A DNA stretch of 64,000 nt. Source: Cohaesibacter gelatinilyticus (GTDB lineage: Bacteria > Pseudomonadota > Alphaproteobacteria > Rhizobiales > Cohaesibacteraceae). Shown in pieces: positions 1-64,000 of this stretch. The stretch is from contig NZ_OBEL01000005.1 of assembly GCF_900215605.1 (NCBI RefSeq), forward strand, positions 124,001 through 188,000. The letters run 5' to 3'. The notes under the pieces were generated by a model. It was not told the origin of the DNA. It made no database searches and saw only the letters and a list, made by a program, of their open reading frames with translations. Positions within the stretch are counted from its first letter, which is position 1. Each line of letters starts with the position of its first letter. Made by a program: the position numbers and the translations under genes.

Positions 1-1
1 C

Positions 2-862
2 CTCTCATTGGGGTCCATGGTCGCTTTTGCCGGTCTGTTCTTTGCCGCTTGTGTGGTGAATTTTGGAACACCATTGTTCATCGCTATTCCCGCCACACTG
101 GCCTTTGCCGGTATGGTTGGTGCTATCAATGGGCAAATTGTCCTTCGTACAGGATTGCCCTCCTTCATTGTAACCCTGGCATTCCTGTTCATTCTTCGTG
201 GTCTGTCCCTCGTCGGCTTGAAATGGGCAACCGGTGGTTCCACCCAGCTGCGTGGTGTGCGTCAGGCTGTTGAAAATGATCCGCTGGCCGGTTTCTTCTC
301 CGGTGATGCTTTCACCAGCCTGTTTGTCAAGTTGGCAGAGATGGGCTGGATTGACACGTTCAAAAACGGCACGCCAAAGGTCAAAGGTGTACCGGTGGAG
401 ATTTTGTGGTTTGTCGCCCTTGCATTGCTGGCAACCTATATCCTGCTTCGTACTCCGGCAGGTAACTGGATCTTTGCATCCGGTGGTGATGCCAATGCTG
501 CATCCAACTCGGGGGTACCTGTTCGCAAGGTCAAGATCTCTCTCTTCATGGTTACCGCCTGTTGCGCGGCGTTACTTGCCGTCATTCAGGTGATCGATGC
601 GGGTTCGACCGATGCTCGTCGTGGTTTTCAGAAGGAATTTGAGGCCATTATCGCGGCAGTGATCGGCGGTTGTCTGTTGACCGGCGGCTACGGCTCCGCA
701 ATTGGAGCGTTCTTCGGTGCGACCATCTTCGGAATGGTCGTGATTGGCTTGACCTATACCAACTTTGATCAGGATTGGTTCCAGGTCTTCCTTGGCGGCA
801 TGCTGCTGCTGGCTGTGTTGTTCAACAACATGATCCGTAAACGTGTAACCGGGGAGCGCTGA
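2..862 (+). CDS. ABC transporter permease, ribose/inositol type (5' end outside window)
   Basis: Inner-membrane permease of a sugar-type ABC importer (RbsC/BPD_transp_2 family). The reading frame is open from the first bases, so the true start lies upstream and 286 residues are visible. Several hydrophobic segments are seen, including the family's C-terminal stretch with [16 protein letters not shown] followed by a last membrane helix. It ends 2 nt before the ATPase gene, so the two are co-transcribed. The inositol assignment comes from context: iolD follows in the same operon, as in rhizobial and Caulobacter myo-inositol loci. From sequence alone the substrate could be another cyclitol or a pentose. 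Confidence 0.85.
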
Positions 863-864
863 TC

Positions 865-1644
865 ATGACCAAACCAATCGTTCATATGGACAAGATCGAA
901 AAGCATTTTGGCAATGTCATCGCTCTGGCAGGTGTCAGCTTTGATGTCACTCCTGGAGAATGTCATTGTCTGCTTGGCGACAATGGTGCGGGTAAGTCGA
1001 CCTTCATCAAGACCATGTCCGGTGTGCACAAGCCGACGGCGGGAGAGATCCTGTTTGAGGGAAACCACATGGATTTTGATAGCCCGCGAGATGCCATGGA
1101 AGCAGGCATTGCAACGGTGTATCAGGATTTGGCAATGATCCCGCTGATGTCGGTGACGCGTAACTTCTTCATGGGGCGTGAACCAACCAAAGGTCGTGGC
1201 ATTCTAAAGCGTTTTGATACTGAGACTGCCAATGAGATCTGCATGGAGGAAATGCGCAAGATGGGTATCAATCTGCGCGGGCCGGATCAGGCTGTGGGAA
1301 CATTATCTGGTGGTGAGCGTCAGACCGTGGCCATCGCCCGCGCGGTTCACTTCGGTGCCAAAGTATTGATTCTTGATGAGCCGACCTCTGCACTTGGCGT
1401 GCGCCAGACCTCCAATGTCCTGGCGACCATCGATCGGGTCCGCAATCAGGGCATTGGTGTGGTTTTCATCACTCATAACGTTCGTCATTCTCTGGCTGTG
1501 GGTGATCGTTTTACAGTGTTGAACAGGGGCAAGACCCTTGGCACGGCCAAGAAAGGCGATATCACTCCTGATGAGCTGCAAGATCTGATGGCGGGTGGCC
1601 AGGAGTTGGCTGAACTGGAATCTTCATTGGGTGGCACGATTTGA
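865..1644 (+). CDS. ABC transporter ATP-binding protein, sugar/inositol type
   Basis: Cytoplasmic ATPase energising the preceding permease. It has 259 residues and a single nucleotide-binding domain, unlike the duplicated RbsA form; single-domain versions (FrcA/IatA-like) are usual in rhizobial sugar and inositol importers. Visible motifs are Walker [10 protein letters not shown] (about residues 38-46), signature LSGGERQ, Walker [13 protein letters not shown] and a switch histidine in FITHN. The ATG is 2 nt after the permease stop, with a purine-rich GGGGAGCG just upstream as ribosome-binding site. About 93 nt separate its stop from iolD. The inositol substrate is inferred from iolD. Confidence 0.87.
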
Positions 1645-1737
1645 TCTGACATCCATCTCATCCTGTGGTCGGGCCGACATGCTTTGTTTGCGTTGGCCCG
1701 ACAGAATACTTCCCTAATACAAGAAGGACGGTCTTGC

Positions 1738-3555
1738 ATGACAACTATTCGATTGACGGCAGCGCAGGCCTTGGTTCGTTATCTGGAAAATCAGATGAAT
1801 GCGGATGGTGAACGTTTCATCGAAGGTGTATGGGCCATATTTGGTCACGGCAATGTGGCAGGGATCGGGGAAGCCTTGCATGCAGCAAAAGATCACTTGC
1901 CGACTTATCGCGGCCACAACGAGCAAACCATGGCACATGCCGCAATTGCCTATGCTAAGCAATCAAAACGCAAGCGTGCGATGGCAGTGACATCTTCAAT
2001 CGGTCCAGGTGCCACCAATATGGTAACGGCTGCAGCTCTTGCTCATGTCAATCGTCTTCCGGTTCTTCTGATCCCGGGTGATGTGTTTGCCAATCGAGGG
2101 CCGGATCCGGTTTTGCAGCAGATCGAGGTCTTTGGTGATGGTACAATTTCTGCCAATGATTGTTTCAAGCCAGTCAGCAGCTATTTTGACCGTATTTCCC
2201 GCCCAGAACATTTGCTAACGGCTCTGCCACGTGCATTCCGTACCATGACGGATCCTGCTGAATGTGGTCCCGTGACCCTTGCATTCTGTCAGGATGTTCA
2301 AGCGGAGGCCTACGATTATCCGCTTAGTTTCTTCGAACCAAAGAAATGGACTACCCGCCGCCCGGCACCGGATGCCGGCGAGTTGGCCGATGCGATTGCT
2401 GCCATTTCCGCAGCCCAGAATCCGGTTATCGTTGCTGGTGGCGGTGTTCATTATTCCGACGCCTGTGAAGAGCTGAAAGCCTTTGCACATCGCTTCAATA
2501 TTCCGGTTGTCGAAACTCAGGCAGGCAAATCGGCTCTTCCTTGGAACGATGCAATGGCCTTTGGCCCGGTTGGTGTTACCGGATCTGCCTCTGCCAACCA
2601 GATCTGTGAAGAAGCCGATCTTGTTATTGGTCTCGGTACCCGCTTTCAGGATTTCACCACAGGGTCTTGGGCTCTCTTCTCCAAGATGCAGAAAATCCTG
2701 GCGATCAATGTGCAGGCTTATGACAGCCATAAGCATAATGCCCAGTCTCTGGTTGCTGATGCGAAAGTCGCTCTGGCAGCTCTGTGTGATGGATTGACTG
2801 ATTATAAAGCATCCGAGCGTAGCCAGCAGATCCGTACCGACTGGTATGCATCTGTAGATGCAGTGACCAAAGCACCGGATGGCAGTAATGACGTTCCGAC
2901 CGACATGCAGGTGATCGGTGCTGTCCAGCGTGCAGCTGATGAGACTTCGGTCGTTATGTGTGCTGCTGGTACAATGCCAGGCGAGTTGCATAAGCTTTGG
3001 AAGTCCTACAATCCTGGCTCCTATCACATGGAATATGGTTTTTCCTGTATGGGCTATGAGATTGCAGGGGCCATGGGCATCAAGATGGCCCAGCCAGAGC
3101 GGGATGTGATCTGCTTTACCGGTGACGGAACCTACATGATGGCCAACTCCGAGCTGGCAACGGCTGTCATGATGGGCATCAATTTCACCATCGTTGTAAC
3201 CGACAACCGTGGCTATGGTTGTATCAACCGCCTGCAAATGGGTTGTGGTGGAGCAGAGTTCAACAATTTGCTGGATCATACGATCCATGAAAATCCAAGC
3301 GCTATCAATTTCGCCCAGCATGCTGCTTCCATGGGCGCCAAGTCTGTTCATGTTTCCAGCATCAATGAGCTGGAAGAGGAGTTGGCGAGCAGAAAAGAAC
3401 CGGGCGTGAAGGTTATCGTGATTGATACCGATCCATATCCGAGCACCGAGGCTGGCGGCTATTGGTGGGATGTGGCAGTGCCCGAGGTATCTGAACGTGA
3501 GGAAGTTCAGCAAGCGCGAGCAGCCTATTTGCATTCTCTTGCTTCGCGAAACTAA
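1738..3555 (+). CDS. iolD: 3D-(3,5/4)-trihydroxycyclohexane-1,2-dione hydrolase (acylhydrolase)
   Basis: ThDP-dependent enzyme of myo-inositol catabolism that hydrolyses the cyclic diketone made by IolE to 5-deoxy-glucuronate. The protein has 605 residues in the pyruvate-oxidase-like three-domain order. The catalytic glutamate is in YRGHNEQ (Glu62). The C-terminal ThDP/Mg motif begins FTGDGTYMMAN and ends in TDNRG. The ATG at 1738 is chosen because AAGGACGG lies just upstream; a TTG at 1684 in the same frame would add residues without family similarity. It is the last gene of the inositol operon seen here; iolE, iolB and other iol genes would be expected left of the window or elsewhere. Confidence 0.93.
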   Translation: MTTIRLTAAQALVRYLENQMNADGERFIEGVWAIFGHGNVAGIGEALHAAKDHLPTYRGHNEQTMAHAAIAYAKQSKRKRAMAVTSSIGPGATNMVTAAALAHVNRLPVLLIPGDVFANRGPDPVLQQIEVFGDGTISANDCFKPVSSYFDRISRPEHLLTALPRAFRTMTDPAECGPVTLAFCQDVQAEAYDYPLSFFEPKKWTTRRPAPDAGELADAIAAISAAQNPVIVAGGGVHYSDACEELKAFAHRFNIPVVETQAGKSALPWNDAMAFGPVGVTGSASANQICEEADLVIGLGTRFQDFTTGSWALFSKMQKILAINVQAYDSHKHNAQSLVADAKVALAALCDGLTDYKASERSQQIRTDWYASVDAVTKAPDGSNDVPTDMQVIGAVQRAADETSVVMCAAGTMPGELHKLWKSYNPGSYHMEYGFSCMGYEIAGAMGIKMAQPERDVICFTGDGTYMMANSELATAVMMGINFTIVVTDNRGYGCINRLQMGCGGAEFNNLLDHTIHENPSAINFAQHAASMGAKSVHVSSINELEEELASRKEPGVKVIVIDTDPYPSTEAGGYWWDVAVPEVSEREEVQQARAAYLHSLASRN

Positions 3556-4057
3556 GTCACGTCAGGATTGCATATTCGGTGAATGGGAGGAGGCCACGCC
3601 TTCCTTTTGCAAATGGGTCCACATCTCGTCTTTTGAAGATCGGAAGTGGGCCCTTTGACGTTTTGGCTTACCATTTGAGCGTGACGATGTCAGCTTGGGA
3701 GTCCGATGCAAATCCAACCTGATGTTGGTTGCAACGAGGTGGCCTTTTTGTCCAAACGGTCTTGTTTATTCACAATGCGCAAATGCAAGAAACGCAATTT
3801 GTGCATCAAATTTTAACCGGAAATATACCCCGACCGGGTCAGTGACCCTAAGCTATAGAAAAATAATTTATTGAAATTATTGAATAAAAACTCTCCATTC
3901 TTCAATGTAATTGAAAATACTTATGGGACAAGCGCTTAATTTCACCTCGTAATTTCTAACCATCTGTAAGGGTTGTGTTAACTCTGACTAACTAGCGTCA
4001 AATCAGTAGTTTATCGATCAAAAATCCAGCATGTTCAATTGTGCAGGAGCAAGAGCC
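3556..4057. other. Intergenic region between iolD and the first chemoreceptor
   Basis: About 500 bp without a credible gene. A weak G-U-containing inverted repeat followed by TTTT lies near 3585-3610 and could end the inositol operon. From about 3750 the sequence is AT-rich and probably carries the chemoreceptor promoter, but I cannot assign a -35/-10 pair with confidence. Nothing else was recognised. Confidence 0.4.
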
Positions 4058-6160
4058 ATGATGAAAAAATTGCCAATAACAACAAAAATGGTTGCTGTAA
4101 GCTCAGCTGCTTTGGCCACCGTCCTTGCTGTGGGTATTGCCGGAATCGGATGGCAAGCTCAGGGCATCACTCACGACCTTTCAGTGAATGAAGTGGAAGC
4201 AGTAGCCGAGACGCAGGTTGCCCAGGTGCGATTGAGCCTGGAAGAGGGGCTGGTAGCTTCTCGTGGCATGGCCTTTGCCTTTGATGGTTTGAAACGCAGC
4301 GGATCTACGGATCGTCTTGCCTGGACCAACGTTATCGAAGACACGATGGCCAAGAATTCCAATCTCAGTGGTACATGGGGTGTTATCCTCAATGATGCGC
4401 TGGATGGAAAGGACAAGGATTTTGCCAACACCGATATGCATGATGAGACCGGTGAGTGGCGTCCCTATCATTATCGGAATGCCGATGGTTCTTTTGGTGC
4501 TCGCCCAACCGGTCCTGTAACCAATCCCGAAAAACCAGCAGATTGGTTCAATGGGCCTTACAAGTCCGGCAAAGATTACATGACCGAACCCTACACTTGG
4601 GAAATGGCCGGAAATATGGTTGTCGGTGTCTCCATTGGCACTCCCATTCGTGATGGATCCAAGACTATTGGTGTTGCAGGTATTGATCTGACCTTGACAG
4701 AGCTATCCAAACGCCTTGCCGAGGTGAAGCCATTGGGCACTGGTTCTGTTCATCTGATCTCTCAGGGCGGGAAATGGGTTGCGCATCCTGATGGCAGTCT
4801 TTTGGGCAAAGAATGGAAAGAAGGTCGATCCGAGCAAGATTTGGTGTTTGCCAGCCAGGTCATGGATGCGATCAAGAACGGTCGCAGTTTTTCCTATCAT
4901 GGGTATTCGAAGAGCCTGGGTACAGATGTTCTGCGATTGATCAAGCCAGCGAAAATTGGCGATACTGGTGCGTCCATGGCATTGGTGGTCAATGTTCCGA
5001 TTGATACCCTTGATGCAGCCAGTTGGCAGCTTGTTACCACAGTAGCGCTCGTTGGCCTGGTGTTGATGATTGCGGTTGGTCTGGCGCTTTTCATTGTTGG
5101 TCAACATATGATCAGGAAGCCGCTGGAAACCACCATCGGTTCAATCAAGCATCTGGTAAACAGGAATTATGAAGCACCAATTTCCTATACCGATCGCAGT
5201 GATGAAATCGGCGAGATCAACAAAGCGCTGGAAGTTTTCCGCGAAAAGGCGCGTCAGGCCGAGGAACTGACTGTCGGTCAGGAGCAGGAACAGCGTGAGC
5301 GTTTGCAGCGCGCTGAGCAGATCAGAGGTTTGACAGTAGATTTTGAACAGCAGATTACAGCATTGTTGGATATGGTCGGCAATTCAGTCAATGATCTGAA
5401 TCAGACATCGACTGTATTGACCAAGGGCGCCGACAGCACTGCCCACCAATCCAATGCCGTGGCCGCTGCGTCTGAAGAAGCGTCTTCCAATGTGGAAACA
5501 GTGGCTTCCGCCGCTGAAGAATTGTTTGCCTCGGTCAATGAAATTGATCGTCAGGTTGAACAGTCCAATCAGATTGCAGCCAATGCGGTGACCCAAGCTC
5601 GCCAGACCAACGACAAGATTGAAGGACTGTCTTCTGCTGCGAGCCGTATTGGTGAAGTGGTCAAATTGATCACGGATATTGCAGAGCAAACCAATCTGTT
5701 GGCATTGAATGCCACTATCGAAGCGGCGCGTGCGGGCGAAGCGGGCAAGGGTTTTGCTGTTGTGGCAGCAGAGGTGAAGGAATTGGCCAACCAGACGTCC
5801 AAGGCAACCGATGAGATCTCTCAGCAGATTAATGCGGTTCAATCTGAGACTGATGGTGCCGTATCAGCAATTCATACCATCGCCGACACAATTGAGCAGA
5901 TGAACCAGATTGCAGCATCCATTTCCACCTCGGTGCAGGAGCAAGGTCACGCAACGCAGGAAATTGCACGCAATATTCAGGAAGCATCTGCTGGAACGCA
6001 GGAAGTCTCTTCCAATATTGCAGGCGTCTCCACTGCTGCCGCTGAAACCGGGGAGGCGGCTCGTATGGTCAGTACATCCGCTTCTGATCTGCAAAATGAA
6101 GCTGGTCGTCTTCGTGAAGGCGTACAAACTTTCCTGGGTAAAGTTCAGGAAGTGGCTTGA
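4058..6160 (+). CDS. Methyl-accepting chemotaxis protein with double-Cache-type sensor
   Basis: Transmembrane chemoreceptor that passes an extracytoplasmic signal to CheA/CheW. The 700-residue protein has a first membrane helix at about residues 10-30, a periplasmic domain of about 300 residues (dCache/PDC-like), a second helix at about 325-350 (starting WQLVTTVALVGL), a HAMP domain, and a long signalling domain with the conserved tip [20 protein letters not shown]. There is no CheR-binding pentapeptide at the C-terminus (it ends KVQEVA). The start at 4058 is supported by AGGAG 8 nt upstream; an in-frame ATG at 4031 lacks a site. It is monocistronic with a strong terminator. The ligand cannot be told; proximity to inositol genes is only suggestive. 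Confidence 0.9.
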   Translation: MMKKLPITTKMVAVSSAALATVLAVGIAGIGWQAQGITHDLSVNEVEAVAETQVAQVRLSLEEGLVASRGMAFAFDGLKRSGSTDRLAWTNVIEDTMAKNSNLSGTWGVILNDALDGKDKDFANTDMHDETGEWRPYHYRNADGSFGARPTGPVTNPEKPADWFNGPYKSGKDYMTEPYTWEMAGNMVVGVSIGTPIRDGSKTIGVAGIDLTLTELSKRLAEVKPLGTGSVHLISQGGKWVAHPDGSLLGKEWKEGRSEQDLVFASQVMDAIKNGRSFSYHGYSKSLGTDVLRLIKPAKIGDTGASMALVVNVPIDTLDAASWQLVTTVALVGLVLMIAVGLALFIVGQHMIRKPLETTIGSIKHLVNRNYEAPISYTDRSDEIGEINKALEVFREKARQAEELTVGQEQEQRERLQRAEQIRGLTVDFEQQITALLDMVGNSVNDLNQTSTVLTKGADSTAHQSNAVAAASEEASSNVETVASAAEELFASVNEIDRQVEQSNQIAANAVTQARQTNDKIEGLSSAASRIGEVVKLITDIAEQTNLLALNATIEAARAGEAGKGFAVVAAEVKELANQTSKATDEISQQINAVQSETDGAVSAIHTIADTIEQMNQIAASISTSVQEQGHATQEIARNIQEASAGTQEVSSNIAGVSTAAAETGEAARMVSTSASDLQNEAGRLREGVQTFLGKVQEVA

Positions 6161-6190
6161 GATAAGTTCAAGTTTCAAAGGGAAACAAGG

Positions 6191-6224
6191 CCCTGCCAGA
6201 ATAATCTGGCGGGGTTTCTTTTAT
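6191..6224 (+). terminator. Rho-independent terminator of the chemoreceptor gene
   Basis: A 9-bp stem (CCCTGCCAG with CTGGCGGGG, one G-U pair), a 6-nt loop AATAAT, then TTTCTTTTATT, 30 nt after the stop codon. Confidence 0.9.
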
Positions 6225-6316
6225 TAGTGGCATTTCTTAGGCTCGTCTGTTTGACGGACTTCTTGAGGAACGGCATATGGACAAAGTTATTGACATTACG
6301 TGAAGTTCATGAATAA

Positions 6317-6335
6317 ATATCGTGTACGATATAAT
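6317..6335 (+). promoter_or_regulatory. Candidate -10 element with overlapping inverted repeat
   Basis: TATAAT at 6330-6335 lies 29 bp before the small gene at 6365. It overlaps an inverted repeat ATATCG-TGTA-CGATAT (6317-6332), so a repressor bound there would block the promoter. No good -35 is seen at the normal distance; TTGACA at 6290 is too far away. This is inference from sequence only. Confidence 0.4.
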
Positions 6336-6364
6336 CGTAAAAGATATTTACAGAGGAGAACAAT

Positions 6365-6586
6365 ATGTCCTGGCTACCATCGCTTATCACCGAGACCCCG
6401 GAAGAAGGCTTTGAAATTGCGATCAAGCTTTCCCGTATGGGCGTCAAGAAAACACAACCTGATGATGATGCGCGGAAAAGAATGCGGGCAATTTATGAGA
6501 ATGATGCCGATAGCTTGACCATGGTATCACATGTCATCGCTACGAATTTTCAAACCGTAGCAGCCGCAAACAACTATTGGAAATGA
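6365..6586 (+). CDS. Small protein of unknown function (73 aa)
   Basis: I do not recognise a family. The product is a soluble, charged 73-residue protein with no membrane segment and no cysteine. It begins MSWLPSLITETPEEGFE and has a basic/acidic alternating middle (residues 25-45). The gene looks real because AGAGGAGA sits 5-10 nt before the ATG, a TATAAT lies 30 bp upstream, and a 12-bp hairpin follows 12 nt after the stop. It stands alone between a chemoreceptor gene and the convergent DM13 gene. No function is proposed. Confidence 0.6.
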   Translation: MSWLPSLITETPEEGFEIAIKLSRMGVKKTQPDDDARKRMRAIYENDADSLTMVSHVIATNFQTVAAANNYWK

Positions 6587-6598
6587 AGCCGCTTTACG

Positions 6599-6628
6599 GG
6601 CTAAAGCCATAGGACCATGGCTTTAGCC
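6599..6628. terminator. Hairpin between convergent genes
   Basis: A perfect 12-bp inverted repeat (GGCTAAAGCCAT / ATGGCTTTAGCC) with a 6-nt loop AGGACC, lying between the small plus-strand gene and the convergent DM13 gene. There is no clear T-run on either side, so it is a possible bidirectional terminator or a transcript-end stabiliser. Confidence 0.5.
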
Positions 6629-6700
6629 GCACTAAATAATTGCAGGGTACGATGCTGCTGGTCTTGCAAGATTATTGATTATCTATTTGATGAACAGAGC

Positions 6701-7183
6701 TTAATTTGTTGCATCTTTATATTGCGCAGCGGTAATAAACTCACCAAAGCGTTCGCACCATACAACGACACTGCCATAAGCCTCGACATCAATATTGTCG
6801 GGCAAGTTGACGATGAAGTTCTCAAAAGTCTTGATATCACCAACACGCATGGATTTCTCTTTGATGGCAAGAAATTGCGCTTCGTCCTCGACGAATTCGG
6901 GTGTTAGATACAGTTTATAATCCGGGCCGGGGGACACCTCGCCCATCAAGGATATTGTATCAGACGAGATTGAGAATTCGCCTTTTCCCCAGTGAAGGAA
7001 ATCGCTGCCCTTCAGCCCTTCTTTGATCTGAACTTTATACCGGGCCTTTTCCGCAACTGCCTGCACGGCTTCGTTGGTTGGACCTTCCGGCTCAATCAAA
7101 ATCGGTAAGACATAGATACCCGCCGCAAAACCGATGAATAGCGCCACGCCATGGCTGATGAGAAGTGTAACCAATTTCTTCAT
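6701..7183 (-). CDS. DM13-domain protein, membrane-anchored
   Basis: 160 residues with one N-terminal hydrophobic helix (about residues 5-27) that anchors it in the inner membrane or acts as an uncleaved signal. It is followed by a DM13 domain of about 100 residues (KGSDFLHWGKGEFSI near the start, LYLTPEF in the middle, a late VVVWCERFGEFI with a conserved Cys). DM13 domains are proposed to bind a redox cofactor and take part in electron transfer; that is family knowledge and unproven here. The start at 7183 is preceded by GGAG. The gene is divergent from a chemoreceptor gene, and a 14-bp palindrome lies in its upstream region. Confidence 0.8.
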   Translation of the reverse strand: MKKLVTLLISHGVALFIGFAAGIYVLPILIEPEGPTNEAVQAVAEKARYKVQIKEGLKGSDFLHWGKGEFSISSDTISLMGEVSPGPDYKLYLTPEFVEDEAQFLAIKEKSMRVGDIKTFENFIVNLPDNIDVEAYGSVVVWCERFGEFITAAQYKDATN

Positions 7184-7548
7184 GTCTGACTCCGTTTCGT
7201 ATTCATTCTGTTTAATGCGACGAGGCATTTGGGACAAGTCACATCTGGATAACGGGAAGCATGACTCGGTGGCACATAATTGCATTAATATTAGAAATTT
7301 CTAAATTACAAGTTTTCGAATTGTAAAGGCCAAAAACTTGCAATATATATGGAATAAGACTTATGGTCTTTCGTATGAGTTTTGGATGATATATTGCAAA
7401 ATTCAAACATAAATACGTATTTTTTATTTTAATTCATCACTATTGACGATGTTGTTAAGTATGTTTCCACTTTTGGAGCTTAATTTTTACATAAGTGGGT
7501 GGGTGAAATGGGGAATGGTTCCACATCTTGTAAAAAGAGCGCATAGGT
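7184..7548. other. AT-rich divergent intergenic region with palindrome at 7291-7304
   Basis: 365 bp between the DM13 gene (minus) and a chemoreceptor gene (plus). It holds a perfect 14-bp palindrome TTAGAAATTTCTAA at 7291-7304, about 110 bp upstream of the DM13 start. The half-sites resemble the TTAGAA/TTCTAA arms of rhizobial Irr (ICE) motifs but the spacing is shorter than usual. The rest is AT-rich promoter-like sequence. Confidence 0.4.
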
Positions 7549-9225
7549 ATGCAAGTTACGATCGCCAAGAGACTTTATTTTCTGGTAGGAATTTTCTTTT
7601 TGGGACTGGCCGCAGTGGTCGCTTCTCTGAATATGGAAGCGGCATCTTACTTGCGAGACCAGAAAGCTGCAGAACTTAAAAGCCTTGTTGCCGCAGCACA
7701 TAGTGTTATAAAATCCAAGGATGCCGAATATAAAGCTGGCAACTTGACCTTGGAAGAAGCGCAAAGTCAGGCTGCGGAAGCTGTTCGGGCCATGCGCTAT
7801 CGGGGCAAGGAATATTTCTGGATCAATGATCTGGAGAGCAACATGATCATGCATGCAGCAAAGCCAAAGCTGCAAGGCAAAAATCTGGCAACTCTGAAGG
7901 ATGTAAACGGCGTTGCAATTTTCCCGAGTTTCATCAAGACCGTCAAGGCAAACGGTGAAGGTTTTGTTGGCTATATGTGGCCCAAAGCTGGGAGCGAGGT
8001 ACCTGTTGACAAGCTCTCATTTGTAAAAGGTTATATGCCTTGGGGCTGGATTGTTGGTACTGGCGTTTACATGGATGATCTTGAAGCCATTCTTTGGAAC
8101 AGCACTCAACTGGCTGTTCTTTCAGGTTTGATTGTGATGCTGATTTGTGCAGCTGTTGCTTGGTTTACTCTCCGACAGATTGTGCCTCCACTTGAAAAAT
8201 TGAAATCCGTTATGGCCAATCTGGCAGCTGGCCGCAAGATTGATGAAATTCCTGCCATTGAGCGCAATGATGAATTGGGCGAAATGGCACGAACGGTTGA
8301 AACCTTCCGGCAAATGACAGAAGAGCGCCATCGTCTGAGCGCTGAGCAGGAAGAAAGCCAATCAAAGCAGGATCTGCGTCAGCAGGAGATGGACCAGCTG
8401 ATAAACCATTTCCGCTCAGAGGCCGAGAGGGAATTGCAAACGGTTACCACCAATATGAATCGCATGCGCGAGACTGCAGGTAATCTGACCAATCTCTCAC
8501 AATCCACTGCATCACGATCTTCTCAGGCGCGCGAAGCTGCAACATTGGCTTCCTCCAATGTGCAGACGGTCGCTGCCGCCAGCGAAGAGTTTTCTGCCTC
8601 TATTTCCGAGATTGGCCGCCAGGTGGAACAGGCGACCACCGCTGTGAATACAGCTATGGTGACGACAGGTAATGCCAATGAGCGCGTCGCAAGCCTTGCA
8701 CAATCTGCTCAGGAAATTGGTGATGTTGTCTCACTGATCCGAGATATTGCCGAACAAACCAATCTGTTGGCCTTGAACGCCACTATCGAAGCAGCGCGTG
8801 CTGGTGAAATGGGCAAAGGTTTCGCGGTGGTTGCGTCTGAGGTGAAGGAACTGGCAACTCAGACATCGAAAGCAACCGAGGAAATCTCCCGACAGATTGG
8901 TAGTATTCAGGATTCCACCAAGGAAGCGGTTCAATCCATTGATGAGATTGGCACCACAATCGAGCAGGTAAACAATTTCACGACCTCCATCTCTTCTGCT
9001 GTCCAACAGCAGAATATGGCAACGTCCGAGATTGCGTCTTCCATTCAGGAAGCAGCACAAGGCACGCAAGTCGTCAGCCAGGATATCGAGGTCGTCTCCA
9101 ACTCGGTAAGTGATACCAACACAGCCGTGGATGAAGTGAATTCCGTCTCATCCGATGTTGACCAATGTGCCAAAGGGCTGGCTGAAACAGTTGATCAATT
9201 CCTCAAAAAAGTGGCGGCAGCCTGA
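7549..9225 (+). CDS. Methyl-accepting chemotaxis protein with single-Cache (sCache_2) sensor
   Basis: A second chemoreceptor, 558 residues. The first membrane helix is at about residues 8-28. The periplasmic single-Cache domain (about 30-185) carries the family's [12 protein letters not shown] and [14 protein letters not shown] segments. The second helix is at about 188-210, then HAMP and a cytoplasmic signalling domain with [21 protein letters not shown]. sCache_2 domains often bind small organic acids, but the ligand here is unknown. The signalling half closely resembles the receptor at 4058, while the sensor halves are unrelated in type. The ribosome-binding site is weak. It ends at a strong terminator. 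Confidence 0.9.
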
Positions 9226-9257
9226 TCTGGCTGAGATCGATACATAATCTTCTCAAG

Positions 9258-9280
9258 AGGGCGGCTTTTGCCGCCCTTTT
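9258..9280 (+). terminator. Rho-independent terminator
   Basis: A perfect 8-bp stem AGGGCGGC / GCCGCCCT with a TTTT loop and trailing T-run, 33 nt after the second chemoreceptor gene. Confidence 0.92.
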
Positions 9281-9350
9281 GCATTTGCACAATCCTGCCA
9301 ATGGGCTATAGAAGGCAATCGATAGGAAACTAGCTGTTTTGAGGCACGAT

Positions 9351-10565
9351 ATGGCGACAAACAGACGTGGGGGACGCCCCCAAAAGCCAGGATCAAAGCG
9401 AGATGGTGGCAAACCAGCGGGCGGTCGTGGCCCAGCAAGGGCAGCAAAACCTCACGCTAACCGTTCTTCAGATCGCAGCTCTGACAAGCGCGAATTTACG
9501 CCCGGACGTATCGCCAGGCAGGGTGGTCGCAAAGATGCGCCTGCCAAGCCATTCAAAGAGCAGGAGGCGCGTGAACCATTTGTTCTGCCGCCCCGTCCGC
9601 AAGGTCCTGTACCAAAGAGAGCCCCTTTCCAATTGATGGTAACCGAACCATGGGACCATTATGCCTTGATCGATATGGGCCATGGTAGAAAGCTTGAACG
9701 CTACGGCCCTTATCATCTGATCCGTCCGGAACCCCAGGCCATGGGAAGTCCGCGTCTGGCGACGGATGTCTGGGACGGAGCTGATGCAATCTTTTCGGGT
9801 GATCTGGAAGAAGAAGGGCCGGGTCGTTGGAAATACCCCACACCGCTTGCCGAGACCTGGCCAACCCATTGGGATGATATCGGTTTTCATGGCCGTTTCA
9901 CGGCCTTCCGGCATGTAGGCTTTTTCCCCGAGCAAGCCGCCCATTGGGCATGGATGGAAAATCAGCTGAAGAAAGCTTATCTCGGGCGTCCGCCAAAGGT
10001 TCTGAACTTGTTCGGCTATTCAGGTGTTGCCTCCTTGGTGGCAGCGCGCGCAGGTGCGGAAGTCACCCATGTCGATGCCTCCAAGAAAGCTGTTGCCTAT
10101 GGTAAGGAAAACCAGCTTCTGGCCGGATTGGAAGGAAAGCCGATCCGCTGGATTGTGGATGACGCCATGAAGTTTGTTCAGCGCGAGATCCGCCGCGGCA
10201 ATCAATATGATGGCATCCTGCTTGATCCCCCCAAATTTGGTCGTGGCCCCAAGGGCGAAGTCTGGCAGCTTTTTGAAATGCTGCCGGAAATGCTGGATGC
10301 TTGCCGTCAGATCCTCTCACCTCAGGCACAATTTTTCACGCTCACGGCCTATGCGATGCGGGCATCTTTTGCTGCTTTCGATGAATTGATGATCGAGGTC
10401 ATGACCGGGCAGGGTGGTGTTGTTGAGACCGGCGAGCTGATGATTGCTTGTGAGAATAATGAGCGTCGTTTGGCTACTTCCATTTTCTCCCGTTGGAGAC
10501 CTCTGGAGCAGAGCGACGAAAAAAATGAGTTGCAGAGCGACAATAGAGACGAGCAGGGAGACTAA
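9351..10565 (+). CDS. Class I SAM-dependent methyltransferase, rRNA (RlmI/RlmK-like) type
   Basis: 404 residues. The N-terminal ~90 residues are basic and low-complexity (many Arg, Lys, Gly), consistent with RNA contact. A Rossmann methyltransferase domain follows: SAM motif I LNLFGYSGVASLVAARAG, acidic loop THVDASKKAV, and motif IV LLDPPKFGRG, which resembles the DPP-type motif of base-modifying RNA methyltransferases. It probably modifies rRNA in the cytoplasm; the exact nucleotide cannot be assigned. The ATG at 9351 is chosen because GAGG lies 6 nt upstream. It is followed after 2 nt by a SpoU-type methyltransferase gene, forming a two-gene RNA-modification operon. Confidence 0.85.
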   Translation: MATNRRGGRPQKPGSKRDGGKPAGGRGPARAAKPHANRSSDRSSDKREFTPGRIARQGGRKDAPAKPFKEQEAREPFVLPPRPQGPVPKRAPFQLMVTEPWDHYALIDMGHGRKLERYGPYHLIRPEPQAMGSPRLATDVWDGADAIFSGDLEEEGPGRWKYPTPLAETWPTHWDDIGFHGRFTAFRHVGFFPEQAAHWAWMENQLKKAYLGRPPKVLNLFGYSGVASLVAARAGAEVTHVDASKKAVAYGKENQLLAGLEGKPIRWIVDDAMKFVQREIRRGNQYDGILLDPPKFGRGPKGEVWQLFEMLPEMLDACRQILSPQAQFFTLTAYAMRASFAAFDELMIEVMTGQGGVVETGELMIACENNERRLATSIFSRWRPLEQSDEKNELQSDNRDEQGD

Positions 10566-10567
10566 TC

Positions 10568-11404
10568 ATGGCAACCGAAGACCGTGCCCATCGAAAAGGC
10601 CTCATCAAGGAAATCACTGCTGTCTCCAACCAGCATATCAAGGATATTCGTGCGTTGGAGCGTCGCCGCATTCGCAACCAGACCGGCCTTTTCATGGCCG
10701 AGGGCTTGCAGCTTGTTGCCTTCGCTGTCGAGGCTGGCTGGGAAGTGGAAACTCTGGTCTATGCCAAGAATATCAAGACCCAACCTTTGGTGCAGCAAGT
10801 GGCGGCCAAGGTTCATGCGCGTGGTGGCCTGATCCTGGAAGTCTCCGAGCAGGTCCTGTCCAAGCTTACCCATCGCGACAATCCGCAGCATGTGATTGGT
10901 GTCTTCAAACAGCGCTATGGTGAGTTGCGTCAGCTCAGCCAGATTGACGGCGATATGGTTGTTGCTCTGGAAGGTATCAAGGATCCGGGAAATCTTGGCA
11001 CGACCATCCGCACCGCAGATGCGGTTGGAGCCAGCGCTATTCTCTTGATTGGCGAGACAACGGATCCCTTCTCGCTGGAAGCCGTACGCGCCACAATGGG
11101 CTCTGTCTTCCATTTGGACATCTATAAATGCACCCGGGAAGAATTCCTGTCCTGGCGCAAGAGTTGGCCGGGCGATATCGTCGGAACACACCTTAAGGGC
11201 GCTGTAGATTATCGCAAAGTCAGCCCCAAAGAGCCGCTCATGGTCATGATGGGCAACGAACAGTCTGGCTTGCCTGACAATATGGCGGAAAGCTGCAATC
11301 ATCTCGTCAAAATCCCCATGGCGGGCAAGGCCGAGAGCTTGAACCTGGCCGTCTCAGTCGGTATCACGCTCTTCCGCTTACGAGAATCAAAGCTGGGGCT
11401 TTAG
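10568..11404 (+). CDS. TrmH/SpoU family RNA 2'-O-ribose methyltransferase
   Basis: 278 residues. It has an N-terminal substrate-binding domain (about 15-110) and a C-terminal SPOUT knot domain with the three SpoU motifs: DPGNLGTTIRTADAVGA (motif 1), MVMMGNEQSGLP (motif 2) and VKIPMAGKAESLNLAVSVGI (motif 3). The family methylates the 2'-O of a ribose in 23S rRNA or tRNA. The domain arrangement resembles RlmB/TsnR-like rRNA enzymes, but the target is not decidable here. It starts 2 nt after the upstream methyltransferase gene, whose last codons supply the purine-rich GAGCAGGGAG ribosome-binding site. Confidence 0.9.
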   Translation: MATEDRAHRKGLIKEITAVSNQHIKDIRALERRRIRNQTGLFMAEGLQLVAFAVEAGWEVETLVYAKNIKTQPLVQQVAAKVHARGGLILEVSEQVLSKLTHRDNPQHVIGVFKQRYGELRQLSQIDGDMVVALEGIKDPGNLGTTIRTADAVGASAILLIGETTDPFSLEAVRATMGSVFHLDIYKCTREEFLSWRKSWPGDIVGTHLKGAVDYRKVSPKEPLMVMMGNEQSGLPDNMAESCNHLVKIPMAGKAESLNLAVSVGITLFRLRESKLGL

Positions 11405-11494
11405 AAACACCGGTAGCTTTTGCGTAAACAGGCTTTCTGCTGATTCATCCTCTTTCAACGATTTCTCTGTCTGAGAGGCATAGAGCGGGCGAGG

Positions 11495-12775
11495 CTATAT
11501 GCAAATTTTGCGGTCCACAAACATATGTATCGACCAAGACAGGATCCCACAAATTAAGAAGCCGATCACAATTGGCTGTGTCATTTGGGAGGCAAAATGT
11601 CCAATAAGAACTGCAACCGGAATTGAGATAATAGTCGATAGAGCACCAACAAGTGCCGCGCCAGCCCCGGCATTGTCTGCAAGATCAGCCATGGCAAGTG
11701 CATTGAGATTGCTCACCAACAGACCGAAACAAAACAGAATTATGCCGATATAGGCAATGAATATCAAAAGCGGTAGACTTGTACCGGTCATGATCAGCAC
11801 AATAGTCGCGATTATTGAGGTCGTGACAATGGTCGCCATGGCTAATATGACAAGAAAGCTTGGCCCTATATGGAGCACGATTTTTCCATTCAAAAAAGAC
11901 GCAGCTCCGATGCATAAGGACAAGGCGGCAAAAATGATTGGATAGAAGGTTCCAAGAGCATACTGAAACTCGAATATCTGTTGCGACATATTCAAATAGG
12001 CAATGAAAGGTCCGGATATGACCCCTAGTGCAATGGCGTGTCCGACCGCTTTTCTGGACTTGAGAACATCGAGATATGACAAATAGCTTGAGTGCAGGCT
12101 GATGACCTGACGTCGATGGGAAGGCAAGGTTTCTGGAAGCCGCAGCCAAATCAGCAGCAGCAGACCTGTTCCCATCATTGCAAAGGCAATGAAAAGCACC
12201 CTCCACATACTCGCATCGACAATGATCTGGCCGATGAAAGGTGCAAAAGTTGGTGCCAAGACAAACATGACCATAACGAAAGACATGGCACTTGCCATGG
12301 AGGCACCGGAAAAACGATCTCTTAAAATGGCGAGCGTAAGAACACGTGGAGCTCCGAGGCCGAAGCCCTGGAAGATCTGGCCCAATATCAACATCTCGAA
12401 AGTGTCGGCGGCGCCCGAGAGCGCACATCCTGCCAGAAACAGCCCAATACCGATAGTGAGGGTCCTCTTGCGTCCGATGCTATCTGACAGAGGACCAAAA
12501 ACCATTTGGCCAAATGCCAAGCCTGCATAAAGAAGTGAAACGGTCAATCCGACCTGCGCTGTATCTGGCAAGTTGAAATGGCGTGTTATCTGGTCGAAAG
12601 CGGGAAGGATCATGTTGATTGCAAGAACGGATGTTGCCATCAGAAGGGCAATGATCACCAGAAATTCACGATCTTCCGAATTCATTGCTGCAGCCTTGAC
12701 CCTTCTATCTGCTTGGTTCGCTGAAGAGTAATTCCTGGCTTCAAGTACCGGCTGCCATATGGATATCGTTGTCAT
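11495..12775 (-). CDS. MFS transporter, Bcr/CflA drug-resistance type
   Basis: 426 residues, about 12 membrane segments after a hydrophilic N-terminus of about 40 residues. Family marks are the first helix (LAINMILPAFDQI), the loop FGPLSDSIGRKRT (MFS motif A) and the Bcr-like segment LGAPRVLTLAILRDRF. These proton-driven pumps expel drugs or metabolites from the cytoplasm; the substrate is unknown. The ATG at 12775 is preceded by AGAGAGAGC; an internal ATG at 12685 with AAGG upstream is a possible alternative that would remove the N-terminal extension. It is monocistronic, downstream of the SDR/MAPEG pair on the same strand. Confidence 0.85.
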   Translation of the reverse strand: MTTISIWQPVLEARNYSSANQADRRVKAAAMNSEDREFLVIIALLMATSVLAINMILPAFDQITRHFNLPDTAQVGLTVSLLYAGLAFGQMVFGPLSDSIGRKRTLTIGIGLFLAGCALSGAADTFEMLILGQIFQGFGLGAPRVLTLAILRDRFSGASMASAMSFVMVMFVLAPTFAPFIGQIIVDASMWRVLFIAFAMMGTGLLLLIWLRLPETLPSHRRQVISLHSSYLSYLDVLKSRKAVGHAIALGVISGPFIAYLNMSQQIFEFQYALGTFYPIIFAALSLCIGAASFLNGKIVLHIGPSFLVILAMATIVTTSIIATIVLIMTGTSLPLLIFIAYIGIILFCFGLLVSNLNALAMADLADNAGAGAALVGALSTIISIPVAVLIGHFASQMTQPIVIGFLICGILSWSIHMFVDRKICI

Positions 12776-12985
12776 GAAATAGCTCTCTCTTTGTGAAATT
12801 GTCTGCACACAAGGGAGCGTAAGATCTCAACTATACTTGAGGTCAAGGCAATTGTTCGGCTCGTTCAAAGCGGTGTGTATGTATCCAAGCCGAGACGGAA
12901 ACTGATCAATCAACAGACGGTGTATAATAGCGCGGACGTCAAAAGCATCATTAATGATCAAAGGAGCTGCTGTAAGTCATGAACT
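12776..12985. other. Intergenic region upstream of the MFS gene
   Basis: About 210 bp between the end of the SDR gene and the start of the MFS gene, both on the minus strand. It presumably holds the MFS promoter. No terminator hairpin or operator could be recognised. Confidence 0.3.
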
Positions 12986-13687
12986 TTAAAACACTTCGCT
13001 GGCCGGACGCAGATCAATCTCATGGGTCCATGCGGAGCGGGGCTGCTTGGACAGATGGAAATAGGCGTCAGCAATATCGTCAGGGTGCAGACAGGTGTCT
13101 TGGACAGGATTGAACCGCGCTATACTTTGTGGACCCCAGATCAGACCATCAATAAGGGCGTGCACCACATGAATGTTTTTGGCGCTATATTCTCTGGCAA
13201 GTGCCTGAGCAAGGCCGCGAAGGGCAAATTTGGCAGAAGCAAAGGCAGCAAACTTGCTGCTGCCACGCACAGAAGCCGTAGCCCCAGTGAATATAATAGT
13301 GCCGCCATTCTGCTCCATGACCGGCAAGCAGGCTTGAGCACAATGAAAAGCACTCAGGCAACTTGTACGCCAGGCATCAACAAAGCTTTTGTGGTCAATC
13401 TCCGCAAAGGGTGAAATCAACAGTTTAGCGACATTATGAACGAGTACCGTTGGGGCACCATGTTCTCTAAAAATTTTTGCGAAGGTTTGTTGCGTAGTTT
13501 CTTCATCGTTCAAATCAACACAGATATGAACAAAATCTGCCTTGTCTTCTAGTTTCGAAGGGCGTTGATGTGGCGTCCTGGAGAGACCCACTACCCGATA
13601 GTCATTGTTGCCATAATATGTGGCAATGGCCTCTCCAAGCCCGCAGCTATATCCTGCAATGATAATCAAGGGAAGTTGCACTGTCAT
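12986..13687 (-). CDS. SDR-family oxidoreductase with Phe replacing the catalytic Tyr
   Basis: 233 residues, Rossmann fold of the classical short-chain dehydrogenase/reductase family. The cofactor glycine motif GYSCGLG is at residues 12-18, the LVHNVA segment stands in for the usual NNAG, and Ser139 lies in GATASV. The position of the catalytic YxxxK reads FASAK (Phe149, Lys153), so the usual proton donor is absent. The start at 13687 has an AAGGAAAGG site upstream; a longer frame reaching 13756 would overlap the MAPEG gene. It could be an SDR with altered chemistry or a non-catalytic NAD(P)-binding protein. Substrate unknown. Confidence 0.82.
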   Translation of the reverse strand: MTVQLPLIIIAGYSCGLGEAIATYYGNNDYRVVGLSRTPHQRPSKLEDKADFVHICVDLNDEETTQQTFAKIFREHGAPTVLVHNVAKLLISPFAEIDHKSFVDAWRTSCLSAFHCAQACLPVMEQNGGTIIFTGATASVRGSSKFAAFASAKFALRGLAQALAREYSAKNIHVVHALIDGLIWGPQSIARFNPVQDTCLHPDDIADAYFHLSKQPRSAWTHEIDLRPASEVF

Positions 13688-13704
13688 GAGATTGCTGCCT
13701 TTCC

Positions 13705-14103
13705 TTAGCTCAAGAAGCCAAGAATAACGCCTGCAACACCGAGTGTTGCGATCCATCCAGCAGCAAAAGCCAAGGTTCGGGCAACAGGAATACCGGCGGT
13801 ATAAACCACAAAATGGGCAAGACGGGCGGCAAAGAAGAGTTGCGCCATCAATAAGGTCATCGTACCGGACAGTGCCAAAGCATTTGCGATTAAAACCAGC
13901 GGAGCGAAAAGAGCAAGATTTTCTGTTGCATTATAGTGAGCGGCTCGTGCTCGTGCAGCCCATTTTGATAATGGCTTGTCATTCGGGTCCGGATTGCCCA
14001 TCGCCCCAAGAATGCCTAGCACGCCCATGCGATTGAGTACGTAAGGAAGCCAGAAGAATGCAACCATGAGGCAGGTTGCAGCAAGCCAGTGTAAGTCCGT
14101 CAT
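13705..14103 (-). CDS. MAPEG family membrane protein
   Basis: 132 residues with four membrane helices (about 5-25, 55-75, 78-98, 108-130). The AHYNATENLALFAPLVL segment is the typical MAPEG helix-2 motif with its conserved RAxxNxxEN-like core. Eukaryotic members are glutathione-dependent detoxification enzymes; bacterial relatives of this length are mostly uncharacterised inner-membrane proteins. GGGAG lies 8 nt before the ATG. It is 17 bp upstream of the SDR gene on the same strand, so the two are probably co-transcribed. Confidence 0.82.
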   Translation of the reverse strand: MTDLHWLAATCLMVAFFWLPYVLNRMGVLGILGAMGNPDPNDKPLSKWAARARAAHYNATENLALFAPLVLIANALALSGTMTLLMAQLFFAARLAHFVVYTAGIPVARTLAFAAGWIATLGVAGVILGFLS

Positions 14104-14593
14104 TAAATTCTCCCAAAATATGACTGGCTATCGCCGATCAACTAATCAGGCAGACAATAGCTTGATCGTCATTAATAGAAAAATTTCATTTTTGAATATC
14201 ATTTATAATTTTAATGAATATATAAAATTATAAAGGGTAGGGGATAAACCTGAACTGCTTCATATTCACCGTCGAGGTCGCACAATAAGGATTGTTTTAT
14301 AATAGCGTAAAAATCTGCAGCCCGGAGTGGAGCAATCGCACCTACGGGCCTGCCCAACCAAGGGTTTTCCGATAACCTTCGTGATCCGCTAACTTGGATG
14401 TCTGTCTACGCCAAAGCAATTCCTCTCAAACCCTTGGAAACTCTGGGCTTCCGAGCAACTGAACTTGCGCCGTATAGTGCTTGGATTGGGGTTTGCAGAG
14501 AGTATTGCCTATACCCGAAAGGAAGGGTTTTAGAACGTAAAAAAGTCTTTTCCGTTCAGGACTTTAGGGTATTTTGTAGAGGGTAGAAATAAA
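14104..14593. other. Intergenic region without a recognised gene
   Basis: About 490 bp between the MAPEG gene start and the 3' end of the tRNA gene. The first ~150 bp are AT-rich and should hold the MAPEG/SDR promoter. The remainder has a short open frame (14398-14586, plus) with no ribosome-binding site and no recognisable similarity, which I do not call. No terminator or repeat was recognised. Confidence 0.3.
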
Positions 14594-14670
14594 TGGCGCG
14601 CTGGGGAGGATTCGAACCCCCGACCCCCAGATTCGTAGTCTGGTGCTCTATCCAACTGAGCTACCAGCGC
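14594..14670 (-). tRNA. tRNA-Arg (anticodon ACG)
   Basis: The minus strand folds as a complete cloverleaf: acceptor GCGCTGG/CCAGCGC, D-arm GCTC...GAGC, anticodon stem CCAGA/TCTGG with loop CTACGAA (anticodon ACG, wobble A normally deaminated to inosine), and T-arm with GGTTCGAAT. The discriminator G is followed by an encoded CCA. The length is 77 nt including CCA. No integrase or attachment repeat was seen beside it. Confidence 0.97.
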
Positions 14671-14866
14671 TGACCAATCTTGCATCATGAGTGGCAGCGA
14701 TTGTGTTTGCCGCCCGGCAAGTGAGGCTGTTGTCTAAAGCCTTATCGGCTTGTTGGCAAGGGCGTTTTTTGCTTTTCTTGCATTTTTTTAACAGCGACTT
14801 TCTTTTTGGGGATTTTACCTTATGGCGAGTGGCAGAAACCCGCCACTCCGCTTGTAGTTTATCTTA

Positions 14867-15736
14867 TCATCGCCAGCTATCTTTTTCCCACATTTCAGAA
14901 AAAGCCTCCCGATAGGTGGGATAGCGCATTTTGCCACCTATCAATTTCAGCAATTTGTCATTTTTGCAGCGCTTGCATTCGCCGTAGAATGAGCGCGCCA
15001 TGGCAGAAAGCTTCATGCTCTCAAAATCCTGCAAGGGCGGTACATCCACGCCCATCAGATTGGCAGCATATTCGACTACATCCTGTGGTGGGGCCGGCTC
15101 CATGTCGCTGACATTATAGATGCCGTTTTTCTTCTTTTTTGCTGCGATGCACACTGCCAGCGCGATATCAGCAACATGAATGCGGTTGAAGACCTGACCC
15201 TTTTTGTTGATGCGGCGGCCACGTCCTTTCGAGAGATTGACCATGCCATTGCGGCCCGGTCCATAAATGCCGGCAAGACGGAAGATGGAAAGCGGAAGGC
15301 CCAGTTGTCCGGCAAAATTCTGCCATGCGCCTTCAGCTGCTACGCGCTCTGTTGAGCGTTGGGAGACCGGTTTGCAAGCGGTCTTTTCATCAATCCATTC
15401 TCCTTGATGATCGCCATAAACACCAACGGTTGATAGATAACCAATCCATTTCAGATGGGCAGCATTGGCGATATCCAGACGATGACAATTCAGAACCGGA
15501 TCACCCTGCGCGTCTGGTCCGGCGGAAATCAACAGATGTGTTGCTTCCTGAAGAGCCGCTCCAATCTCGGGATTGGACTGATAGCCGTCAAAGCGATAGG
15601 CTTTTAATCCCTGTGCTTCCATTTGAGCGAGTTTATCGGCGTCACGGCTGGTGCCCGCTATCCATTCGCAATCATCTTTCAGCTCGTTTGCAATGGCTTT
15701 GGCGCTATATCCATATCCAAAGATGAACAGACGCAT
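14867..15736 (-). CDS. NAD(P)-binding extended-SDR / epimerase-like protein (YeeZ type)
   Basis: 289 residues. The Rossmann N-terminus MRLFIFGYGYSAKAIA carries a GxGxxA-type dinucleotide motif (G8, G10). The segment LSTVGVYGD and the later FRLAGIYGPGRN are typical of NAD-dependent epimerase/dehydratase-like proteins of the YeeZ group, whose substrates are unknown. The start at 15736 is fixed by AGGAG 6 nt upstream; an upstream in-frame extension has no site. It lies 75 bp after queG on the same strand and may share its transcript with queG and the GST gene. Confidence 0.78.
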   Translation of the reverse strand: MRLFIFGYGYSAKAIANELKDDCEWIAGTSRDADKLAQMEAQGLKAYRFDGYQSNPEIGAALQEATHLLISAGPDAQGDPVLNCHRLDIANAAHLKWIGYLSTVGVYGDHQGEWIDEKTACKPVSQRSTERVAAEGAWQNFAGQLGLPLSIFRLAGIYGPGRNGMVNLSKGRGRRINKKGQVFNRIHVADIALAVCIAAKKKKNGIYNVSDMEPAPPQDVVEYAANLMGVDVPPLQDFESMKLSAMARSFYGECKRCKNDKLLKLIGGKMRYPTYREAFSEMWEKDSWR

Positions 15737-15811
15737 ATCATTCTCCTGTTCCCATACGCAGCTATTTGCGCGGGAGGCCCATCCAGAGGCCAACAAATTC
15801 ATTTATCCGGC

Positions 15812-17011
15812 TTATCGCCCGCTCTGCCATTCCTCAAGTACATTTGGGTCTGTCTCGTTGAGTTCGAACAACGTGCGATAATGAGCAAATTTCTCTTTCG
15901 AGAGCAATTGCCCCAAGGCCCAAACCGCATGTTGGCGGATTATGGGGTCTTCTTCTTTGACTCTTGCCAGAACAGTCTGGATCAGATTGTCGCAGTTGGA
16001 ATTACCCGCGGCAACCAGACAATTTCGCATGAAACGGGCCCAACCGATCCGTTTGACTGGCGAGCCGGAGAAAGTCTTGCGAAATGTCGGTTCATCCATG
16101 GAGAGGAATTCAGCGAGTTCGGGCGCTTTCAGATCGTCACGTGCGACCAGCTTGATCTCACTGGCTTCCTGAGCAAACTTGTTCCAGGGACAGGCCGAAA
16201 GGCAATCATCACAGCCATAGATACGGTTGCCTATCGCCTTGCGAAATTCTATGGGTATCTCGTCTTTATTCTCAATCGTGAGATAGGAGATACAGCGTGA
16301 GCCATCAATTTTGTATGGGCCAGGAAAGGCATCGGTCGGACAAGCCACCTGACAGGCGTCACAAGAGCCACAGCGGTCGATTTCGGCTTCATCAGGCGCA
16401 AGGGGTAGGGATGTGAAGATGGAGCCCAGAAACAGCCAGGAGCCGAATTCTCGGCTCACCAGATTGGTGTGCTTTCCCTGCCAGCCAATGCCTGCCAGAT
16501 GGGCGAGGGGTTTTTCCATCACCGGTGCTGTATCGACAAAGACCTTGACTTCAACACCTTCGTTCCAATCGCGGGTACGGGCGATCAGTTTGGAGGCCAG
16601 CTGCTTAAGGCGTCCCTTGATCAGATCGTGATAGTCGCGATTGCGGGCATAGACGGAAATATTGGCTTTCTCGCCATGTTCCAGGAGTGAGCGCGGATCG
16701 TGATCTGGCCCGTAATTCATACCCAGAATGATGACGGATTGCACATCAGACCAGAGATTTTGTGGATGAGAGCGGCGTTCCAACGTTTCACGCATCCATT
16801 CCATGGAACCATGATAGCCAAGCTCGACAAAGCGGCTCAGCACATCTTCATGATTTTTGGCTTCAGCCACTGAGCAGACGCGCAAATCCGCAAAGCCAAG
16901 CTTCAAGGCTTCGCTTTTCATGAAGGCCTTTATCTTTTCGGCCTTTTGACGTTGTTTGTCGTCTTGCTGGATTTGGTTCTTTGGATTGTGATGAGTGCTC
17001 ATATCGGGCAT
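15812..17011 (-). CDS. queG: Epoxyqueuosine reductase
   Basis: Catalyses the last step of queuosine synthesis, reducing epoxyqueuosine to queuosine in the wobble base of tRNAs, using cobalamin and two [4Fe-4S] clusters. It is about 399 residues. The N-terminal catalytic domain carries the family segment VFVDTAPVMEKPLAHLAGIG. The ferredoxin-like domain has CGSCDACQVACP and, further on, CDDCLSACPWN, giving the eight cluster cysteines. The C-terminus has HEAT-like helices (about 310-390). No start codon has a strong ribosome-binding site; I choose ATG 17011, with 17002 as an alternative. The GST-like gene ends just upstream on the same strand. Confidence 0.92.
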   Translation of the reverse strand: MPDMSTHHNPKNQIQQDDKQRQKAEKIKAFMKSEALKLGFADLRVCSVAEAKNHEDVLSRFVELGYHGSMEWMRETLERRSHPQNLWSDVQSVIILGMNYGPDHDPRSLLEHGEKANISVYARNRDYHDLIKGRLKQLASKLIARTRDWNEGVEVKVFVDTAPVMEKPLAHLAGIGWQGKHTNLVSREFGSWLFLGSIFTSLPLAPDEAEIDRCGSCDACQVACPTDAFPGPYKIDGSRCISYLTIENKDEIPIEFRKAIGNRIYGCDDCLSACPWNKFAQEASEIKLVARDDLKAPELAEFLSMDEPTFRKTFSGSPVKRIGWARFMRNCLVAAGNSNCDNLIQTVLARVKEEDPIIRQHAVWALGQLLSKEKFAHYRTLFELNETDPNVLEEWQSGR

Positions 17012-17062
17012 TGCATGGCTATCGGGTCCGGGATGCAAGGCTCTTTCATACAGCAGCACTGC

Positions 17063-17755
17063 TTAGAAATCGAGATCCATATAGTGATTTGCAGCTGGAA
17101 TACCTTTCAAGCTGTCAGCCAGAATGGGGCGGAAGCAGGGCCGGGATTTGATCCGCTGATACCAGTCCTTGACCACTGGTTCCTTTTCCCATGGCACTTC
17201 CCCCATATAATCAATGACGGAAAGCATGGCTCCGGCAGCAAGATCTGCGTAGGTTATGCGATTGCCAGCCAACCAGTTTCGACGTTCTGCCAGATAGCCG
17301 ATATATTGCAAATGCATGCGCAAGTTTGACCGGGCTGCACGAAGGATATTGGAATCAGGTGAACCCCCACCTTCAGACGGACCCTTGAGCCGCTTGTAGA
17401 TTTTTTCTTCAATGAAATATTGAGCGGTATCATCAACTGCTTTTTCCAGAAACCAGTTCATCAGGCGACGGGTTTCTGCGCGCTCATTTGGATGGTCAGG
17501 CATCAGGCGACGTTCACCAAGCGCATATCCACGTGTCTCATCCAAATATTCTGCTATGACTTGCGCACCACAGACAGGCGGACCATCATTCTCACGAAGG
17601 ACAGGCAACGTGCCAGCCGGGTTCAGCAACAGAAAGGCTTCATCGCGTGCCCATGGCATCATCTCTGTCAATTCAGCTCCGGCCTTCGCCTCGGCCAGAC
17701 ACAGGCGGGCAAAACGGGACGGAACATCCATCATATTGTGATAAAGCTGGAGCAT
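17063..17755 (-). CDS. Glutathione S-transferase family protein, FzlA-like
   Basis: 230 residues with an N-terminal thioredoxin-like domain (about 1-80, NPAGTLPVL with the cis-Pro) and a C-terminal helical GST domain. The acidic-aromatic C-terminus YMDLDF and the place next to queG and uppP recall FzlA, the GST-fold protein that binds FtsZ and coordinates division in Caulobacter and other alphaproteobacteria. I infer this from general resemblance, not from an alignment. If it is not FzlA it would be an ordinary cytosolic GST. It is the first gene of a likely minus-strand GST-queG-epimerase unit. Confidence 0.75.
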   Translation of the reverse strand: MLQLYHNMMDVPSRFARLCLAEAKAGAELTEMMPWARDEAFLLLNPAGTLPVLRENDGPPVCGAQVIAEYLDETRGYALGERRLMPDHPNERAETRRLMNWFLEKAVDDTAQYFIEEKIYKRLKGPSEGGGSPDSNILRAARSNLRMHLQYIGYLAERRNWLAGNRITYADLAAGAMLSVIDYMGEVPWEKEPVVKDWYQRIKSRPCFRPILADSLKGIPAANHYMDLDF

Positions 17756-17954
17756 GAGAGCACCGATCCTGATTTGTGAATCACGAAGCCATTTGTTGAA
17801 ATTTTCATGGATCAGAGTATAAAACCGGTAAATTTTTATCAGCCCGTTAATAAGACTGCATTAATTTTGCCCGGCATCAGGCACCGGTTTGGCTCTTCAC
17901 AGCGATGCATCTTAGCCAGTATGGCGGCATTTCACCAGTAAAAGGGAAGAAAAA
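17756..17954. other. Divergent promoter region between GST-like gene and uppP
   Basis: 199 bp between divergent genes. It must contain the promoters of both units; no operator-like palindrome or riboswitch was recognised. Confidence 0.3.
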
Positions 17955-18761
17955 ATGGAACTGGCCACATATTTCGAGGCGGCCTTTTTAGGCCTTGTTG
18001 AGGGTCTGACCGAGTTTTTACCAGTCTCTTCAACAGGTCATGTTCTTCTGGTGGGGCATTTTCTGGGTTTCGAAAGTGCGGGGAAAAGCTTCGAGGTTCT
18101 GATTCAGTTGGGTGCAATTCTTGCCATTTTATCCGTCTATTTTGCGCGTCTTTGGAATATCGCCATAGCTTTGCCATCTTCTGCGCAAGCTCGGCGTTTC
18201 GTGTTCGCTGTTCTTCTGGCTTTTTTACCGGCTGCTGTGATTGGCGCCAGCGCACATGGCTTCATCAAATCAGTTCTGTTTGAGAGCCCACAATTGATCT
18301 GTACCACGTTGATTGTCGGTGGCATCTTGCTGGCTTGGGTGGACAAGATGGAGCTAAAGCCACGCTATACGGATGTCATGGATTATCCGCTTGGGTTGGC
18401 ATTCAAGATCGGTCTGTTTCAATGCCTTGCCATGGTACCAGGTGTTTCCCGTTCTGGTTCCACGATTGCTGGAGCCCTCTTGATGGGCACGGATAAGCGG
18501 TCTGCTGCAGAATTTTCATTCTTTCTTGCCATGCCGACCATGACCGGGGCATTTGCCTATGATCTATACAAGAACCGGGACATCATCAATGTTGATGATG
18601 CCACAATCATAGTAATTGGTTTTGTGGTGGCCTTCATCTCAGGTGTTTTCGTGGTCAGAAGGTTACTCGACTTTGTCTCGCAGCATGGATTCATGCCCTT
18701 TGCCATCTGGCGTATCATTGTCGGCACGCTTGGCTTCATTGGCCTTGCGATTTGGGGTTAG
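17955..18761 (+). CDS. uppP: Undecaprenyl-diphosphatase
   Basis: Integral inner-membrane phosphatase that recycles undecaprenyl pyrophosphate to the monophosphate carrier for peptidoglycan and other envelope polymers, and gives bacitracin resistance when abundant. The 268-residue length is usual. The two catalytic motifs are present: [14 protein letters not shown] (about residues 17-30) and [12 protein letters not shown] (about 162-173). Around eight membrane helices are visible. A ribosome-binding site AAGGGAAG precedes the ATG. It is monocistronic; a palindromic repeat starts 2 bp after the stop. Confidence 0.95.
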
Positions 18762-18762
18762 A

Positions 18763-18809
18763 GCGAATTCTTGTCCGAAAAGTTGCAGACTTTTCGGACA
18801 AGAATTCGC
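18763..18809. repeat. 47-bp palindromic repeat (copy 1)
   Basis: A perfect inverted repeat with 21-bp arms beginning GCGAATTCTTGTCCGAAAAG and a 5-nt centre TGCAG, directly after the uppP stop. Transcribed, it forms a long hairpin that could act as a terminator or mRNA 3'-end stabiliser for uppP and, from the other side, for the convergent frnE gene. It resembles the short palindromic intergenic repeats common in alphaproteobacterial genomes. Confidence 0.9.
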
Positions 18810-18818
18810 GTGGACTAA

Positions 18819-18861
18819 GAGCATTCCCGAAAAGTTGCAGACTCTTCGGACAAGAATTCGC
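18819..18861. repeat. Degenerate second copy of the palindromic repeat
   Basis: Starts 10 bp after copy 1 and repeats its right part in direct orientation (about 33 of 34 bases from CGAAAAGTTGCAGAC onward, with one T-to-C change). Its left arm is shortened and altered (GAGCATTCC), so its own hairpin is weaker. It lies 15 bp before the stop of the convergent frnE gene. Confidence 0.85.
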
Positions 18862-18876
18862 TTCAAAACAAAGAAC

Positions 18877-19518
18877 TCAAGTGTCCTTCTGCACGTCTGC
18901 AAGCACTGCTTTGAATTGTTCGATACCTGCAGCCCCTGGTACCAAGAATTTCTGATCGAAGATAATTGCAGGAACGGATGAGATGCCTTGTGAGGTCCAG
19001 AATCTTTGGGCCTCACGAACAGCCTTGCCAAGGTGTTCTTGTTCAAGTGCCCGCAGAGCATCAGCTTCATCAAGCCCCAATGATTTGGCAATGCTTGCCA
19101 GCACATCAACATCATTGATGTTCAGGCCGTCGGTGAAATAGGCTTTGAACAAAGCCAGCTTCATATCTGTTTCGCGTCCCTGTTTTGCCGCCCAATGAAT
19201 CAACTGGTGCGCGCGAAACGTATTTTGCATGCGCATGTCATCGGAAAAATTGAAGTCAAACCCCAACTCGCTGCCATGATCAGTGATACGCTGACGAATT
19301 TCGCGGCTTTGGGAAGGTGTGCTGCCATATTTGGCAGCTAGATGATGGCGCAAATTCTCACCCTCTTGCGCCATGTCGCTGTTCAGTTCAAATGGGTGCC
19401 AATGAATCTCGGCTTCTGGTCCAATCTCAGTCAGTGCCTTTTGCAGTTGATGATAGCCAACGGCGCACCAAGGGCAGACGACGTCGGAGACTATATCAAT
19501 ACGGATTGGGTTGGACAT
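18877..19518 (-). CDS. DsbA-family oxidoreductase, FrnE type
   Basis: 213 residues, thioredoxin fold with an inserted helical domain. The active site CPWC is at residues 15-18, and the cis-Pro region reads GISSVPAIIFD. There is no signal peptide, so it acts in the cytoplasm, like other FrnE proteins, as a 2-hydroxychromene-2-carboxylate isomerase-like disulfide oxidoreductase. Substrates are unknown. The start at 19518 is preceded by AAGGTGGTG. It follows tonB on the same strand after a 132-bp gap holding a 9-bp hairpin, and is convergent with uppP. Confidence 0.87.
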   Translation of the reverse strand: MSNPIRIDIVSDVVCPWCAVGYHQLQKALTEIGPEAEIHWHPFELNSDMAQEGENLRHHLAAKYGSTPSQSREIRQRITDHGSELGFDFNFSDDMRMQNTFRAHQLIHWAAKQGRETDMKLALFKAYFTDGLNINDVDVLASIAKSLGLDEADALRALEQEHLGKAVREAQRFWTSQGISSVPAIIFDQKFLVPGAAGIEQFKAVLADVQKDT

Positions 19519-19546
19519 GACAGGCACCACCTTGCTTGAAGTGAGA

Positions 19547-19574
19547 ATGCCTCTCATTCAGGAACGAGAGGCAT
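19547..19574 (-). terminator. Hairpin between tonB and frnE
   Basis: A 9-bp perfect stem (ATGCCTCTC / GAGAGGCAT) with a 10-nt loop, in the tonB-frnE gap. There is no T-run after it on the minus strand, so it may be a weak terminator of the heme operon or a 5'-leader element of frnE. Confidence 0.4.
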
Positions 19575-19650
19575 GAAATCGTGATAATCCAGATATTGTT
19601 CAACTTCACGCTAAATCAAGGGGAACCTGAAATCCCACTGAAAGACGGAA

Positions 19651-20610
19651 CTATCGCCTGCCTCCCGTGAATTTAATGGGAACGGTAAATTGTTTTGCAT
19701 TTCGGGGCATTCCCGCAGGAAAGGCAGGGAATGGAGCCGCGCGACGCGCCATGGCCAAAGCTTCTTTGTCGACGCGAGCATTGCCGGAAGATCGGGTCAG
19801 ACGCAAACCTGACATTCTGCCATTGGCTGAAACAGTAAAGCGGATCACAGCAGTGCCTTTGTGACGACGCCCAAGAGAGCGTTTTTTACGAATGATTTTG
19901 CGTCGAACTTTGCCCTTATAGTTTGTCGTTAGTGCCTTGCCATTTGCGGTTCGCGATTTACCGCCATTGCCGCCCGTCGCGTTTTTGCGCCCACGCTTGC
20001 TGGCGATCTCTCCACCTTTGCGGCTGGCTTTGGAAGCCTTGCGGGCATTTTGCTTCTTCTTCGCCGTCTTGACAGATTTGCGTTTTGGCTTTGTTTTCTT
20101 TTTCTTCTTCTTGGGGGTGACCTTTTTGACAGGCTTGGGCTTCGTCGCCTTGACTTCCTTTATTTTTTTCCTCGGCTTTACTTGTTTGGTCTCTACCGGC
20201 TTGATTTCCCGGGGCTTGAATATCTCCGGTTTTGCCAGTGCTTCATTGGCTGTCAATTCCTCAACCAACGGCTCAGCCAGATCTGTTGCCTGGCTGACTT
20301 TTATCGGCTTGGGCTCAATGCGTTGTGCTTGCTTTGGCTGAACGGTTTCCTGGACAAATGTTTTGACCGGAATAGCCCGGTCAACGGGTGTCTGTTCAAG
20401 GGTTCGCGGTGTAGGTTTGACCGTTTTCAGCTCCGAAGCTTCAACGGCCTCCTGCTCGGCGGAATCAAACAAACTGCCCATTTCCAAAGCCGCTACCCCG
20501 GCGCCGCGCTCCTCCATGGCTTTTTCTGGTCCATTCAGAAACATCGTTGCTGCAGTCACATGAACGACTAGAGAAACCAAGGCAAAAATGGTTAGACCGA
20601 GATTGCGCAT
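19651..20610 (-). CDS. tonB: TonB energy transducer
   Basis: Transfers proton-motive energy from ExbB/ExbD to outer-membrane receptors. 319 residues: an N-terminal membrane anchor (about 5-25), a periplasmic linker, and a TonB C-terminal domain (about 235-319) with TAVIRFTVSANGRMSG and a late PFPAFPAGM. The linker is very basic: residues about 135-235 are dominated by Lys and Arg, including six Lys in a row, rather than the usual Pro-Lys/Pro-Glu repeats. It overlaps the upstream exbD stop (TGATG), showing translational coupling, and is the last gene of the hmuTUV-exbBDD-tonB operon. Confidence 0.9.
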   Translation of the reverse strand: MRNLGLTIFALVSLVVHVTAATMFLNGPEKAMEERGAGVAALEMGSLFDSAEQEAVEASELKTVKPTPRTLEQTPVDRAIPVKTFVQETVQPKQAQRIEPKPIKVSQATDLAEPLVEELTANEALAKPEIFKPREIKPVETKQVKPRKKIKEVKATKPKPVKKVTPKKKKKKTKPKRKSVKTAKKKQNARKASKASRKGGEIASKRGRKNATGGNGGKSRTANGKALTTNYKGKVRRKIIRKKRSLGRRHKGTAVIRFTVSANGRMSGLRLTRSSGNARVDKEALAMARRAAPFPAFPAGMPRNAKQFTVPIKFTGGRR

Positions 20611-21044
20611 CAATTGCCTCCCCGGATCGTAACCAGCCTAATGGTCTTGTGCCCATGAGCCCGAAAGGCCTGAAGGACTGGCATCAGTTTGCTGGCTGCA
20701 AGCTGCTTATCGGCGAGAATATGCAAAACAGATGTCTGTTCCAGGTCATTTTGATCTGGACTTCCGCTGGTAATGGGTGGCGGAAAGCGCTGAAGAATTT
20801 GAGCGAGTGAAAGCTTTTGACCATGATGGATCAGTGTACCATCAGCTAGAATTTCCACCGCGTTGCCCGCAGGTGGCATCAGAGGAAGTTCTTCTGACTT
20901 TGGGGGCTTGAGCTCGGTTGAAACTGGTGGCGCCACGGTTCCTGCAATCAGGAAGAAGATCAGCATCAAAAAGACGATATTGATGAGCGGAATGGTATTT
21001 TCCGGCATCACTCTTTTTCGCTGCTTGCCTTTGGTAACATGCAT
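20610..21044 (-). CDS. exbD: ExbD/TolR family protein, second paralogue (Asn in place of key Asp)
   Basis: 144 residues: a short cytoplasmic N-terminus, one membrane helix (about 17-38), and a periplasmic ExbD domain. In the membrane helix, where ExbD normally has the protonatable Asp of the ion pathway, this protein reads PLINIVFL (Asn22). The neighbouring exbD at 21058 keeps Asp. It could therefore be the non-protonated half of a mixed ExbD dimer. The gap to the upstream exbD is 13 nt, and its stop overlaps the tonB start. It is part of the heme operon. Confidence 0.88.
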   Translation of the reverse strand: MHVTKGKQRKRVMPENTIPLINIVFLMLIFFLIAGTVAPPVSTELKPPKSEELPLMPPAGNAVEILADGTLIHHGQKLSLAQILQRFPPPITSGSPDQNDLEQTSVLHILADKQLAASKLMPVLQAFRAHGHKTIRLVTIRGGN

Positions 21045-21057
21045 TCTCGCCTCACCC

Positions 21058-21441
21058 TCAATTGGCCAAAGAGACGGACTTGAGGCCGCTCTGTTTCAGA
21101 CGCTCCAATGCCACGACAAGAAGTTGCAGTTTCACTTCCCCCTTGGGCACCACTACAGCACGCGTCACACCCTTCTCAACATAGGCTTCTATGGCCTCAT
21201 CAAGATCATCCAATGCGGTTGGTTTGCCATTCAAACGCATTGGACCTTGAGCCATGATGGAAATCAGCAACTTGGGCCGCTCACCTCCACCTGATCCCGA
21301 GCCAGCCACACCGAGGTCAAGCTGGCTGTATCGAGAAAAAGTCGATGACAGCATGAAGAAAAGCAGCAGCAAAAAGATAACGTCGATCAGAGAGGTCAAT
21401 CCCACTACAGAGCGTCGACGCTTTGCTGTGTTAAGTCGCAT
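21058..21441 (-). CDS. exbD: ExbD biopolymer transport protein, first paralogue
   Basis: 127 residues: a cytoplasmic N-terminus with RRR, one membrane helix with SLIDVIFLLLLFFML in which Asp20 is the conserved proton-pathway residue, then the periplasmic domain. It works with ExbB to energise TonB. ATG 21441 is chosen because GGAGAG lies 8 nt upstream; it overlaps the exbB end by 11 bp, so translation is coupled. A GTG at 21456 is less likely. Confidence 0.9.
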   Translation of the reverse strand: MRLNTAKRRRSVVGLTSLIDVIFLLLLFFMLSSTFSRYSQLDLGVAGSGSGGGERPKLLISIMAQGPMRLNGKPTALDDLDEAIEAYVEKGVTRAVVVPKGEVKLQLLVVALERLKQSGLKSVSLAN

Positions 21442-22465
21442 AAGTCGGCTCTCCACTTACATCGGCTGAAGAAGGAATAGCCGAAGCATCGGTTATCTGG
21501 CCTGTCAGGACAGAGGTAACCAGTTCTTCAATCACTTCCTGCTCTCGTTCAACTCGTGAGCTGAACCAGTCGGCAAAAAGATTGGCGGGAATAGCAACGG
21601 CCAGACCAACTGCAGTAGTCAGAAGTGCCACCCAGATACCACCAGCAAGCACGGATGGATCAACAGTAGCGCCTGCCTGTTGCAGGCGCTGGAAGGCTTC
21701 AATCATGCCAATAACCGTACCGAACAGACCAAGTAGGGGAGAGATTTGACCAACGGTTTCCAGAAAACGTAGCAAAAATCGGGTCTTAGACAGTGAGCGC
21801 AACGCCACCCGCTCCACATCCTCGCGGATCAGAGCGCCCTTTTCCGAGTGAAATAGCTGACCACGCATGGCATGCAGCAAGACAACGCTTACAGGGGCTT
21901 TGCCCTTGCTCAGCAAATTGATGGCCTCAACCTGTTGTCCCTGACGCCACAAGCCCAGCGCCTTGCGCGCGCGTTTATGACGCCCAATGCCCAACCATGA
22001 AAATTGCCAGAGTTTATAGAGGATCACGGTGAGTGAGAGCACTGACAACACTGCCAGAAGCATGACCACAGGTCCGCCCATCTCCATGAAGGCTCGAATC
22101 TGTTCAATGCTATCATTAAGCCAGCTACCCACAGGCGCTGGGGAAGCGACAGGTTCTACGGCATCTGGTGTCAGCGCCGTTTGCGGCTGAGCCACTGAGC
22201 TTGGGGCGGCTGTTGTGTTGGCTTCGTTTGCGGAACTTGCTACAGCCTCTGCCACAGGATCGGTTGAGTTGGTAGCAGGGGCCGGAGAAGCCGAATTGAT
22301 AACCGCTGTAGCGTCGCCATCTGTCGTTTCCTGTACTGCAGCTGGAGCGGATGTCTGACCTTGCTCGATGACCTGCGGTGCAACCGGAGTAGGGGAGGCC
22401 GGTTGAGCAATGTTGGCTTGTGCCAACTGAAGAAGTGGAGCCTCAGAGGCAGAATGAACGGTCAT
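21431..22465 (-). CDS. exbB: ExbB / MotA-TolQ-ExbB proton channel protein with long Ala/Pro-rich N-terminus
   Basis: 344 residues. The C-terminal ~210 residues are the MotA/TolQ/ExbB channel with three membrane helices, the first at about 130-150, and the family segment ISPLLGLFGTVIGMIEAF. The first ~110 residues are an Ala/Pro/Thr/Val-rich, low-complexity extension with no recognisable cleavable signal peptide; rhizobial ExbB proteins commonly carry long N-terminal extensions. The start at 22465 is preceded by GGAAAGG. It forms the TonB motor with the two ExbD proteins encoded next, downstream of hmuTUV on the same strand. Confidence 0.9.
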   Translation of the reverse strand: MTVHSASEAPLLQLAQANIAQPASPTPVAPQVIEQGQTSAPAAVQETTDGDATAVINSASPAPATNSTDPVAEAVASSANEANTTAAPSSVAQPQTALTPDAVEPVASPAPVGSWLNDSIEQIRAFMEMGGPVVMLLAVLSVLSLTVILYKLWQFSWLGIGRHKRARKALGLWRQGQQVEAINLLSKGKAPVSVVLLHAMRGQLFHSEKGALIREDVERVALRSLSKTRFLLRFLETVGQISPLLGLFGTVIGMIEAFQRLQQAGATVDPSVLAGGIWVALLTTAVGLAVAIPANLFADWFSSRVEREQEVIEELVTSVLTGQITDASAIPSSADVSGEPTYAT

Positions 22466-22493
22466 GAGTAAAGCCTTTCCGGGCAATTATTAC

Positions 22494-22913
22494 TTAGAGG
22501 CCAAGCTTGATTGAGGTGCGGGAGGATGCAGACAGAACGGCCAGACAATTGGCGGGGCTCAGACCTTCGCCCTGGCAATCTGCAACGTCGTTGATCAGGA
22601 TTTCGCCGATATCACCACAAGACACATCAGGCAAATCAAACTGACGGACGCGACGTTTGCCTTTGATGAGCTCACCTGTGCGCAACATCATGAAATCCTG
22701 CGCCAATCCGTCCTTGTTGAGTAAGACCACCTCAAGGCCGACATCTTTCACAGGAACAGTCAAACCATTACGCACCATGAAGCTCAGGCGGCATACGCCG
22801 TCATGTTGAACGCTATTGTTCAATTCCAGATCCAATGATCCGCCTTGCTGGGCAAGAGCGGGCTGAATGAGTGTCAGGCATGAAACGACAGTAGAGAAAA
22901 TCAAAGTACGCAT
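22494..22913 (-). CDS. Secreted protein of unknown function in the heme-uptake operon
   Basis: 139 residues with a clear signal peptide (about 1-21, cleavage after ALA). The mature part is a mostly beta-looking domain with four cysteines (CRLSF, VSCGD, ADCQG, ANCLAV) that could form two periplasmic disulfides. I do not recognise a named function. The gene lies 54 bp after hmuV and 28 bp before exbB, so it belongs to the heme/TonB operon. A role in the periplasmic part of the TonB system is an inference from position only. Confidence 0.75.
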   Translation of the reverse strand: MRTLIFSTVVSCLTLIQPALAQQGGSLDLELNNSVQHDGVCRLSFMVRNGLTVPVKDVGLEVVLLNKDGLAQDFMMLRTGELIKGKRRVRQFDLPDVSCGDIGEILINDVADCQGEGLSPANCLAVLSASSRTSIKLGL

Positions 22914-22967
22914 GTTTGGTTTCCTAAAAAGCTGGCTTATCGAGCGTGATGGTCCGGATGGGCAGCA

Positions 22968-23798
22968 TCAGGCACTGTTTGCAATTGGCGGGTGCACGGA
23001 TGCATCAAAGAAGGTTTGTGGCAGGATATAGGGAATAGGACAGCTAGGTGGTCGATTGACCTGCAGCTGAATTCCAAAAATTTGACTGATCAGGTCGTTG
23101 GTCAATGTCTCATTCGGACTGCCATCTCCAACGATTTTGCCGTTCTGCAACACCAAAAGGCGGTCGGCAAACATGGAAGCAATATTGAGATCATGCAGGA
23201 CCGCCAGACATCCACCACCCTGCAGAGTGTAATCCTTGACCAATTGTAGCATTTCGATCTGATGGCGAATGTCGAGATTTGAAATCGGCTCGTCCAGTAA
23301 CAGGAAGTTGGCGCGATCCTCCATGCAGGGTGTCCTGACTTGCGACATGGTACGGGCCAGCTGAACGCGTTGCTGTTCACCACCTGATAATTCCTGAAAG
23401 CGTCGATCAGCGTAATGGGACATATCCACCTGAGCGAGAGCCTGCATGGCTTGCTCGCCAGCCTCACACAAATTGTTTGCCTGCAGACTTACTCCCATGC
23501 GAACCACTTCCAGCACGGTAAAGGGGAAAGCGATCTCACTGGACTGTGCCATTACAGCGCGTCGTCGCGCCAGATCTTCCACGCGCCAGTTTTTGAGATC
23601 TTGATTGTCAAAGATGACCCGTCCGCTGTCTGGCTCATGATCGCCTGAAATCAATTTCAAAAGCGTAGATTTGCCTGCTCCATTGGGACCAACCAATACG
23701 GTTAGCTCTCCTGATCGAAGCGAAATATCGAGAGGCTGAAGAACTTCTTTATCCTTCAAGGTCAGACTGGCCTGTTGCAGGGTGATTTCTGTGGTCAT
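22968..23798 (-). CDS. hmuV: Heme ABC transporter ATP-binding protein
   Basis: 276 residues, FecE/HmuV-type ATPase for heme import across the inner membrane. Walker A is GPNGAGKST (about 37-45), signature ELSGGEQQR, Walker B FLLLDEPISNLD, and the H-loop AVLHDLN. The insertion MEDRANFLLLDEP before Walker B is typical of HmuV. Its ATG overlaps the hmuU stop by 4 bp (ATGA), so translation is coupled. Confidence 0.93.
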   Translation of the reverse strand: MTTEITLQQASLTLKDKEVLQPLDISLRSGELTVLVGPNGAGKSTLLKLISGDHEPDSGRVIFDNQDLKNWRVEDLARRRAVMAQSSEIAFPFTVLEVVRMGVSLQANNLCEAGEQAMQALAQVDMSHYADRRFQELSGGEQQRVQLARTMSQVRTPCMEDRANFLLLDEPISNLDIRHQIEMLQLVKDYTLQGGGCLAVLHDLNIASMFADRLLVLQNGKIVGDGSPNETLTNDLISQIFGIQLQVNRPPSCPIPYILPQTFFDASVHPPIANSA

Positions 23799-24880
23799 AG
23801 TGCCAGAACCCGTTTGTTTTTAAGGAGCAACCACAAGAAGAACGGACCGCCAATCGCTGACATGATGATGCCGATTGGCAGCTCTGCGGGAGCGGCAATC
23901 GTGCGCGCCATCATATCCGCGACAATCAGCAATATTGCGCCGAGCAGCGCCGATGCAGGCAGCAGAAATCGGTGATCTGGCCCAATGACCAGACGCAAAA
24001 CATGCGGAACAATGATGCCGACAAAGCCAATTGTGCCCGAGACAGACACTGCCGCGCCAACGGCCAGAGCGATGCAGACAACCAGAAAACGCTTCAGGCG
24101 CTGAACAGGAATGCCCATATGTCGTGCCTGATGATCGCCGAGTAATAGAGCGTTCAGTCCCTTGGCAAAGAATGGGATCGCGATGAGAGAAATTGCGATG
24201 AAAGGAAGGCAGGTAAGAACCTTGCCCCAAGTCGCGCCACCAAGACCACCCATGCTCCAGAAGGTTAGATCGCGTAATTGTTGATCATCAGAGATGTAGG
24301 TCAGAAGTCCAGCACCTGCACCCAATATGGCAGCAAGCGCGATACCAGCTAGTAACATGGTGGCAACTGATGTCTGCCCCTGGCTGGTGGCAATAACATA
24401 GAGCAGAACAGTCGTGAAAAGACTGCCGATAAAAGCAAAGGCTGGAAGCAAATAAGAGCCGAGAATGGCTTCCAATGGTGCAAAGATGCTATTGCCCAGA
24501 ACAATGGCAATAATGGCAGCCAAGGTTGCACCGGCCGATACACCGATAATGCCAGGATCAGCCAGAGGATTGCGAAACAAACCTTGCAGACAGGCACCTG
24601 ATGTCGCGAGGGCTGCGCCCACCAATACCCCCATAGTCAGACGTGGCAAGCGAATGTCAAACAGAATGACAGCATCTTTGCGGCTGATGAAATCCTCTTT
24701 TCCACTCAACCAGTCGATGAGTGTGCCGACAAGACGGCTTGCACTAAGATCACTTGCCCCCTGTGTAATGGATAGGATCGTCAGAACCACCAGAGTAAAC
24801 GTCAACACAACCAGTGCGGACCAACCCAGTTTGGATCGATCACCCGGAATATATGCTGAAGTTTGAGCGATGATAGCCAT
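23795..24880 (-). CDS. hmuU: Heme ABC transporter permease (FecCD/BtuC family)
   Basis: 361 residues with about ten membrane helices in the BtuC/FecCD pattern. Typical segments are NPLADPGIIGVSAGA near residue 100 and GFVGIIVPHVLRL near 280. It forms the channel of the HmuTUV heme importer. It starts 15 bp after the hmuT stop and overlaps hmuV by 4 bp. Confidence 0.93.
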   Translation of the reverse strand: MAIIAQTSAYIPGDRSKLGWSALVVLTFTLVVLTILSITQGASDLSASRLVGTLIDWLSGKEDFISRKDAVILFDIRLPRLTMGVLVGAALATSGACLQGLFRNPLADPGIIGVSAGATLAAIIAIVLGNSIFAPLEAILGSYLLPAFAFIGSLFTTVLLYVIATSQGQTSVATMLLAGIALAAILGAGAGLLTYISDDQQLRDLTFWSMGGLGGATWGKVLTCLPFIAISLIAIPFFAKGLNALLLGDHQARHMGIPVQRLKRFLVVCIALAVGAAVSVSGTIGFVGIIVPHVLRLVIGPDHRFLLPASALLGAILLIVADMMARTIAAPAELPIGIIMSAIGGPFFLWLLLKNKRVLAL

Positions 24881-24895
24881 GTGGGTATTGCCGAC

Positions 24896-25882
24896 CTAGT
24901 TGGAGGCTTCAGAGAAGATGGTTTTGCTGGCCAAGTTCTGGTCGGGATAGAGATGATCTGCGAGGTCGGCTATCGCTCTTGCCGTTCTTGGGCCGAACCC
25001 GAGCAGATACATACCGGGCATCACTATGAGAGAGCTGGTCTTCGCGGCTTTTGTTTCGCTCAAAGCAGGATGGCTGAAAACTTTGCCCTCTTTGGGCATC
25101 GGTGCACCAGCACGGCTCATCATCAGGATCACATCGGGGTTGGCTGCCAAAACGGCTTCATTGCTGACAGGCTTGAAGCCCTCAAAGCTCGCCATGGCAT
25201 TTTCGGCTCCCGCCATTTCAATGACAGCGGATGCTTGGGTGTTCGAGCCTGATACCATCAAGCGGCTGCCGCGCATGGAAAAGAGAAAGAGAACTTTCTT
25301 CTTCTCATCCAGTTTCAGACCGGAGATCTTGCTCGCAACCAAATCCAGTTCATTGGTTACTTTTTCCGCAAGTTTGTTGGCTTGCTCTTCAGCTTGCAGT
25401 GCCTGTCCCACCATGGTGATTTTGTTCACGATGCCTTGTGCATCGTAACGTGATGGAACGGTTACAAAGGGGATGCTTGCTTCTTGAAGCAGATCAGTAG
25501 TCTCTGGTGGGCCAGCGCCTTCCTCCGCCAGAATCAAGGTCGGGTCGAGCGCTAAAATTCCTTCAGCAGACAAAGCGCGCATATAGCCGACATTCGGTTT
25601 TTCCTTCAGTGCCTTTTCAGGAAAAACCGAACTGGTATCCACTGCCACTACATTGCCTTGTTTGCCAAGTGCATAGGCAATTTCTGTAAGCGAGCCGCCA
25701 ATGCTGACAATCTTCTGATCTGAAGATGCAGGGACTACGTTACCTTGGGAGCTTTTCAGCTCAATTGCCTTGGTGGTTTGCGCATAAGACGGCACAGAGA
25801 TACATGTGAAACCAACGTAAAGTGCAAAGAGAAGTGCTGAAGCTCTAAGGTGGTCTGTCAGAGAAGTGGCGGGAAATGACAT
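24896..25882 (-). CDS. hmuT: Heme-binding periplasmic protein
   Basis: 328 residues. Signal peptide (hydrophobic LLFALYVGFTCISVPSYAQ, cleavage after SYA) and a class III periplasmic binding fold with SIGGSLTEIAYALG at the start and MLLGFGPRTARAI-like end (reads YLLGFGPRTARAI). The Tyr in VGYMRALSAEGIL matches the position of the heme-ligating Tyr of the HmuT/ShuT family. ATG 25882 is supported by AGGA upstream; an upstream in-frame extension to 25972 would hide the signal peptide. It is the first gene of the operon, 48 bp from a TGA-N9-TCA site. Confidence 0.92.
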   Translation of the reverse strand: MSFPATSLTDHLRASALLFALYVGFTCISVPSYAQTTKAIELKSSQGNVVPASSDQKIVSIGGSLTEIAYALGKQGNVVAVDTSSVFPEKALKEKPNVGYMRALSAEGILALDPTLILAEEGAGPPETTDLLQEASIPFVTVPSRYDAQGIVNKITMVGQALQAEEQANKLAEKVTNELDLVASKISGLKLDEKKKVLFLFSMRGSRLMVSGSNTQASAVIEMAGAENAMASFEGFKPVSNEAVLAANPDVILMMSRAGAPMPKEGKVFSHPALSETKAAKTSSLIVMPGMYLLGFGPRTARAIADLADHLYPDQNLASKTIFSEASN

Positions 25883-25929
25883 CGGGTTGTCCTGCGAAAT
25901 GCATGTATATGGTTGCATCAAAAAGAATT

Positions 25930-25944
25930 TGAGTGTTGGATTCA
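25930..25944. promoter_or_regulatory. Candidate RirA iron-responsive operator (TGA-N9-TCA)
   Basis: TGAGTGTTGGATTCA matches the palindromic TGA-N9-TCA pattern known as the IRO box for the rhizobial iron repressor RirA. It lies 48 bp upstream of hmuT and about 120 bp upstream of the divergent monooxygenase gene, so it could serve both. Confidence 0.6.
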
Positions 25945-26064
25945 AGTTAATTTTCTTGCTTTTTATACTCATATTTTCGAAAAGGCAATTGGAAGAATAT
26001 CTGAAGAGGATGTTCAGGCAGGTGAGAGTGTCTGCTGTTAGCTAACTGCGAAAGGACAAGAACC

Positions 26065-26397
26065 ATGTTTATTGCTATGAACCATTTTCTCGTAAAGCCG
26101 GGATATGAGGAAGCTTTCGAGGGCATTTGGAGAGACCGTGATAGCAGGCTTCGTGAGTTTGATGGTTTTATCAGCTTCGAAATGCTCAAGGCTGGCGAAC
26201 AGGAAGATGGTTTTGTTCTCTATGCATCTCATGCCACCTGGAACGATAGAGAGGCCTTTGAAGTCTGGCTGAACAGCGATCACTTCAAGTCTTCTCATGG
26301 CCGTCCAAAGGTAAAAGTGGAATATAAAGGCCCGCCACGCTTTATTGGCTTTGAGACACTGGAAAACCTGTCAATTTCTGCTTTGGAACCGGCATGA
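26065..26397 (+). CDS. IsdG/HmuQ-like heme-degrading monooxygenase (ABM domain)
   Basis: 110 residues, an antibiotic-biosynthesis-monooxygenase fold. The residues that form the IsdG catalytic triad have counterparts at almost the same positions: Asn6 (MNHF), Trp68 (EVWLNSDHF) and His78 (KSSHG), against Asn7, Trp67 and His77 in IsdG. Rhizobial HmuQ/HmuD are heme oxygenases of this type. It should open the heme ring with O2 and release iron in the cytoplasm. It is divergent from hmuT over an IRO-like box. AAAGGA lies before the ATG. A perfect terminator follows. Confidence 0.85.
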   Translation: MFIAMNHFLVKPGYEEAFEGIWRDRDSRLREFDGFISFEMLKAGEQEDGFVLYASHATWNDREAFEVWLNSDHFKSSHGRPKVKVEYKGPPRFIGFETLENLSISALEPA

Positions 26398-26430
26398 GCT
26401 TTGTTGGTCCGATAAGATAGATACAAAAAA

Positions 26431-26462
26431 GGCTTCCGTTCTTTTCTGAACGGAAGCCTTTT
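26431..26462 (+). terminator. Rho-independent terminator
   Basis: An 11-bp perfect stem GGCTTCCGTTC / GAACGGAAGCC, 6-nt loop, then TTTT, 33 nt after the monooxygenase gene. The AAAAAA on its left means it could also work on the minus strand. Confidence 0.93.
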
Positions 26463-26506
26463 CGTTTCAATTCACGTCTGAATGGTTCAAGCACGATCAG
26501 ATTTGA

Positions 26507-26872
26507 TCACTGTTCCAAGCTTTGGTGGGTTATTGTGCACCAGGATTTGGTAGAACTATCCAGGCTTGATAGTTTGGCTTCGCAGCTGTTCCGGCTTTCT
26601 TCGAAGCTGACAGTCAGCGTGTCGTCGCTGATGGTGTTCAACACAACATATTGCTTGGCAGTTGGATCTACTTGATGTTCGAACGGCGTCAAGCTTTGCT
26701 CGGATTTCAAGCAACCACGATAAGCGGTCTCAACATCCTGTGCATCAAAAACTGATGAAACAGCTGCAAGAGCGCCTTCGCATTCTTCCTTATCCGTATA
26801 ATTGCTATAGGCAGACGAGAGTTCGCCACTCGGTGCCGTTGTGAGCAAGAAAAGCATGTAAGTTACTTTCAT
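26507..26872 (-). CDS. Small probably secreted protein of unknown function
   Basis: 121 residues. The N-terminus is short and hydrophobic (MKVTYMLFLLTTAPSG), a possible weak signal peptide. The rest is acidic with four cysteines (EECEG, YRGCLK, RNSCEA, KSWCTI), compatible with a small disulfide-bonded periplasmic domain. No family is recognised. ATG 26872 is preceded by AGAGGAAA; a longer in-frame start lacks a site. It sits downstream of the TonB receptor on the same strand but after that gene's terminator, and is convergent with the heme monooxygenase gene. Confidence 0.6.
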   Translation of the reverse strand: MKVTYMLFLLTTAPSGELSSAYSNYTDKEECEGALAAVSSVFDAQDVETAYRGCLKSEQSLTPFEHQVDPTAKQYVVLNTISDDTLTVSFEESRNSCEAKLSSLDSSTKSWCTITHQSLEQ

Positions 26873-26915
26873 GCGATTTTCCTCTGTTGTTTCAGAAGCC
26901 GGTTTTTCAACCACA

Positions 26916-26946
26916 AAATAAAAAGGGCATTCCGAAGAATGCCCCT
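26916..26946 (-). terminator. Rho-independent terminator of the TonB receptor gene
   Basis: On the minus strand a stem GGGCATTC / GAATGCCC with a TTCG tetraloop followed by a T-rich tract (TTTTTATTTT), about 17 nt after the receptor stop. Confidence 0.92.
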
Positions 26947-26962
26947 TTCAAGCTGCCAATCT

Positions 26963-29104
26963 TTAGAAAGTCAGTTGACTGGAAATCTTGAACGCCCGCC
27001 CTGCAGCTTTGGCGCTGGAAAGTGGTTCGATATAGGATTCGTCAAAGATGTTTTCTACAGATGCATTGAGACGGAAGTTTCTGTCGTCACCAAAGTCATA
27101 ACTCATGCTGGTTGCAAAGTTGACGGTGGCAAATGCATCATGTTCTACATATTCTCGATCCGAGGGTTCGCCGTCTTCGCGCTTGGTTGCAGCCCGAACA
27201 TATAGGTCAGTCATGAAGACTATGTCTTTATGCACATCCCAGAGCTTACGAACACCAAACCTGCCGCTGAATGCAGGGATGTCAGTGTTATTTGTTTCGA
27301 CGCCAGCTTTCTTGAAGTCACGGTTCATGAGAGTTGCGGTAAAATATGGTGTTAGTGCAAGGGTCTCAAGTGTATAAGAACCAGAAAGTTCAAGTCCGTA
27401 AGTGGTTGCTTCGTCGATGTTGATATACTTGCTCGAAGCAGCGCCACTTGTACAAGTGACGCCTGGTGTGGTGCATTTTGCTGAGTCAATGTAGTTTTCT
27501 GCGACGCTATAAAACGCTGCAGCATCCAGCATTGCTACGCCGTTGTCGAAGCGAGCACCAATCTCATAATTGATGCTCTTTTCAGCTTTCAGATCCTTGT
27601 TGGCTTCAATGATTTCACCGGGGCTGAACACAGATCCCAGCATATTCTGAAGTAAAGTTGGATAGACATAGCCTTGAGCGATATTGCCACGAAGAGCAAT
27701 GTTCTCGAAACCAGTATAGTTCACTCCAATGGATCCGATAAATGCATCGTCACTTTTACTGAAGGGTGCATAGCCGGGCTGGTTGGTTTTAGACAGCTCC
27801 GATTCAACATGGAAGTAGCGAGCACCGCCTGTCAGCGAGAACTCATCCGTTAAATCCCACTCATCTTGTACGAATGCTGAAAGTGTTGTGATAGACGCTT
27901 CTTTGTCGAAGTTATCATTTATAGGAGTTGTGGCGCCTGGAGGTGGAGGCACAACAGGTCTGGTGCCGTTCCGAGTGTCGTTTCTATCAATGCTATCTTT
28001 AACAAACTGAATACCAAATATAGTCAGGTGATTTTCGAGCAACTCCAAATCAACTTGGCCATTTGCCCCAATTGCCAGCTGATCATCTGATGTTTTGTTT
28101 TTAGTGCTCAGTGCGCCGAAGGTTGTCATCGTGTAATCAATGTCGATCACTCGTTCAATCTGTTGTATGTATGCATCAAAGTGAATCTTTTTAAAAGTTT
28201 CGCTTAGATCTTCACCATCGTAGAAAACACCGAGTTTTGATCGATCTCGCTTGGGTAGATCCAGAACAAACTTGTTTAGACCCGGTCTTCCGGTTGCTGA
28301 AAAGCTTGCGGGATCTACATAAGCATCGCTTTCCATCTCGACTTTTTCTGCAGTGATGCGAATGCTGTGATTGTCATTGGTATAACCAAAATTGGCGGAT
28401 ACACTCTGATTTTCAAATGCACTGCCATTACTGAGTGCTGTAGCTTTCAAATCCCCATCGGGTGTCTTGCGGTGACCATGATCGGACTTGGTAATAGCGA
28501 TGCGATAATCCCAGTTATCCTTGGTGCCAGCAGCATTTGCATTGGAGTTATAGCCACCGGTGGAACTGTCATAGCCTCCGCCAACGCTGACTTGCAGAGC
28601 TTTGTCAGCCCCTTTTTTGGTGGTGATGTTGACCACTCCGCCAATGGCCTTGGAGCCGTGCAGAACCGAGGAAGGACCTTTGACCACTTCAACCCGTTCA
28701 ATATTGGTTGGATCAATCAGGAAGAGCGAGCCGTAGGTGGAATGATCAGAAATCTCCTGCCCATCGATCAGGATTGTGTTGCGGGCTTGTCCTTCACCAC
28801 GAATGGAAATGCGGCGAAGGCCGGGTGTGGAGCCCTCAAGTACGGAAACGCCGGGGATATCGCGAAGTAGCTCGGCAACATCGTTGACATTTTTCTCGTT
28901 GATAGCGTCTTGTTCCACCACAGCGACAGAGCGGGTGACATCCATCAGGCTCTGTTCGGTACGGCTGGCGGTGACGACGATTGTGTCAAGCTCGATATCG
29001 GCTGCGGCGCCTTCAAGGCTTTGGGCCAAAACTGGCGAAGCGAGGAGCGACACGCTGAGGAGAAGGCCGGTTCTCAATGACATCTCAACAAATTTCTGAA
29101 CCAT
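26963..29104 (-). CDS. TonB-dependent outer-membrane receptor, probably heme/hemoprotein
   Basis: 713 residues. Signal peptide (about 1-27, cleavage after VLA), TonB box ELDTIVVTA, plug domain (about 50-160, with IPGVSVLEGSTPGLRRISIRG and VEVVKGPSSVLHGSKAIGGVVNI), and a 22-strand barrel ending in SSQLTF with the terminal Phe. The heme assignment is from location, between the hmuTUV operon and hutXW; the FRAP/NPNL heme motif is not evident, so a siderophore cannot be excluded. AAAAGG lies before the ATG. Two TGA-N9-TCA boxes sit 16 and 46 bp upstream. Confidence 0.85.
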   Translation of the reverse strand: MVQKFVEMSLRTGLLLSVSLLASPVLAQSLEGAAADIELDTIVVTASRTEQSLMDVTRSVAVVEQDAINEKNVNDVAELLRDIPGVSVLEGSTPGLRRISIRGEGQARNTILIDGQEISDHSTYGSLFLIDPTNIERVEVVKGPSSVLHGSKAIGGVVNITTKKGADKALQVSVGGGYDSSTGGYNSNANAAGTKDNWDYRIAITKSDHGHRKTPDGDLKATALSNGSAFENQSVSANFGYTNDNHSIRITAEKVEMESDAYVDPASFSATGRPGLNKFVLDLPKRDRSKLGVFYDGEDLSETFKKIHFDAYIQQIERVIDIDYTMTTFGALSTKNKTSDDQLAIGANGQVDLELLENHLTIFGIQFVKDSIDRNDTRNGTRPVVPPPPGATTPINDNFDKEASITTLSAFVQDEWDLTDEFSLTGGARYFHVESELSKTNQPGYAPFSKSDDAFIGSIGVNYTGFENIALRGNIAQGYVYPTLLQNMLGSVFSPGEIIEANKDLKAEKSINYEIGARFDNGVAMLDAAAFYSVAENYIDSAKCTTPGVTCTSGAASSKYINIDEATTYGLELSGSYTLETLALTPYFTATLMNRDFKKAGVETNNTDIPAFSGRFGVRKLWDVHKDIVFMTDLYVRAATKREDGEPSDREYVEHDAFATVNFATSMSYDFGDDRNFRLNASVENIFDESYIEPLSSAKAAGRAFKISSQLTF

Positions 29105-29119
29105 TTTTTTACCTTTTCT

Positions 29120-29134
29120 TGAGTCTGTAACTCA
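29120..29134. promoter_or_regulatory. Candidate RirA operator 1 upstream of TonB receptor
   Basis: TGAGTCTGTAACTCA matches TGA-N9-TCA and is extended by further symmetry (TGAGT...ACTCA). It lies 16 bp before the receptor ATG, where repressor binding would block transcription or early elongation. Confidence 0.68.
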
Positions 29135-29149
29135 TTTTTATTTAAAATA

Positions 29150-29164
29150 TGAGAAATAGACTCA
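29150..29164. promoter_or_regulatory. Candidate RirA operator 2 upstream of TonB receptor
   Basis: TGAGAAATAGACTCA matches TGA-N9-TCA. It is 30 bp from operator 1 (three helical turns), so two repressor dimers could bind the same face of the DNA. Confidence 0.68.
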
Positions 29165-29431
29165 TAAATAAAGGAAAAAATGGCGAAATTTCTCGACCTT
29201 TTGTTCCAACTCGACAAAAAGCGACATTTTGGTATCAGGTAAAAATGCTTGGATTATGTTATTGGGAAATATGAAAATGCAATAATATATTGAAATATAT
29301 GTGCAAATTTAGGTTCTAGAATTTGCGGGTCGCCAAAATACCAATGGTGACCTCCACGACCCGCCACCTGTTCTATATTGTCGCATGCAAGAGAGTTTTA
29401 GGTAAGAATTGCGACAAGTGGACAGGAATGG

Positions 29432-29944
29432 TTAGCTGGAACCGAGTTTGCTTTTCAGTGCTTCAAACGCTTCAATCTGTGAAGACAACATCTGACGGTT
29501 CTCATCGCGGCCTAGATAGATCTTGAACATGCAGCCGCCCTTTTTATTGAAAAACTGGACGGACTTGGTGTCGGAGGAGAAGAGTGGGCGAGAGACAAAT
29601 GCAATCGCATCGCAATTTTCGCCTTTCAGATGACCACCAATTGGTGCGCCATGAAGGTTATAGAAGCCTCGCGCACTTTTGCCTTTCGGGACACTGCCTT
29701 TGGCTTCGAGAATGAGGTCTTCGGTGTGTACCAAAAAGGTGATATCGCCCCAGTCTGAGACTTCAAGCATGACAGTTTCAAACAATGCACCATCAACCAA
29801 TCTTGTCTGATGTTCTGGTAGGCAGTGAATGATGTCCAATGCGCTGACTTCATGCTCCTTGGCGACATAATCGAGAACGGCACCGGGATTCTCACTCAAG
29901 GAGGTCTGAATGGCCTGTTTCTTCTCAGTGCTGAGAGAGCTCAT
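29432..29944 (-). CDS. hutX: Heme utilisation cytosolic carrier protein HutX
   Basis: 170 residues, HutX/HuvX family: a cytoplasmic heme chaperone that accepts heme after import and hands it to a degrading enzyme. Family segments are the early ENPGAVLDYVAKEHEVS helix-turn region, the GDITFLVHTEDLILE core and GRPLF-like motif (here SRPLFSSDT), and FKIYLGRDENR near the end. AAGGAACC lies before the ATG. It is 45 bp downstream of hutW on the same strand and probably co-transcribed. Confidence 0.9.
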   Translation of the reverse strand: MSSLSTEKKQAIQTSLSENPGAVLDYVAKEHEVSALDIIHCLPEHQTRLVDGALFETVMLEVSDWGDITFLVHTEDLILEAKGSVPKGKSARGFYNLHGAPIGGHLKGENCDAIAFVSRPLFSSDTKSVQFFNKKGGCMFKIYLGRDENRQMLSSQIEAFEALKSKLGSS

Positions 29945-29989
29945 GTTTTGGTTCCTTCAAATTGAGCCGACCAACTGCTGGCACGGACC

Positions 29990-31456
29990 TTAATTTTTGA
30001 TCTGGTTTGCTGCTGGAAGATGTTGCTGGATCCATTGGATGAGATGATGGGTCATGGTCACCTGCCAGAAACGACCGGCAAGAGTGAGCTTTGCCCAACC
30101 TTGATCAACGTTCAGCAATCCGCTTTCCTGCCATTGATGAAGCACGGGCAACAAAAGGCTCTCGCCATCCAATCCACGTTGATGCAAAGCTTCAAGAAGG
30201 CCAACGATATGCAATCGCCCGGTTTCCATCTGTCCCTTGGCTTCATTGAAAAAGGCACGGTCTGACGGCATCTTCATCAAAAACCCCAAGGGCTTCTTGC
30301 CAGCCAGCACGGTCTTGATATAGCGTTTCAGATCTCCATCAACCCGAAAGCTGTAATCTGACAGAAACCCGCCGGCCCCGGACCCGAATGCCAGACAATT
30401 GGCCCCGGTCTTGACCAGCAAATTATAGAGATTGCGTTCTCGTGTACTGCTTCGCCAATGGGTGGTGGAAATATCCATCCATCCCTTTTGCGCCAGAACA
30501 TCCTGACCAATCTGATAATATTGGCCCAATTCATCATGCCTGGGCGGCGTGGAGAACTTGCCTTTGTCAATGGCTATGGCCAATGGGGAGCTAGGCAGAA
30601 GGCTTAAGGAATAGAGATCAACACCATCCAATCCTAACTCGGAAGCAATGGTGACATCTTGTCGCCAGCTATCCAGGCTTTGCTCGGGAAAGCCATAGAT
30701 CAGATCAATGACAACAGCTCCCTGATCCAATGCTACCAGCTCACTCAGGAAGTCGCGTGCTTGTTCTCCTGAAACCTTGCGCCCGACACGACGACGAAGC
30801 TTGCTGTCAAAAGTCTGCACACCAAGTGAGATACGATTGGCCCCTGCATCAAAACAGGCTTTGGCTTTTTCGAGCGGGAAGCTGAAAATCCGTCCCTCGA
30901 TGGTAATTTCGCAATCCGGCGCAAGGGGTAAATAAGTGCGCACGGCCTCAATGATGCGGCAAAGGTCTGGAGTATCAAGGGCAGTTGGTGTTCCGCCACC
31001 AAAATAGACGGCGTGGAGCGGATGACCAGTATGGCTTGGTAGGTCTTTGCTGGCCCTGATCTCTTCTATGATTGTGTCCGCATAGACTTCACTTTGATTG
31101 GATCGCCAGGGATTTTGATAAAACCCACAAAAGAGGCAGTGATTTTCGCAGAAAGGAATATGCAGATAGGCAACTGATTTGCTCTGCCTGTCTTGATGGC
31201 TCATGTCTTGCCAGATGGATGACCAATTGTCTTTGGGAACAGGGCGAGCATCAACAAAAGGGTGGACGACGGCCTTTTTCGGAAATGCCTCCGAGAGAGG
31301 ATTGCTGCTGACTTTGGCAAACAGATCCTGCTGTTCCATGAGTTTGGGTGGTTTGGGCCTATACGGAGGGCGAACACCTCGATGATTTGGACGTTTGCCG
31401 TCGTTGGGTTGTGGAGAGCTCGGAGACTGTTTCAAGCTACTGCTTGTGGAAGACAT
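29990..31456 (-). CDS. hutW: Anaerobic heme degradation radical SAM methyltransferase (ChuW/HutW)
   Basis: 488 residues. A Pro-rich N-terminus (about 1-45), then a HemN-like radical SAM domain with the CENHCLFC cluster motif (Cys103, Cys107, Cys110), the SAM-binding GGGTPTAL and a HemN-type C-terminal domain. ChuW of E. coli O157 opens heme without oxygen, releasing iron and a linear tetrapyrrole; HutW is its homologue. It forms an operon with hutX. A TGA-N9-TCA box lies 19 bp upstream. Its presence beside an O2-dependent heme monooxygenase suggests use under changing oxygen. Confidence 0.9.
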   Translation of the reverse strand: MSSTSSSLKQSPSSPQPNDGKRPNHRGVRPPYRPKPPKLMEQQDLFAKVSSNPLSEAFPKKAVVHPFVDARPVPKDNWSSIWQDMSHQDRQSKSVAYLHIPFCENHCLFCGFYQNPWRSNQSEVYADTIIEEIRASKDLPSHTGHPLHAVYFGGGTPTALDTPDLCRIIEAVRTYLPLAPDCEITIEGRIFSFPLEKAKACFDAGANRISLGVQTFDSKLRRRVGRKVSGEQARDFLSELVALDQGAVVIDLIYGFPEQSLDSWRQDVTIASELGLDGVDLYSLSLLPSSPLAIAIDKGKFSTPPRHDELGQYYQIGQDVLAQKGWMDISTTHWRSSTRERNLYNLLVKTGANCLAFGSGAGGFLSDYSFRVDGDLKRYIKTVLAGKKPLGFLMKMPSDRAFFNEAKGQMETGRLHIVGLLEALHQRGLDGESLLLPVLHQWQESGLLNVDQGWAKLTLAGRFWQVTMTHHLIQWIQQHLPAANQIKN

Positions 31457-31474
31457 AACGCAAATCCAATTTAT

Positions 31475-31489
31475 TGAGTCCTGGATTCA
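31475..31489. promoter_or_regulatory. Candidate RirA operator upstream of hutW-hutX
   Basis: TGAGTCCTGGATTCA fits TGA-N9-TCA, 19 bp before the hutW ATG. It shares TGAGT and GATTCA with the site before hmuT. Confidence 0.65.
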
Positions 31490-31676
31490 TATTATGAAAG
31501 ACTCAAACTTCGCAAGCCTTTCTGCGTAAAACACTGTTTTTGAGGCGAGAATTATCCAGATGCGGCTATTTGGATAAGAGGATTTGCGTAATTTTGGGCG
31601 GTAAGTTGGCGAAATGGGCTTCCGCCAACCTCCTGTCTGATAACTCGGGTCAAGCTTGCTGAAGGATCACACAAAT

Positions 31677-31964
31677 CTATTCGTCATAAAAATAGATGCT
31701 CATGTCGCAGGCTTGATCCCGCAGCGGGATAAGAGTTTTATATTCATCTGTCTCGTAGAAACCATGAGCAGCGTCCATATCCGGATAGCGAAAAACTGCG
31801 GCGATATGAGCTGGTTTTTCTTCGCCACGTTTGGTCTTTGCTAACGTGCCTCGCACGACAACTTCGACCCCAGCCTTCTCCATCAACGGGCCAGCTTGCT
31901 GCACATAATCCTGAAAGGCTGCAAAATCCTTGATGACTGCATAAGAGAAATTAAGAACGGGCAT
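31677..31964 (-). CDS. DUF1330 family protein
   Basis: 95 residues, a dimeric alpha-beta (ferredoxin-like) barrel fold of the DUF1330 family, whose biochemical role is unknown. Typical segments are FQDYVQQAGPLMEKAG, VVVRG and the later FRYPDMDAAHGFYETDEY. ATG 31964 is preceded by GGGAGG. It lies 200 bp upstream of hutW on the same strand but beyond the hutW promoter/IRO region, so it is probably a separate transcript. Confidence 0.8.
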   Translation of the reverse strand: MPVLNFSYAVIKDFAAFQDYVQQAGPLMEKAGVEVVVRGTLAKTKRGEEKPAHIAAVFRYPDMDAAHGFYETDEYKTLIPLRDQACDMSIYFYDE

Positions 31965-32065
31965 CAAAGCCTCCCTTGAAATGTCTGGATCAAGGAGAGG
32001 CTATGAATATTCTTTAATTCGGGACAGACCCAATCACTGCCAAAAGTTCAAACCAAACGAGCCGA

Positions 32066-33175
32066 TCAAAGCTGATCGAGGCTTGTTTTCAAGGCTTCCC
32101 AAAGTTCCTCGGCCGGTTCACAACCAATGGACAGGCGCACAAAGGCAGGATCAACATCATCCCCCCAACGGGCACGTCGTTCAGCAGAACTGTGAATGCC
32201 GCCAAAGGATGTAGCGGGTCGCAAGTAAGGACAGTCATTGATAAAGCGTTCGGCTTTTTCCTCGCTTTCAAGCGTGAAGCAAATCAGGAAACCGAAACGA
32301 AGCTGCTGGGACTTGGCTAGATTGTGAGATGGATCTACTTGAAGCCCGGGGAAGCGAATGCTCTGAACAGCTTTGTGCTCAGCCAATCGAGGGGCAATCA
32401 GCTCTGCTGAATTGCACATGCGTTCAAATCGTACATCCAGGCTTTCCAGTCCTCGATGCAGAAGCCATGCTTCTTGTGGGCCGGGGATGGAGCCCGATAT
32501 TCTACGCCAGTCTTCCATTGCTTGCAAAAGATCGCCATTGCGACTGGCCACATGTCCCATCAGGGCATCAGAATGCCCACCCATGCTTTTAGTATCGGAC
32601 GAGACAACAATATCAATGCCCAGATCCAGTGGTTGCTGCCCTAATGGGGTCAGGGTGGTGTTGTCGCAAATGCTTACACCACCAGCTGCACGGACCTGTT
32701 TGGCAATGGAAGACAGATCCACAACGTCCAGACCGGGATTTGATGGAGTTTCAACGAAAACTACATCAAATCCTTCAAAGCCGCCATCTTCAAATGCGTT
32801 TGAAGGGCGTTCTACTACCTCGACGCCCAGATTGGACAGGAAACGGCTGGAGAGCACACGAGTAACATAATATCCGTCTGATGGAATGAGCAGTTTGCAA
32901 CCCGCTTTCAATGTCGCAAAAAGCGAAGCGCTGATGGCTGCCATGCCGGAAGGAAAGGCTATGCAATCTGCCCTTTCAAGATGTGCAAGGGCATGTTCCA
33001 GGGCATCCCAGGTGGGATTGGTCGCTCGGCCATAAAACGGAAAATTCTCCGCCAAACCTGGTAGGTGATACATGGAGCTTTGTACCAATGGCAGAGCAAT
33101 AGGCTCACCCTTGTCCAGTTGGTTTCCACGTAAATGCAACAGTTCTGCCATAGAAGGTTTGGAGAAATCGGCCAT
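32066..33175 (-). CDS. PLP-dependent cystathionine gamma-synthase/lyase-like enzyme
   Basis: 369 residues, Cys/Met metabolism PLP-enzyme family (fold type I). The PLP-binding lysine is in SSDTKSMGGHSD (Lys196), the phosphate-binding region is FPSGMAAISASL, and the pyrimidine-stacking Tyr region is YGRATNPTWDALE. The family includes cystathionine gamma-synthase, beta- and gamma-lyases; the reaction cannot be fixed from sequence. The C-terminus TSFGGIHSSAERRARWGDD is typical of gamma-lyase-like rhizobial proteins. No other sulfur amino-acid gene is adjacent. The ribosome-binding site is modest (GGAAAA). Confidence 0.85.
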   Translation of the reverse strand: MADFSKPSMAELLHLRGNQLDKGEPIALPLVQSSMYHLPGLAENFPFYGRATNPTWDALEHALAHLERADCIAFPSGMAAISASLFATLKAGCKLLIPSDGYYVTRVLSSRFLSNLGVEVVERPSNAFEDGGFEGFDVVFVETPSNPGLDVVDLSSIAKQVRAAGGVSICDNTTLTPLGQQPLDLGIDIVVSSDTKSMGGHSDALMGHVASRNGDLLQAMEDWRRISGSIPGPQEAWLLHRGLESLDVRFERMCNSAELIAPRLAEHKAVQSIRFPGLQVDPSHNLAKSQQLRFGFLICFTLESEEKAERFINDCPYLRPATSFGGIHSSAERRARWGDDVDPAFVRLSIGCEPAEELWEALKTSLDQL

Positions 33176-33701
33176 AATTTTTTCCGGGCAATTGATTGGG
33201 CGGGAGCTTTGGTCCTGACCCTAACAGAGAGCTGGTGTTTGTCCAGTCTCCTGAAACTGCATTCCCTAATGGATCAATTAAGTTGGAGCAAATCAATTAT
33301 ATGCACAATGTGCACTTTTATTTGTTTTGAACTATCTAAGGGTTATTCCCGATTTTATTGTAGCTTTTCAAAATTTTGCACTTTTTCGGGCGCAAACCAC
33401 GTAAATTTCGCGCAATTTCTGTGATTATCTGCATGTTTTATTCATTTGTCGTAAGTCTTTGGTCGACTTTTGAACTTGTTTGCGTCTAAGAAATGGCGCC
33501 GATTTAGGCGGTAACGAAACGTTAAGATTTTCGTCACGTCCAGTCATTTGGCTCAAGGAGCTGATCGGGTGCCATCCTGGGGCAGGAAGGCAGATCAGAT
33601 CTTGGCTGAATGGGCGTCGAGTCAATCGGTAGAAAAAAGTGAACCAACCTCCGCTTGCTCGGTATTGAGCGTGGAAGGCATACAAGGTTTCAGGAAATAA
33701 A
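33176..33701. other. Divergent intergenic region with palindrome at 33302-33314
   Basis: 526 bp between the PLP enzyme gene and the Na+ symporter gene. It contains a perfect 13-bp palindrome TGCACAATGTGCA (33302-33314), a plausible operator. The central part (33300-33480) is AT-rich and promoter-like. No gene is seen. Confidence 0.4.
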
Positions 33702-35033
33702 ATGGCTATTACACGCGAAAACTGGGGCTCTCGTCTGGGCTTCATCATGGCGACTGCAGGTTCTGCTATCGGCCTTGGCAACATTTGGAAATTCCCTTAC
33801 ATCACCGGTGAAAATGGCGGTGCAGCATTCATTCTGTTGTATCTTGGCCTCGTCTTCACCATTGGTCTGTCCGTTCTGTTGGCCGAGATCGTTATCGGTC
33901 GTGCCTCCCAGTCCGATGCTGTGAACTCGTTCAAGAAGCTCGGCCACGGCAAATGGTCCGTCATCGGTTATATGGGCATTCTGGCGGCCTTCATGATCCT
34001 GTCCTTCTATTGCGTTGTTGCAGGTTGGACCATCGCTTACATCATCAAATTTGCTGGTGGTGCCTTTGAAGGCATGAATGCAGAAGCAATTGGCGGGGCA
34101 TTCGGTGGTTTCATCGGTGATCCGATTGAACCAATCCTGTATCAGGCGATCTTCGTTGCCCTGACCGTGATTGTGGTTCTTGGTGGTGTTGCCAACGGTA
34201 TTGAGCGTGCCGGTAAAGTGCTGATGCCTTTGCTGTTCGTTATCCTGCTGGCTCTGGTGATCCGTTCTGTGACCCTGCCAGGCGCGGAAAAAGGTCTGGA
34301 TTTCTTCCTGTCTCCTGATTTCTCCAAGATCACTGGTACCACCTTTGTGGCAGCGCTTGGTCAAGCGTTCTTCTCCTTGTCCTTGGGCATGGGTGCAGTT
34401 CTGACCTACGGTTCATATCTCGATAAAGATGCCAATCTTGGTAAATCCGCTTGGTATGTCGCGATCCTCGATACCTCTGTCGCTATTCTTGCTGGTCTGG
34501 CTATCCTTCCAGCCGTATTCGCATTCGGCATGAATCCAGGCGCAGGCCCAGGTCTGACTTTCGTTACCTTGCCAACTGTCTTCCTGGAAATGCCAGGCGG
34601 TTACATTTTCGGCATCATTTTCTTCGTGCTGCTGACCATCGCTGCTTTGACATCTTCCATCTCCCTTCTGGAGCCAGTGGTTGCCTATTTCCGCGAAAAA
34701 GGCTTCACCCGTTTCCAGATCACTGTTGTTTCCGGTGTGATTGTGTTCCTGCTGGGTATTCCATCTTCCCTGTCCATGGGCATCTGGGGTGATGTGAAAG
34801 TCTTCAATAAAGGCTTCCTGGATCTGTTTGACTTTGCAACAGCCAACATCATGCTGCCACTGGGTGGCATGCTGATCTCCCTCTTTGTTGGTTGGGTTAT
34901 CGCGCCATTGGCGATCAAGGAAGTCAGCGGCTCTGAAGCAGGGTCTGGCCTGACCAAGATCTGGATCTTCATTCTGCGCTTCGTGGCGCCTATCGCCATC
35001 GCAGCAATCCTGATCAATGGTCTGATCAACTGA
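33702..35033 (+). CDS. Sodium-dependent transporter, NSS (SNF) family
   Basis: 443 residues with about 11 membrane helices in the LeuT fold, as in bacterial MhsT-like members. The first helix carries the family Na+/substrate site segment TAGSAIGLGNIWKFPYI; helix 6 region includes FFSLSLGMGAVLTYGSYL. It imports an amino acid or related amine with Na+; the substrate is unknown. AGGAAATAA precedes the ATG and a strong terminator follows. Monocistronic. A taurine or other amino-sulfonate substrate is conceivable but unsupported. Confidence 0.92.
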   Translation: MAITRENWGSRLGFIMATAGSAIGLGNIWKFPYITGENGGAAFILLYLGLVFTIGLSVLLAEIVIGRASQSDAVNSFKKLGHGKWSVIGYMGILAAFMILSFYCVVAGWTIAYIIKFAGGAFEGMNAEAIGGAFGGFIGDPIEPILYQAIFVALTVIVVLGGVANGIERAGKVLMPLLFVILLALVIRSVTLPGAEKGLDFFLSPDFSKITGTTFVAALGQAFFSLSLGMGAVLTYGSYLDKDANLGKSAWYVAILDTSVAILAGLAILPAVFAFGMNPGAGPGLTFVTLPTVFLEMPGGYIFGIIFFVLLTIAALTSSISLLEPVVAYFREKGFTRFQITVVSGVIVFLLGIPSSLSMGIWGDVKVFNKGFLDLFDFATANIMLPLGGMLISLFVGWVIAPLAIKEVSGSEAGSGLTKIWIFILRFVAPIAIAAILINGLIN

Positions 35034-35059
35034 TCATGAGAGTGATTGAGAAAATATTG

Positions 35060-35090
35060 AAAGCGGGCCTTCATGGCCCGCTTTCTTTTT
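35060..35090. terminator. Bidirectional Rho-independent terminator
   Basis: A 10-bp perfect stem AAAGCGGGCC / GGCCCGCTTT, 5-nt loop, then CTTTTTG on the plus strand and T-rich sequence on the minus strand. It separates the NSS gene from the convergent secreted-protein gene. Confidence 0.9.
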
Positions 35091-35099
35091 GTACTGATG

Positions 35100-36146
35100 T
35101 CAGGGACGAGCAGAAAATTTCAAAGGGAAAGAGGCCGGTTCCATGACCTTACCATCGCACGAGGTCTTGGCTCGCTTTTCCAGCAATTGAAACTCTACTG
35201 CTTCCCCTTCAACAGCGCGCAATTGATAGCGCCAATGGATTCCGCAGCTATCATCCTGCCCCCAATCGGTGAAGGAAAGAACCGCACTGCGTGAGATGAC
35301 TTGTGGGTTTGGAACTTCTTGCCGTTCCTCGCTGCTATCCACATCAAAGATTGGCAGCACCACCCCATGTTGTGGCATGTCGTTCAGTGCGACCATGAAG
35401 ACGGTCGTGCCAGTGCGGGCATAGAGATTGCAAGGCAAGGCCCACAGTGTCATGTCACTGGAGATCGCATAGCGCTCCCCGAAACCTGGCGTATTCTGTG
35501 GTTCGCAATTGGGTGCCTGCTGGCGCAATGCCTTCAAAAGAGCACTAGGCACGCCTTTCAAGCCACTGAATTCTTGCGGACCGCTTAATGAGATTGCATC
35601 GCCTGACAATCTGGCTTGTTGCACAGAAGGGGTGGGAGCTGGGGCTGGTGCGTCTGCTGCGCTTTGATGATCCAATTGTGGGCAGGAAATATGGCCCTTG
35701 GTGTTTGAGATGAAAGGGAAGCGTCCTTTGCGGATGATGGTGAGTTTGGCATCATCAATGATAATGTCATCACCGCTCAGATGCTGCTTCTTGAACTCCA
35801 TAAGAACCCGATGACCACTCTCCTTGTCTTCATAAAGCCGTATATGCTCTATGCGCTGGCCACCCGCCCGAATGCGGTCTACGCGGGAAAGGGCAATCAC
35901 ATCCTTACCGATTTTCATCCATCCGGGTAGTTCTTCGCCATCATTGAATGGTGCGAAGAAGACATAGGAATATTTGTCTTTCTTGGGGTTGCGATTATGC
36001 TGCCAAAGGGCGAACTGACAGGCATTGTAGCCTTCCAGTATATTCTGCCCGAACAATTTCAACGCTATCTTGTTGTCTTGTGCCTGAGCAGGGCTGCCCA
36101 GCATCAATCCTGCTGACAAAGCTGCCAGCATCATCAAAAATTTCAT
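35100..36146 (-). CDS. Secreted protein, DUF1176-like
   Basis: 348 residues with a signal peptide (about 1-22, cleavage after AQA). There are two domains separated by an Ala/Pro linker near residue 165-180. The N-terminal part reads as a stress-response or invasion-associated-like beta domain (CQFALWQHNRNPKKDKY). The C-terminal part (LKALRQQAPNCEP, DMTLWALPCNLYA) resembles DUF1176 proteins; that is a tentative family call. It has five or so cysteines in the mature part. The function is unknown. It is downstream of glpK on the same strand but beyond a terminator. Confidence 0.65.
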   Translation of the reverse strand: MKFLMMLAALSAGLMLGSPAQAQDNKIALKLFGQNILEGYNACQFALWQHNRNPKKDKYSYVFFAPFNDGEELPGWMKIGKDVIALSRVDRIRAGGQRIEHIRLYEDKESGHRVLMEFKKQHLSGDDIIIDDAKLTIIRKGRFPFISNTKGHISCPQLDHQSAADAPAPAPTPSVQQARLSGDAISLSGPQEFSGLKGVPSALLKALRQQAPNCEPQNTPGFGERYAISSDMTLWALPCNLYARTGTTVFMVALNDMPQHGVVLPIFDVDSSEERQEVPNPQVISRSAVLSFTDWGQDDSCGIHWRYQLRAVEGEAVEFQLLEKRAKTSCDGKVMEPASFPLKFSARP

Positions 36147-36227
36147 GGATCCCCCCAGTCGCTCCTCAACACTGTGATAAGAGTGCATGGATGAAAGCTA
36201 TCTGTCCAGAGAAAGCATCATCAAGGC

Positions 36228-36262
36228 AAAAAGAAACCGACCCCTTCGGCAAAGGGTCGGTT
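36228..36262 (-). terminator. Terminator of the glpRDK operon
   Basis: On the minus strand a 9-bp stem AACCGACCC / GGGTCGGTT followed by TTTCTTTTTG. A second hairpin (CTTTTTCAA / TTGAAAAAG at 36270-36292) lies between it and the glpK stop, making a tandem termination region. Confidence 0.85.
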
Positions 36263-36312
36263 CAAGGGGCTTTTTCAAGGGGTTTGAAAAAGGGACTTTT
36301 AAAGAGAAAATT

Positions 36313-37824
36313 CTAATCGAGTTGGGAAAGGGTGCGCTGAACAGCATCCTGCCAACCGGCATATTTGCGGGTTCGGGTTTCCTCATCCATGGAGGCATCG
36401 AACCGCCGCTCAAGATTCCAGCTTTTGGCAAAGACTTCAGGGGCTGGATAGAAGCCAACCTGATAACCAGCCAGATAAGCGGCACCAAGCGCCGTTGTCT
36501 CCAGCACTTGCGGGCGATCAACTGGCGCATTCAAAAGATCTGAGAGGAACTGCATGGTCCAGTCAGAGGCCACCATGCCGCCATCGACGCGCAACACAGT
36601 TTCACCTTCTGTCTGTCCACTGGCTGCCCAGTCTTTTTGCATGGCAGTCAGCAGATCACGTGTCTGATAACAAACGGCTTCCAGAGCGGCTCGTGCGAGC
36701 TCATTTGGTCCTGTACCGCGAGTGAGACCATAAAGTGCGCCACGGCAATCCGCATCCCAATAAGGAGCCCCCATGCCGACAAAGGCAGGTACGAGATAGA
36801 CATCCTGGTTGTTGTCAGCTGCTTCGGCCATGGTGCCGGTCTGACCAGCATGTTCGACAACCTTCAAGCCATCACGCAGCCACTGAACAGCAGCACCAGC
36901 CACAAAGATCGAGCCCTCCAGCGCATAGGTTGGCTTGCCATCAAACTGGTAGGCGATGGTGGTGAGCAGGCGGTTCTCGGAGATGGTTGGAGCATCCCCA
37001 ATATTGAGCAAGGCAAAGCAGCCGGTGCCATAGGTGGATTTCATCATGCCCGCCTCAAAACAGGCCTGACCAATGGTCGCTGCCTGCTGATCGCCTGCAA
37101 TGCCCGCAATGGGAATGGAACCACCAAACAGATCTGGGGCACTTTCGCCAAAGTCAGCAGCGCAATCCATGACCTTGGGAAGAGCCAAACCTTCTGGAAT
37201 GGAGAGTAGATCAAGCAGATCCTTGCTCCATTCGCCTTTCGTGATGTCATACAGCATGCTGCGTGAGGCATTGGTGGCATCGGTTGCATGCACGTTGCCG
37301 CCAGTCAGACGCCAAAGCAGGAAGCTATCGACCGTACCAAAGGCCAGTTCGCCCGCTTCGGCGCGCGCACGTGCCCCTGCGACATTGTCCAAAATCCAGG
37401 CCACTTTAGTGCCCGAGAAATAAGGATCGAGCAGCAGGCCGGTTGTCTTGGTGACCAGAGCTTCGTGCCCTGCTTCCTTCAGGCCTTTGCAGAAATCAGA
37501 GGTTCGGCGATCCTGCCAGACAATGGCTGGATAAATGGCTTTGCCACTGGCTTTGTCCCAAACCAAGGTGGTTTCGCGCTGATTGGTGATACCAATCGCA
37601 GCGATATCCTTGGCACCGATATAGAGCTTGGCCATGGCCTCGCGGCAGGTCTCGACAACGGTCTGCCAGATCTCTTCCGGATCATGCTCCACCCAACCGC
37701 TATCGGGGAAATGCTGAGTGAATTCCTTCTGCGCCATCGCACGAATTTGATAGCGATCATCAAACAGAATAGCACGTGATGAGGTCGTACCCTGATCAAT
37801 GGACAATATGTAGGATTTGCTCAT
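36313..37824 (-). CDS. glpK: Glycerol kinase
   Basis: 503 residues, FGGY kinase. Phosphorylates glycerol to sn-glycerol-3-phosphate in the cytoplasm. The N-terminal ATPase motif is [15 protein letters not shown], the glycerol-binding region [11 protein letters not shown] and ITNQRETT, and the C-terminal [15 protein letters not shown] 37824 follows GGGGGAGAG. It lies 47 bp after glpD in a glpR-glpD-glpK operon; no GlpF is seen in the window. Confidence 0.96.
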
Positions 37825-37871
37825 TCTCTCCCCCGGATCTTTTTTCTCGATGACCATTTGCAGCCAGCAAA

Positions 37872-39398
37872 TCAGGCCTGCTTTGCATTGCCACTATGAG
37901 CTGTTTCCAGATAAAGCTGCAAGGCGTCCCGTTGGCTTTTGTCCAGATGCAAACCACGCTTGGTGCGGCGATAAAGAATGTCCTCGGCGCTCACTGCCCA
38001 TTCGTTGGTCGTCAGATACTTGATTTCACGCTCATAAAGATCCGAGCCAAAGCACTGGCCGAGATCATCAAGGCTTTTGGCATCTCCCAGCAAGGTCCAT
38101 GCATAGGTGCCATAGAGACGCAGCAGACGCTTGACATGGCGCGGATCAAGGAAGGAATAATCGGAACTTAGGCTCGCCAGTTTGGCGTCAAAATCTTGTG
38201 GTGCGAATTCTCCGCCTGGCAGGTTGACTTCGCGCGTCCATGGTTTCCCTTTGGCACCCAATGCTTCTTCAATCTTGCCAAGAGCGGATTCTGCCAGTCT
38301 GCGATAGGTGGTGATCTTGCCGCCAAAGATATGAAGGGCAGGAGCGATATTTTTGTCGGAGCCACCTTCAAGCTTCAGGATATAGTCGCGGGTCGCTTCC
38401 TGAGCTGCACTGGCACCATCATCATAAAGCGGGCGAACGCCGGAATATGTCCAAACCACATCGTCAGACTTGATCTCAGCGGTGAAATATTCGCTCGCCG
38501 CAGCACAAAGATAGTCAATCTCTGTCTGACTGATTTCAACCTTGGTCAGGCTCTTGTCATAGTCCTGATCGGTGGTGCCAATCAGGGTGAAGTCTTCCTC
38601 GTAAGGGATGGCAAAAATGATGCGGCCATCTTTGTTCTGGAAGATGTAGCAGCGGTCATGATCGAACAATTTTGGCACCACAATATGGCTGCCTTGCACG
38701 AGACGCACATTCTTCACATCTGGTCGGCCCATGGCATCATTGAGGATATCATCCACCCATGGCCCGGCGGCGTTGATCACCATCCGGGCCTTATGGGTTG
38801 CTTGCTCACCACTGAGCTGATCTTGCGTAACGATTTCCCAATGATCCGATAGCTGTTTGGCAGACACGACCTTGGTACGGGTCAGAATGTTCGCGCCTTT
38901 TTCACGGGCGTCCATGGCGTTGAGCACAACGAGGCGGGCATCATTGACCCAGCAATCGGAATATTCAAAGCCTTTGGTGAAGAGCGGCTTCAAAGGCTCA
39001 CCGACGGCATCTTGGCGCATGTCGACATCTTTGGTGCCGGGAAGCAATTTGCGACCACCCAGATGATCATACATGAACAGGCCAAGACGCAGGAACCATG
39101 CCGGACGCAGGCCTTTGTGATGCGGGAGGACAAACCGTAAAGGCCAAATGATATGAGGCGCATTGCCGAGCAAAACTTCACGCTCTTTCAGTGCTTCGCG
39201 CACCAGTCGGAATTCATAATGCTCCAGATAACGCAAGCCGCCATGGATCAGTTTGGTGGAGGCAGAAGAGGTCGCGCTGGCCAGATCATTCATTTCGGCC
39301 AATGTCACGCTATAGCCGCGTCCCACGGCATCGCGGGCTATGCCGCAGCCATTGATACCGCCGCCAATAACGAAAATGTCCTGGATCGCTTGAACCAT
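37872..39398 (-). CDS. glpD: Aerobic glycerol-3-phosphate dehydrogenase
   Basis: 508 residues, membrane-associated FAD enzyme oxidising glycerol-3-phosphate to DHAP and passing electrons to quinone. The FAD motif is [16 protein letters not shown] at the N-terminus; [20 protein letters not shown] and GAAGPWVDD-like (here NAAGPWVDD) are family segments. The ATG at 39398 overlaps the glpR stop (TGATG), so translation is coupled; a GTG one codon earlier is possible. Confidence 0.95.
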
Positions 39399-40204
39399 CA
39401 CTCACTAATCTCTGGTTGGGCCGCAGCCTGATTTTTTTGGTGTTCAGCAATGACCAATTGCACCTTGTGGGTCTCGCACAATGCTACGATCTCTTCACTA
39501 GGGGCTTTGTCAGTCACAAACACATCAATGTCGGATAGATGAGCGATACAGACAGGAGCCTGTCGCTCGAATTTCATATGGTCGCAGACCAGAATGGTCT
39601 TACGGGCATGCTTGATAATGGCTTTGGCCGCGCGCACTTCGCGATAGTCGAAATCAAGCAGCGAGCCGTCCTGATCAATGGCCGAAGTGCCGATGATGGC
39701 GTAATCCACCTTGAACTGACGGATGAAATCTACGCTGCTTTCCCCAACGATGCCGCCATCAGAGCGGCGCACCATGCCGCCAGCAATGATCAGATCCAGT
39801 CCGTCAACGGCATGCAGGATATTGGCGACATTGATATTGTTGGTGATCACCATAAGGCCACTATGATGGCGAAGCGCATGGGCGACCTGCTCGGTGGTCG
39901 TGCCAATATTCAGAATGAGGGAGCTGTTGTCCGGAATAAGCTGGGCTGCAACCTGACCGATGGCGGCTTTATTTTCGCTCGCCAGAAGTCGCCGCGCCTC
40001 ATAGGCCAGATTGGCAACGCCGGACGGATAAATCGCGCCACCATGTACCCGCTCCAATAGCTCGCGATCACAAAGCAGGTTCAAATCCTTGCGAATGGTC
40101 TGAGGGGTGACATCGAAGTGAGAGGCAAGGCCGTCCACATCCACACGCCCCTGACTCTTGGCAAGGCTCAATATATCGCTTTGTCTTGGTAAAAGCGGAT
40201 CCAT
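39398..40204 (-). CDS. glpR: DeoR/GlpR-family transcriptional repressor
   Basis: 268 residues. An N-terminal DeoR winged helix (about 4-58, LPRQSDILSLAKSQGRVDVD, VTPQTIRKDLNLL) and a sugar-phosphate-sensing domain with NIGTTTEQVAHAL. In glp operons this repressor is released by glycerol-3-phosphate. ATG 40204 has GGAG 6 nt upstream; an in-frame ATG at 40216 also exists. It is the first gene of the operon and faces a block of phased TTCG repeats about 57-96 bp upstream, so it is probably autoregulated. Confidence 0.92.
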   Translation of the reverse strand: MDPLLPRQSDILSLAKSQGRVDVDGLASHFDVTPQTIRKDLNLLCDRELLERVHGGAIYPSGVANLAYEARRLLASENKAAIGQVAAQLIPDNSSLILNIGTTTEQVAHALRHHSGLMVITNNINVANILHAVDGLDLIIAGGMVRRSDGGIVGESSVDFIRQFKVDYAIIGTSAIDQDGSLLDFDYREVRAAKAIIKHARKTILVCDHMKFERQAPVCIAHLSDIDVFVTDKAPSEEIVALCETHKVQLVIAEHQKNQAAAQPEISE

Positions 40205-40606
40205 CAAAATCTCCATGATCTCTTGCGAGATTTAGTCATTTTGATTTCGAAAAGTCAATATTTAAGTTCGTATTTATTCGTTTTAGTTCATTTAAGTTCG
40301 TTTTAGGCAATTGAATGAAAGCCAGTCCAAAGTTGAAATAAGGCTGGCTTGTCATTTTCGAGCTTGTCACGGCTGTTGACGCGTTGCTGTGATGACAACA
40401 TCACGAACGCAAATGCATTGTGATTGCGGATATATGAGCAGAATATCGCAGGCGATATCGTCGGTCCTTAGCTTGTCTTTGGGCCATATCTGATGGCCAA
40501 TCTAAAAATGGAGTTCCTCTTTTCCGAAACCTCAAAAGCCTTCGAAAGACCTCCGGATGCAACAGATCTTGATAAGGTTTACATGGGGATGTAGGCCAAG
40601 ATGCTT
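40205..40606. other. Region between glpR and the araC-like gene
   Basis: About 400 bp. The part next to glpR carries the operator repeats (40261-40305). The remainder up to the AraC gene stop shows no gene, terminator or recognisable repeat. Confidence 0.4.
40261..40305 (-). promoter_or_regulatory. Candidate GlpR operator: 10-bp phased TTCG/TTCA repeats
   Basis: Four successive 10-mers: TTTAAGTTCG, TATTTATTCG, TTTTAGTTCA, TTTAAGTTCG, then TTTTA. The TTCG/TTCA cores start at 40267, 40277, 40287 and 40297, exactly one helical turn apart. DeoR-type repressors bind repeats containing TTCG-like cores, so this is the likely GlpR operator overlapping the glpRDK promoter. Confidence 0.65.
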
Positions 40607-41611
40607 CTACCAACCGCCGATGACTTCACTAGGGGAAACCCCAAAATGGCGTTTGAAGGCGGTTGAGAAATTGGCAGGGCCTCCATATCCAGCCAAAAAG
40701 GCAGCCTCTGCAATTGTGACGCCTTCAATTTCAAGAGCATGACGGGCCTTTTCCATCCGCCATCTCCGAATGAAATCGGATACCGATGCGCCATAATGGC
40801 CTTGGCAGAGGCGTTGTAAGGTATTGACGCTAACACCTGCTGCATCTGCCAAATCGGCCGCTTTGATATTGTCGGTTGAATGGTGCTCCAGATAAGTTTC
40901 AATACGTGTAATTCGCTGGTGATCCTGGGGTCTGAGCTGATTATTGGTGACTTTTATTTCTGGGCGCAAAATTTGCGCAAAGGCCTCGGCAATCAAGCTG
41001 AATACTCGACTCTGGACATAGAGCTTGAGCAAGAAACGGGGGAGGTCAGGTGGATGAATGATCTGCTCGGCCCATGCCAGAGCTGCGGGGCTGGGATCCC
41101 AGCTCTTGCAAGCCATATGGCAATCAGTGAACTGCTTGATGAGATGAGCTTCATCAGGTTCACCAAGATCTTGTTGATTGAGCCATTCATGGCTCATGCT
41201 GATGATAACTTTGCGAACACGGTCGCCTTTTCTCACCTTGCGCTGAAAGCTTTCCTGTCGGATCTGAGAGAAGATTGAAGCGACTGGCTGCCATTGTCCA
41301 TTTTCAGGGGAGCGTTTTGGCATGGGAACCATTTGTTCGCCAATGCGCGCATCAATATCCCCCTCAAGGAAAAGACGAACCCCGATATGGGCTGACGTAT
41401 TGGTTTTGATTGTCAGATCATCCAGCTCTTGGGAGTCTGAAAAGTGAACAGCCAAGCCGCAGTCCAACTCAATGTTATCACTGCTGCCGAGGATTACTTT
41501 TGTGGCCGGTGGCAAGCCTTCTTCCAGCCAGATTTCACCAGATTCTTTGCTGCGATCATAAAGATCACCTGCCGTTACAAAAGACCGTTTGGGAGTCCAA
41601 AGGCTACTCAT
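40607..41611 (-). CDS. AraC-family transcriptional regulator
   Basis: 334 residues. An N-terminal ligand/oligomerisation domain (about 1-220) and a C-terminal double HTH (about 235-334: IKAADLADAAGVSVNTLQRL, then VTIAEAAFLAGYGGPANFST and FGVSPSEV). ATG 41611 is chosen for GGAGAG 8-10 nt upstream; an in-frame ATG at 41662 lacks a site. It is divergent from a TonB-dependent receptor gene, an arrangement typical of PchR/YbtA-like AraC activators of siderophore or heme receptors, so it probably controls that receptor. Confidence 0.88.
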   Translation of the reverse strand: MSSLWTPKRSFVTAGDLYDRSKESGEIWLEEGLPPATKVILGSSDNIELDCGLAVHFSDSQELDDLTIKTNTSAHIGVRLFLEGDIDARIGEQMVPMPKRSPENGQWQPVASIFSQIRQESFQRKVRKGDRVRKVIISMSHEWLNQQDLGEPDEAHLIKQFTDCHMACKSWDPSPAALAWAEQIIHPPDLPRFLLKLYVQSRVFSLIAEAFAQILRPEIKVTNNQLRPQDHQRITRIETYLEHHSTDNIKAADLADAAGVSVNTLQRLCQGHYGASVSDFIRRWRMEKARHALEIEGVTIAEAAFLAGYGGPANFSTAFKRHFGVSPSEVIGGW

Positions 41612-41780
41612 AAGGTATCTCTCCAATTGTGGTCCTCTGAATCCTGCTTGCTCGAAAATCATTCATCAATACACGCAAAAGCAGTGTTTGACCGTGCCAT
41701 GGTGGAGTTGCAAAAAGCTTTGGTGCTTTGGCAAATGCATTCCATCTAGCCATCCCGAGCCAGCCTTTTGTATCTAAATA

Positions 41781-41795
41781 TGACAATAATAATCA
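41781..41795. promoter_or_regulatory. Candidate RirA operator upstream of second TonB receptor
   Basis: TGACAATAATAATCA fits TGA-N9-TCA, 94 bp before the receptor ATG in the 277-bp divergent AraC/receptor region. It would put this receptor under the same iron control as the heme island. Confidence 0.5.
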
Positions 41796-41888
41796 AGTTT
41801 TGGGGTGAAAAAATACCTCAAGCCAGCCGCTCTCGATTGTAAGTCATGCAGACAACGGGTCTGTGGCAAAAAATACAGGTGTTGGGAT

Positions 41889-43880
41889 ATGCAGCGTCAA
41901 ACACAATTTTCCAGGTTCCTGTTGGTGACCGTCAGTGCCCTGGCCTTGGTCACTGCATCGGATCTGACAGTTCTTCAGGCTCAGGAAGTTCATAATCTCT
42001 CCGAAATTGTCGTTTCAGGTGAGCAGGAAGCAGACAATCAGGCTATGGAAAGCGATGAGGTGATCGGCGAAGAGGAGCTGAATGTTCTGAATGCACAGAC
42101 TGTTCAGGACTTGTTTGCTGCGACGCCGGCCATTGTCGTTGCGGGTGGTACAAGTGCTGCCCAAAAATTCTATCTGCATGGTATTGATCAGGCCAAGGTG
42201 AATATTGTGATTGATGGCGCGCGTCAACGAAGTGGTGTCTGGCATCACACATCCGGTGATATTGGTATCGAACCAGCCTTCCTGAAGCAAGTTGATGTGA
42301 AATCCGGTGTCTCCCCTGCTGACGCCGGGCCAGGTGCCTTAGCCGGAACCATTGCGTTTGAAACCAAAGACGCCAAGGATCTCTTGCTGCCAGGGCAGAC
42401 AATGGGTGGTCTTATCTCGGCTGGCTATCAGAGCAATTCCAGCACCTATCAGGTAACGGGTTCCGCTTATGGCATGCATGATGGTTTCGAGCTTGTTGGT
42501 ATCGTGAAACATGCTCAGGGCAGCACCTACAAAGATGGCGGCGGCCATGAGGAGTTGGGCACGGATCCAGATGTCTGGAATGGTCTTGGCAAACTGGCCT
42601 ATGAGTCCGATGGTGGCCATCGTTTCTCACTGAGTGCAGAGCGCTTTTCTGACACTGGTTTGCGTCGCCTACGTGCGGACATGAACCTCAATGGTGCAGT
42701 CAATTATAACGAGCACACCAATACGCGCACCACAGTCACTGCGAAATATGTCAATACGCAGGGCGGCGGGATGTTTGATCCTGAAATCCTGCTCTATATG
42801 AACCGCAACGAAATTGAACGTCCCTTTGGCAATTATGCGCGCTATAGTGGTGATTTCAATTCCGACATGGTCGAGTTTGGCGGTAAAGCCGTCAACAAGT
42901 TCCATTTTGCTCTGGGCACGATCACGGCAGGCGTTGATTTTTACAACAATCATATCGATCTGGAGCGTTTCTACAGCAAGGATACCTTGGATGAGACCAT
43001 CACCAATATTGGTGGTCTGGTGCAGGCACGTCTGAAGCCTATGGATCGTTTGGAAATCTCCACGGGCATTCGTGTAGACTTCCAAAGCTATGATGCGGTC
43101 GATGGGCAGGCATTTGATAATGTCGGTTTCTCACCAAATTTCTCTGCCAGTTTTGAAATTCTTGATGGGTTGAAGTTTAATGCAGGTGCCGCATCCGACT
43201 TTGGTGGCTTGGAGCCGAGTGAAATGGCGCTTTATGCATCTGCATCGCCTTACAGCTATGCAGCTAATCTCAAACCAACCCGCTCGAATAGTTTTGAAGC
43301 GGGACTGAGCTACCAAAAGGATGGTTGGACGGCAGCTGCAAAGGTCTTTCATACGCGCATGAGCAACCCGATTGCGTATGACTATACCAATTGGCCTGCA
43401 TCTGGTGCTCGTGTGAATGGTGCAGACCTGGTTAGCTCAGGCTTTGATGTCTCAGCCCGGTATGATTGGGCCAACGCCTATGTTTCTGCAGCTTTTACCC
43501 ATACGGATGTGAAATATGACGGAAAGGTATCTGGCCTCGTTTACAACACCTCTACGACGGTGGGGGATATGCTCACTCTTCAAGGGGCCTATACCTTCAC
43601 AGATCTTGATCTGACCCTTGGTGCAAAATCACAGATCGCATTCGATATTGATGAACCAAGCCTTGGCACACCAGATGATCTGGAAGGCTATCAGGTGATT
43701 GATCTGTTCGCTGAATATAAGCCGGAGAAAATGCTGGAAGGGTTCACGCTTCGTGCCGATGTAACCAATCTGCTGGATCAGAAATATGTTGCTCGTGGGA
43801 CACGTCTGAATGGCTCTCGTTGGGAGCCGGTTCACAGCCCGGGCCGTTCATTCAACATCACTGCGACCAAGAAGTTCTGA
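41889..43880 (+). CDS. TonB-dependent outer-membrane receptor (iron/heme/siderophore)
   Basis: 663 residues. Signal peptide (about 1-31, ending VLQAQ), TonB box LSEIVVSGE, plug domain with VNIVIDGARQRSGVWHHTSG and VKSGVSPADAGPGALAGTIA, and a barrel ending in NITATKKF with the terminal Phe. The plug sequence resembles heme/hemoglobin and related small-ligand receptors, but the substrate cannot be fixed. ATG 41889 is preceded by AGGTG. It is divergent from an AraC regulator and followed by a DUF2218 gene after a 13-bp hairpin. Confidence 0.88.
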   Translation: MQRQTQFSRFLLVTVSALALVTASDLTVLQAQEVHNLSEIVVSGEQEADNQAMESDEVIGEEELNVLNAQTVQDLFAATPAIVVAGGTSAAQKFYLHGIDQAKVNIVIDGARQRSGVWHHTSGDIGIEPAFLKQVDVKSGVSPADAGPGALAGTIAFETKDAKDLLLPGQTMGGLISAGYQSNSSTYQVTGSAYGMHDGFELVGIVKHAQGSTYKDGGGHEELGTDPDVWNGLGKLAYESDGGHRFSLSAERFSDTGLRRLRADMNLNGAVNYNEHTNTRTTVTAKYVNTQGGGMFDPEILLYMNRNEIERPFGNYARYSGDFNSDMVEFGGKAVNKFHFALGTITAGVDFYNNHIDLERFYSKDTLDETITNIGGLVQARLKPMDRLEISTGIRVDFQSYDAVDGQAFDNVGFSPNFSASFEILDGLKFNAGAASDFGGLEPSEMALYASASPYSYAANLKPTRSNSFEAGLSYQKDGWTAAAKVFHTRMSNPIAYDYTNWPASGARVNGADLVSSGFDVSARYDWANAYVSAAFTHTDVKYDGKVSGLVYNTSTTVGDMLTLQGAYTFTDLDLTLGAKSQIAFDIDEPSLGTPDDLEGYQVIDLFAEYKPEKMLEGFTLRADVTNLLDQKYVARGTRLNGSRWEPVHSPGRSFNITATKKF

Positions 43881-43918
43881 TTATTGTAGAAAATAATACT
43901 CAACTTTCTTGTTTGAAA

Positions 43919-43947
43919 GAAAGCCAGATGCTATGCATCTGGCTTTC
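43919..43947 (+). terminator. Intercistronic hairpin between receptor and DUF2218 gene
   Basis: A perfect 13-bp stem GAAAGCCAGATGC / GCATCTGGCTTTC with a 3-nt loop, 38 nt after the receptor stop and 27 nt before the DUF2218 start. There is no good T-run, so it may be a partial terminator or an mRNA-stability element lowering expression of the second gene. Confidence 0.6.
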
Positions 43948-43974
43948 ATACTTGCATTTCAAAGGACCACAATC

Positions 43975-44280
43975 ATGTATGCAATCACTGCAAGGGCCGA
44001 GACCGAATTTGCCTCCAAATATCTGCAGCAGCTTTGCAAGCATTTTGCCCATAAGGTTCCCTCAACTTATGATGAGACCAGCGGAAAAGTGGAGTTCCCC
44101 ATGGGTGACTGCACCATGCAAGCGACCTCAGGTGTGCTCACTGTTACATGTCATTCCGAAGAAAGAGACGGTGTTACTCAGATGGGCCAGATCATCGACA
44201 AACATCTCGAGCGTTTTGCCTGGAAGGAAAAGCTGGAGTTGACCTGGGAGAATACAGAAAGCGCTGTTCAGGAAGCTTGA
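43975..44280 (+). CDS. DUF2218 domain protein
   Basis: 101 residues, DUF2218 family (YLQQLCKHFAHKVPSTYDE and the later Phe/Gly-containing core FPMGDCTMQAT). Family members are small alpha-beta proteins often found beside iron or siderophore genes; the biochemical role is unknown. The ATG at 43975 follows AAAGGA. It appears to be the second gene of the AraC-controlled receptor unit and is convergent with a LysR gene only 6 bp away. Confidence 0.8.
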   Translation: MYAITARAETEFASKYLQQLCKHFAHKVPSTYDETSGKVEFPMGDCTMQATSGVLTVTCHSEERDGVTQMGQIIDKHLERFAWKEKLELTWENTESAVQEA

Positions 44281-44286
44281 ATTCTC

Positions 44287-45159
44287 TCAGGAAGCCGATG
44301 TCGATCCAAGCAAGTCGAATAGCGGGCGTAATTTCTCGCTATTCTCCGGTTCCCAAATCAGCCTGGTTCTGTTTCGAGAGAAACGCTTGGGAAGCTTGTG
44401 GGCTCTGACGTCCTTGGAGGCCGTCATCGTTTCGAGGACTGCTTCGGGAACAATGCCGCAACCGGATCCAGCAGCGGCCCAGGCGATCATGCTCTGATAG
44501 CTGTTGATTTCCACCACCTTTTCAATCGTGGCTGAATGATCGGCAAACCATTCCTCCAATACCTTGCGATAAGCGCATCCCTCCTCAAAGGCTAGAATGC
44601 TGGACTGGGTGAGATCGGAAGCGGTTTTGACTGATGGATGATCCTGTTGCGTGATCAAAACCAGATCCTCTTGGAAAATGTCCTGGCCTTCCAGATCTGC
44701 AATGGAACAGGGATCTCCGATAAAGGCAGCGTCAAGACGATGGTCCCGTACCTGCCGCACCAGATCATCCGTTGCTCCTGACGTGACCTTCAGGGGTATA
44801 TCAGGGTAAAGATCATGAAACTCGGTAAGCTTTGGCAAGAGCCGAGTGATCAATGTGCTTTCCATGGTGCCAAGGCGAATGGGGCCGTGGATCCATGTAT
44901 TCTTCATCGCATATTCAATGTCGGCCGCCAAAGTCAGCAGACGTTCTGCATGCTTGAAAAATGTTTGTCCGGCGTCGGTCAGAACAAGCGATCGACCCCG
45001 CCGCTCAAACAATATCACTCCAAGACGCGTTTCCAGCTGTTTGATACGTGTGGTGACATTGCTTTGAACTCTATGCAGTTTTTCAGCAGCCCGCACGATG
45101 CCGCCTTCGTGGACGACAGCACAAAATATTTCCAGTGAATCCAGATCAAAGCTTCTCAT
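44287..45159 (-). CDS. LysR-family transcriptional regulator
   Basis: 290 residues. N-terminal winged HTH (about 1-62, LEIFCAVVHEGGIVRAAEKL, RVQSNVTTRIKQLE) and a periplasmic-binding-like effector domain of the CysB/LysR type (about 90-285). It is divergent from a nitronate monooxygenase-like gene with a 78-bp shared region, so it probably regulates that gene and itself. ATG 45159 is chosen by homology of the N-terminus; the nearest good purine site (AAGGAAG) is farther upstream than usual, leaving the start less certain. Confidence 0.88.
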   Translation of the reverse strand: MRSFDLDSLEIFCAVVHEGGIVRAAEKLHRVQSNVTTRIKQLETRLGVILFERRGRSLVLTDAGQTFFKHAERLLTLAADIEYAMKNTWIHGPIRLGTMESTLITRLLPKLTEFHDLYPDIPLKVTSGATDDLVRQVRDHRLDAAFIGDPCSIADLEGQDIFQEDLVLITQQDHPSVKTASDLTQSSILAFEEGCAYRKVLEEWFADHSATIEKVVEINSYQSMIAWAAAGSGCGIVPEAVLETMTASKDVRAHKLPKRFSRNRTRLIWEPENSEKLRPLFDLLGSTSAS

Positions 45160-45216
45160 TTTGAGAATGTATCTTCCTTTTAATTCATTTGTAAGCACTA
45201 AATTGAAGCTCTAGAG

Positions 45217-45236
45217 TTCCTCCCAAATGGGAGGAA
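45217..45236 (+). promoter_or_regulatory. Inverted repeat enclosing the Shine-Dalgarno sequence
   Basis: TTCCTCCC-AAAT-GGGAGGAA is a perfect 8-bp inverted repeat with a 4-nt centre. Its right arm contains the entire GGGAGG ribosome-binding site, and the ATG begins one nucleotide after it. In mRNA the site would be sequestered; as DNA it could be a regulator-binding palindrome. Confidence 0.6.
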
Positions 45237-45237
45237 A

Positions 45238-46197
45238 ATGATGCAAAAATCAAACAACCGACTGACAGAGCTCTTGAATATCCATCACCCCATCGTATCC
45301 GCTCCCATGGCTTTGGCCGCAGGAGGTGCTCTGGCAGGGGCAGTTAGTCGAGCAGGTGGGTTTGGATTGATCGGAGGTGGTTACGGTGATCCTGCCTGGT
45401 TGGAAGAGCAATTCATTACAGCTCAAGGAGAGCGCATTGGCGTTGGCTTCATCACTTGGGCGCTGAAGAAATCTCCATCGCTGCTCACGGATGTTCTGAA
45501 ACACAAACCCGCGGCGGTGATGCTGTCGTTTGGTGATCCGCGCCCTTTCGTCGATGAAATTCGAGATGCGGGCGCTCTGCTGATCTGTCAGTGCCAGAAT
45601 ACCGATCATGTCTGGGATGCTATTGATGTGGGGGCAGATATAATCATTGCACAGGGAAGTGAAGCGGGGGGGCATGGGGCTGCTCGTGGAACCATGAGCT
45701 TTGTTCCCGAAGCTGCAGATCTTTTGGCGGAACACGCCCCTCAATCTGTGCTTTTGGCAGCTGGTGGAATTGCAGACGGAAGAGGGTTGGCAGCAGCACG
45801 AATGCTGGGGGCTGATGGTGTGCTAATGGGCACGCGCTTTTGGGCGTCAAGAGAAGCTCTTGTCCATGAAAATCATCATTTGGCAATCATCGAGGCCAAT
45901 GGGGATGAAACCATACGTACGACGATTCCAGATATCGCGCGTCAACTGGATTGGCCACGAGGCCTGACGGCACGTGTAAGGCATAACACATTCGTGCGAC
46001 GCTGGCAGGGGAGGGAAAAGGAACTGAAACAAAACCTGTCTGAGGAAGTGATCAAATATGCCAAAGCGTTTGCTGCAGGTGATATCGAGAATACCGGCGT
46101 TTGGTTTGGCGAAGCGGCCGGATTAATCGAAGACATTGAGAGCGCTGGCGACATAGTGATGAAAATTGCCACAGAAGCAGAGAAAGTCATGCGATGA
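45238..46197 (+). CDS. Nitronate monooxygenase-like FMN enzyme (2-nitropropane dioxygenase family)
   Basis: 319 residues, TIM-barrel FMN protein. Segments include PIVSAPMALAAGGALAGAVS at the N-terminus, GSEAGGHGA (phosphate/substrate loop) and AAGGIADGRGLAAARMLGAD with GVLMGTRF (FMN phosphate binding). The family oxidises nitronates; many members act on other substrates such as enoyl-CoA (FabK-like). Start ATG 45238 with GGGAGG; a second ATG follows directly. It is divergent from a LysR regulator. The ribosome-binding site lies in a hairpin. Confidence 0.85.
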   Translation: MMQKSNNRLTELLNIHHPIVSAPMALAAGGALAGAVSRAGGFGLIGGGYGDPAWLEEQFITAQGERIGVGFITWALKKSPSLLTDVLKHKPAAVMLSFGDPRPFVDEIRDAGALLICQCQNTDHVWDAIDVGADIIIAQGSEAGGHGAARGTMSFVPEAADLLAEHAPQSVLLAAGGIADGRGLAAARMLGADGVLMGTRFWASREALVHENHHLAIIEANGDETIRTTIPDIARQLDWPRGLTARVRHNTFVRRWQGREKELKQNLSEEVIKYAKAFAAGDIENTGVWFGEAAGLIEDIESAGDIVMKIATEAEKVMR

Positions 46198-46765
46198 TGA
46201 AGCTTCCTCTGGGCGTTCTATTCTGATTGCTCGGATCCAGACTTTGTTTCATTCATCAGAGAATATCAAACGGGCTTGCAATCAAATGATATCGATTTCA
46301 ATTCCACCGCACTACAGACGTGCTCCTTTGGTCAGTCGGCTGCAAGGCGTAAGCCAAGATGGTGGAGTTTGACGGATAGACCTCGAAATCCAGACCTTCA
46401 CGGATGACGTTGATCAAAAGCATGGGCCTGATTTCGAGCCTCCGCTCTTGATATTATGTGTAGAAGTTCAGACTTGATCTGACAGTTTACCGTTTTGACG
46501 GCAGTGATTTGTCAGATCAGATTTGATCTACGAATTTTTCTGTCCAGATCTTCTTTCCATCAATCATAGTTTCCATTGGCGTCTTTTGCTCATTGCCCTG
46601 CCGGGCGAGCCCTGGCTATTGGCACGTGGTGCTGTTTTGGACCGAGGATATTTTTCGACTTCCAACGGAGCAATTACCGAAGATATTGTACTTCCGCACT
46701 TCGAGAGGCACGTACAAAATCCTACCGACGTCAGCTGGTCGTGGTTTGGTATCAAAAAAAACCAA
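46198..46765. other. Gene-free region with transposase remnant
   Basis: About 570 bp between the nitronate monooxygenase-like gene and the convergent GMC dehydrogenase gene. The first ~260 bp show nothing recognisable. The rest contains a degenerate IS remnant (next entry). A TGATCTGACA / TGTCAGATCA inverted repeat lies at 46475-46519. Confidence 0.45.
46457..46615 (-). pseudogene. Remnant of an IS481/IS3-type transposase 3' end with terminal repeat
   Basis: On the minus strand a short frame (46615 down to the stop at 46517) reads KTPMETMIDGKKIWTEKF, which looks like the C-terminal RTPMETL-DGK-IW-EK signature of DDE transposases of the IS481/IS3 group. An in-frame stop precedes it at 46616. 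Just beyond, the minus strand has TGTCAGATCAAGTCTGAACT then TCTACACA, resembling the terminal inverted repeat of such elements. Only the end survives; the rest of the transposase is missing. Recognised from memory of the family, not from a search. Confidence 0.5.
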
Positions 46766-48361
46766 CTAAGGCTGTTTCAAGATAAGCTCACTAGCTTTCT
46801 CTCCAATCATGATTGCCGGTGCATTCGTATTGCCGGAAACAATTTCTGGCATGATCGAACAATCGGCTACCCGCAATCCCTCAATTCCATGCACCCGCAA
46901 GTTCGCATCAACGACTGCATCAGCACTCTGCCCCATTTTGCAGGTGCCTGTGGGATGATAAATTGAGGCTGTGTTGCTGCGCACCCAGTCCAGTGTTGCG
47001 TCAAAATCATCCATCGGCAAATCTGAGTTAGGTCTAAACTCTTCCGAGATCTTTGATGAGAGTGGCTTGTGACGGGCGATGCTGCGGGCGATATTCACCC
47101 CAGCCACGGCAGTACGACAGTCGGTTTCCGTAGACAGGTAATTTGGAATGATCTTGGGATAGATATTCGGATCACCGGAAACAAGGCGGATTTCGCCTTT
47201 GCTCTCTGGACGCAATTGGCAGACTGACATGGTAAACGCAGAGAAAGCGTCTGCGCCCTTGCCTGGATTTTCTGCCGAAAGAGGCTGAACATGGAACTGG
47301 ATATCGGGGGTTTCCAGTCCCTCATGGGTTCTCATGAAGCCCGTTGCAAGACTGGCAGCCATGGTCATTGGGCCAGACCGGAACAGGGCATATTTCAAAC
47401 CGATTTTTGCCTGGCCAAATAGAGTGCGGACCTCATCATTCAGGGTTGGTTCATTGCATTTGTAGACAAGACGCGCCTGCAAGTGGTCCTGCAGATTCTT
47501 GCCAACACCATAAAGATCCTTCTTGACCTCGATACCATGGTCTGCAAGTTGAGCGGCCTCTCCGATTCCCGACATCATCAGAATTTGCGGTGAATTGATG
47601 GAGCCGCCAGACAAAATGATTTCACGACGTGCTGCGATACGCTTAGTGTCACCCGAACGATCTTTATATAGGACCGCGACCGCACGCCCCTCCTGAATAT
47701 CCACCTTTTGCACCATTGCATGGGTGATGATTTTGAGGTTCTCACGTTTTCTCACCGGGTTTAGATAGGCAACTGCGGAACTACAGCGGCGGCCATTTTT
47801 GGCAGTGAGCTGGAAAAAACCAACACCCTCTTGAGAGGCACCATTGTAATCGGAGTTAAAAGGATAGCCTGCAGCCTGCGCCGCAGCGACCCAAGCATCA
47901 GTGATCGGACGTTGAATACGCATGTTGGAAACCGCAAGCGGGCCTGTGTCTCCATGATATTCATCACCACCACGCTCGTTATTCTCGGACCGTTTGAAAA
48001 GCGGCAGTATATCTTCCCAGCTCCAGCCCACATTGCCCATCTGGCGCCAGCGATCATAATCCTGTGGTTGACCGCGCACATACAAAAGACCATTCAATGA
48101 AGAGGAGCCACCCAACACCTTGCCACGGGGCCATTCAATGGAGCGACCATTGAGACCTGGATCGGGCTCTGTCTTGTAGCACCAATCAACGGAAGGGTTG
48201 TGTATCGTTTTGAAATAACCGACCGGGATATGGATCCAAGGGTTGAGATCACGCCCGCCTGCCTCCAGTAACACCACATTATTATTAGGGTTTTCACTTA
48301 ACCGGTTCGCAAGAACACATCCTGATGACCCTGCTCCAACTATGACAAAATCTGCTTCCAC
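46766..48361 (-). CDS. iseJ: GMC-family FAD dehydrogenase, probable isethionate dehydrogenase
   Basis: 531 residues, choline-dehydrogenase-like. The FAD motif is VIVGAGSSGCVLANRLS; GMC signatures are PRGKVLGGSSSLNGLLYVRG and SGGSINSPQILMMSGIG; the catalytic His-Asn pair sits in YHPTGTCKMG and NTNAPAIMIGEK. By family it oxidises an alcohol. It is divergent from a TRAP transporter followed by an IclR regulator, the gene content published for isethionate degradation (IseJ, IseKLM, IseR), with xsc 13 kb away. That makes isethionate to sulfoacetaldehyde the best guess; choline or another alcohol is possible. Start GTG 48361: GGAGG is 7 nt upstream, whereas the TTG at 48367 is only 1 nt from it. 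Confidence 0.8.
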   Translation of the reverse strand: MEADFVIVGAGSSGCVLANRLSENPNNNVVLLEAGGRDLNPWIHIPVGYFKTIHNPSVDWCYKTEPDPGLNGRSIEWPRGKVLGGSSSLNGLLYVRGQPQDYDRWRQMGNVGWSWEDILPLFKRSENNERGGDEYHGDTGPLAVSNMRIQRPITDAWVAAAQAAGYPFNSDYNGASQEGVGFFQLTAKNGRRCSSAVAYLNPVRKRENLKIITHAMVQKVDIQEGRAVAVLYKDRSGDTKRIAARREIILSGGSINSPQILMMSGIGEAAQLADHGIEVKKDLYGVGKNLQDHLQARLVYKCNEPTLNDEVRTLFGQAKIGLKYALFRSGPMTMAASLATGFMRTHEGLETPDIQFHVQPLSAENPGKGADAFSAFTMSVCQLRPESKGEIRLVSGDPNIYPKIIPNYLSTETDCRTAVAGVNIARSIARHKPLSSKISEEFRPNSDLPMDDFDATLDWVRSNTASIYHPTGTCKMGQSADAVVDANLRVHGIEGLRVADCSIMPEIVSGNTNAPAIMIGEKASELILKQP

Positions 48362-48415
48362 GACCAATCCTCCGTCTCTACTTCAAAAAAAGTTCTATAC
48401 AATCTGCGAGAAATA

Positions 48416-48423
48416 AGCTAGCT
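48416..48423. promoter_or_regulatory. Short palindrome in the iseJ-iseK divergent region
   Basis: AGCTAGCT with flanking AAATA and ATTTT gives an imperfect 18-bp symmetry near the middle of the 108-bp region between the dehydrogenase gene and the TRAP operon. It is a possible IclR-type operator; weak evidence. Confidence 0.3.
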
Positions 48424-48469
48424 ATTTTTGATACAAAACGTCTCAATAAATGACTCAAGGGAGGAAGCC

Positions 48470-49702
48470 ATGAGTATTACAGGCAAATTTAGCCGTATAT
48501 CGCGGAGGGATCTGTTCAGGGTTGCAGGAGCTTACGGGATGAGTTCCACGCTGCTTGCAGCAGGTAGCTTTGGCGGGGCAATGAGCCTTGCCAATCTCGC
48601 AACAGCAGCGGAATCAACCTATAAAAAACGATATTCCAAGCCTGCCAAACACACTCTGAAGTTCGGCGCATCTGGCTTTAACGCACGCAACCTTCTGATC
48701 GAACGAGCCGGAGCCCTGGAATTTGCACGCGACCTGGAAGCCCGCACAGACGGCGAGATCAGAATTGAGTTCATCGGCGACAACCAGATTTGCGGACAGT
48801 TGAGCTGTGTTGAGAAAACCCAGCAGGGCATTGTCGATATCTATGCAGCGTCAACACAGAATTCAGCTGGCGGTGCCCCTTACCTGAACGTGCTGGATTA
48901 CGCCTTCATGTTCCCGGGCCGTGCCTCACAATACCACTTCCTCTATCATCCAAAGAGCCAGCAAATCCTGCGTGATCCACTGGAAAAACGCCACGGCCTG
49001 AAATTCCTGTTCAGCCATTGTGAACTGCGCGGCATCCAGTTGGGCCTGAAATATAAAGACAAGCCAACCATCACCAAGCTGGAACAGTTATTTGGCACCA
49101 AGAATCGCGTGACCGGAACCCAGCTGGGCCGGATTGCCATGAAGGCATTGAACCTGAACCCGGTCCCGGTTGCCTGGGAAGAAACCCTTGATGGTTTGAA
49201 ACAGGGCCTGATCGATGGTGCGGAAACCTGGGCGTCAGCAGTAGCCTATGCCAATATGTCGCCAGTGGTCAGCCAGTCGGTCGATCTGAAATTCTTCTGT
49301 GGTACCGAACATACTTCGATGTCAGCCAAAGTCTTTGACAGCCTTGAAGGCTATTTGCAGGATGCGGTGATGGAAAGCGCATATTGGGCCCAGGCCCATG
49401 TGCAGGCAGCAAATGAAGCTGCTCTGGTCAAAACTGTCGGTTTCTCTGACCCGCAACTACCAGGCACCATGTTCGTCGAAAATGACGTGCGTCCCGCCTT
49501 CTTGCCGGACAGCGAAATCCGCATGGCAGAGGAAATGTGTTCGCCTGAATTCCAGCCACAATTATGGGAGCAATGGCGCGACCGTCTCAACAAATGGGCT
49601 GGTGGCATCGATACCTATCAGGAAATCTATAACATCGCGCGCGAAGTTGACAAAGACATGAAGCCGGAAAATGTAGAACCGCGCCGCTGGTGGAAGGCCT
49701 GA
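48470..49702 (+). CDS. iseK: TRAP transporter substrate-binding protein (DctP family), Tat-exported
   Basis: 410 residues. The N-terminus has a twin-arginine signal (SRRDLFRVAGAYG, hydrophobic region to about residue 45), so it is exported folded, which is unusual since most DctP proteins use Sec. The mature part is a DctP domain with LKQGLIDGAETWASAVAYAN near the binding site. It captures an organic anion in the periplasm, probably isethionate, judged by the neighbouring GMC dehydrogenase and IclR genes. ATG 48470 follows GGGAGGAAG. A GC-rich hairpin separates it from the membrane subunit genes. Confidence 0.8.
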   Translation: MSITGKFSRISRRDLFRVAGAYGMSSTLLAAGSFGGAMSLANLATAAESTYKKRYSKPAKHTLKFGASGFNARNLLIERAGALEFARDLEARTDGEIRIEFIGDNQICGQLSCVEKTQQGIVDIYAASTQNSAGGAPYLNVLDYAFMFPGRASQYHFLYHPKSQQILRDPLEKRHGLKFLFSHCELRGIQLGLKYKDKPTITKLEQLFGTKNRVTGTQLGRIAMKALNLNPVPVAWEETLDGLKQGLIDGAETWASAVAYANMSPVVSQSVDLKFFCGTEHTSMSAKVFDSLEGYLQDAVMESAYWAQAHVQAANEAALVKTVGFSDPQLPGTMFVENDVRPAFLPDSEIRMAEEMCSPEFQPQLWEQWRDRLNKWAGGIDTYQEIYNIAREVDKDMKPENVEPRRWWKA

Positions 49703-49837
49703 TCAGGGCTTGTGTGCCAGAATGAAGCTCTGGAAAATCAAAACAGATTTCACATTCCGGCGCGCTTTGAAAAAAATAGGCAAACAGCAACTCACATCAC
49801 TCAAGAACCAATAGAATTGCTTTAAGCCACAAAGATC

Positions 49838-49869
49838 GGCCCCCGACGCAAGCTTATGCGCCGGGGGCC
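49838..49869 (+). other. GC-rich intercistronic hairpin (iseK-iseL)
   Basis: Arms GGCCCCCGACGCA and TGCGCCGGGGGCC pair over 13 positions with one A-C mismatch, loop AGCTTA. No T-run follows, so it is more likely an mRNA stabiliser or processing site that keeps binding protein in excess over permease. Confidence 0.75.
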
Positions 49870-49912
49870 GTGCCTCCGGACGGGAGAACCGGAGATTTTA
49901 TGGGAGGAATAA

Positions 49913-50581
49913 ATGACGCTCTGGTCTGATATCGGTGCGATTCTCAGTGCATTTGCTTCACAAGACAGTTGGGAAATTCGAAATGCTCTGGAAAGTAATG
50001 CTGCCTGGGTGTTGGGCACCATTGCAGCCGCTCTTAGCGGTTTTCTTGTGATGTTCATCTATCGGCTGGCGCCGCTCCTGGACCGTCATCTGGAACGGAC
50101 CATCATGGTATGGAGCTATCTGGCAATCGCCATGATTATCTTTTGGGGTGTGATTGATCGTTTCGTCTTTAAGAACCAGGAACCCTGGTCCACCACCATC
50201 CCGCCTTTGCTATTCATGATCATGGCCTGGTTCGGGGCGGCTTTTAACGTTCGACTACGCACACATCTGAGTTTCTCCGAGTTCCGTTCCCGAATGCCGC
50301 GCTGGGCGCAAATGAGTTGTCTCACACTGGATGCAATATTGTGGTTCATTTTTGCAGTGATTGTTTTTGTCACCACCACCCGGCTCACTGCCTTGTCGGC
50401 CTCCAACTTCCAGATCGTGCTTGGCACCGACAGCGTGCTGCAATGGTGGTTCCTGATCACCGCACCTCTATCCTTTATCCTGATGATCGCCCGTGTATTC
50501 GAAAACCTGTTCGATGATATTCGAAATTTCCGAAGCGGCGAACCGTTGATCAAACAGGCTGTAATCGGAGGAGATGTATAA
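49913..50581 (+). CDS. iseL: TRAP transporter small permease subunit (DctQ family)
   Basis: 222 residues with four main membrane helices (about 32-55, 63-85, 95-112, 140-160) plus a further hydrophobic stretch near 180-200. It is larger than typical DctQ and carries a charged N-terminus. It partners the DctM subunit. GGGAGG lies 6 nt before the ATG. Its TAA overlaps the ATG of the next gene (TAATG). Confidence 0.8.
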   Translation: MTLWSDIGAILSAFASQDSWEIRNALESNAAWVLGTIAAALSGFLVMFIYRLAPLLDRHLERTIMVWSYLAIAMIIFWGVIDRFVFKNQEPWSTTIPPLLFMIMAWFGAAFNVRLRTHLSFSEFRSRMPRWAQMSCLTLDAILWFIFAVIVFVTTTRLTALSASNFQIVLGTDSVLQWWFLITAPLSFILMIARVFENLFDDIRNFRSGEPLIKQAVIGGDV

Positions 50582-51939
50582 TGGCTGATGGAACCTGGAT
50601 TACGTTGATTTCACTTGGGGTCTCTTTGCTGTTCATGCTGGGCGTGCCAGTTCTGCTTGTGATCGGATATTGGGTGATCGGATGTTCCTTCGTGTTGGGT
50701 CTGACACTCGATAATATGGGTGCGGAGCTTTTGAACGTCTTCAACAAGGGCTTTGCACTTTTGGCGATGCCTCTCTTCATCCTGACAGGTGATCTGATCA
50801 ATCAATCAGGCATTGCCCGGCGACTATCGGACTTTGCCTATGCTTGTCTTGGATGGATGCGGGGCGGTCTGGCCATGGCATCGCTTGGTGCCTGCGGACT
50901 GTTTGCGGCAATCTCGGGATCGAACTCCGCCACCACGGCCACCATCGGTTCCATGCTACATCCGGAAATGGTCAAGGGTGGCTATGACGAACGCTTTTCT
51001 GCTGCGACAGCCGCCGCGGGTGGTACAGTTGGTATCATCATTCCGCCATCAATCATCTTCATTGTTTATGGCTTCCTGATGAACCTGCCGGTCTCGGAAT
51101 TGTTTGTCGCCGGTATTATCCCAGGTGCCATGATGGTCATCGGCATGCAGCTCGCCTGTTGGATCATTTGCACACGAAACGGTTGGGGTTATTTGATCTC
51201 ACTACGACTGAACCGGGTCCTGAAAACCGCCTTTGGGGCCTGGCTTGGCTTCTTTGCGATCGGTCTTGTCCTGTGGGGTATATATACTGGCAAATTCTCC
51301 CCCACCGAAGCGGCAGGAGTGACGGTTGGTTTTTGTGTGATTGCAGGTGTTCTGTCCTGGTTGGTGACCAAGATGACAGGCATACGCAGTTTCAAAAGCT
51401 GGGAAGAAAAGTCTTTTGCTGAAATGCTTCTGGTTGAGGGCTTCACGATCCCCCAGATCCCTTCAATTGTGGTGCGTTCGGCTCAGATTACCGGTATTCT
51501 GGCACCGTTGATCGCCATTTCTGTGGTCATGCAGCAAATCCTGTCACTATTGGGTGCCCAGCAGGCCGTCGGGGATTTTGTGACATCAATGGGCGGCTAT
51601 TATGCCGTTCTGTTCACTTCCATGGTCATCGTATTCTTCTCCGGCATGGTGCTGGAAAGCCTGCCGGTCACCATCATTCTGGCTCCAATCTTGGCCCCGA
51701 TTGCTGCTTCGGTCGGCATAGATCCTATCCATTTCTCGGTGATCTTTCTGGTTGGCGCCTCCATTGGCTTTATCACGCCTCCCTACGGGCTCAATCTATA
51801 TGTCGCATCTGGAGTAACAGGTGTTCCATATTTCAGATTACTTCGTTATACCGTACCTTATCTTGCGGCCCTGATTGGGGTGTGGTTACTGGTATCCCTT
51901 GTTCCCGACCTCGCCTTGATGTTGCTGCCCAACAAATAG
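50581..51939 (+). CDS. iseM: TRAP transporter large permease subunit (DctM family)
   Basis: 452 residues, about 12 membrane helices, Na+-driven elevator-type permease. DctM signatures seen are FAAISGSNSATTATIGSMLH, GTVGIIIPPSIIFIVYGF and FITPPYGLNLYVASG. Translationally coupled to the small subunit gene. An IclR regulator gene follows 13 bp downstream on the same strand. The substrate is inferred as isethionate from gene content; another C2-C4 acid or sulfonate is possible. Confidence 0.87.
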   Translation: MADGTWITLISLGVSLLFMLGVPVLLVIGYWVIGCSFVLGLTLDNMGAELLNVFNKGFALLAMPLFILTGDLINQSGIARRLSDFAYACLGWMRGGLAMASLGACGLFAAISGSNSATTATIGSMLHPEMVKGGYDERFSAATAAAGGTVGIIIPPSIIFIVYGFLMNLPVSELFVAGIIPGAMMVIGMQLACWIICTRNGWGYLISLRLNRVLKTAFGAWLGFFAIGLVLWGIYTGKFSPTEAAGVTVGFCVIAGVLSWLVTKMTGIRSFKSWEEKSFAEMLLVEGFTIPQIPSIVVRSAQITGILAPLIAISVVMQQILSLLGAQQAVGDFVTSMGGYYAVLFTSMVIVFFSGMVLESLPVTIILAPILAPIAASVGIDPIHFSVIFLVGASIGFITPPYGLNLYVASGVTGVPYFRLLRYTVPYLAALIGVWLLVSLVPDLALMLLPNK

Positions 51940-51952
51940 GTAACATGCACTC

Positions 51953-52729
51953 ATGGTAGAGGATGGTCTGTCAGACAAAAAAGAGGGGCAAATCCCCACC
52001 AACCTACGTCTTTTGATACTCGTTGAAGAAGTCGTCAGGCGCGGTGTGGCGGTAAAACCCTCTGAGATGATCGAGGCAATGGGCCTCCCCAAGCCAACCG
52101 TTCATCGTCTGATGCAAACCGCCGAAGCTGAAGGCTTTCTGCAACGTGATCTGGATGCCCGGGCTTATGGCCCGGGTCCCCGGCTGAGAAAACTGGCTCT
52201 GAATACGATGTCTTCAGAGCATCTGCGCACTGCGCGTCTCAGTATCCTGAAGGGCATTGCCGAAGATCTGGGAGAGACCTGCAATTTGGCCACGCCTGAT
52301 CGGGAAGGCATGACTTACCTCGATCGCGTGGAAACCAAATGGCCATTGCGCATTCAGCTACCAATTGGTACCCGGGTCCCATTCCATTGTACGGCCAGCG
52401 GAAAGATGTATCTCTCGACACTCAAAGCCAGCGCACAGGAAGCAATATTGCGTGCTCAACCGCTTGAAGCGGCCACCAACCAGACCTGCATCGACGCAGA
52501 TGCCCTCGGTTCAGAACTGGAGGCCATCGCTAGCCGTGGATATTCTACCGATGACGAGGAATTCATTACCGGTATGGTAGCCGTCGCAGTTCCGGTTTGG
52601 GATGCTCACCAACGATTGCTTGCAACACTCTCGGTCCATGCTCCGGTTCAACGACACAGTTTGAAGGATCTGACAGAGTTCCTCCCCTCATTGCAGCAAG
52701 GCGCGGCAGAATTGTCAAAACTGACTTGA
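51953..52729 (+). CDS. iseR: IclR-family transcriptional regulator
   Basis: 258 residues. N-terminal winged HTH (about 18-75: VKPSEMIEAMGLPKPTVHRL) and a C-terminal IclR effector domain (about 95-255: DLGETCNLATPDREGMTYLDR, FHCTASGKMYLS). It is 13 bp after the large permease gene and probably co-transcribed, regulating the TRAP operon and the divergent dehydrogenase gene. IclR-type IseR is the regulator reported in isethionate clusters. Its ribosome-binding site is weak, as often for low-level regulators. Confidence 0.82.
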   Translation: MVEDGLSDKKEGQIPTNLRLLILVEEVVRRGVAVKPSEMIEAMGLPKPTVHRLMQTAEAEGFLQRDLDARAYGPGPRLRKLALNTMSSEHLRTARLSILKGIAEDLGETCNLATPDREGMTYLDRVETKWPLRIQLPIGTRVPFHCTASGKMYLSTLKASAQEAILRAQPLEAATNQTCIDADALGSELEAIASRGYSTDDEEFITGMVAVAVPVWDAHQRLLATLSVHAPVQRHSLKDLTEFLPSLQQGAAELSKLT

Positions 52730-52743
52730 TGCCAAAATGCTTT

Positions 52744-53009
52744 ATACCAACGAGGGGGAACAATAACCCATAGGATGCTTTTCGATTGTTTGCTGACAAG
52801 GCAGCTTTCGACGGACAATGCCGGGGCATTTTCGGAAGAAAGATAACGACGTTCAGCGAGCAATCGAAAAGCACCAAAGGCCGGATTTTCAAGCTTCGTG
52901 GACTGCGTCGCCGCTGCCTTGTGGTCAGTCAGACCAAGACGGCACCCGCTCCTTGTCACAAAACCTGAAAAGTTCGGTCATATGGGGCATTCTTTCCCCT
53001 CGTTGGTAT
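52744..53009. mobile_element. MITE-like element with 29-bp terminal inverted repeats
   Basis: Left end 52744-52772 and right end 52981-53009 are inverted copies matching at 25 of 29 positions (both begin ATACCAACGAGGGG when read inward). The 266-bp interior has no convincing gene. The outer edges read TATACC and GGTATT, consistent with insertion at a TA dinucleotide as for IS630/Tc1-type MITEs. It sits between the isethionate and taurine modules. Confidence 0.65.
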
Positions 53010-53195
53010 TGGTTGCTTTGAAGTGCTCAGATAGAGGAGCCAATAACAAAATCAAGGTAGTTCCTTTTTGTAGTCATTGGGTTGATGGATGAATGATTCA
53101 GGGGAAATGTGAATGCTTTATACGGACATACTTTAATACTGGAAAATATAGATGACCCAAAATAGAGTAAAAATATCTTTGCATTGAGCATCACC
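53010..53195. other. Spacer downstream of the tauR-like gene
   Basis: 186 bp between the MITE-like element and the MocR gene stop. It is AT-rich and holds no recognisable gene or terminator. Confidence 0.3.
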
Positions 53196-54716
53196 TCAGT
53201 ACACTACTGACCCTTCAGTTGTTTTGCTGTTTTTATTTTTAATTTCACTCAGAACATCTTGAATTTTCGCCACACCATCTTCAATTTTATCCAATGCAAT
53301 ACTGGAATATCCCAGTCGGAAATAAGGGCATGGACTTGGAGGAGTAGAAAAGAAGGGATGACCTGGTTCAATCAGGACACCATGTGCCTCAAGTCTTTGA
53401 GCAAAGATCTTGCTATCCAGAAAATCTGGTCCTTTGATCCAAAAACTGGTTCCTCCATGCTGACTTTTACCTACCACTTGCAAATCTGTTTTGATCAAAG
53501 CTGCGCTCAATGCTTCGCTACGTTCACGCATGGCTTCGCGCATCTTGACGATGAGGGCATCATAATATCCCTGAGCCAGAAAATAGGCTGTGGTTCGCTG
53601 CATGTGCCCTGGAGGGTGGCGCAGCATCATTGTGCGCATTGTGCGTGCCTGACGGATGACTGGTTCGGGCGCAACGATATATCCAAGTCGAAGTCCTGGA
53701 AAAATTGACTTGGAAAAGCTACCCACGTAAAGCACGCGACCAGATCGGTCCAATGATTTCAGGGCCGGACTGGGAGCTTGCAGGAAGCTGAGCTCGAACT
53801 CATAATCATCCTCCACAACAACGAAATCGTCTTTCTCCGCCAGATCCAACAGTTTCCGCCGTCGATCCATCGGCATGGTTACGCCAGTGGGGACGTGGTG
53901 AGACGGTGTGACAAACACACAATTGGTTTCTGGCGGAATGCAGGATGGATCCAGACCTTGCGTGTCAATTTGCAACCCCTTGGTGGGGACATCAGCAAAG
54001 CGCAGCATTTCCGGAACATCTGGATAGCCCGGCTCCTCATATATGAAAAGCTTCCGGTTATGTTTGAGGATATCGATGATGATCCAAAGAGCATTTTGCG
54101 CGCCCATCGTAATCAAAACCTGCTCCTTTGTGGCCTGAATTCCACGACGGGGAAGCGTGCGGTTACAGATATAGTCAACCAGCATGGGATCATCTTCACT
54201 GGCCCAGTCCCCGGCTAGCAGGTCAAACTCCTTGGCTCCCAAGGCTCGTCTGGCGCAATCTCGCCAAGCCGTATGATTAAACAAAGACCTATCCATTTGC
54301 CCATACAAAAATGGGTATGGATAGGTACCCCAGTCCCGTCTCTTAACGATTGTTCTGAGCCGCACGTGATCTTGTCTGAGCCGTTTTGACCACTGCAACT
54401 CATCGATTTCCTGCCCCTCCTGATCGGATTTTACGCGTCGGCGCGGCGCATTTGGCGATACGGCATAGCCCGATCTGGACATGGGGATCAAATAATTTTG
54501 AGCGACCAGCTCATTGTAAGCCAGCGTCACCGTCAGCCGTGAAATACCCAAAAATTTGGCCAGTGTCCGACTGGAAGGAAGCCACGTACCAGCAGGTATA
54601 TGATTTTGAAGTATAAGGGAAACCACCGAAGTGATCAGCTGTGCTTGCAGTGGAATCGTAGCCTTTTTGTCGATGAAAAACAGGTCCGGTGGAATGCGAT
54701 TTTTTTTATTGGACAT
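53196..54716 (-). CDS. tauR: MocR/GntR-type regulator with aminotransferase domain, TauR-like
   Basis: 506 residues. GntR winged HTH (about 20-90: LPSSRTLAKFLGISRLTVTLAYNEL, with the long family motif) joined to a fold-type I aminotransferase-like domain; the PLP lysine is in GSFSKSIFPGLRLGY, and the Asp of VVEDDYEFEL precedes it. TauR of Rhodobacter capsulatus is a MocR protein activating taurine genes. This one is divergent from a TRAP operon, and a CTGGACTTAA box lies in between, as reported for TauR. ATG 54716 follows CGGGGAAAC. Confidence 0.85.
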   Translation of the reverse strand: MSNKKNRIPPDLFFIDKKATIPLQAQLITSVVSLILQNHIPAGTWLPSSRTLAKFLGISRLTVTLAYNELVAQNYLIPMSRSGYAVSPNAPRRRVKSDQEGQEIDELQWSKRLRQDHVRLRTIVKRRDWGTYPYPFLYGQMDRSLFNHTAWRDCARRALGAKEFDLLAGDWASEDDPMLVDYICNRTLPRRGIQATKEQVLITMGAQNALWIIIDILKHNRKLFIYEEPGYPDVPEMLRFADVPTKGLQIDTQGLDPSCIPPETNCVFVTPSHHVPTGVTMPMDRRRKLLDLAEKDDFVVVEDDYEFELSFLQAPSPALKSLDRSGRVLYVGSFSKSIFPGLRLGYIVAPEPVIRQARTMRTMMLRHPPGHMQRTTAYFLAQGYYDALIVKMREAMRERSEALSAALIKTDLQVVGKSQHGGTSFWIKGPDFLDSKIFAQRLEAHGVLIEPGHPFFSTPPSPCPYFRLGYSSIALDKIEDGVAKIQDVLSEIKNKNSKTTEGSVVY

Positions 54717-54741
54717 GGCGTTTCCCCGCACAAAAATCGAT

Positions 54742-54773
54742 CTGGACTTAAATGAGATTTTAACTGGATATAT
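54742..54773. promoter_or_regulatory. Candidate TauR direct-repeat operator
   Basis: CTGGACTTAA (54742-54751) is a perfect match to the CTGGACYTAA repeat that I recall for TauR; a second, degenerate CTGGATATAT begins 22 bp later (54764-54773), about two helical turns away. It lies between tauR and tauK, in direct repeat as expected for MocR regulators. Confidence 0.65.
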
Positions 54774-54867
54774 CAATCAGGGATTATACGCAAGTATCCT
54801 TCGGGCAACGGAAATAAGAAAAATCAAATATTACTACTTTCTATATCAAAATATCTGGGAGGATATC

Positions 54868-55878
54868 ATGGCCTTTTCAATCAAAGGTTTGAAAACCGCT
54901 GTATTTGCAGCGGCTCTGGCAGTAGCAGTATCGCCAGTCTCGGCGAAAAACTTTAAGATTGCCGTTGGTGATGGCGCTGGTGGGACGCAAGAAGCACTTG
55001 GTAAAGCATTCATTGAAGCTCTTGAAAAAAATTCAAATAAAAAACATACGGCTACTCTTTTTCTGAATGGTCAGCTTGGATCAGAGCAAGATACAGTTAA
55101 TAATGCTGCCATGGGAGCATTGGATTTTTCTATTCTAGCCATTAACAATATAACACCTTTTTCTCCAAGTGTTGGCACTTTAACTTTGCCATATGTAATT
55201 CTAAGCTTGGAGGACGCGCAGAAAGTCACGACTGGACCTATTGGCCAGCAGCTTGTCAAGAACACGATCCGTGATGCCAATGTGCGTATCATCGGCTGGG
55301 CTTATTCTGGCTTCCGTGTGTTGTCGAACTCAAAAAAGCCAGTGAAGTCCGTGGCTGATCTTGATGGCCTTGTCGTGCGTGTTCCAAAGAATGCGATCAT
55401 GATCGAGACCTATAAGTCTTGGGGTATCAATCCAACTCCAATGGCCTGGTCTGAGACTTTTGCCGGTCTGCAGCAAAAAGTGGTTGATGGGCAGGACAAC
55501 CCATACATCACCATCAATGCGATGAAGTTCTATGAAGTACAGAAATACGTCACGAACCTTCGCTACATCTTCTCGATCGAACCGCTGGTCGTATCCGAAA
55601 GCCTGTTTCAGGACCTGTCAAAAGAAGATCAGCAAGCTGTTCTTGAAGCCGGTAAGGCAGCAACAGCTTTCTCTGCCAGCTTCCTGAAAGAAACAGAAGA
55701 TCGCATCAAGAAAGAACTGTCTGAAAAAGGCATGGAGATTTCTGATCCTGCCGATGGTGAGAAAGAGTTCATCGACAAAGCAACCAGCACTGTGTGGCCG
55801 AAATTTTACGAGAGCATCGGCGGCAAAGACAAGCTGAATGAAGTACTGACTGCACTGGGTCGTGAAACCGTCAAGTAA
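54868..55878 (+). CDS. tauK: TRAP transporter substrate-binding protein, probable taurine binding
   Basis: 336 residues, DctP family. A Sec signal peptide (about 1-25, cleavage after VSA), then the binding domain with LGKAFIEALEKNSNKKHTATLF and KVVDGQDNPYITINAMKFYEVQKYV typical of the DctP hinge. The taurine assignment rests on the neighbouring tauR-, usp- and tauXY-like genes and the TauR-type box. ATG 54868 follows GGGAGG. A 14-bp GC-rich hairpin separates it from the permease genes. Confidence 0.82.
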   Translation: MAFSIKGLKTAVFAAALAVAVSPVSAKNFKIAVGDGAGGTQEALGKAFIEALEKNSNKKHTATLFLNGQLGSEQDTVNNAAMGALDFSILAINNITPFSPSVGTLTLPYVILSLEDAQKVTTGPIGQQLVKNTIRDANVRIIGWAYSGFRVLSNSKKPVKSVADLDGLVVRVPKNAIMIETYKSWGINPTPMAWSETFAGLQQKVVDGQDNPYITINAMKFYEVQKYVTNLRYIFSIEPLVVSESLFQDLSKEDQQAVLEAGKAATAFSASFLKETEDRIKKELSEKGMEISDPADGEKEFIDKATSTVWPKFYESIGGKDKLNEVLTALGRETVK

Positions 55879-55896
55879 TGTCCTCCCATTGTGACA

Positions 55897-55936
55897 CCTT
55901 AATCCCGGGGATCCTTCGCGGCCCCCGGGATTAAGG
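55897..55936 (+). other. GC-rich intercistronic hairpin (tauK-tauL)
   Basis: Perfect 14-bp arms CCTTAATCCCGGGG / CCCCGGGATTAAGG, 12-nt loop. It lies in the same position (after the binding-protein gene) as the hairpin of the other TRAP operon. No T-run, so more likely mRNA 3'-end protection than full termination. Confidence 0.78.
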
Positions 55937-55972
55937 ATCCCTTTGTCTCATGAATGGGATAGGAGCCGACTG

Positions 55973-56548
55973 ATGACCCATTTTCTCAAATTCTGTGACC
56001 GTTTGGAAAGTTATATCTGTCGCTTTCTGCTCGTTTGCTTCGTCTCTCTTCTCTTCACTCAAGTTGTGTCTCGTCAAATATTTGGAACATCGATCACCTG
56101 GATTGAAGAATTATCAGTCTTCATGTTTGTCTGGTTCGTCTATTTTGGAGCCAGTTACGCCGCCCGAATTTCAGCTCATAACCGCGTTTCATTTCATTTT
56201 CGCTGGTTGCCAGCAAAGGTCGGAGTTTGGCTGGAAGCGTTTGCCGATCTCATCTGGGTGAGCTTCAATATCTACTTTGTCTATCTGGCCTACGACTTCA
56301 TCTTCTTCCGGATGAACAAGTTTTGGAAAGCACAAACGTTGGGTGTCGAGCTGAAATACATCTATCTGGTGCTCCCAATAGCTTTCGCACTGATGACCAT
56401 ACGCATTCTACAAGTGAATTATCTCAAGCTCGTCAAGGGCGTGGACATCAAAGACCCCGACAAGATCGATTTGCCGCTTGAGGATGAGCTGAATGATGTC
56501 GATGGCACATCAGCCACAAACAACACCAATAACGGAGGAAAGGCATAA
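55973..56548 (+). CDS. tauL: TRAP transporter small permease subunit (DctQ), probable taurine
   Basis: 191 residues, four membrane helices (about 20-40, 50-70, 90-112, 130-150) and a hydrophilic C-terminal tail rich in Asp/Asn. The DctQ motif region reads RQIFGTSITWIEELSVFMFVW. The ATG at 55973 is supported by AGGAG 7 nt upstream. Its TAA overlaps the tauM ATG (TAATG). Confidence 0.82.
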   Translation: MTHFLKFCDRLESYICRFLLVCFVSLLFTQVVSRQIFGTSITWIEELSVFMFVWFVYFGASYAARISAHNRVSFHFRWLPAKVGVWLEAFADLIWVSFNIYFVYLAYDFIFFRMNKFWKAQTLGVELKYIYLVLPIAFALMTIRILQVNYLKLVKGVDIKDPDKIDLPLEDELNDVDGTSATNNTNNGGKA

Positions 56549-57888
56549 TGGAGACCGCAATTGTCTATGTCCTGTTTGGCTCTTTTCTCGGATTGTTGCT
56601 GATTGGTGCCCCCATCACGGTTGCACTGGGTGTCGCATCGCTCATAACGACCTTCTATCTGGAAGAAAACCCCGTTAAGTTTGTCCAGATTGCTTTCACT
56701 TCTGTGGGATCCTTTCCGCTGATGGCATTGCCCGCCTTTATCCTGGCTGGGGCCTTGATGGAAGCAGCTGGCTTGTCTCGTCGCCTTATCAATGTAGCGG
56801 AGAGTTTTGCTGGTCCCTTTACAGGGGGTATCGCTGCCTCGACTGTTGTGGCGTGCCTGTTCTTTGGTGCTATTTCCGGCTCTGGTCCTGCGACAACAGC
56901 TGCCGTTGGCATGCTCATGATCCCCGCCATGATCAAACGCAACTACTCCCCTGGCTACGCGTCATCGCTGACGGCCGCTGCAGGTGGTCTTGGTATTGTT
57001 ATTCCCCCTTCTATTCCGATGGTTATTTTCGGAATTTCCGCCCTTGGCATGATTCCGCCTCCAGCTGCAGTTGAGAAGTTTGGCACATTCCAGTCCGTCT
57101 CAATTTCAAAGCTGTTCATCGCGGGCTTTGTTCCTGCCTTCATCATGGCGACCTGCTTGTTGGTTATGAATTATCTTCTATGCCGCAAGCATGGTTACAA
57201 GGGCACCAGTTCTGCCATGGATTTTGGGCATATCTTCCAAGCAATCCGTGAGGGCTTCTGGGCTCTGATGGCTCCGCTCGTCATTCTCGGCGGAATCTAT
57301 TCCGGTTTCTTCACGCCGACCGAAGCGGCAATTGTAGCCATCTTCTTCACACTATTTGTCGGCGCATTCATCTATCGCGAACTGGATTGGAAAGCGGTCA
57401 GTTCTTCACTGGAAACAACAACCTGGTTGTCCGGGCGGGTGCTCTTGATCCTGTTCACCGCAACTTTGTTTGGTCGCATCCTGGTGGAGAACCAGATCCC
57501 GGCCATCATTGCAGATGGCATGCTGTCACTGACCGAGAATGTCTATTTCATCTGGATCATGATCATAGCCTTCCTGTTGTTTGTCGGTATGTTCATGGAA
57601 ACTCTGGCCACGATCCTGATCCTGGTGCCGGTGATGTTACCAGTCGCATATAGCGTTGGTATCGACCCAATCCATTTCGGTGTGGTGATGATCTGCTCCC
57701 TGTCAATCGGGTTCCAGACTCCACCTTTGGGAGAAAATCTTTTCATCGCATCGGGCATCTCAAATGTCTCGATCGAGGAAATATCCATCAAGGCTCTGCC
57801 ATTCGCTGTGGTCAATATCATCGCAGTGTTGCTGATCGCCTTCTTCCCTGAACTGTCCCTGTGGCTCCCACGTCTGATGGGCTATTGA
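56548..57888 (+). CDS. tauM: TRAP transporter large permease subunit (DctM), probable taurine
   Basis: 446 residues with about 12 membrane helices. DctM signatures: FFGAISGSGPATTAAVGMLM, GGLGIVIPPSIPMVIFG, and FQTPPLGENLFIASG. Coupled to tauL. A universal stress protein gene follows 13 bp downstream; UspA-type partners of TRAP systems (for example TeaD with the ectoine TRAP transporter TeaABC) are known to modulate transport. Confidence 0.87.
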   Translation: METAIVYVLFGSFLGLLLIGAPITVALGVASLITTFYLEENPVKFVQIAFTSVGSFPLMALPAFILAGALMEAAGLSRRLINVAESFAGPFTGGIAASTVVACLFFGAISGSGPATTAAVGMLMIPAMIKRNYSPGYASSLTAAAGGLGIVIPPSIPMVIFGISALGMIPPPAAVEKFGTFQSVSISKLFIAGFVPAFIMATCLLVMNYLLCRKHGYKGTSSAMDFGHIFQAIREGFWALMAPLVILGGIYSGFFTPTEAAIVAIFFTLFVGAFIYRELDWKAVSSSLETTTWLSGRVLLILFTATLFGRILVENQIPAIIADGMLSLTENVYFIWIMIIAFLLFVGMFMETLATILILVPVMLPVAYSVGIDPIHFGVVMICSLSIGFQTPPLGENLFIASGISNVSIEEISIKALPFAVVNIIAVLLIAFFPELSLWLPRLMGY

Positions 57889-57901
57889 GGAGGCTTGTCT
57901 C

Positions 57902-58396
57902 ATGATTAGAGAAATCAACCGCATACTCTATGCAACCGACCTTACCGACAATGCAGCCTATGCCTTTGAATATGCTGCCGGTTTGGCAAAATCTCTGGAT
58001 GCTGAAATCCATGTCATTCATGTGGTCGAAGCTCTGAGCGATGATCAACGGGTAACCCTGACATTGTTCATCCAGAATGAAAAAGCCCGTGAAGAAGCCT
58101 TGCGACGGCGGGTCGATACGGCAACGGAGCTTCTTCATGAGCGACAGGACAAATTTTGGGAGTCGCTTGATGAGACAGAACAGGTCATCCGCGACAAGGT
58201 CGCGTCAGTTCGAGTCTTGGAGGGCTTTCCAGCTGAATCCATTCTGCATGAAGCGGAAGCCCTGGATTGCGACATGATCCTGATCGGAGCGCATGCTCAT
58301 GGCTTCAGCCATACCTTTCTTGGCTCGATTGCCAAGCGGGTTCTACGCCGTTCCACCATTCCCACCTTTGTGGTGCCTTTCAAAGACGAACTCTGA
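57902..58396 (+). CDS. Universal stress protein (UspA family) of the TRAP operon
   Basis: 164 residues, Rossmann-like UspA fold. N-terminus RILYATDLTDNAAYAFEYAA with the ATP-proximal Asp, and a C-terminal nucleotide-binding stretch GAHAHGFSHTFLGSIAKRVL in the family pattern G-x2-G-x9-G-S/T (the first Gly pair is spread, with an extra His). Probably ATP-binding and cytoplasmic. It is 13 bp after tauM and 17 bp before the SnoaL-like gene, so it belongs to the operon. Usp genes are reported in alphaproteobacterial taurine clusters and may tune the TRAP transporter. Confidence 0.85.
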   Translation: MIREINRILYATDLTDNAAYAFEYAAGLAKSLDAEIHVIHVVEALSDDQRVTLTLFIQNEKAREEALRRRVDTATELLHERQDKFWESLDETEQVIRDKVASVRVLEGFPAESILHEAEALDCDMILIGAHAHGFSHTFLGSIAKRVLRRSTIPTFVVPFKDEL

Positions 58397-58413
58397 CAAT
58401 TGGAGTAATGAGA

Positions 58414-58800
58414 ATGTCAAACACACTTACTGCAGAAGATCTTGCAGCAACTTTTGATGCCTTCAACCAGCATGATGTTGATGCTGTCATGAAGGTTTTT
58501 GCTGACGATGCAGTCTTTTACACCGTTGGTGGTGCAGAGGTTTACGGAACCAAGGTCGAAGGCAAAGACGCTATCGCAGCAGCCTTCAGTGCGGTATGGG
58601 CTGGAATGAAGGATGCTCATTGGGACCATCATAGCCATTTTGTGCATGGAGACCGGGCTGTGTCCGAATGGACCTTCACCGGCACCAATGCCCAAGGGCA
58701 GCGTGTCGAAGCACAGGGTGCAGATCTCTTCACCGTGCGTGATGGCAAAATCATCGTCAAACAAGCATTCCGCAAAGATCGGCCTCTACAAGCCGGTTGA
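58414..58800 (+). CDS. tauX: SnoaL/NTF2-like protein, probable taurine dehydrogenase small subunit
   Basis: 128 residues, NTF2-like cone fold (TFDAFNQHDVDAVMKVFADD, FYTVGGAEVYG, GADLFTVRDGKI). As a lone gene it would be a SnoaL-type protein of unknown function; its place directly upstream of a DadA-like FAD protein in a tau operon matches TauX. The ATG at 58414 is 8 nt after GGAG, a better spacing than the ATG at 58408. A 9-bp hairpin lies between it and the next gene. Confidence 0.75.
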   Translation: MSNTLTAEDLAATFDAFNQHDVDAVMKVFADDAVFYTVGGAEVYGTKVEGKDAIAAAFSAVWAGMKDAHWDHHSHFVHGDRAVSEWTFTGTNAQGQRVEAQGADLFTVRDGKIIVKQAFRKDRPLQAG

Positions 58801-58815
58801 GCCTGTCAGGAAAGC

Positions 58816-58846
58816 TGAAGGGCCTTGGCCAGTCTTGGGCCCTTCA
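58816..58846 (+). other. Intercistronic hairpin (tauX-tauY)
   Basis: Perfect 9-bp arms TGAAGGGCC / GGCCCTTCA around a 13-nt loop in the 114-bp gap. It may stabilise the upstream mRNA; there is no T-run. Confidence 0.6.
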
Positions 58847-58914
58847 CTCTGCAAAGAATGGCGCATCTTGCCGAGAATGACGGCGGATGCTCTATCAGTT
58901 GAAGGATTTTTGGT

Positions 58915-60312
58915 ATGGATCAGAACAAGATAAAGACAGCTCGTGATCAAGAACAATATGATCCGCTCTTTGATCCGCTCACCAATAAGGGGCCGGGATG
59001 CAATCAGGCCTATGCCCCTACTTACTGGATTGATACCGCAGGACAACCGCCAGAGGACGATGGGCCGGTCTCTTGCGATCTGGATGTGGAAGTTGCGGTC
59101 ATTGGCTCAGGATATACCGGCCTGAGCTGCGCGCTGCATCTGGCAAAGGACCATGGTATAGATGTCCATGTGCTAGAGGCCAATCAGGTAGCATGGGGTT
59201 GCTCTGTTCGAAATGGCGGGCAGGCTCAGATCTCGTCCGGGCGATTGAAGCGATCCGAATGGATTGCTCGTTGGGACCTGGATACAGCGAAAGCCTTACA
59301 TCGAGAGGTCAGTGAAGCTTTTGATCTCTTCCGCTCTTTGATCAAGGACCATGAGATTGATTGTAATCCGCAAGATGGTGGTCACTATTATGTGGCGCAT
59401 CGTCAATGGATGATGCCAAAGCTGGAAAAAGAAGCCGCACTTCTCAATGACAGCTTTTCCTATGGCGCGAAAATACTCTCAGCTGAGACCTATCGCAACG
59501 AAATAGCCAACGACCACGAGGCACAAGGTGCCATGTGGGAGCCGGACGGCGTGGCCATTCATGCTGCCAAATATGCATTTGGTCTTATGGAAGCTGCTCG
59601 CAACGCAGGGGCAAAAATCCATACCGCCAGTCCGGTCACCCATTGGGAAACAAAGCACGGCAAACACTATCTGCACACGCCTGGCGGTATTGTAAGAGCC
59701 CGTAAGGTATGCGTCGCAACTTCTGCTTACATTCCACGCAATTTACATCGCAAAACCAAAGATCGACTGATGCCGGTATTGTCCAACTCCGTTGTGACAC
59801 GCGTCCTGACGGACGATGAGTTGGCTGCATGTGGCATCAAGGTCACCTGTCCGCTTACCGATACCCGTGTTCTACGCCATTACTTCCGATTGTTGCCAGA
59901 CAATCGGATTCAGATCGGATCGCGCAGTTCCATCACCGGATCTGATGCTGACAATCCCAAACATCTGGCAGCTCTGTGTGAAGGATTGGCTCGCAAGTTC
60001 CCCGTACTACGGGACGTGAAACTGGATTATTCTTGGTGGGGATGGGTGGATGTCAGCCACGACATGATGCCGCGCATCACTCAGCCTGATCTGCAAGAAC
60101 AGATGTTCTACGCTATGGGATATGGAGGCAATGGTGTCATGTATTCAGCCATGGCCGGAAAGCGAATGGCAGATCTTGCGATGGGCGTTCCGACCCCGGA
60201 CCTACCTATTTGCGGATCTGAACTGCCTCATGAAGGCATTTTGACCCCATTCCGTCGCCTCGGTCAAAGATGGTTATACCAGTGGTATCATTATCGCGAT
60301 GAGCGTCGCTGA
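58915..60312 (+). CDS. tauY: FAD-dependent amine oxidoreductase, probable taurine dehydrogenase large subunit
   Basis: 465 residues, DadA/glycine-oxidase-like. After a ~55-residue N-terminal extension (PGCNQAYAPTYW) comes the FAD motif VIGSGYTGLSCALHLA. Later segments are WGCSVRNGGQAQISSG, LPDNRIQIGSRSS and WWGWVDVSHDMMPRI. TauY deaminates taurine to sulfoacetaldehyde, giving electrons to the respiratory chain. The assignment rests on strong resemblance and on context (tauR, tauKLM, usp, tauX, xsc). A gamma-glutamylputrescine oxidase-like function is the main alternative. AAGGA precedes the ATG. Confidence 0.82.
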   Translation: MDQNKIKTARDQEQYDPLFDPLTNKGPGCNQAYAPTYWIDTAGQPPEDDGPVSCDLDVEVAVIGSGYTGLSCALHLAKDHGIDVHVLEANQVAWGCSVRNGGQAQISSGRLKRSEWIARWDLDTAKALHREVSEAFDLFRSLIKDHEIDCNPQDGGHYYVAHRQWMMPKLEKEAALLNDSFSYGAKILSAETYRNEIANDHEAQGAMWEPDGVAIHAAKYAFGLMEAARNAGAKIHTASPVTHWETKHGKHYLHTPGGIVRARKVCVATSAYIPRNLHRKTKDRLMPVLSNSVVTRVLTDDELAACGIKVTCPLTDTRVLRHYFRLLPDNRIQIGSRSSITGSDADNPKHLAALCEGLARKFPVLRDVKLDYSWWGWVDVSHDMMPRITQPDLQEQMFYAMGYGGNGVMYSAMAGKRMADLAMGVPTPDLPICGSELPHEGILTPFRRLGQRWLYQWYHYRDERR

Positions 60313-60413
60313 GTGCGGGCAAATTCCTGTAAAGGCAGCTCGAACTATCAAGGTGTCTGGACTTGCAGAACGTGCTTGATCAATGGGTCCTGAACCCAAA
60401 TACCAAACATGGC

Positions 60414-60450
60414 AAAGAGCTTGAATGGCGGTGATCCATTTGAGCTCTTT
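60414..60450. terminator. Bidirectional terminator-like hairpin
   Basis: A 15-bp stem (AAAGAGCTTGAATGG / CCATTTGAGCTCTTT, two G-U pairs) with a 7-nt loop between convergent tauY and the LacI-type gene. Short T-rich stretches follow on both sides. Confidence 0.7.
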
Positions 60451-60491
60451 CATTTGGGTTTGTCGTTGTCAGGTGAGGTTTCGCAATCGCC

Positions 60492-61517
60492 TTATGGTGC
60501 TGTGTGAGTTGATCCGCGAACGACCAAGGACACATCAAGCTTGGATCGCATGATGCTGGTGACATTTTGTTCTGCTATGGAAATTGCCAGGTGATGCATG
60601 GCTTGTCGCCCGATATGGCGGGCGGGTATGCGAACTGTGGTTAAGCCCGGCTCCAGATCGGCAGATCCAGGGAAGTCACCAATCCCCACGATCGACAATT
60701 CTTTTGGCACATCCAATTTCAAGCGTTGGGCGGCGAAAAGAGCAGATTTGGCAATAAGATCATTGCCGCAAATCAGGGCTGTTGGCAGGTTATCGCGAGA
60801 GAGCAAGGACAGGCAGACCTGCTTGGCCTGCGAGACATCATAAAGTGCTTCCACGGCCCATTCTTCAGATGCTTGCAGACCAGCATCCTTGAGGGCAGCC
60901 ACCGCCCCAGCATTACGGGCACGGGCGCGGTCATTTTCTTCTGTCGGCGGCATGGCGAGACCGAATTTGGTATGGCCGAGATCAATCAAATGCTTGGCAG
61001 CCAGATAGCCTGCTTCAAAATTGTCGACACCGACACAGGAAAGGCGCGATTTGTCATTGAAATTCCACATGGCGATGGATGGAATATTTTGCTGCTCGAC
61101 CAACACATAGGTCGCGTCCAGATGATCAAGTCCAATAAGAGCAATTCCATCGACTCGATGTTCGAGCAGTTTGCGCAGAACCGACTCTTCCTTTTTGAGA
61201 TTGAAGCCATGGGTGGCGATGAGAATGGTGAAACCCTTGTCGTCTGCTACTTCGGTGAAAGCCTGAATCAATTCGGAAAAAATGGCATTGGTCACCACCG
61301 GCACCACCAGTCCGATCGTGCCGCTACGCTTGCCGTGAATGGTCTGAGCAGCACGATTGCGAATGTATCCAAGATTGCGCACAGCGTCTTCAATGCGCTT
61401 CAGGGTAGTGGGTTTGACCAGATCGGGATGATTGAAGCTCCTCGAAACCGTAGCTGGTGAAACACCAGCCTGTTGAGCAACTGCAAAAATATCGATCTTA
61501 TCTTTTTGTTTTTTCAT
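60492..61517 (-). CDS. LacI-family transcriptional regulator divergent from xsc
   Basis: 341 residues. N-terminal LacI HTH (about 8-28: DIFAVAQQAGVSPATVSRSF) and hinge helix, then a periplasmic-binding-like effector/dimer domain (about 62-335: TIGLVVPVVTNAIFSELIQA, DGIALIGLD, SIVGIGDFPGSADLEPGLTT). LacI proteins usually sense sugars; here the divergent target is xsc, so an intermediate of C2-sulfonate breakdown is a possible effector. That is inference. A LacI-like operator lies in the 175-bp gap. No such regulator is part of the taurine gene sets I know. Confidence 0.9.
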   Translation of the reverse strand: MKKQKDKIDIFAVAQQAGVSPATVSRSFNHPDLVKPTTLKRIEDAVRNLGYIRNRAAQTIHGKRSGTIGLVVPVVTNAIFSELIQAFTEVADDKGFTILIATHGFNLKKEESVLRKLLEHRVDGIALIGLDHLDATYVLVEQQNIPSIAMWNFNDKSRLSCVGVDNFEAGYLAAKHLIDLGHTKFGLAMPPTEENDRARARNAGAVAALKDAGLQASEEWAVEALYDVSQAKQVCLSLLSRDNLPTALICGNDLIAKSALFAAQRLKLDVPKELSIVGIGDFPGSADLEPGLTTVRIPARHIGRQAMHHLAISIAEQNVTSIMRSKLDVSLVVRGSTHTAP

Positions 61518-61544
61518 GCGAATTCTCTCTTATGAAAAAATTTA

Positions 61545-61558
61545 TGAAAACGTTTGCA
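61545..61558. promoter_or_regulatory. Candidate LacI-type operator between lacI-like gene and xsc
   Basis: TGAAAACGTTTGCA contains the perfect palindrome AAACGTTT (61548-61555) with a central CG, the usual LacI/GalR operator layout. It is 28 bp from the regulator start and about 135 bp from xsc. Confidence 0.6.
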
Positions 61559-61692
61559 TTATTATTTTCATACCATATCCTGAGTGTCAAGAAAACAAAA
61601 ATCCTCGTCATCAACAAGGCAACTCTTCGCTGACATTGATTGATAGGAAGCTTGTTGAACCGCAATTCAGACCAATTGGAGGGTTGAACAAA

Positions 61693-63477
61693 ATGGTAAA
61701 GATGACAACCGAAGAGGCTTTCATCAAAGTCTTGCAAGCACACGGCATTGAGCATTCCTTTGGCATCATCGGATCTGCCATGATGCCGATTTCAGATCTG
61801 TTCCCTGCTGCAGGGATCAAGTTCTGGGATTGCGCTCATGAATGTAACGCAGGCATGATTGCAGATGGTTACACTCGTTCTACCGGTAAAATGTCCATGG
61901 TCGTTGCTCAGAACGGTCCTGGCATTACCAGCTTGGTGACCCCGATCAAGACCGCTTACTGGAACCACACTCCACTTCTGCTGGTAACCCCGCAGGCTGC
62001 AAACAAGACCATCGGTCAGGGTGGTTTCCAGGAAGTGGAACAGATGGCCCTGTTTGAAGACATGGTTGCCTATCAGGAAGAAGTTCGCGACGCCAGCCGC
62101 ATGGCTGAAGTTCTGAACCGTGTGATCCTGCAGGCAAAGCGTGCTTCTGCGCCTGCCCAGATTAATATTCCACGCGATTTCTGGACCCAGGTCATCGATA
62201 TAGATCTGCCTCAGATTGTTGAATTCGAGCGTCCTGGCGGCGGTGAAGAAGCCATCAATCGTGCAGCAGAGCTGCTGTCCAATGCCAAATTCCCTGTTAT
62301 CCTCAATGGTGCTGGCGTTGTGATTGGCGGCGCGATCGATGAATCTCGTCAATTGGCAGAGCGTTTGACTGCTCCTGTGTGCTGTGGCTATCAGCACAAT
62401 GATGCCTTCCCCGGCACACATCCACTGCATGCCGGTCCTCTGGGCTATAACGGCTCCAAGGCAGGTATGGAACTGATTTCCAAAGCAGACGTGGTTCTTG
62501 CTCTTGGCACGCGTCTGAACCCATTCTCCACCCTGCCAGGTTATGGTATTGATTATTGGCCAAAAGATGCGGCGATCATTCAGGTGGATATCAATCCGGA
62601 CCGTATCGGCCTGACCAAACCTGTTAGCGTTGGTATCGTTGGTGACGCAAAGAAAGTGGCGACTTCCATTCTTGAGCGTTTGTCTTCTACCGCAGGCGAT
62701 CATGATCGTGACGGCCGCAAAGCTCTGATCTCACAGACCAAATCTGCATGGGCTCAAGCCCTGACCTCCATGGATCATGAAGATGACGATCCAGGCACCA
62801 CGTGGAATGAGCGCGCTCGCGGCCGTGAGCCGGAAAAGATGTCTCCTCGTATGGCTTGGCGGGCAATCTCTGCGGCTTTGCCGAAAGATGCGATCATCAC
62901 ATCTGATATCGGCAACAACTGTGCAATTGGCAATGCTTATCCGAGCTTCGAAGAGGGCCGCAAATACCTTGCTCCTGGTCTATTCGGCCCTTGTGGTTAT
63001 GGTCTGCCAGCAATCTGTGGCGCAAAGATAGGTCGTCCGGATATACCAGTGGTTGGTTTTGCTGGTGACGGTGCTTTCGGCATCTCGATGAACGAGATGG
63101 TATCCGTTGGTCGTGATGACTGGCCGCCTATCACGATGGTGATCTTCCGCAACTATCAGTGGGGCGCTGAAAAACGCAACACCACCTTGTGGTTCGATGA
63201 CAATTTTGTCGGAACCGAACTCGACACCAATGTGTCCTATGCGGGCATTGCAAAAGCATGTGGTCTGGAAGGTGTTGCTGTCTTCTCCATGCAGGAGCTG
63301 ACCGAAGCACTGTCCAAGGCTGTAGATGACCAGATGAATAATGGCAAAACCACTTTCATCGAAGTCATGCTCAATCAGGAACTGGGCGAGCCATTCCGCC
63401 GCGATGCTATGAAAAAGCCTGTTTCTGTGGCCGGCGTCGACATCAACGACATGGTTCTGCAAAAAGGCGCTCTCTAA
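61693..63477 (+). CDS. xsc: Sulfoacetaldehyde acetyltransferase
   Basis: 594 residues, ThDP enzyme. Converts sulfoacetaldehyde and phosphate to acetyl phosphate and sulfite, the central C-S bond cleavage step of taurine and isethionate breakdown. The catalytic Glu is in DCAHECNAGM (Glu50); the ThDP/Mg motif is GFAGDGAFGISMNE...FRN; the Xsc-typical segment QVEVEQ-like GGFQEVEQMALFEDMV is present. Length is as usual. The start ATG 61693 follows GGAGG by ~10 nt. The usual pta gene does not follow directly; instead a structured spacer and a YeiH-type exporter gene follow. Confidence 0.94.
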   Translation: MVKMTTEEAFIKVLQAHGIEHSFGIIGSAMMPISDLFPAAGIKFWDCAHECNAGMIADGYTRSTGKMSMVVAQNGPGITSLVTPIKTAYWNHTPLLLVTPQAANKTIGQGGFQEVEQMALFEDMVAYQEEVRDASRMAEVLNRVILQAKRASAPAQINIPRDFWTQVIDIDLPQIVEFERPGGGEEAINRAAELLSNAKFPVILNGAGVVIGGAIDESRQLAERLTAPVCCGYQHNDAFPGTHPLHAGPLGYNGSKAGMELISKADVVLALGTRLNPFSTLPGYGIDYWPKDAAIIQVDINPDRIGLTKPVSVGIVGDAKKVATSILERLSSTAGDHDRDGRKALISQTKSAWAQALTSMDHEDDDPGTTWNERARGREPEKMSPRMAWRAISAALPKDAIITSDIGNNCAIGNAYPSFEEGRKYLAPGLFGPCGYGLPAICGAKIGRPDIPVVGFAGDGAFGISMNEMVSVGRDDWPPITMVIFRNYQWGAEKRNTTLWFDDNFVGTELDTNVSYAGIAKACGLEGVAVFSMQELTEALSKAVDDQMNNGKTTFIEVMLNQELGEPFRRDAMKKPVSVAGVDINDMVLQKGAL

Positions 63478-63497
63478 TCGCAAGCCTTATGCGCGAA

Positions 63498-63528
63498 GGG
63501 TTGGGCAGTTTATCCATCGGCCCAACCC
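63498..63528 (+). terminator. Hairpin after xsc
   Basis: A 9-bp perfect stem GGGTTGGGC / GCCCAACCC with a 13-nt loop, 20 nt after the xsc stop. No T-run; possible terminator or 3'-end stabiliser. Confidence 0.55.
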
Positions 63529-63543
63529 ATCCGACCAGGATAT

Positions 63544-63606
63544 GGAATGCCAGGCATTGACAAGGAACCGTTTGCGTTCCTCCAGACCTTGTCCGTCTGG
63601 CATTCC
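63544..63606 (+). ncRNA. Long two-stem structured element between xsc and exporter gene
   Basis: Outer stem GGAATGCCAG (63544-63553) / CTGGCATTCC (63597-63606), 10 bp, enclosing GACAAGG (63559) / CCTTGTC (63587), 7 bp, with an apical loop that can form a further GGAAC/GTTCC pairing. It could be a leader structure for the exporter gene, a terminator or a palindromic repeat; its class is not recognised. Confidence 0.45.
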
Positions 63607-63608
63607 GA

Positions 63609-63650
63609 GCATAGCCGGATTTTCCCCCAATCTCTCACATTCGGCTATGC
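63609..63650 (+). other. Third hairpin upstream of exporter gene
   Basis: 9-bp arms GCATAGCCG / CGGCTATGC with a 24-nt loop containing CCCCC. It ends 93 bp before the exporter ATG. Confidence 0.45.
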
Positions 63651-63742
63651 ATCAATTTTTTCGAAATTTCCGCGGGGTGATTGGTCGATAGCTATTAATA
63701 GCTGACTCTTTTCGAAACATTTTGCCATATCAGAGGTTTCAA

Positions 63743-64000
63743 ATGGGCATTTCATTGACACAGACCTTGCAATCCAAACTTCCAGAATTGCGCTTGGCTG
63801 TTCCCGGCTTTTTGATCTGTCTGGTAGTTGCCGCGACCGCACAATTCCTGTCTGACCATTATGGCGCCCCAGCCATGTTGATGGCATTGCTCCTTGGCAT
63901 TGCGCTGAATTTTCTGGGAGAGGAAGGCCGAGCGGTCAAAGGCATTGCACTGACAGCTAAAACTGTTCTGCGTATTGGAGTTGCTCTGCTCGGCGCCAGA
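63743..64000 (+). CDS. YeiH-family (putative sulfate/sulfite exporter) protein, 3' end outside window
   Basis: 86 residues visible, frame open to the edge. The N-terminus shows two membrane helices and the family segment GAPAMLMALLLGIALNF, followed by AKTVLRIGVALLGAR, which is the start of the YeiH/COG2855 core. The family (putative sulfate exporter) includes proteins in sulfonate clusters thought to expel the sulfite or sulfate released by Xsc. AGAGG lies before the ATG at 63743. Its place after xsc supports a sulfite-export role. Confidence 0.8.
   Translation, partial: MGISLTQTLQSKLPELRLAVPGFLICLVVAATAQFLSDHYGAPAMLMALLLGIALNFLGEEGRAVKGIALTAKTVLRIGVALLGAR

Follow-up and report, generated by a model that had tools for sequence, protein, structure and literature searches.

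A predicted isethionate and taurine island with a shared, LacI-linked xsc trunk in Cohaesibacter gelatinilyticus

Results

The last part of the window, a stretch of 64,000 nucleotides of Cohaesibacter gelatinilyticus DNA (contig NZ_OBEL01000005.1), carries two TRAP transporter modules followed by a sulfoacetaldehyde acetyltransferase gene, xsc (Table 1). In profile searches, every protein family that an initial annotation had named was recovered as an ORF in the place and order described there and scored to the family expected. The first module (46766-52729) comprises a GMC dehydrogenase, a TRAP transporter and an IclR regulator, and the second comprises a MocR regulator, a TRAP transporter, a UspA protein, an NTF2-like protein and a DadA-like FAD enzyme. 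The YeiH-type exporter gene reported after xsc is present and is cut by the window edge, and the pta gene that was to be sought past position 64000 was found there, with the island ending at 65830. A LacI-family gene between tauY and xsc had been absent from the initial annotation. A broken GMC fragment lies in the DNA adjoining the island. The starts of IseK, TauR, TauK, TauX and Xsc were chosen from the sequence and homologues, the mechanical ORF starts being longer, and the IseJ start is uncertain.

Table 1. Features of the island, with positions counted from the first letter of the window
Feature	Position	Strand	Basis or remark
iseJ, GMC-family isethionate dehydrogenase (predicted)	46766..48367	-	homology, tree, context
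iseJ/iseK divergent gap with conserved stretch TTTTTGATACRAAACGTCTCAATAA, candidate IseR site	48368..48469	.	function inferred
iseK, TRAP substrate-binding protein	48470..49702	+	up to 97% identity to Leisingera, same position
iseL, TRAP small permease	49913..50581	+	synteny, 50-91% identity
iseM, TRAP large permease (DctM family)	50581..51939	+	family match and homologues
iseR, IclR-family regulator	51953..52729	+	family match and homologues
tauR, MocR-family regulator	53196..54716	-	50% to same-position C. sphaeroides 2.4.1 gene
TauR-type direct repeats CTGGACTTAA (54742) and CTGGATATAT (54764), spacing 22	54742..54773	+	consensus from PMC5320631
tauK, TRAP substrate-binding protein	54868..55878	+	72% to C. 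sphaeroides
tauL, TRAP small permease	55943..56548	+	56% to C. sphaeroides
tauM, TRAP large permease	56548..57888	+	72% to C. sphaeroides, 79% to Leisingera
Usp-family protein	57902..58396	+	PF00582; Ruegeria sp. THAF33 and genome G214 also have it here
tauX, SnoaL/NTF2-like taurine dehydrogenase subunit (predicted)	58408..58800	+	60% to C. sphaeroides; 77-78% to Ruegeria THAF33 and G214
tauY, DAO-family FAD taurine dehydrogenase subunit (predicted)	58915..60312	+	family match, homology, gene order
Hairpin, terminator-like, between convergent tauY and lacI ends	60414..60450	.	15-pair stem, weak T tail
LacI-family regulator, SauR-like, relative of sauS-linked regulators	60492..61517	-	homology
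LacI-type operator (predicted) TGAAAACGTTTGCA, 14-bp, between lacI and xsc	61545..61558	.	motif comparison
xsc, sulfoacetaldehyde acetyltransferase, shared node	61693..63477	+	942.7 bits against TIGR03457 cut-off of 676.4
tauZ/YeiH-type exporter (predicted)	63722..64792	+	PF03601 well over cut-off; window edge at 64000
pta	64820-65830		beyond window, contig stretch L009
tRNA-Ala	66630-66705		beyond window, contig stretch L009

IseJ is 80-89% identical to its homologues at the 80 nearest loci, those of Leisingera being nearest, and an intact divergent five-gene iseJ<>iseKLM-iseR cassette occurs in 75 of these 80 loci. The window and the six other iseJ/iseK gaps compared all contain the conserved stretch, in somewhat varying form. 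IseL itself matches no NCBIfam model and was named from its place and homologues. IseK, whose N-terminus we take to be twin-arginine-like, matches the solved isethionate-binding protein IseP only distantly (E 1.4e-9), IseP being nearer to TauK (7e-33). The same five genes, families and order are found in Ruegeria pomeroyi DSS-3 (SPO2355-2359) and other roseobacters, where the R. pomeroyi comparison goes by the annotation table of PMC4334477, in which these genes stand as iseR-M-L-K-J. Unlike the roseobacter cassettes, that of the window lies, as we infer, outside Rhodobacterales, and is side by side with tau-xsc.

In a tree that holds no biochemically tested IseJ, IseJ falls within an 18-row clade with Leisingera (support 100/100), among whose members are five homologues adjoining or near xsc; the xsc-linked homologues of genomes G051 and G056 fall outside it. 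Clustering with choline dehydrogenase, which the initial annotation had raised as the counter-case, was not seen, E. coli BetA pairing with a different paralogue of the same genome. IseJ scores 524.5 against the betA equivalog TIGR01810 (cut-off 732.1), 208 bits short, and E. coli BetA scores 1036. This shortfall, together with the position of BetA outside the clade, sets the GMC enzyme apart from BetA.

The enzyme and its transporter might still act on something else, be it choline, a different hydroxyalkanesulfonate or an alcohol, and lie beside xsc by chance. IseJ passes the subfamily model NF002550 'choline dehydrogenase' (622 against 605), as does the Leisingera homologue, and the nearest iseJ cassettes are not beside xsc, which was found within the flanks of none of the 80 nearest ise loci, where the sole Xsc match is a 22% paralogue. 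We nevertheless consider another substrate quite improbable, given the missed betA cut-off, the place of BetA in the tree, and the five genomes of the taxonomic order (G036, G043, G059, G051 and G056) and two Paracoccus plasmids in which xsc adjoins an iseJ homologue or lies near one. Mutant tests in R. pomeroyi are also reported to have verified isethionate as the iseKLM substrate (PMC10130141). Phylogeny and context thus mark the GMC enzyme as IseJ-like. The linkage of ise genes with xsc is far from general: among three other genomes of the class sample with a close iseJ, the distance from iseJ to xsc is 99 and 266 kb in two, and the third has no xsc above threshold.

The second module, with the genes that follow it, shares with plasmid pB of Cereibacter sphaeroides 2.4.1 the order tauR<>tauKLM-tauX-tauY-xsc-YeiH-pta at 50-76% identity, and differs from it in adding a Usp gene between tauM and tauX and the LacI gene between tauY and xsc. 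The FAD enzyme, proposed as TauY from the outset, bears this out: it is 66% identical to the gene in the tauY position of C. sphaeroides 2.4.1, with gene order alike, and its other matches within its own genome reach at most 32%. Although xsc is not directly behind tauY, as it is in C. sphaeroides 2.4.1, the module upstream is still of tau type by its other features.

The MocR protein could be read as PdxR, a vitamin B6 regulator without relation to taurine, and it does pass the PdxR model NF052282 (343.2 against 320). So, however, do the MocRs encoded beside tau genes in C. sphaeroides 2.4.1, P. sediminicola and P. seriniphilus. The model therefore does not discriminate, and the tauR-tauK gap contains TauR-type repeats, so we regard PdxR as a very remote prospect. 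Measured against the published direct-repeat consensus CTGGACYTAA (PMC5320631), the gap has an exact box and, at 22-bp spacing, a second box with 2 mismatches. The exact box is the sole exact match in the 64 kb, and allowing up to 2 mismatches gives no more matches there than expected by chance. Repeats at this spacing were present in four of six gaps scanned (the window, C. sphaeroides pB, P. sediminicola p4 and P. seriniphilus); the tau gap of G214 has one weak box only, and none was found in the gap of the LysR-controlled Ruegeria cluster.

The xsc gene is single, as had been claimed, being the sole locus over the Xsc cut-off in the 5.2-Mb genome. The tauZ product matches the YeiH model TIGR00698 below its cut-off. 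Here tauY and xsc are 1,380 bp apart with the opposing lacI gene and a hairpin between them (z = -2.3 and -3.9 on the two strands), against a gap of about 12-84 bp in 10 other loci with both coordinates known. Across the region, terminator-like sites are not above shuffles in number and promoter-like sites are no commoner than in shuffles. It could be argued that tau genes and trunk form one read-through operon despite the opposite-strand LacI gene, with TauR alone in control of xsc, and indeed the promoter search called no sigma-70-like site on the xsc side. The intervening 1,380 bp, opposing gene and hairpin, set beside the short gaps of the other loci, make such read-through improbable.

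The LacI protein is 43-56% identical to the LacI proteins of sulfoacetate clusters. SauS stands beside the LacI homologue in 14 of 15 other loci, and the seven SauS proteins tested all score above the cut-off of the SauS equivalog. The genome itself has no orthologue of SauS or SauT (best matches 36% and 32%), and because of this we name the regulator only SauR-like, after SauR, a regulator of LacI type. The operator is found upstream of lacI in all 16 loci, against 2 matches in 1.60 Mb of background; in the window it sits at the predicted lacI promoter and may therefore serve autoregulation only.

These observations bear on whether the regulator has a present role in the island. It could be the leftover of a lost sulfoacetate (sau) module, regulating only itself while xsc has an unrelated promoter, constitutive or of TauR type. 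This would agree with the absence of SauS and SauT orthologues, with the position of the operator and with the broken GMC fragment beside the island, from which it follows that decay occurs nearby. We think this account unlikely, while giving it more weight than the alternatives above, since the LacI frame is intact and shares 23 polar or aromatic ligand-domain residues that are invariant in a 16-row alignment, and since the operator lies within the lacI-xsc gap. It is also opposed by sites elsewhere: an operator-like palindrome precedes xsc or iseJ-xsc in G025 and G051, and in three genomes of one genus (L219, L278 and L279) one copy of the operator separates lacI from a divergent YeiH gene, with a second copy in L219 preceding a run of reading frames on the sauS/xsc strand. 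Four further genomes (G125, G245, G339 and G417) carry LacI homologues no more than about 10 kb away from xsc, and in the last three of them the lacI operator stands between lacI and a YeiH-type gene that diverges from it. A LacI homologue also adjoins xsc-iseJ in Paracoccus sp. TOH.

The side-by-side combination of ise and tau modules is not unique to the window. Plasmid p449297 of Paracoccus seriniphilus DSM 14827 has one too (44-77% identity per gene), which differs in carrying xsc twice, in identical copies that follow iseJ and tauY respectively, where the window has a single xsc accompanied by a LacI gene, and in lacking LacI and Usp genes. Ruegeria sp. THAF33 and G214 share the KLM-Usp-X-Y-xsc-YeiH order, including Usp, but neither has a LacI gene beside xsc, LysR replaces MocR in THAF33, and their ise modules are elsewhere (in THAF33 iseJ is 37 kb from xsc). 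Sulfoacetate clusters consist of a LacI regulator, SauS, SauT and a TTT or MFS transporter; the window resembles them in its LacI relative and operator, which it keeps with xsc in place of sauST.

Discussion

The combined isethionate and taurine interpretation is supported, with substrates assigned through homologues, and we hold with good confidence that the locus is a two-substrate island made up of an ise module, a tau module and a shared LacI-linked xsc trunk. The island, for two C2 sulfonates, was probably acquired. In the proposed pathway, the TRAP transporter IseKLM would import isethionate, which IseJ would oxidise to sulfoacetaldehyde under the control of IseR (IclR). TauKLM would import taurine, TauXY would convert it by oxidative deamination to sulfoacetaldehyde and ammonium, and TauR (MocR) would control this module via the direct repeats upstream of tauK. 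Flux from both routes would meet at the sole Xsc, predicted to split sulfoacetaldehyde into sulfite and acetyl phosphate, after which TauZ (YeiH type) would export sulfite or sulfate and Pta would make acetyl-CoA.

The pathway is already known, and what appears from the sequence to be new is a regulatory variant in which xsc stands behind a separate regulator. We suggest that xsc-tauZ-pta forms a shared trunk with regulation of its own, starting after the LacI gene and with the LacI operator upstream. LacI would most likely let xsc respond to a metabolite that the two routes share, either sulfoacetaldehyde or a related compound, and we propose that isethionate alone could therefore switch on Xsc. 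That a sulfoacetate-type LacI was recruited as the xsc-tauZ-pta switch, sensing a C2-sulfonate intermediate and uncoupling xsc from TauR, is a reading to which we give slightly less than an even chance. Were it true, the uncoupling would allow the single xsc to serve isethionate and taurine, and P. seriniphilus would have solved the same problem by placing one xsc behind each module.

Isethionate is abundant in nature. Taurine is as well (PMC5320631). In the other tau clusters compared, xsc is directly behind tauY, which leaves the switching on of Xsc under isethionate alone a question, and a literature search found no paper on it. Two designs can now be compared: P. seriniphilus has xsc in two identical copies, and the single xsc of the window comes with a regulator of its own and a 14-bp operator. 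Automatic names mislead here: the IseJ homologues of P. seriniphilus and Leisingera caerulea are annotated as 'choline dehydrogenase', and three tau-linked MocRs pass as PdxR.

An island with one xsc

In the 5.2-Mb genome, the window occupies bases 124001-188000 of contig C5. Families assigned with NCBIfam and Pfam place the island genes in three blocks (see table). The initial annotation had proposed that isethionate (ise) and taurine (tau) modules converge on a single xsc, the gene for sulfoacetaldehyde acetyltransferase. Both that observation and its interpretation stand, with isethionate and taurine as predicted substrates. A single gene genome-wide scores above the Xsc cut-off, the runners-up reaching at most 295 bits, and pta, looked for past 64000, is present in block 3. 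The ise and tau chemistry is already known; the new element is the regulatory arrangement at xsc. Both inlets would yield sulfoacetaldehyde, and block 3 is probably a shared trunk (xsc-tauZ-pta) fed by the two and under its own LacI control. With its own repressor or activator controlling the trunk, either inlet could raise Xsc.

Positions and content of the features discussed
Feature	Position	Content
Three-block island	46766-65830	part beyond 64000 from L009, the continuing contig stretch
Block 1		minus-strand iseJ (GMC); iseK-iseL-iseM-iseR transcribed divergently
Block 2		minus-strand tauR (MocR); tauK-tauL-tauM-usp-tauX-tauY transcribed divergently
Block 3		minus-strand LacI gene; xsc-tauZ(YeiH)-pta transcribed divergently
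LacI gene	60492-61517 (-)	between tauY and xsc
pta/tRNA-Ala scar	65831-66629 (L009:2831-3629)	broken GMC fragment and 113-aa open piece
tRNA-Ala(GGC)	66630-66705 (L009:3630-3705)	downstream of pta, beside aroA
iolD	1684-3555	adjoins a sugar-type ABC transporter ATPase
LysR gene and divergent neighbor	44287-46197	LysR regulator; nitronate monooxygenase/FabK-like gene
Palindrome, genome G051	L174:4996	LacI-type operator-like, ~100-125 bases upstream of iseJ-xsc
Palindrome, genome G025	L184:10621	LacI-type operator-like, ~100-125 bases upstream of xsc
Enzyme pair, G000:C8	L267:5064-8258	thiamine-diphosphate enzyme adjoining acylating aldehyde dehydrogenase

The LacI-type regulator and its operator

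The distance between tauY and xsc, taken from match or annotation coordinates, is ~12-84 bases in all ten other loci with both coordinates (G019, G057, P. seriniphilus, C. sphaeroides, Ruegeria THAF33, P. sediminicola, G214, Limimaricola, Marinovum and P. yeei). The window's gap measures 1,380 bases and contains a hairpin and the LacI gene. Relatives of the LacI protein with 43-56% identity were compared at 15 other loci (L046, L110, L201-L205, L219, L230, L231 and L275-L279). SauR of the sulfoacetate pathway is a LacI-type protein. SauS, of the same pathway, is encoded at 14 of these 15 loci, the exception (L277) being a 4.5-kb contig, and SauT at nine; the queries for both were drawn from L201 and L202, themselves among the loci. 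SauT was not found in L110 (a stretch that starts within sauS), L219, L231, L277, L278 or L279. Seven SauS proteins were tested, and all score above the SauS equivalog cut-off; two SauT proteins gave matches to general CoA-ligase models only, below cut-off, and SauT is thus named from context. Clusters of sauST with tripartite tricarboxylate transporters are described for sponge symbionts (PMC12625764). SauS and SauT orthologues are absent from the window genome, where the best matches reach 36% and 32%.

An operator-like TGNAAACGTTTNCA, with at most one mismatch, lies upstream of the LacI gene in 16 of 16 loci, window included, and occurs twice in a 1.60-Mb background of 78 iseJ loci. This pattern is akin to LacI-family operators generally, so that it marks a LacI site and not a ligand. 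The operator may serve autoregulation of lacI only, since it coincides with the region's best promoter-like site, that of lacI; promoter-like sites in the region are not enriched over shuffles. As to the probable control of the trunk by the LacI protein, three genomes of one genus (L219, L278 and L279) carry one operator copy in the gap between lacI and a divergent YeiH-type gene and a second beyond that gene, with sauS, xsc and pta in the same region. The second copy in L219 precedes a run of untyped reading frames on the strand of sauS and xsc.

Within the ligand domain, 23 polar or aromatic residues are invariant across the 16-row LacI alignment, with up to two gapped rows allowed. The protein was matched at E < 1e-70 in 8 of the 385 genomes of the class-wide sample, and xsc lies within ~10 kb of the LacI gene in five of the eight, window genome included. 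No LacI relatives were found on viral contigs. LacI-type palindromes were also seen in G051 and G025 (see table); no LacI relative was matched in those stretches, nor at E < 1e-70 genome-wide.

The isethionate module

Relatives of iseJ were collected by a scan of GTDB representative genomes. The best 80 listed, from roseobacters and other Rhodobacteraceae (two records being titled only Alphaproteobacteria), are 80-89% identical to the window protein, with Leisingera nearest among the matches listed. All five ise genes occur in divergent layout at 75 of these 80 loci; the remainder are L072, L084, L103, L111 and L118, which include short stretches. TauX, TauY, TauR, YeiH and Pta gave no matches at E 1e-15 in the 80 loci, and the sole Xsc match is a 22% paralogue. 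A tree of 39 rows groups the window protein with Leisingera at 100/100 within an 18-row clade (100/100) that takes in five homologues adjoining or near xsc; the xsc-linked homologues of G051 and G056 (57-59%) fall in its sister group. E. coli BetA lies outside the clade, paired with another gene of the window genome, and the window protein stays below the betA cut-off. On these results choline dehydrogenase, the identity that would have spoken against the initial annotation, was rejected. In two R. pomeroyi studies, SPO2355-2359 are listed as iseR, iseM, iseL, iseK and iseJ (PMC4334477), and isethionate is verified as the iseKLM substrate by mutant growth and drawdown tests (PMC10130141). The relationship of IseK to IseP, an isethionate-binding protein of solved structure, is only remote.

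The taurine module

Plasmid pB of C. sphaeroides 2.4.1, presumably the same organism as the Rhodobacter sphaeroides of the article cited below, has the order tauR, divergent from tauKLM-X-Y-xsc-YeiH-pta. Identities to the window's tauR, K, L, M, X, Y, xsc, YeiH and pta are 50, 72, 56, 72, 60, 66, 76, 66 and 54%. That article names Rhodobacter sphaeroides as one of the bacteria whose use of taurine has been described, citing a strain 2.4.1 paper, and quotes a TauR consensus, CTGGACYTAA (PMC5320631). The only exact copy in the 64 kb lies between tauR and tauK, although sequences deviating at up to two positions are not commoner than in shuffles. Another, weaker copy stands 22 bases further on, a spacing shared with C. 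sphaeroides, P. sediminicola and P. seriniphilus. Among the six gaps scanned, that of G214 has one weak box only and the LysR-controlled Ruegeria gap none; the pair is therefore found in four of six. A match of the MocR protein to the PdxR model was dismissed, the model being non-discriminating.

Precedent and linkage to xsc

Plasmids were searched with five island proteins as queries, the best 20 matches being listed for four of them. Plasmid p449297 of P. seriniphilus DSM 14827 carries xsc-iseJ divergent from iseKLM-iseR, then a MocR gene, pta, YeiH, xsc, tauY, tauX and tauMLK. The ise and tau combination thus has precedent, which rules out the window as a unique combined island. P. seriniphilus has one xsc behind each inlet, with one protein accession common to both, whereas the window has a single xsc in its own block. 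Neither a combined ise and tau island nor a LacI regulator at xsc was recognised in the literature searched, mostly without subscription papers.

Linkage of ise to xsc is recurrent, not general. Within the window's order, iseJ homologues of 71-72% identity adjoin xsc in G036, G043 and G059, as does a 57% homologue in G051; on two contigs of G056, xsc comes shortly after iseKLM-iseR. In Paracoccus sp. TOH, xsc-iseJ is accompanied by one MFS and one IclR gene. Across the class-wide sample, Xsc (E < 1e-240) was detected in 35 and iseJ (E < 1e-245) in 4 of 385 genomes, the window genome among the four. G214 and G312 carry iseJ and xsc on one contig, with the nearest xsc 99 and 266 kb away, respectively; G395 has iseJ, yet no xsc at E < 1e-240.

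Origin of the island

The 17 same-genus genomes compared (one only 64% complete) contain no Xsc at E < 1e-150, and their best iseJ-like and tauY-like proteins reach 50% and 32% identity, the latter among matches at E < 1e-40. The tRNA-aroA side is kept in nine of nine fetched genus relatives, while the DNA past the tRNA is unlike in most of them, stretches of more than ~100 bases being common to some pairs only; the island therefore abuts a variable spot. Past the tRNA, the 1.3 to 15 kb fetched from these relatives gave no match to the window genes located from 30 kb on. A partial gene in the same-family genome G019 shows 91% identity to Xsc, and a match on the same contig 70% identity to TauY, whereas IseK is up to 97% identical to Leisingera; on these similarities, the blocks probably differ in history.

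Foreign base composition was rejected as a sign of transfer, the island genes having 45-54% G+C and the 83-kb stretch as a whole 50%. No direct repeat of the tRNA end longer than 13 bases was found elsewhere in the 103 kb scanned, which leaves the left boundary and insertion mechanism putative. The scar's GMC dehydrogenase fragment is 42% identical to IseJ and has no Pfam match. Its 113-aa piece was rejected as a recombinase tail, with no match in Pfam, NCBIfam or PHROGs; its six plasmid matches all fall under hypothetical proteins or no annotation.

Other genes

Immediately ahead of the island, the LysR regulator scores 276 bits with the PtrR model, below cut-off. The iolD gene, of inositol catabolism, scores 901 bits (cut-off 715). 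The thiamine-diphosphate enzyme of L267 is best matched to acetolactate synthase models, below cut-offs, and the neighboring dehydrogenase scores 428 with the SauS model (cut-off 600); the pair possibly belongs to an unrelated acyl-CoA route.
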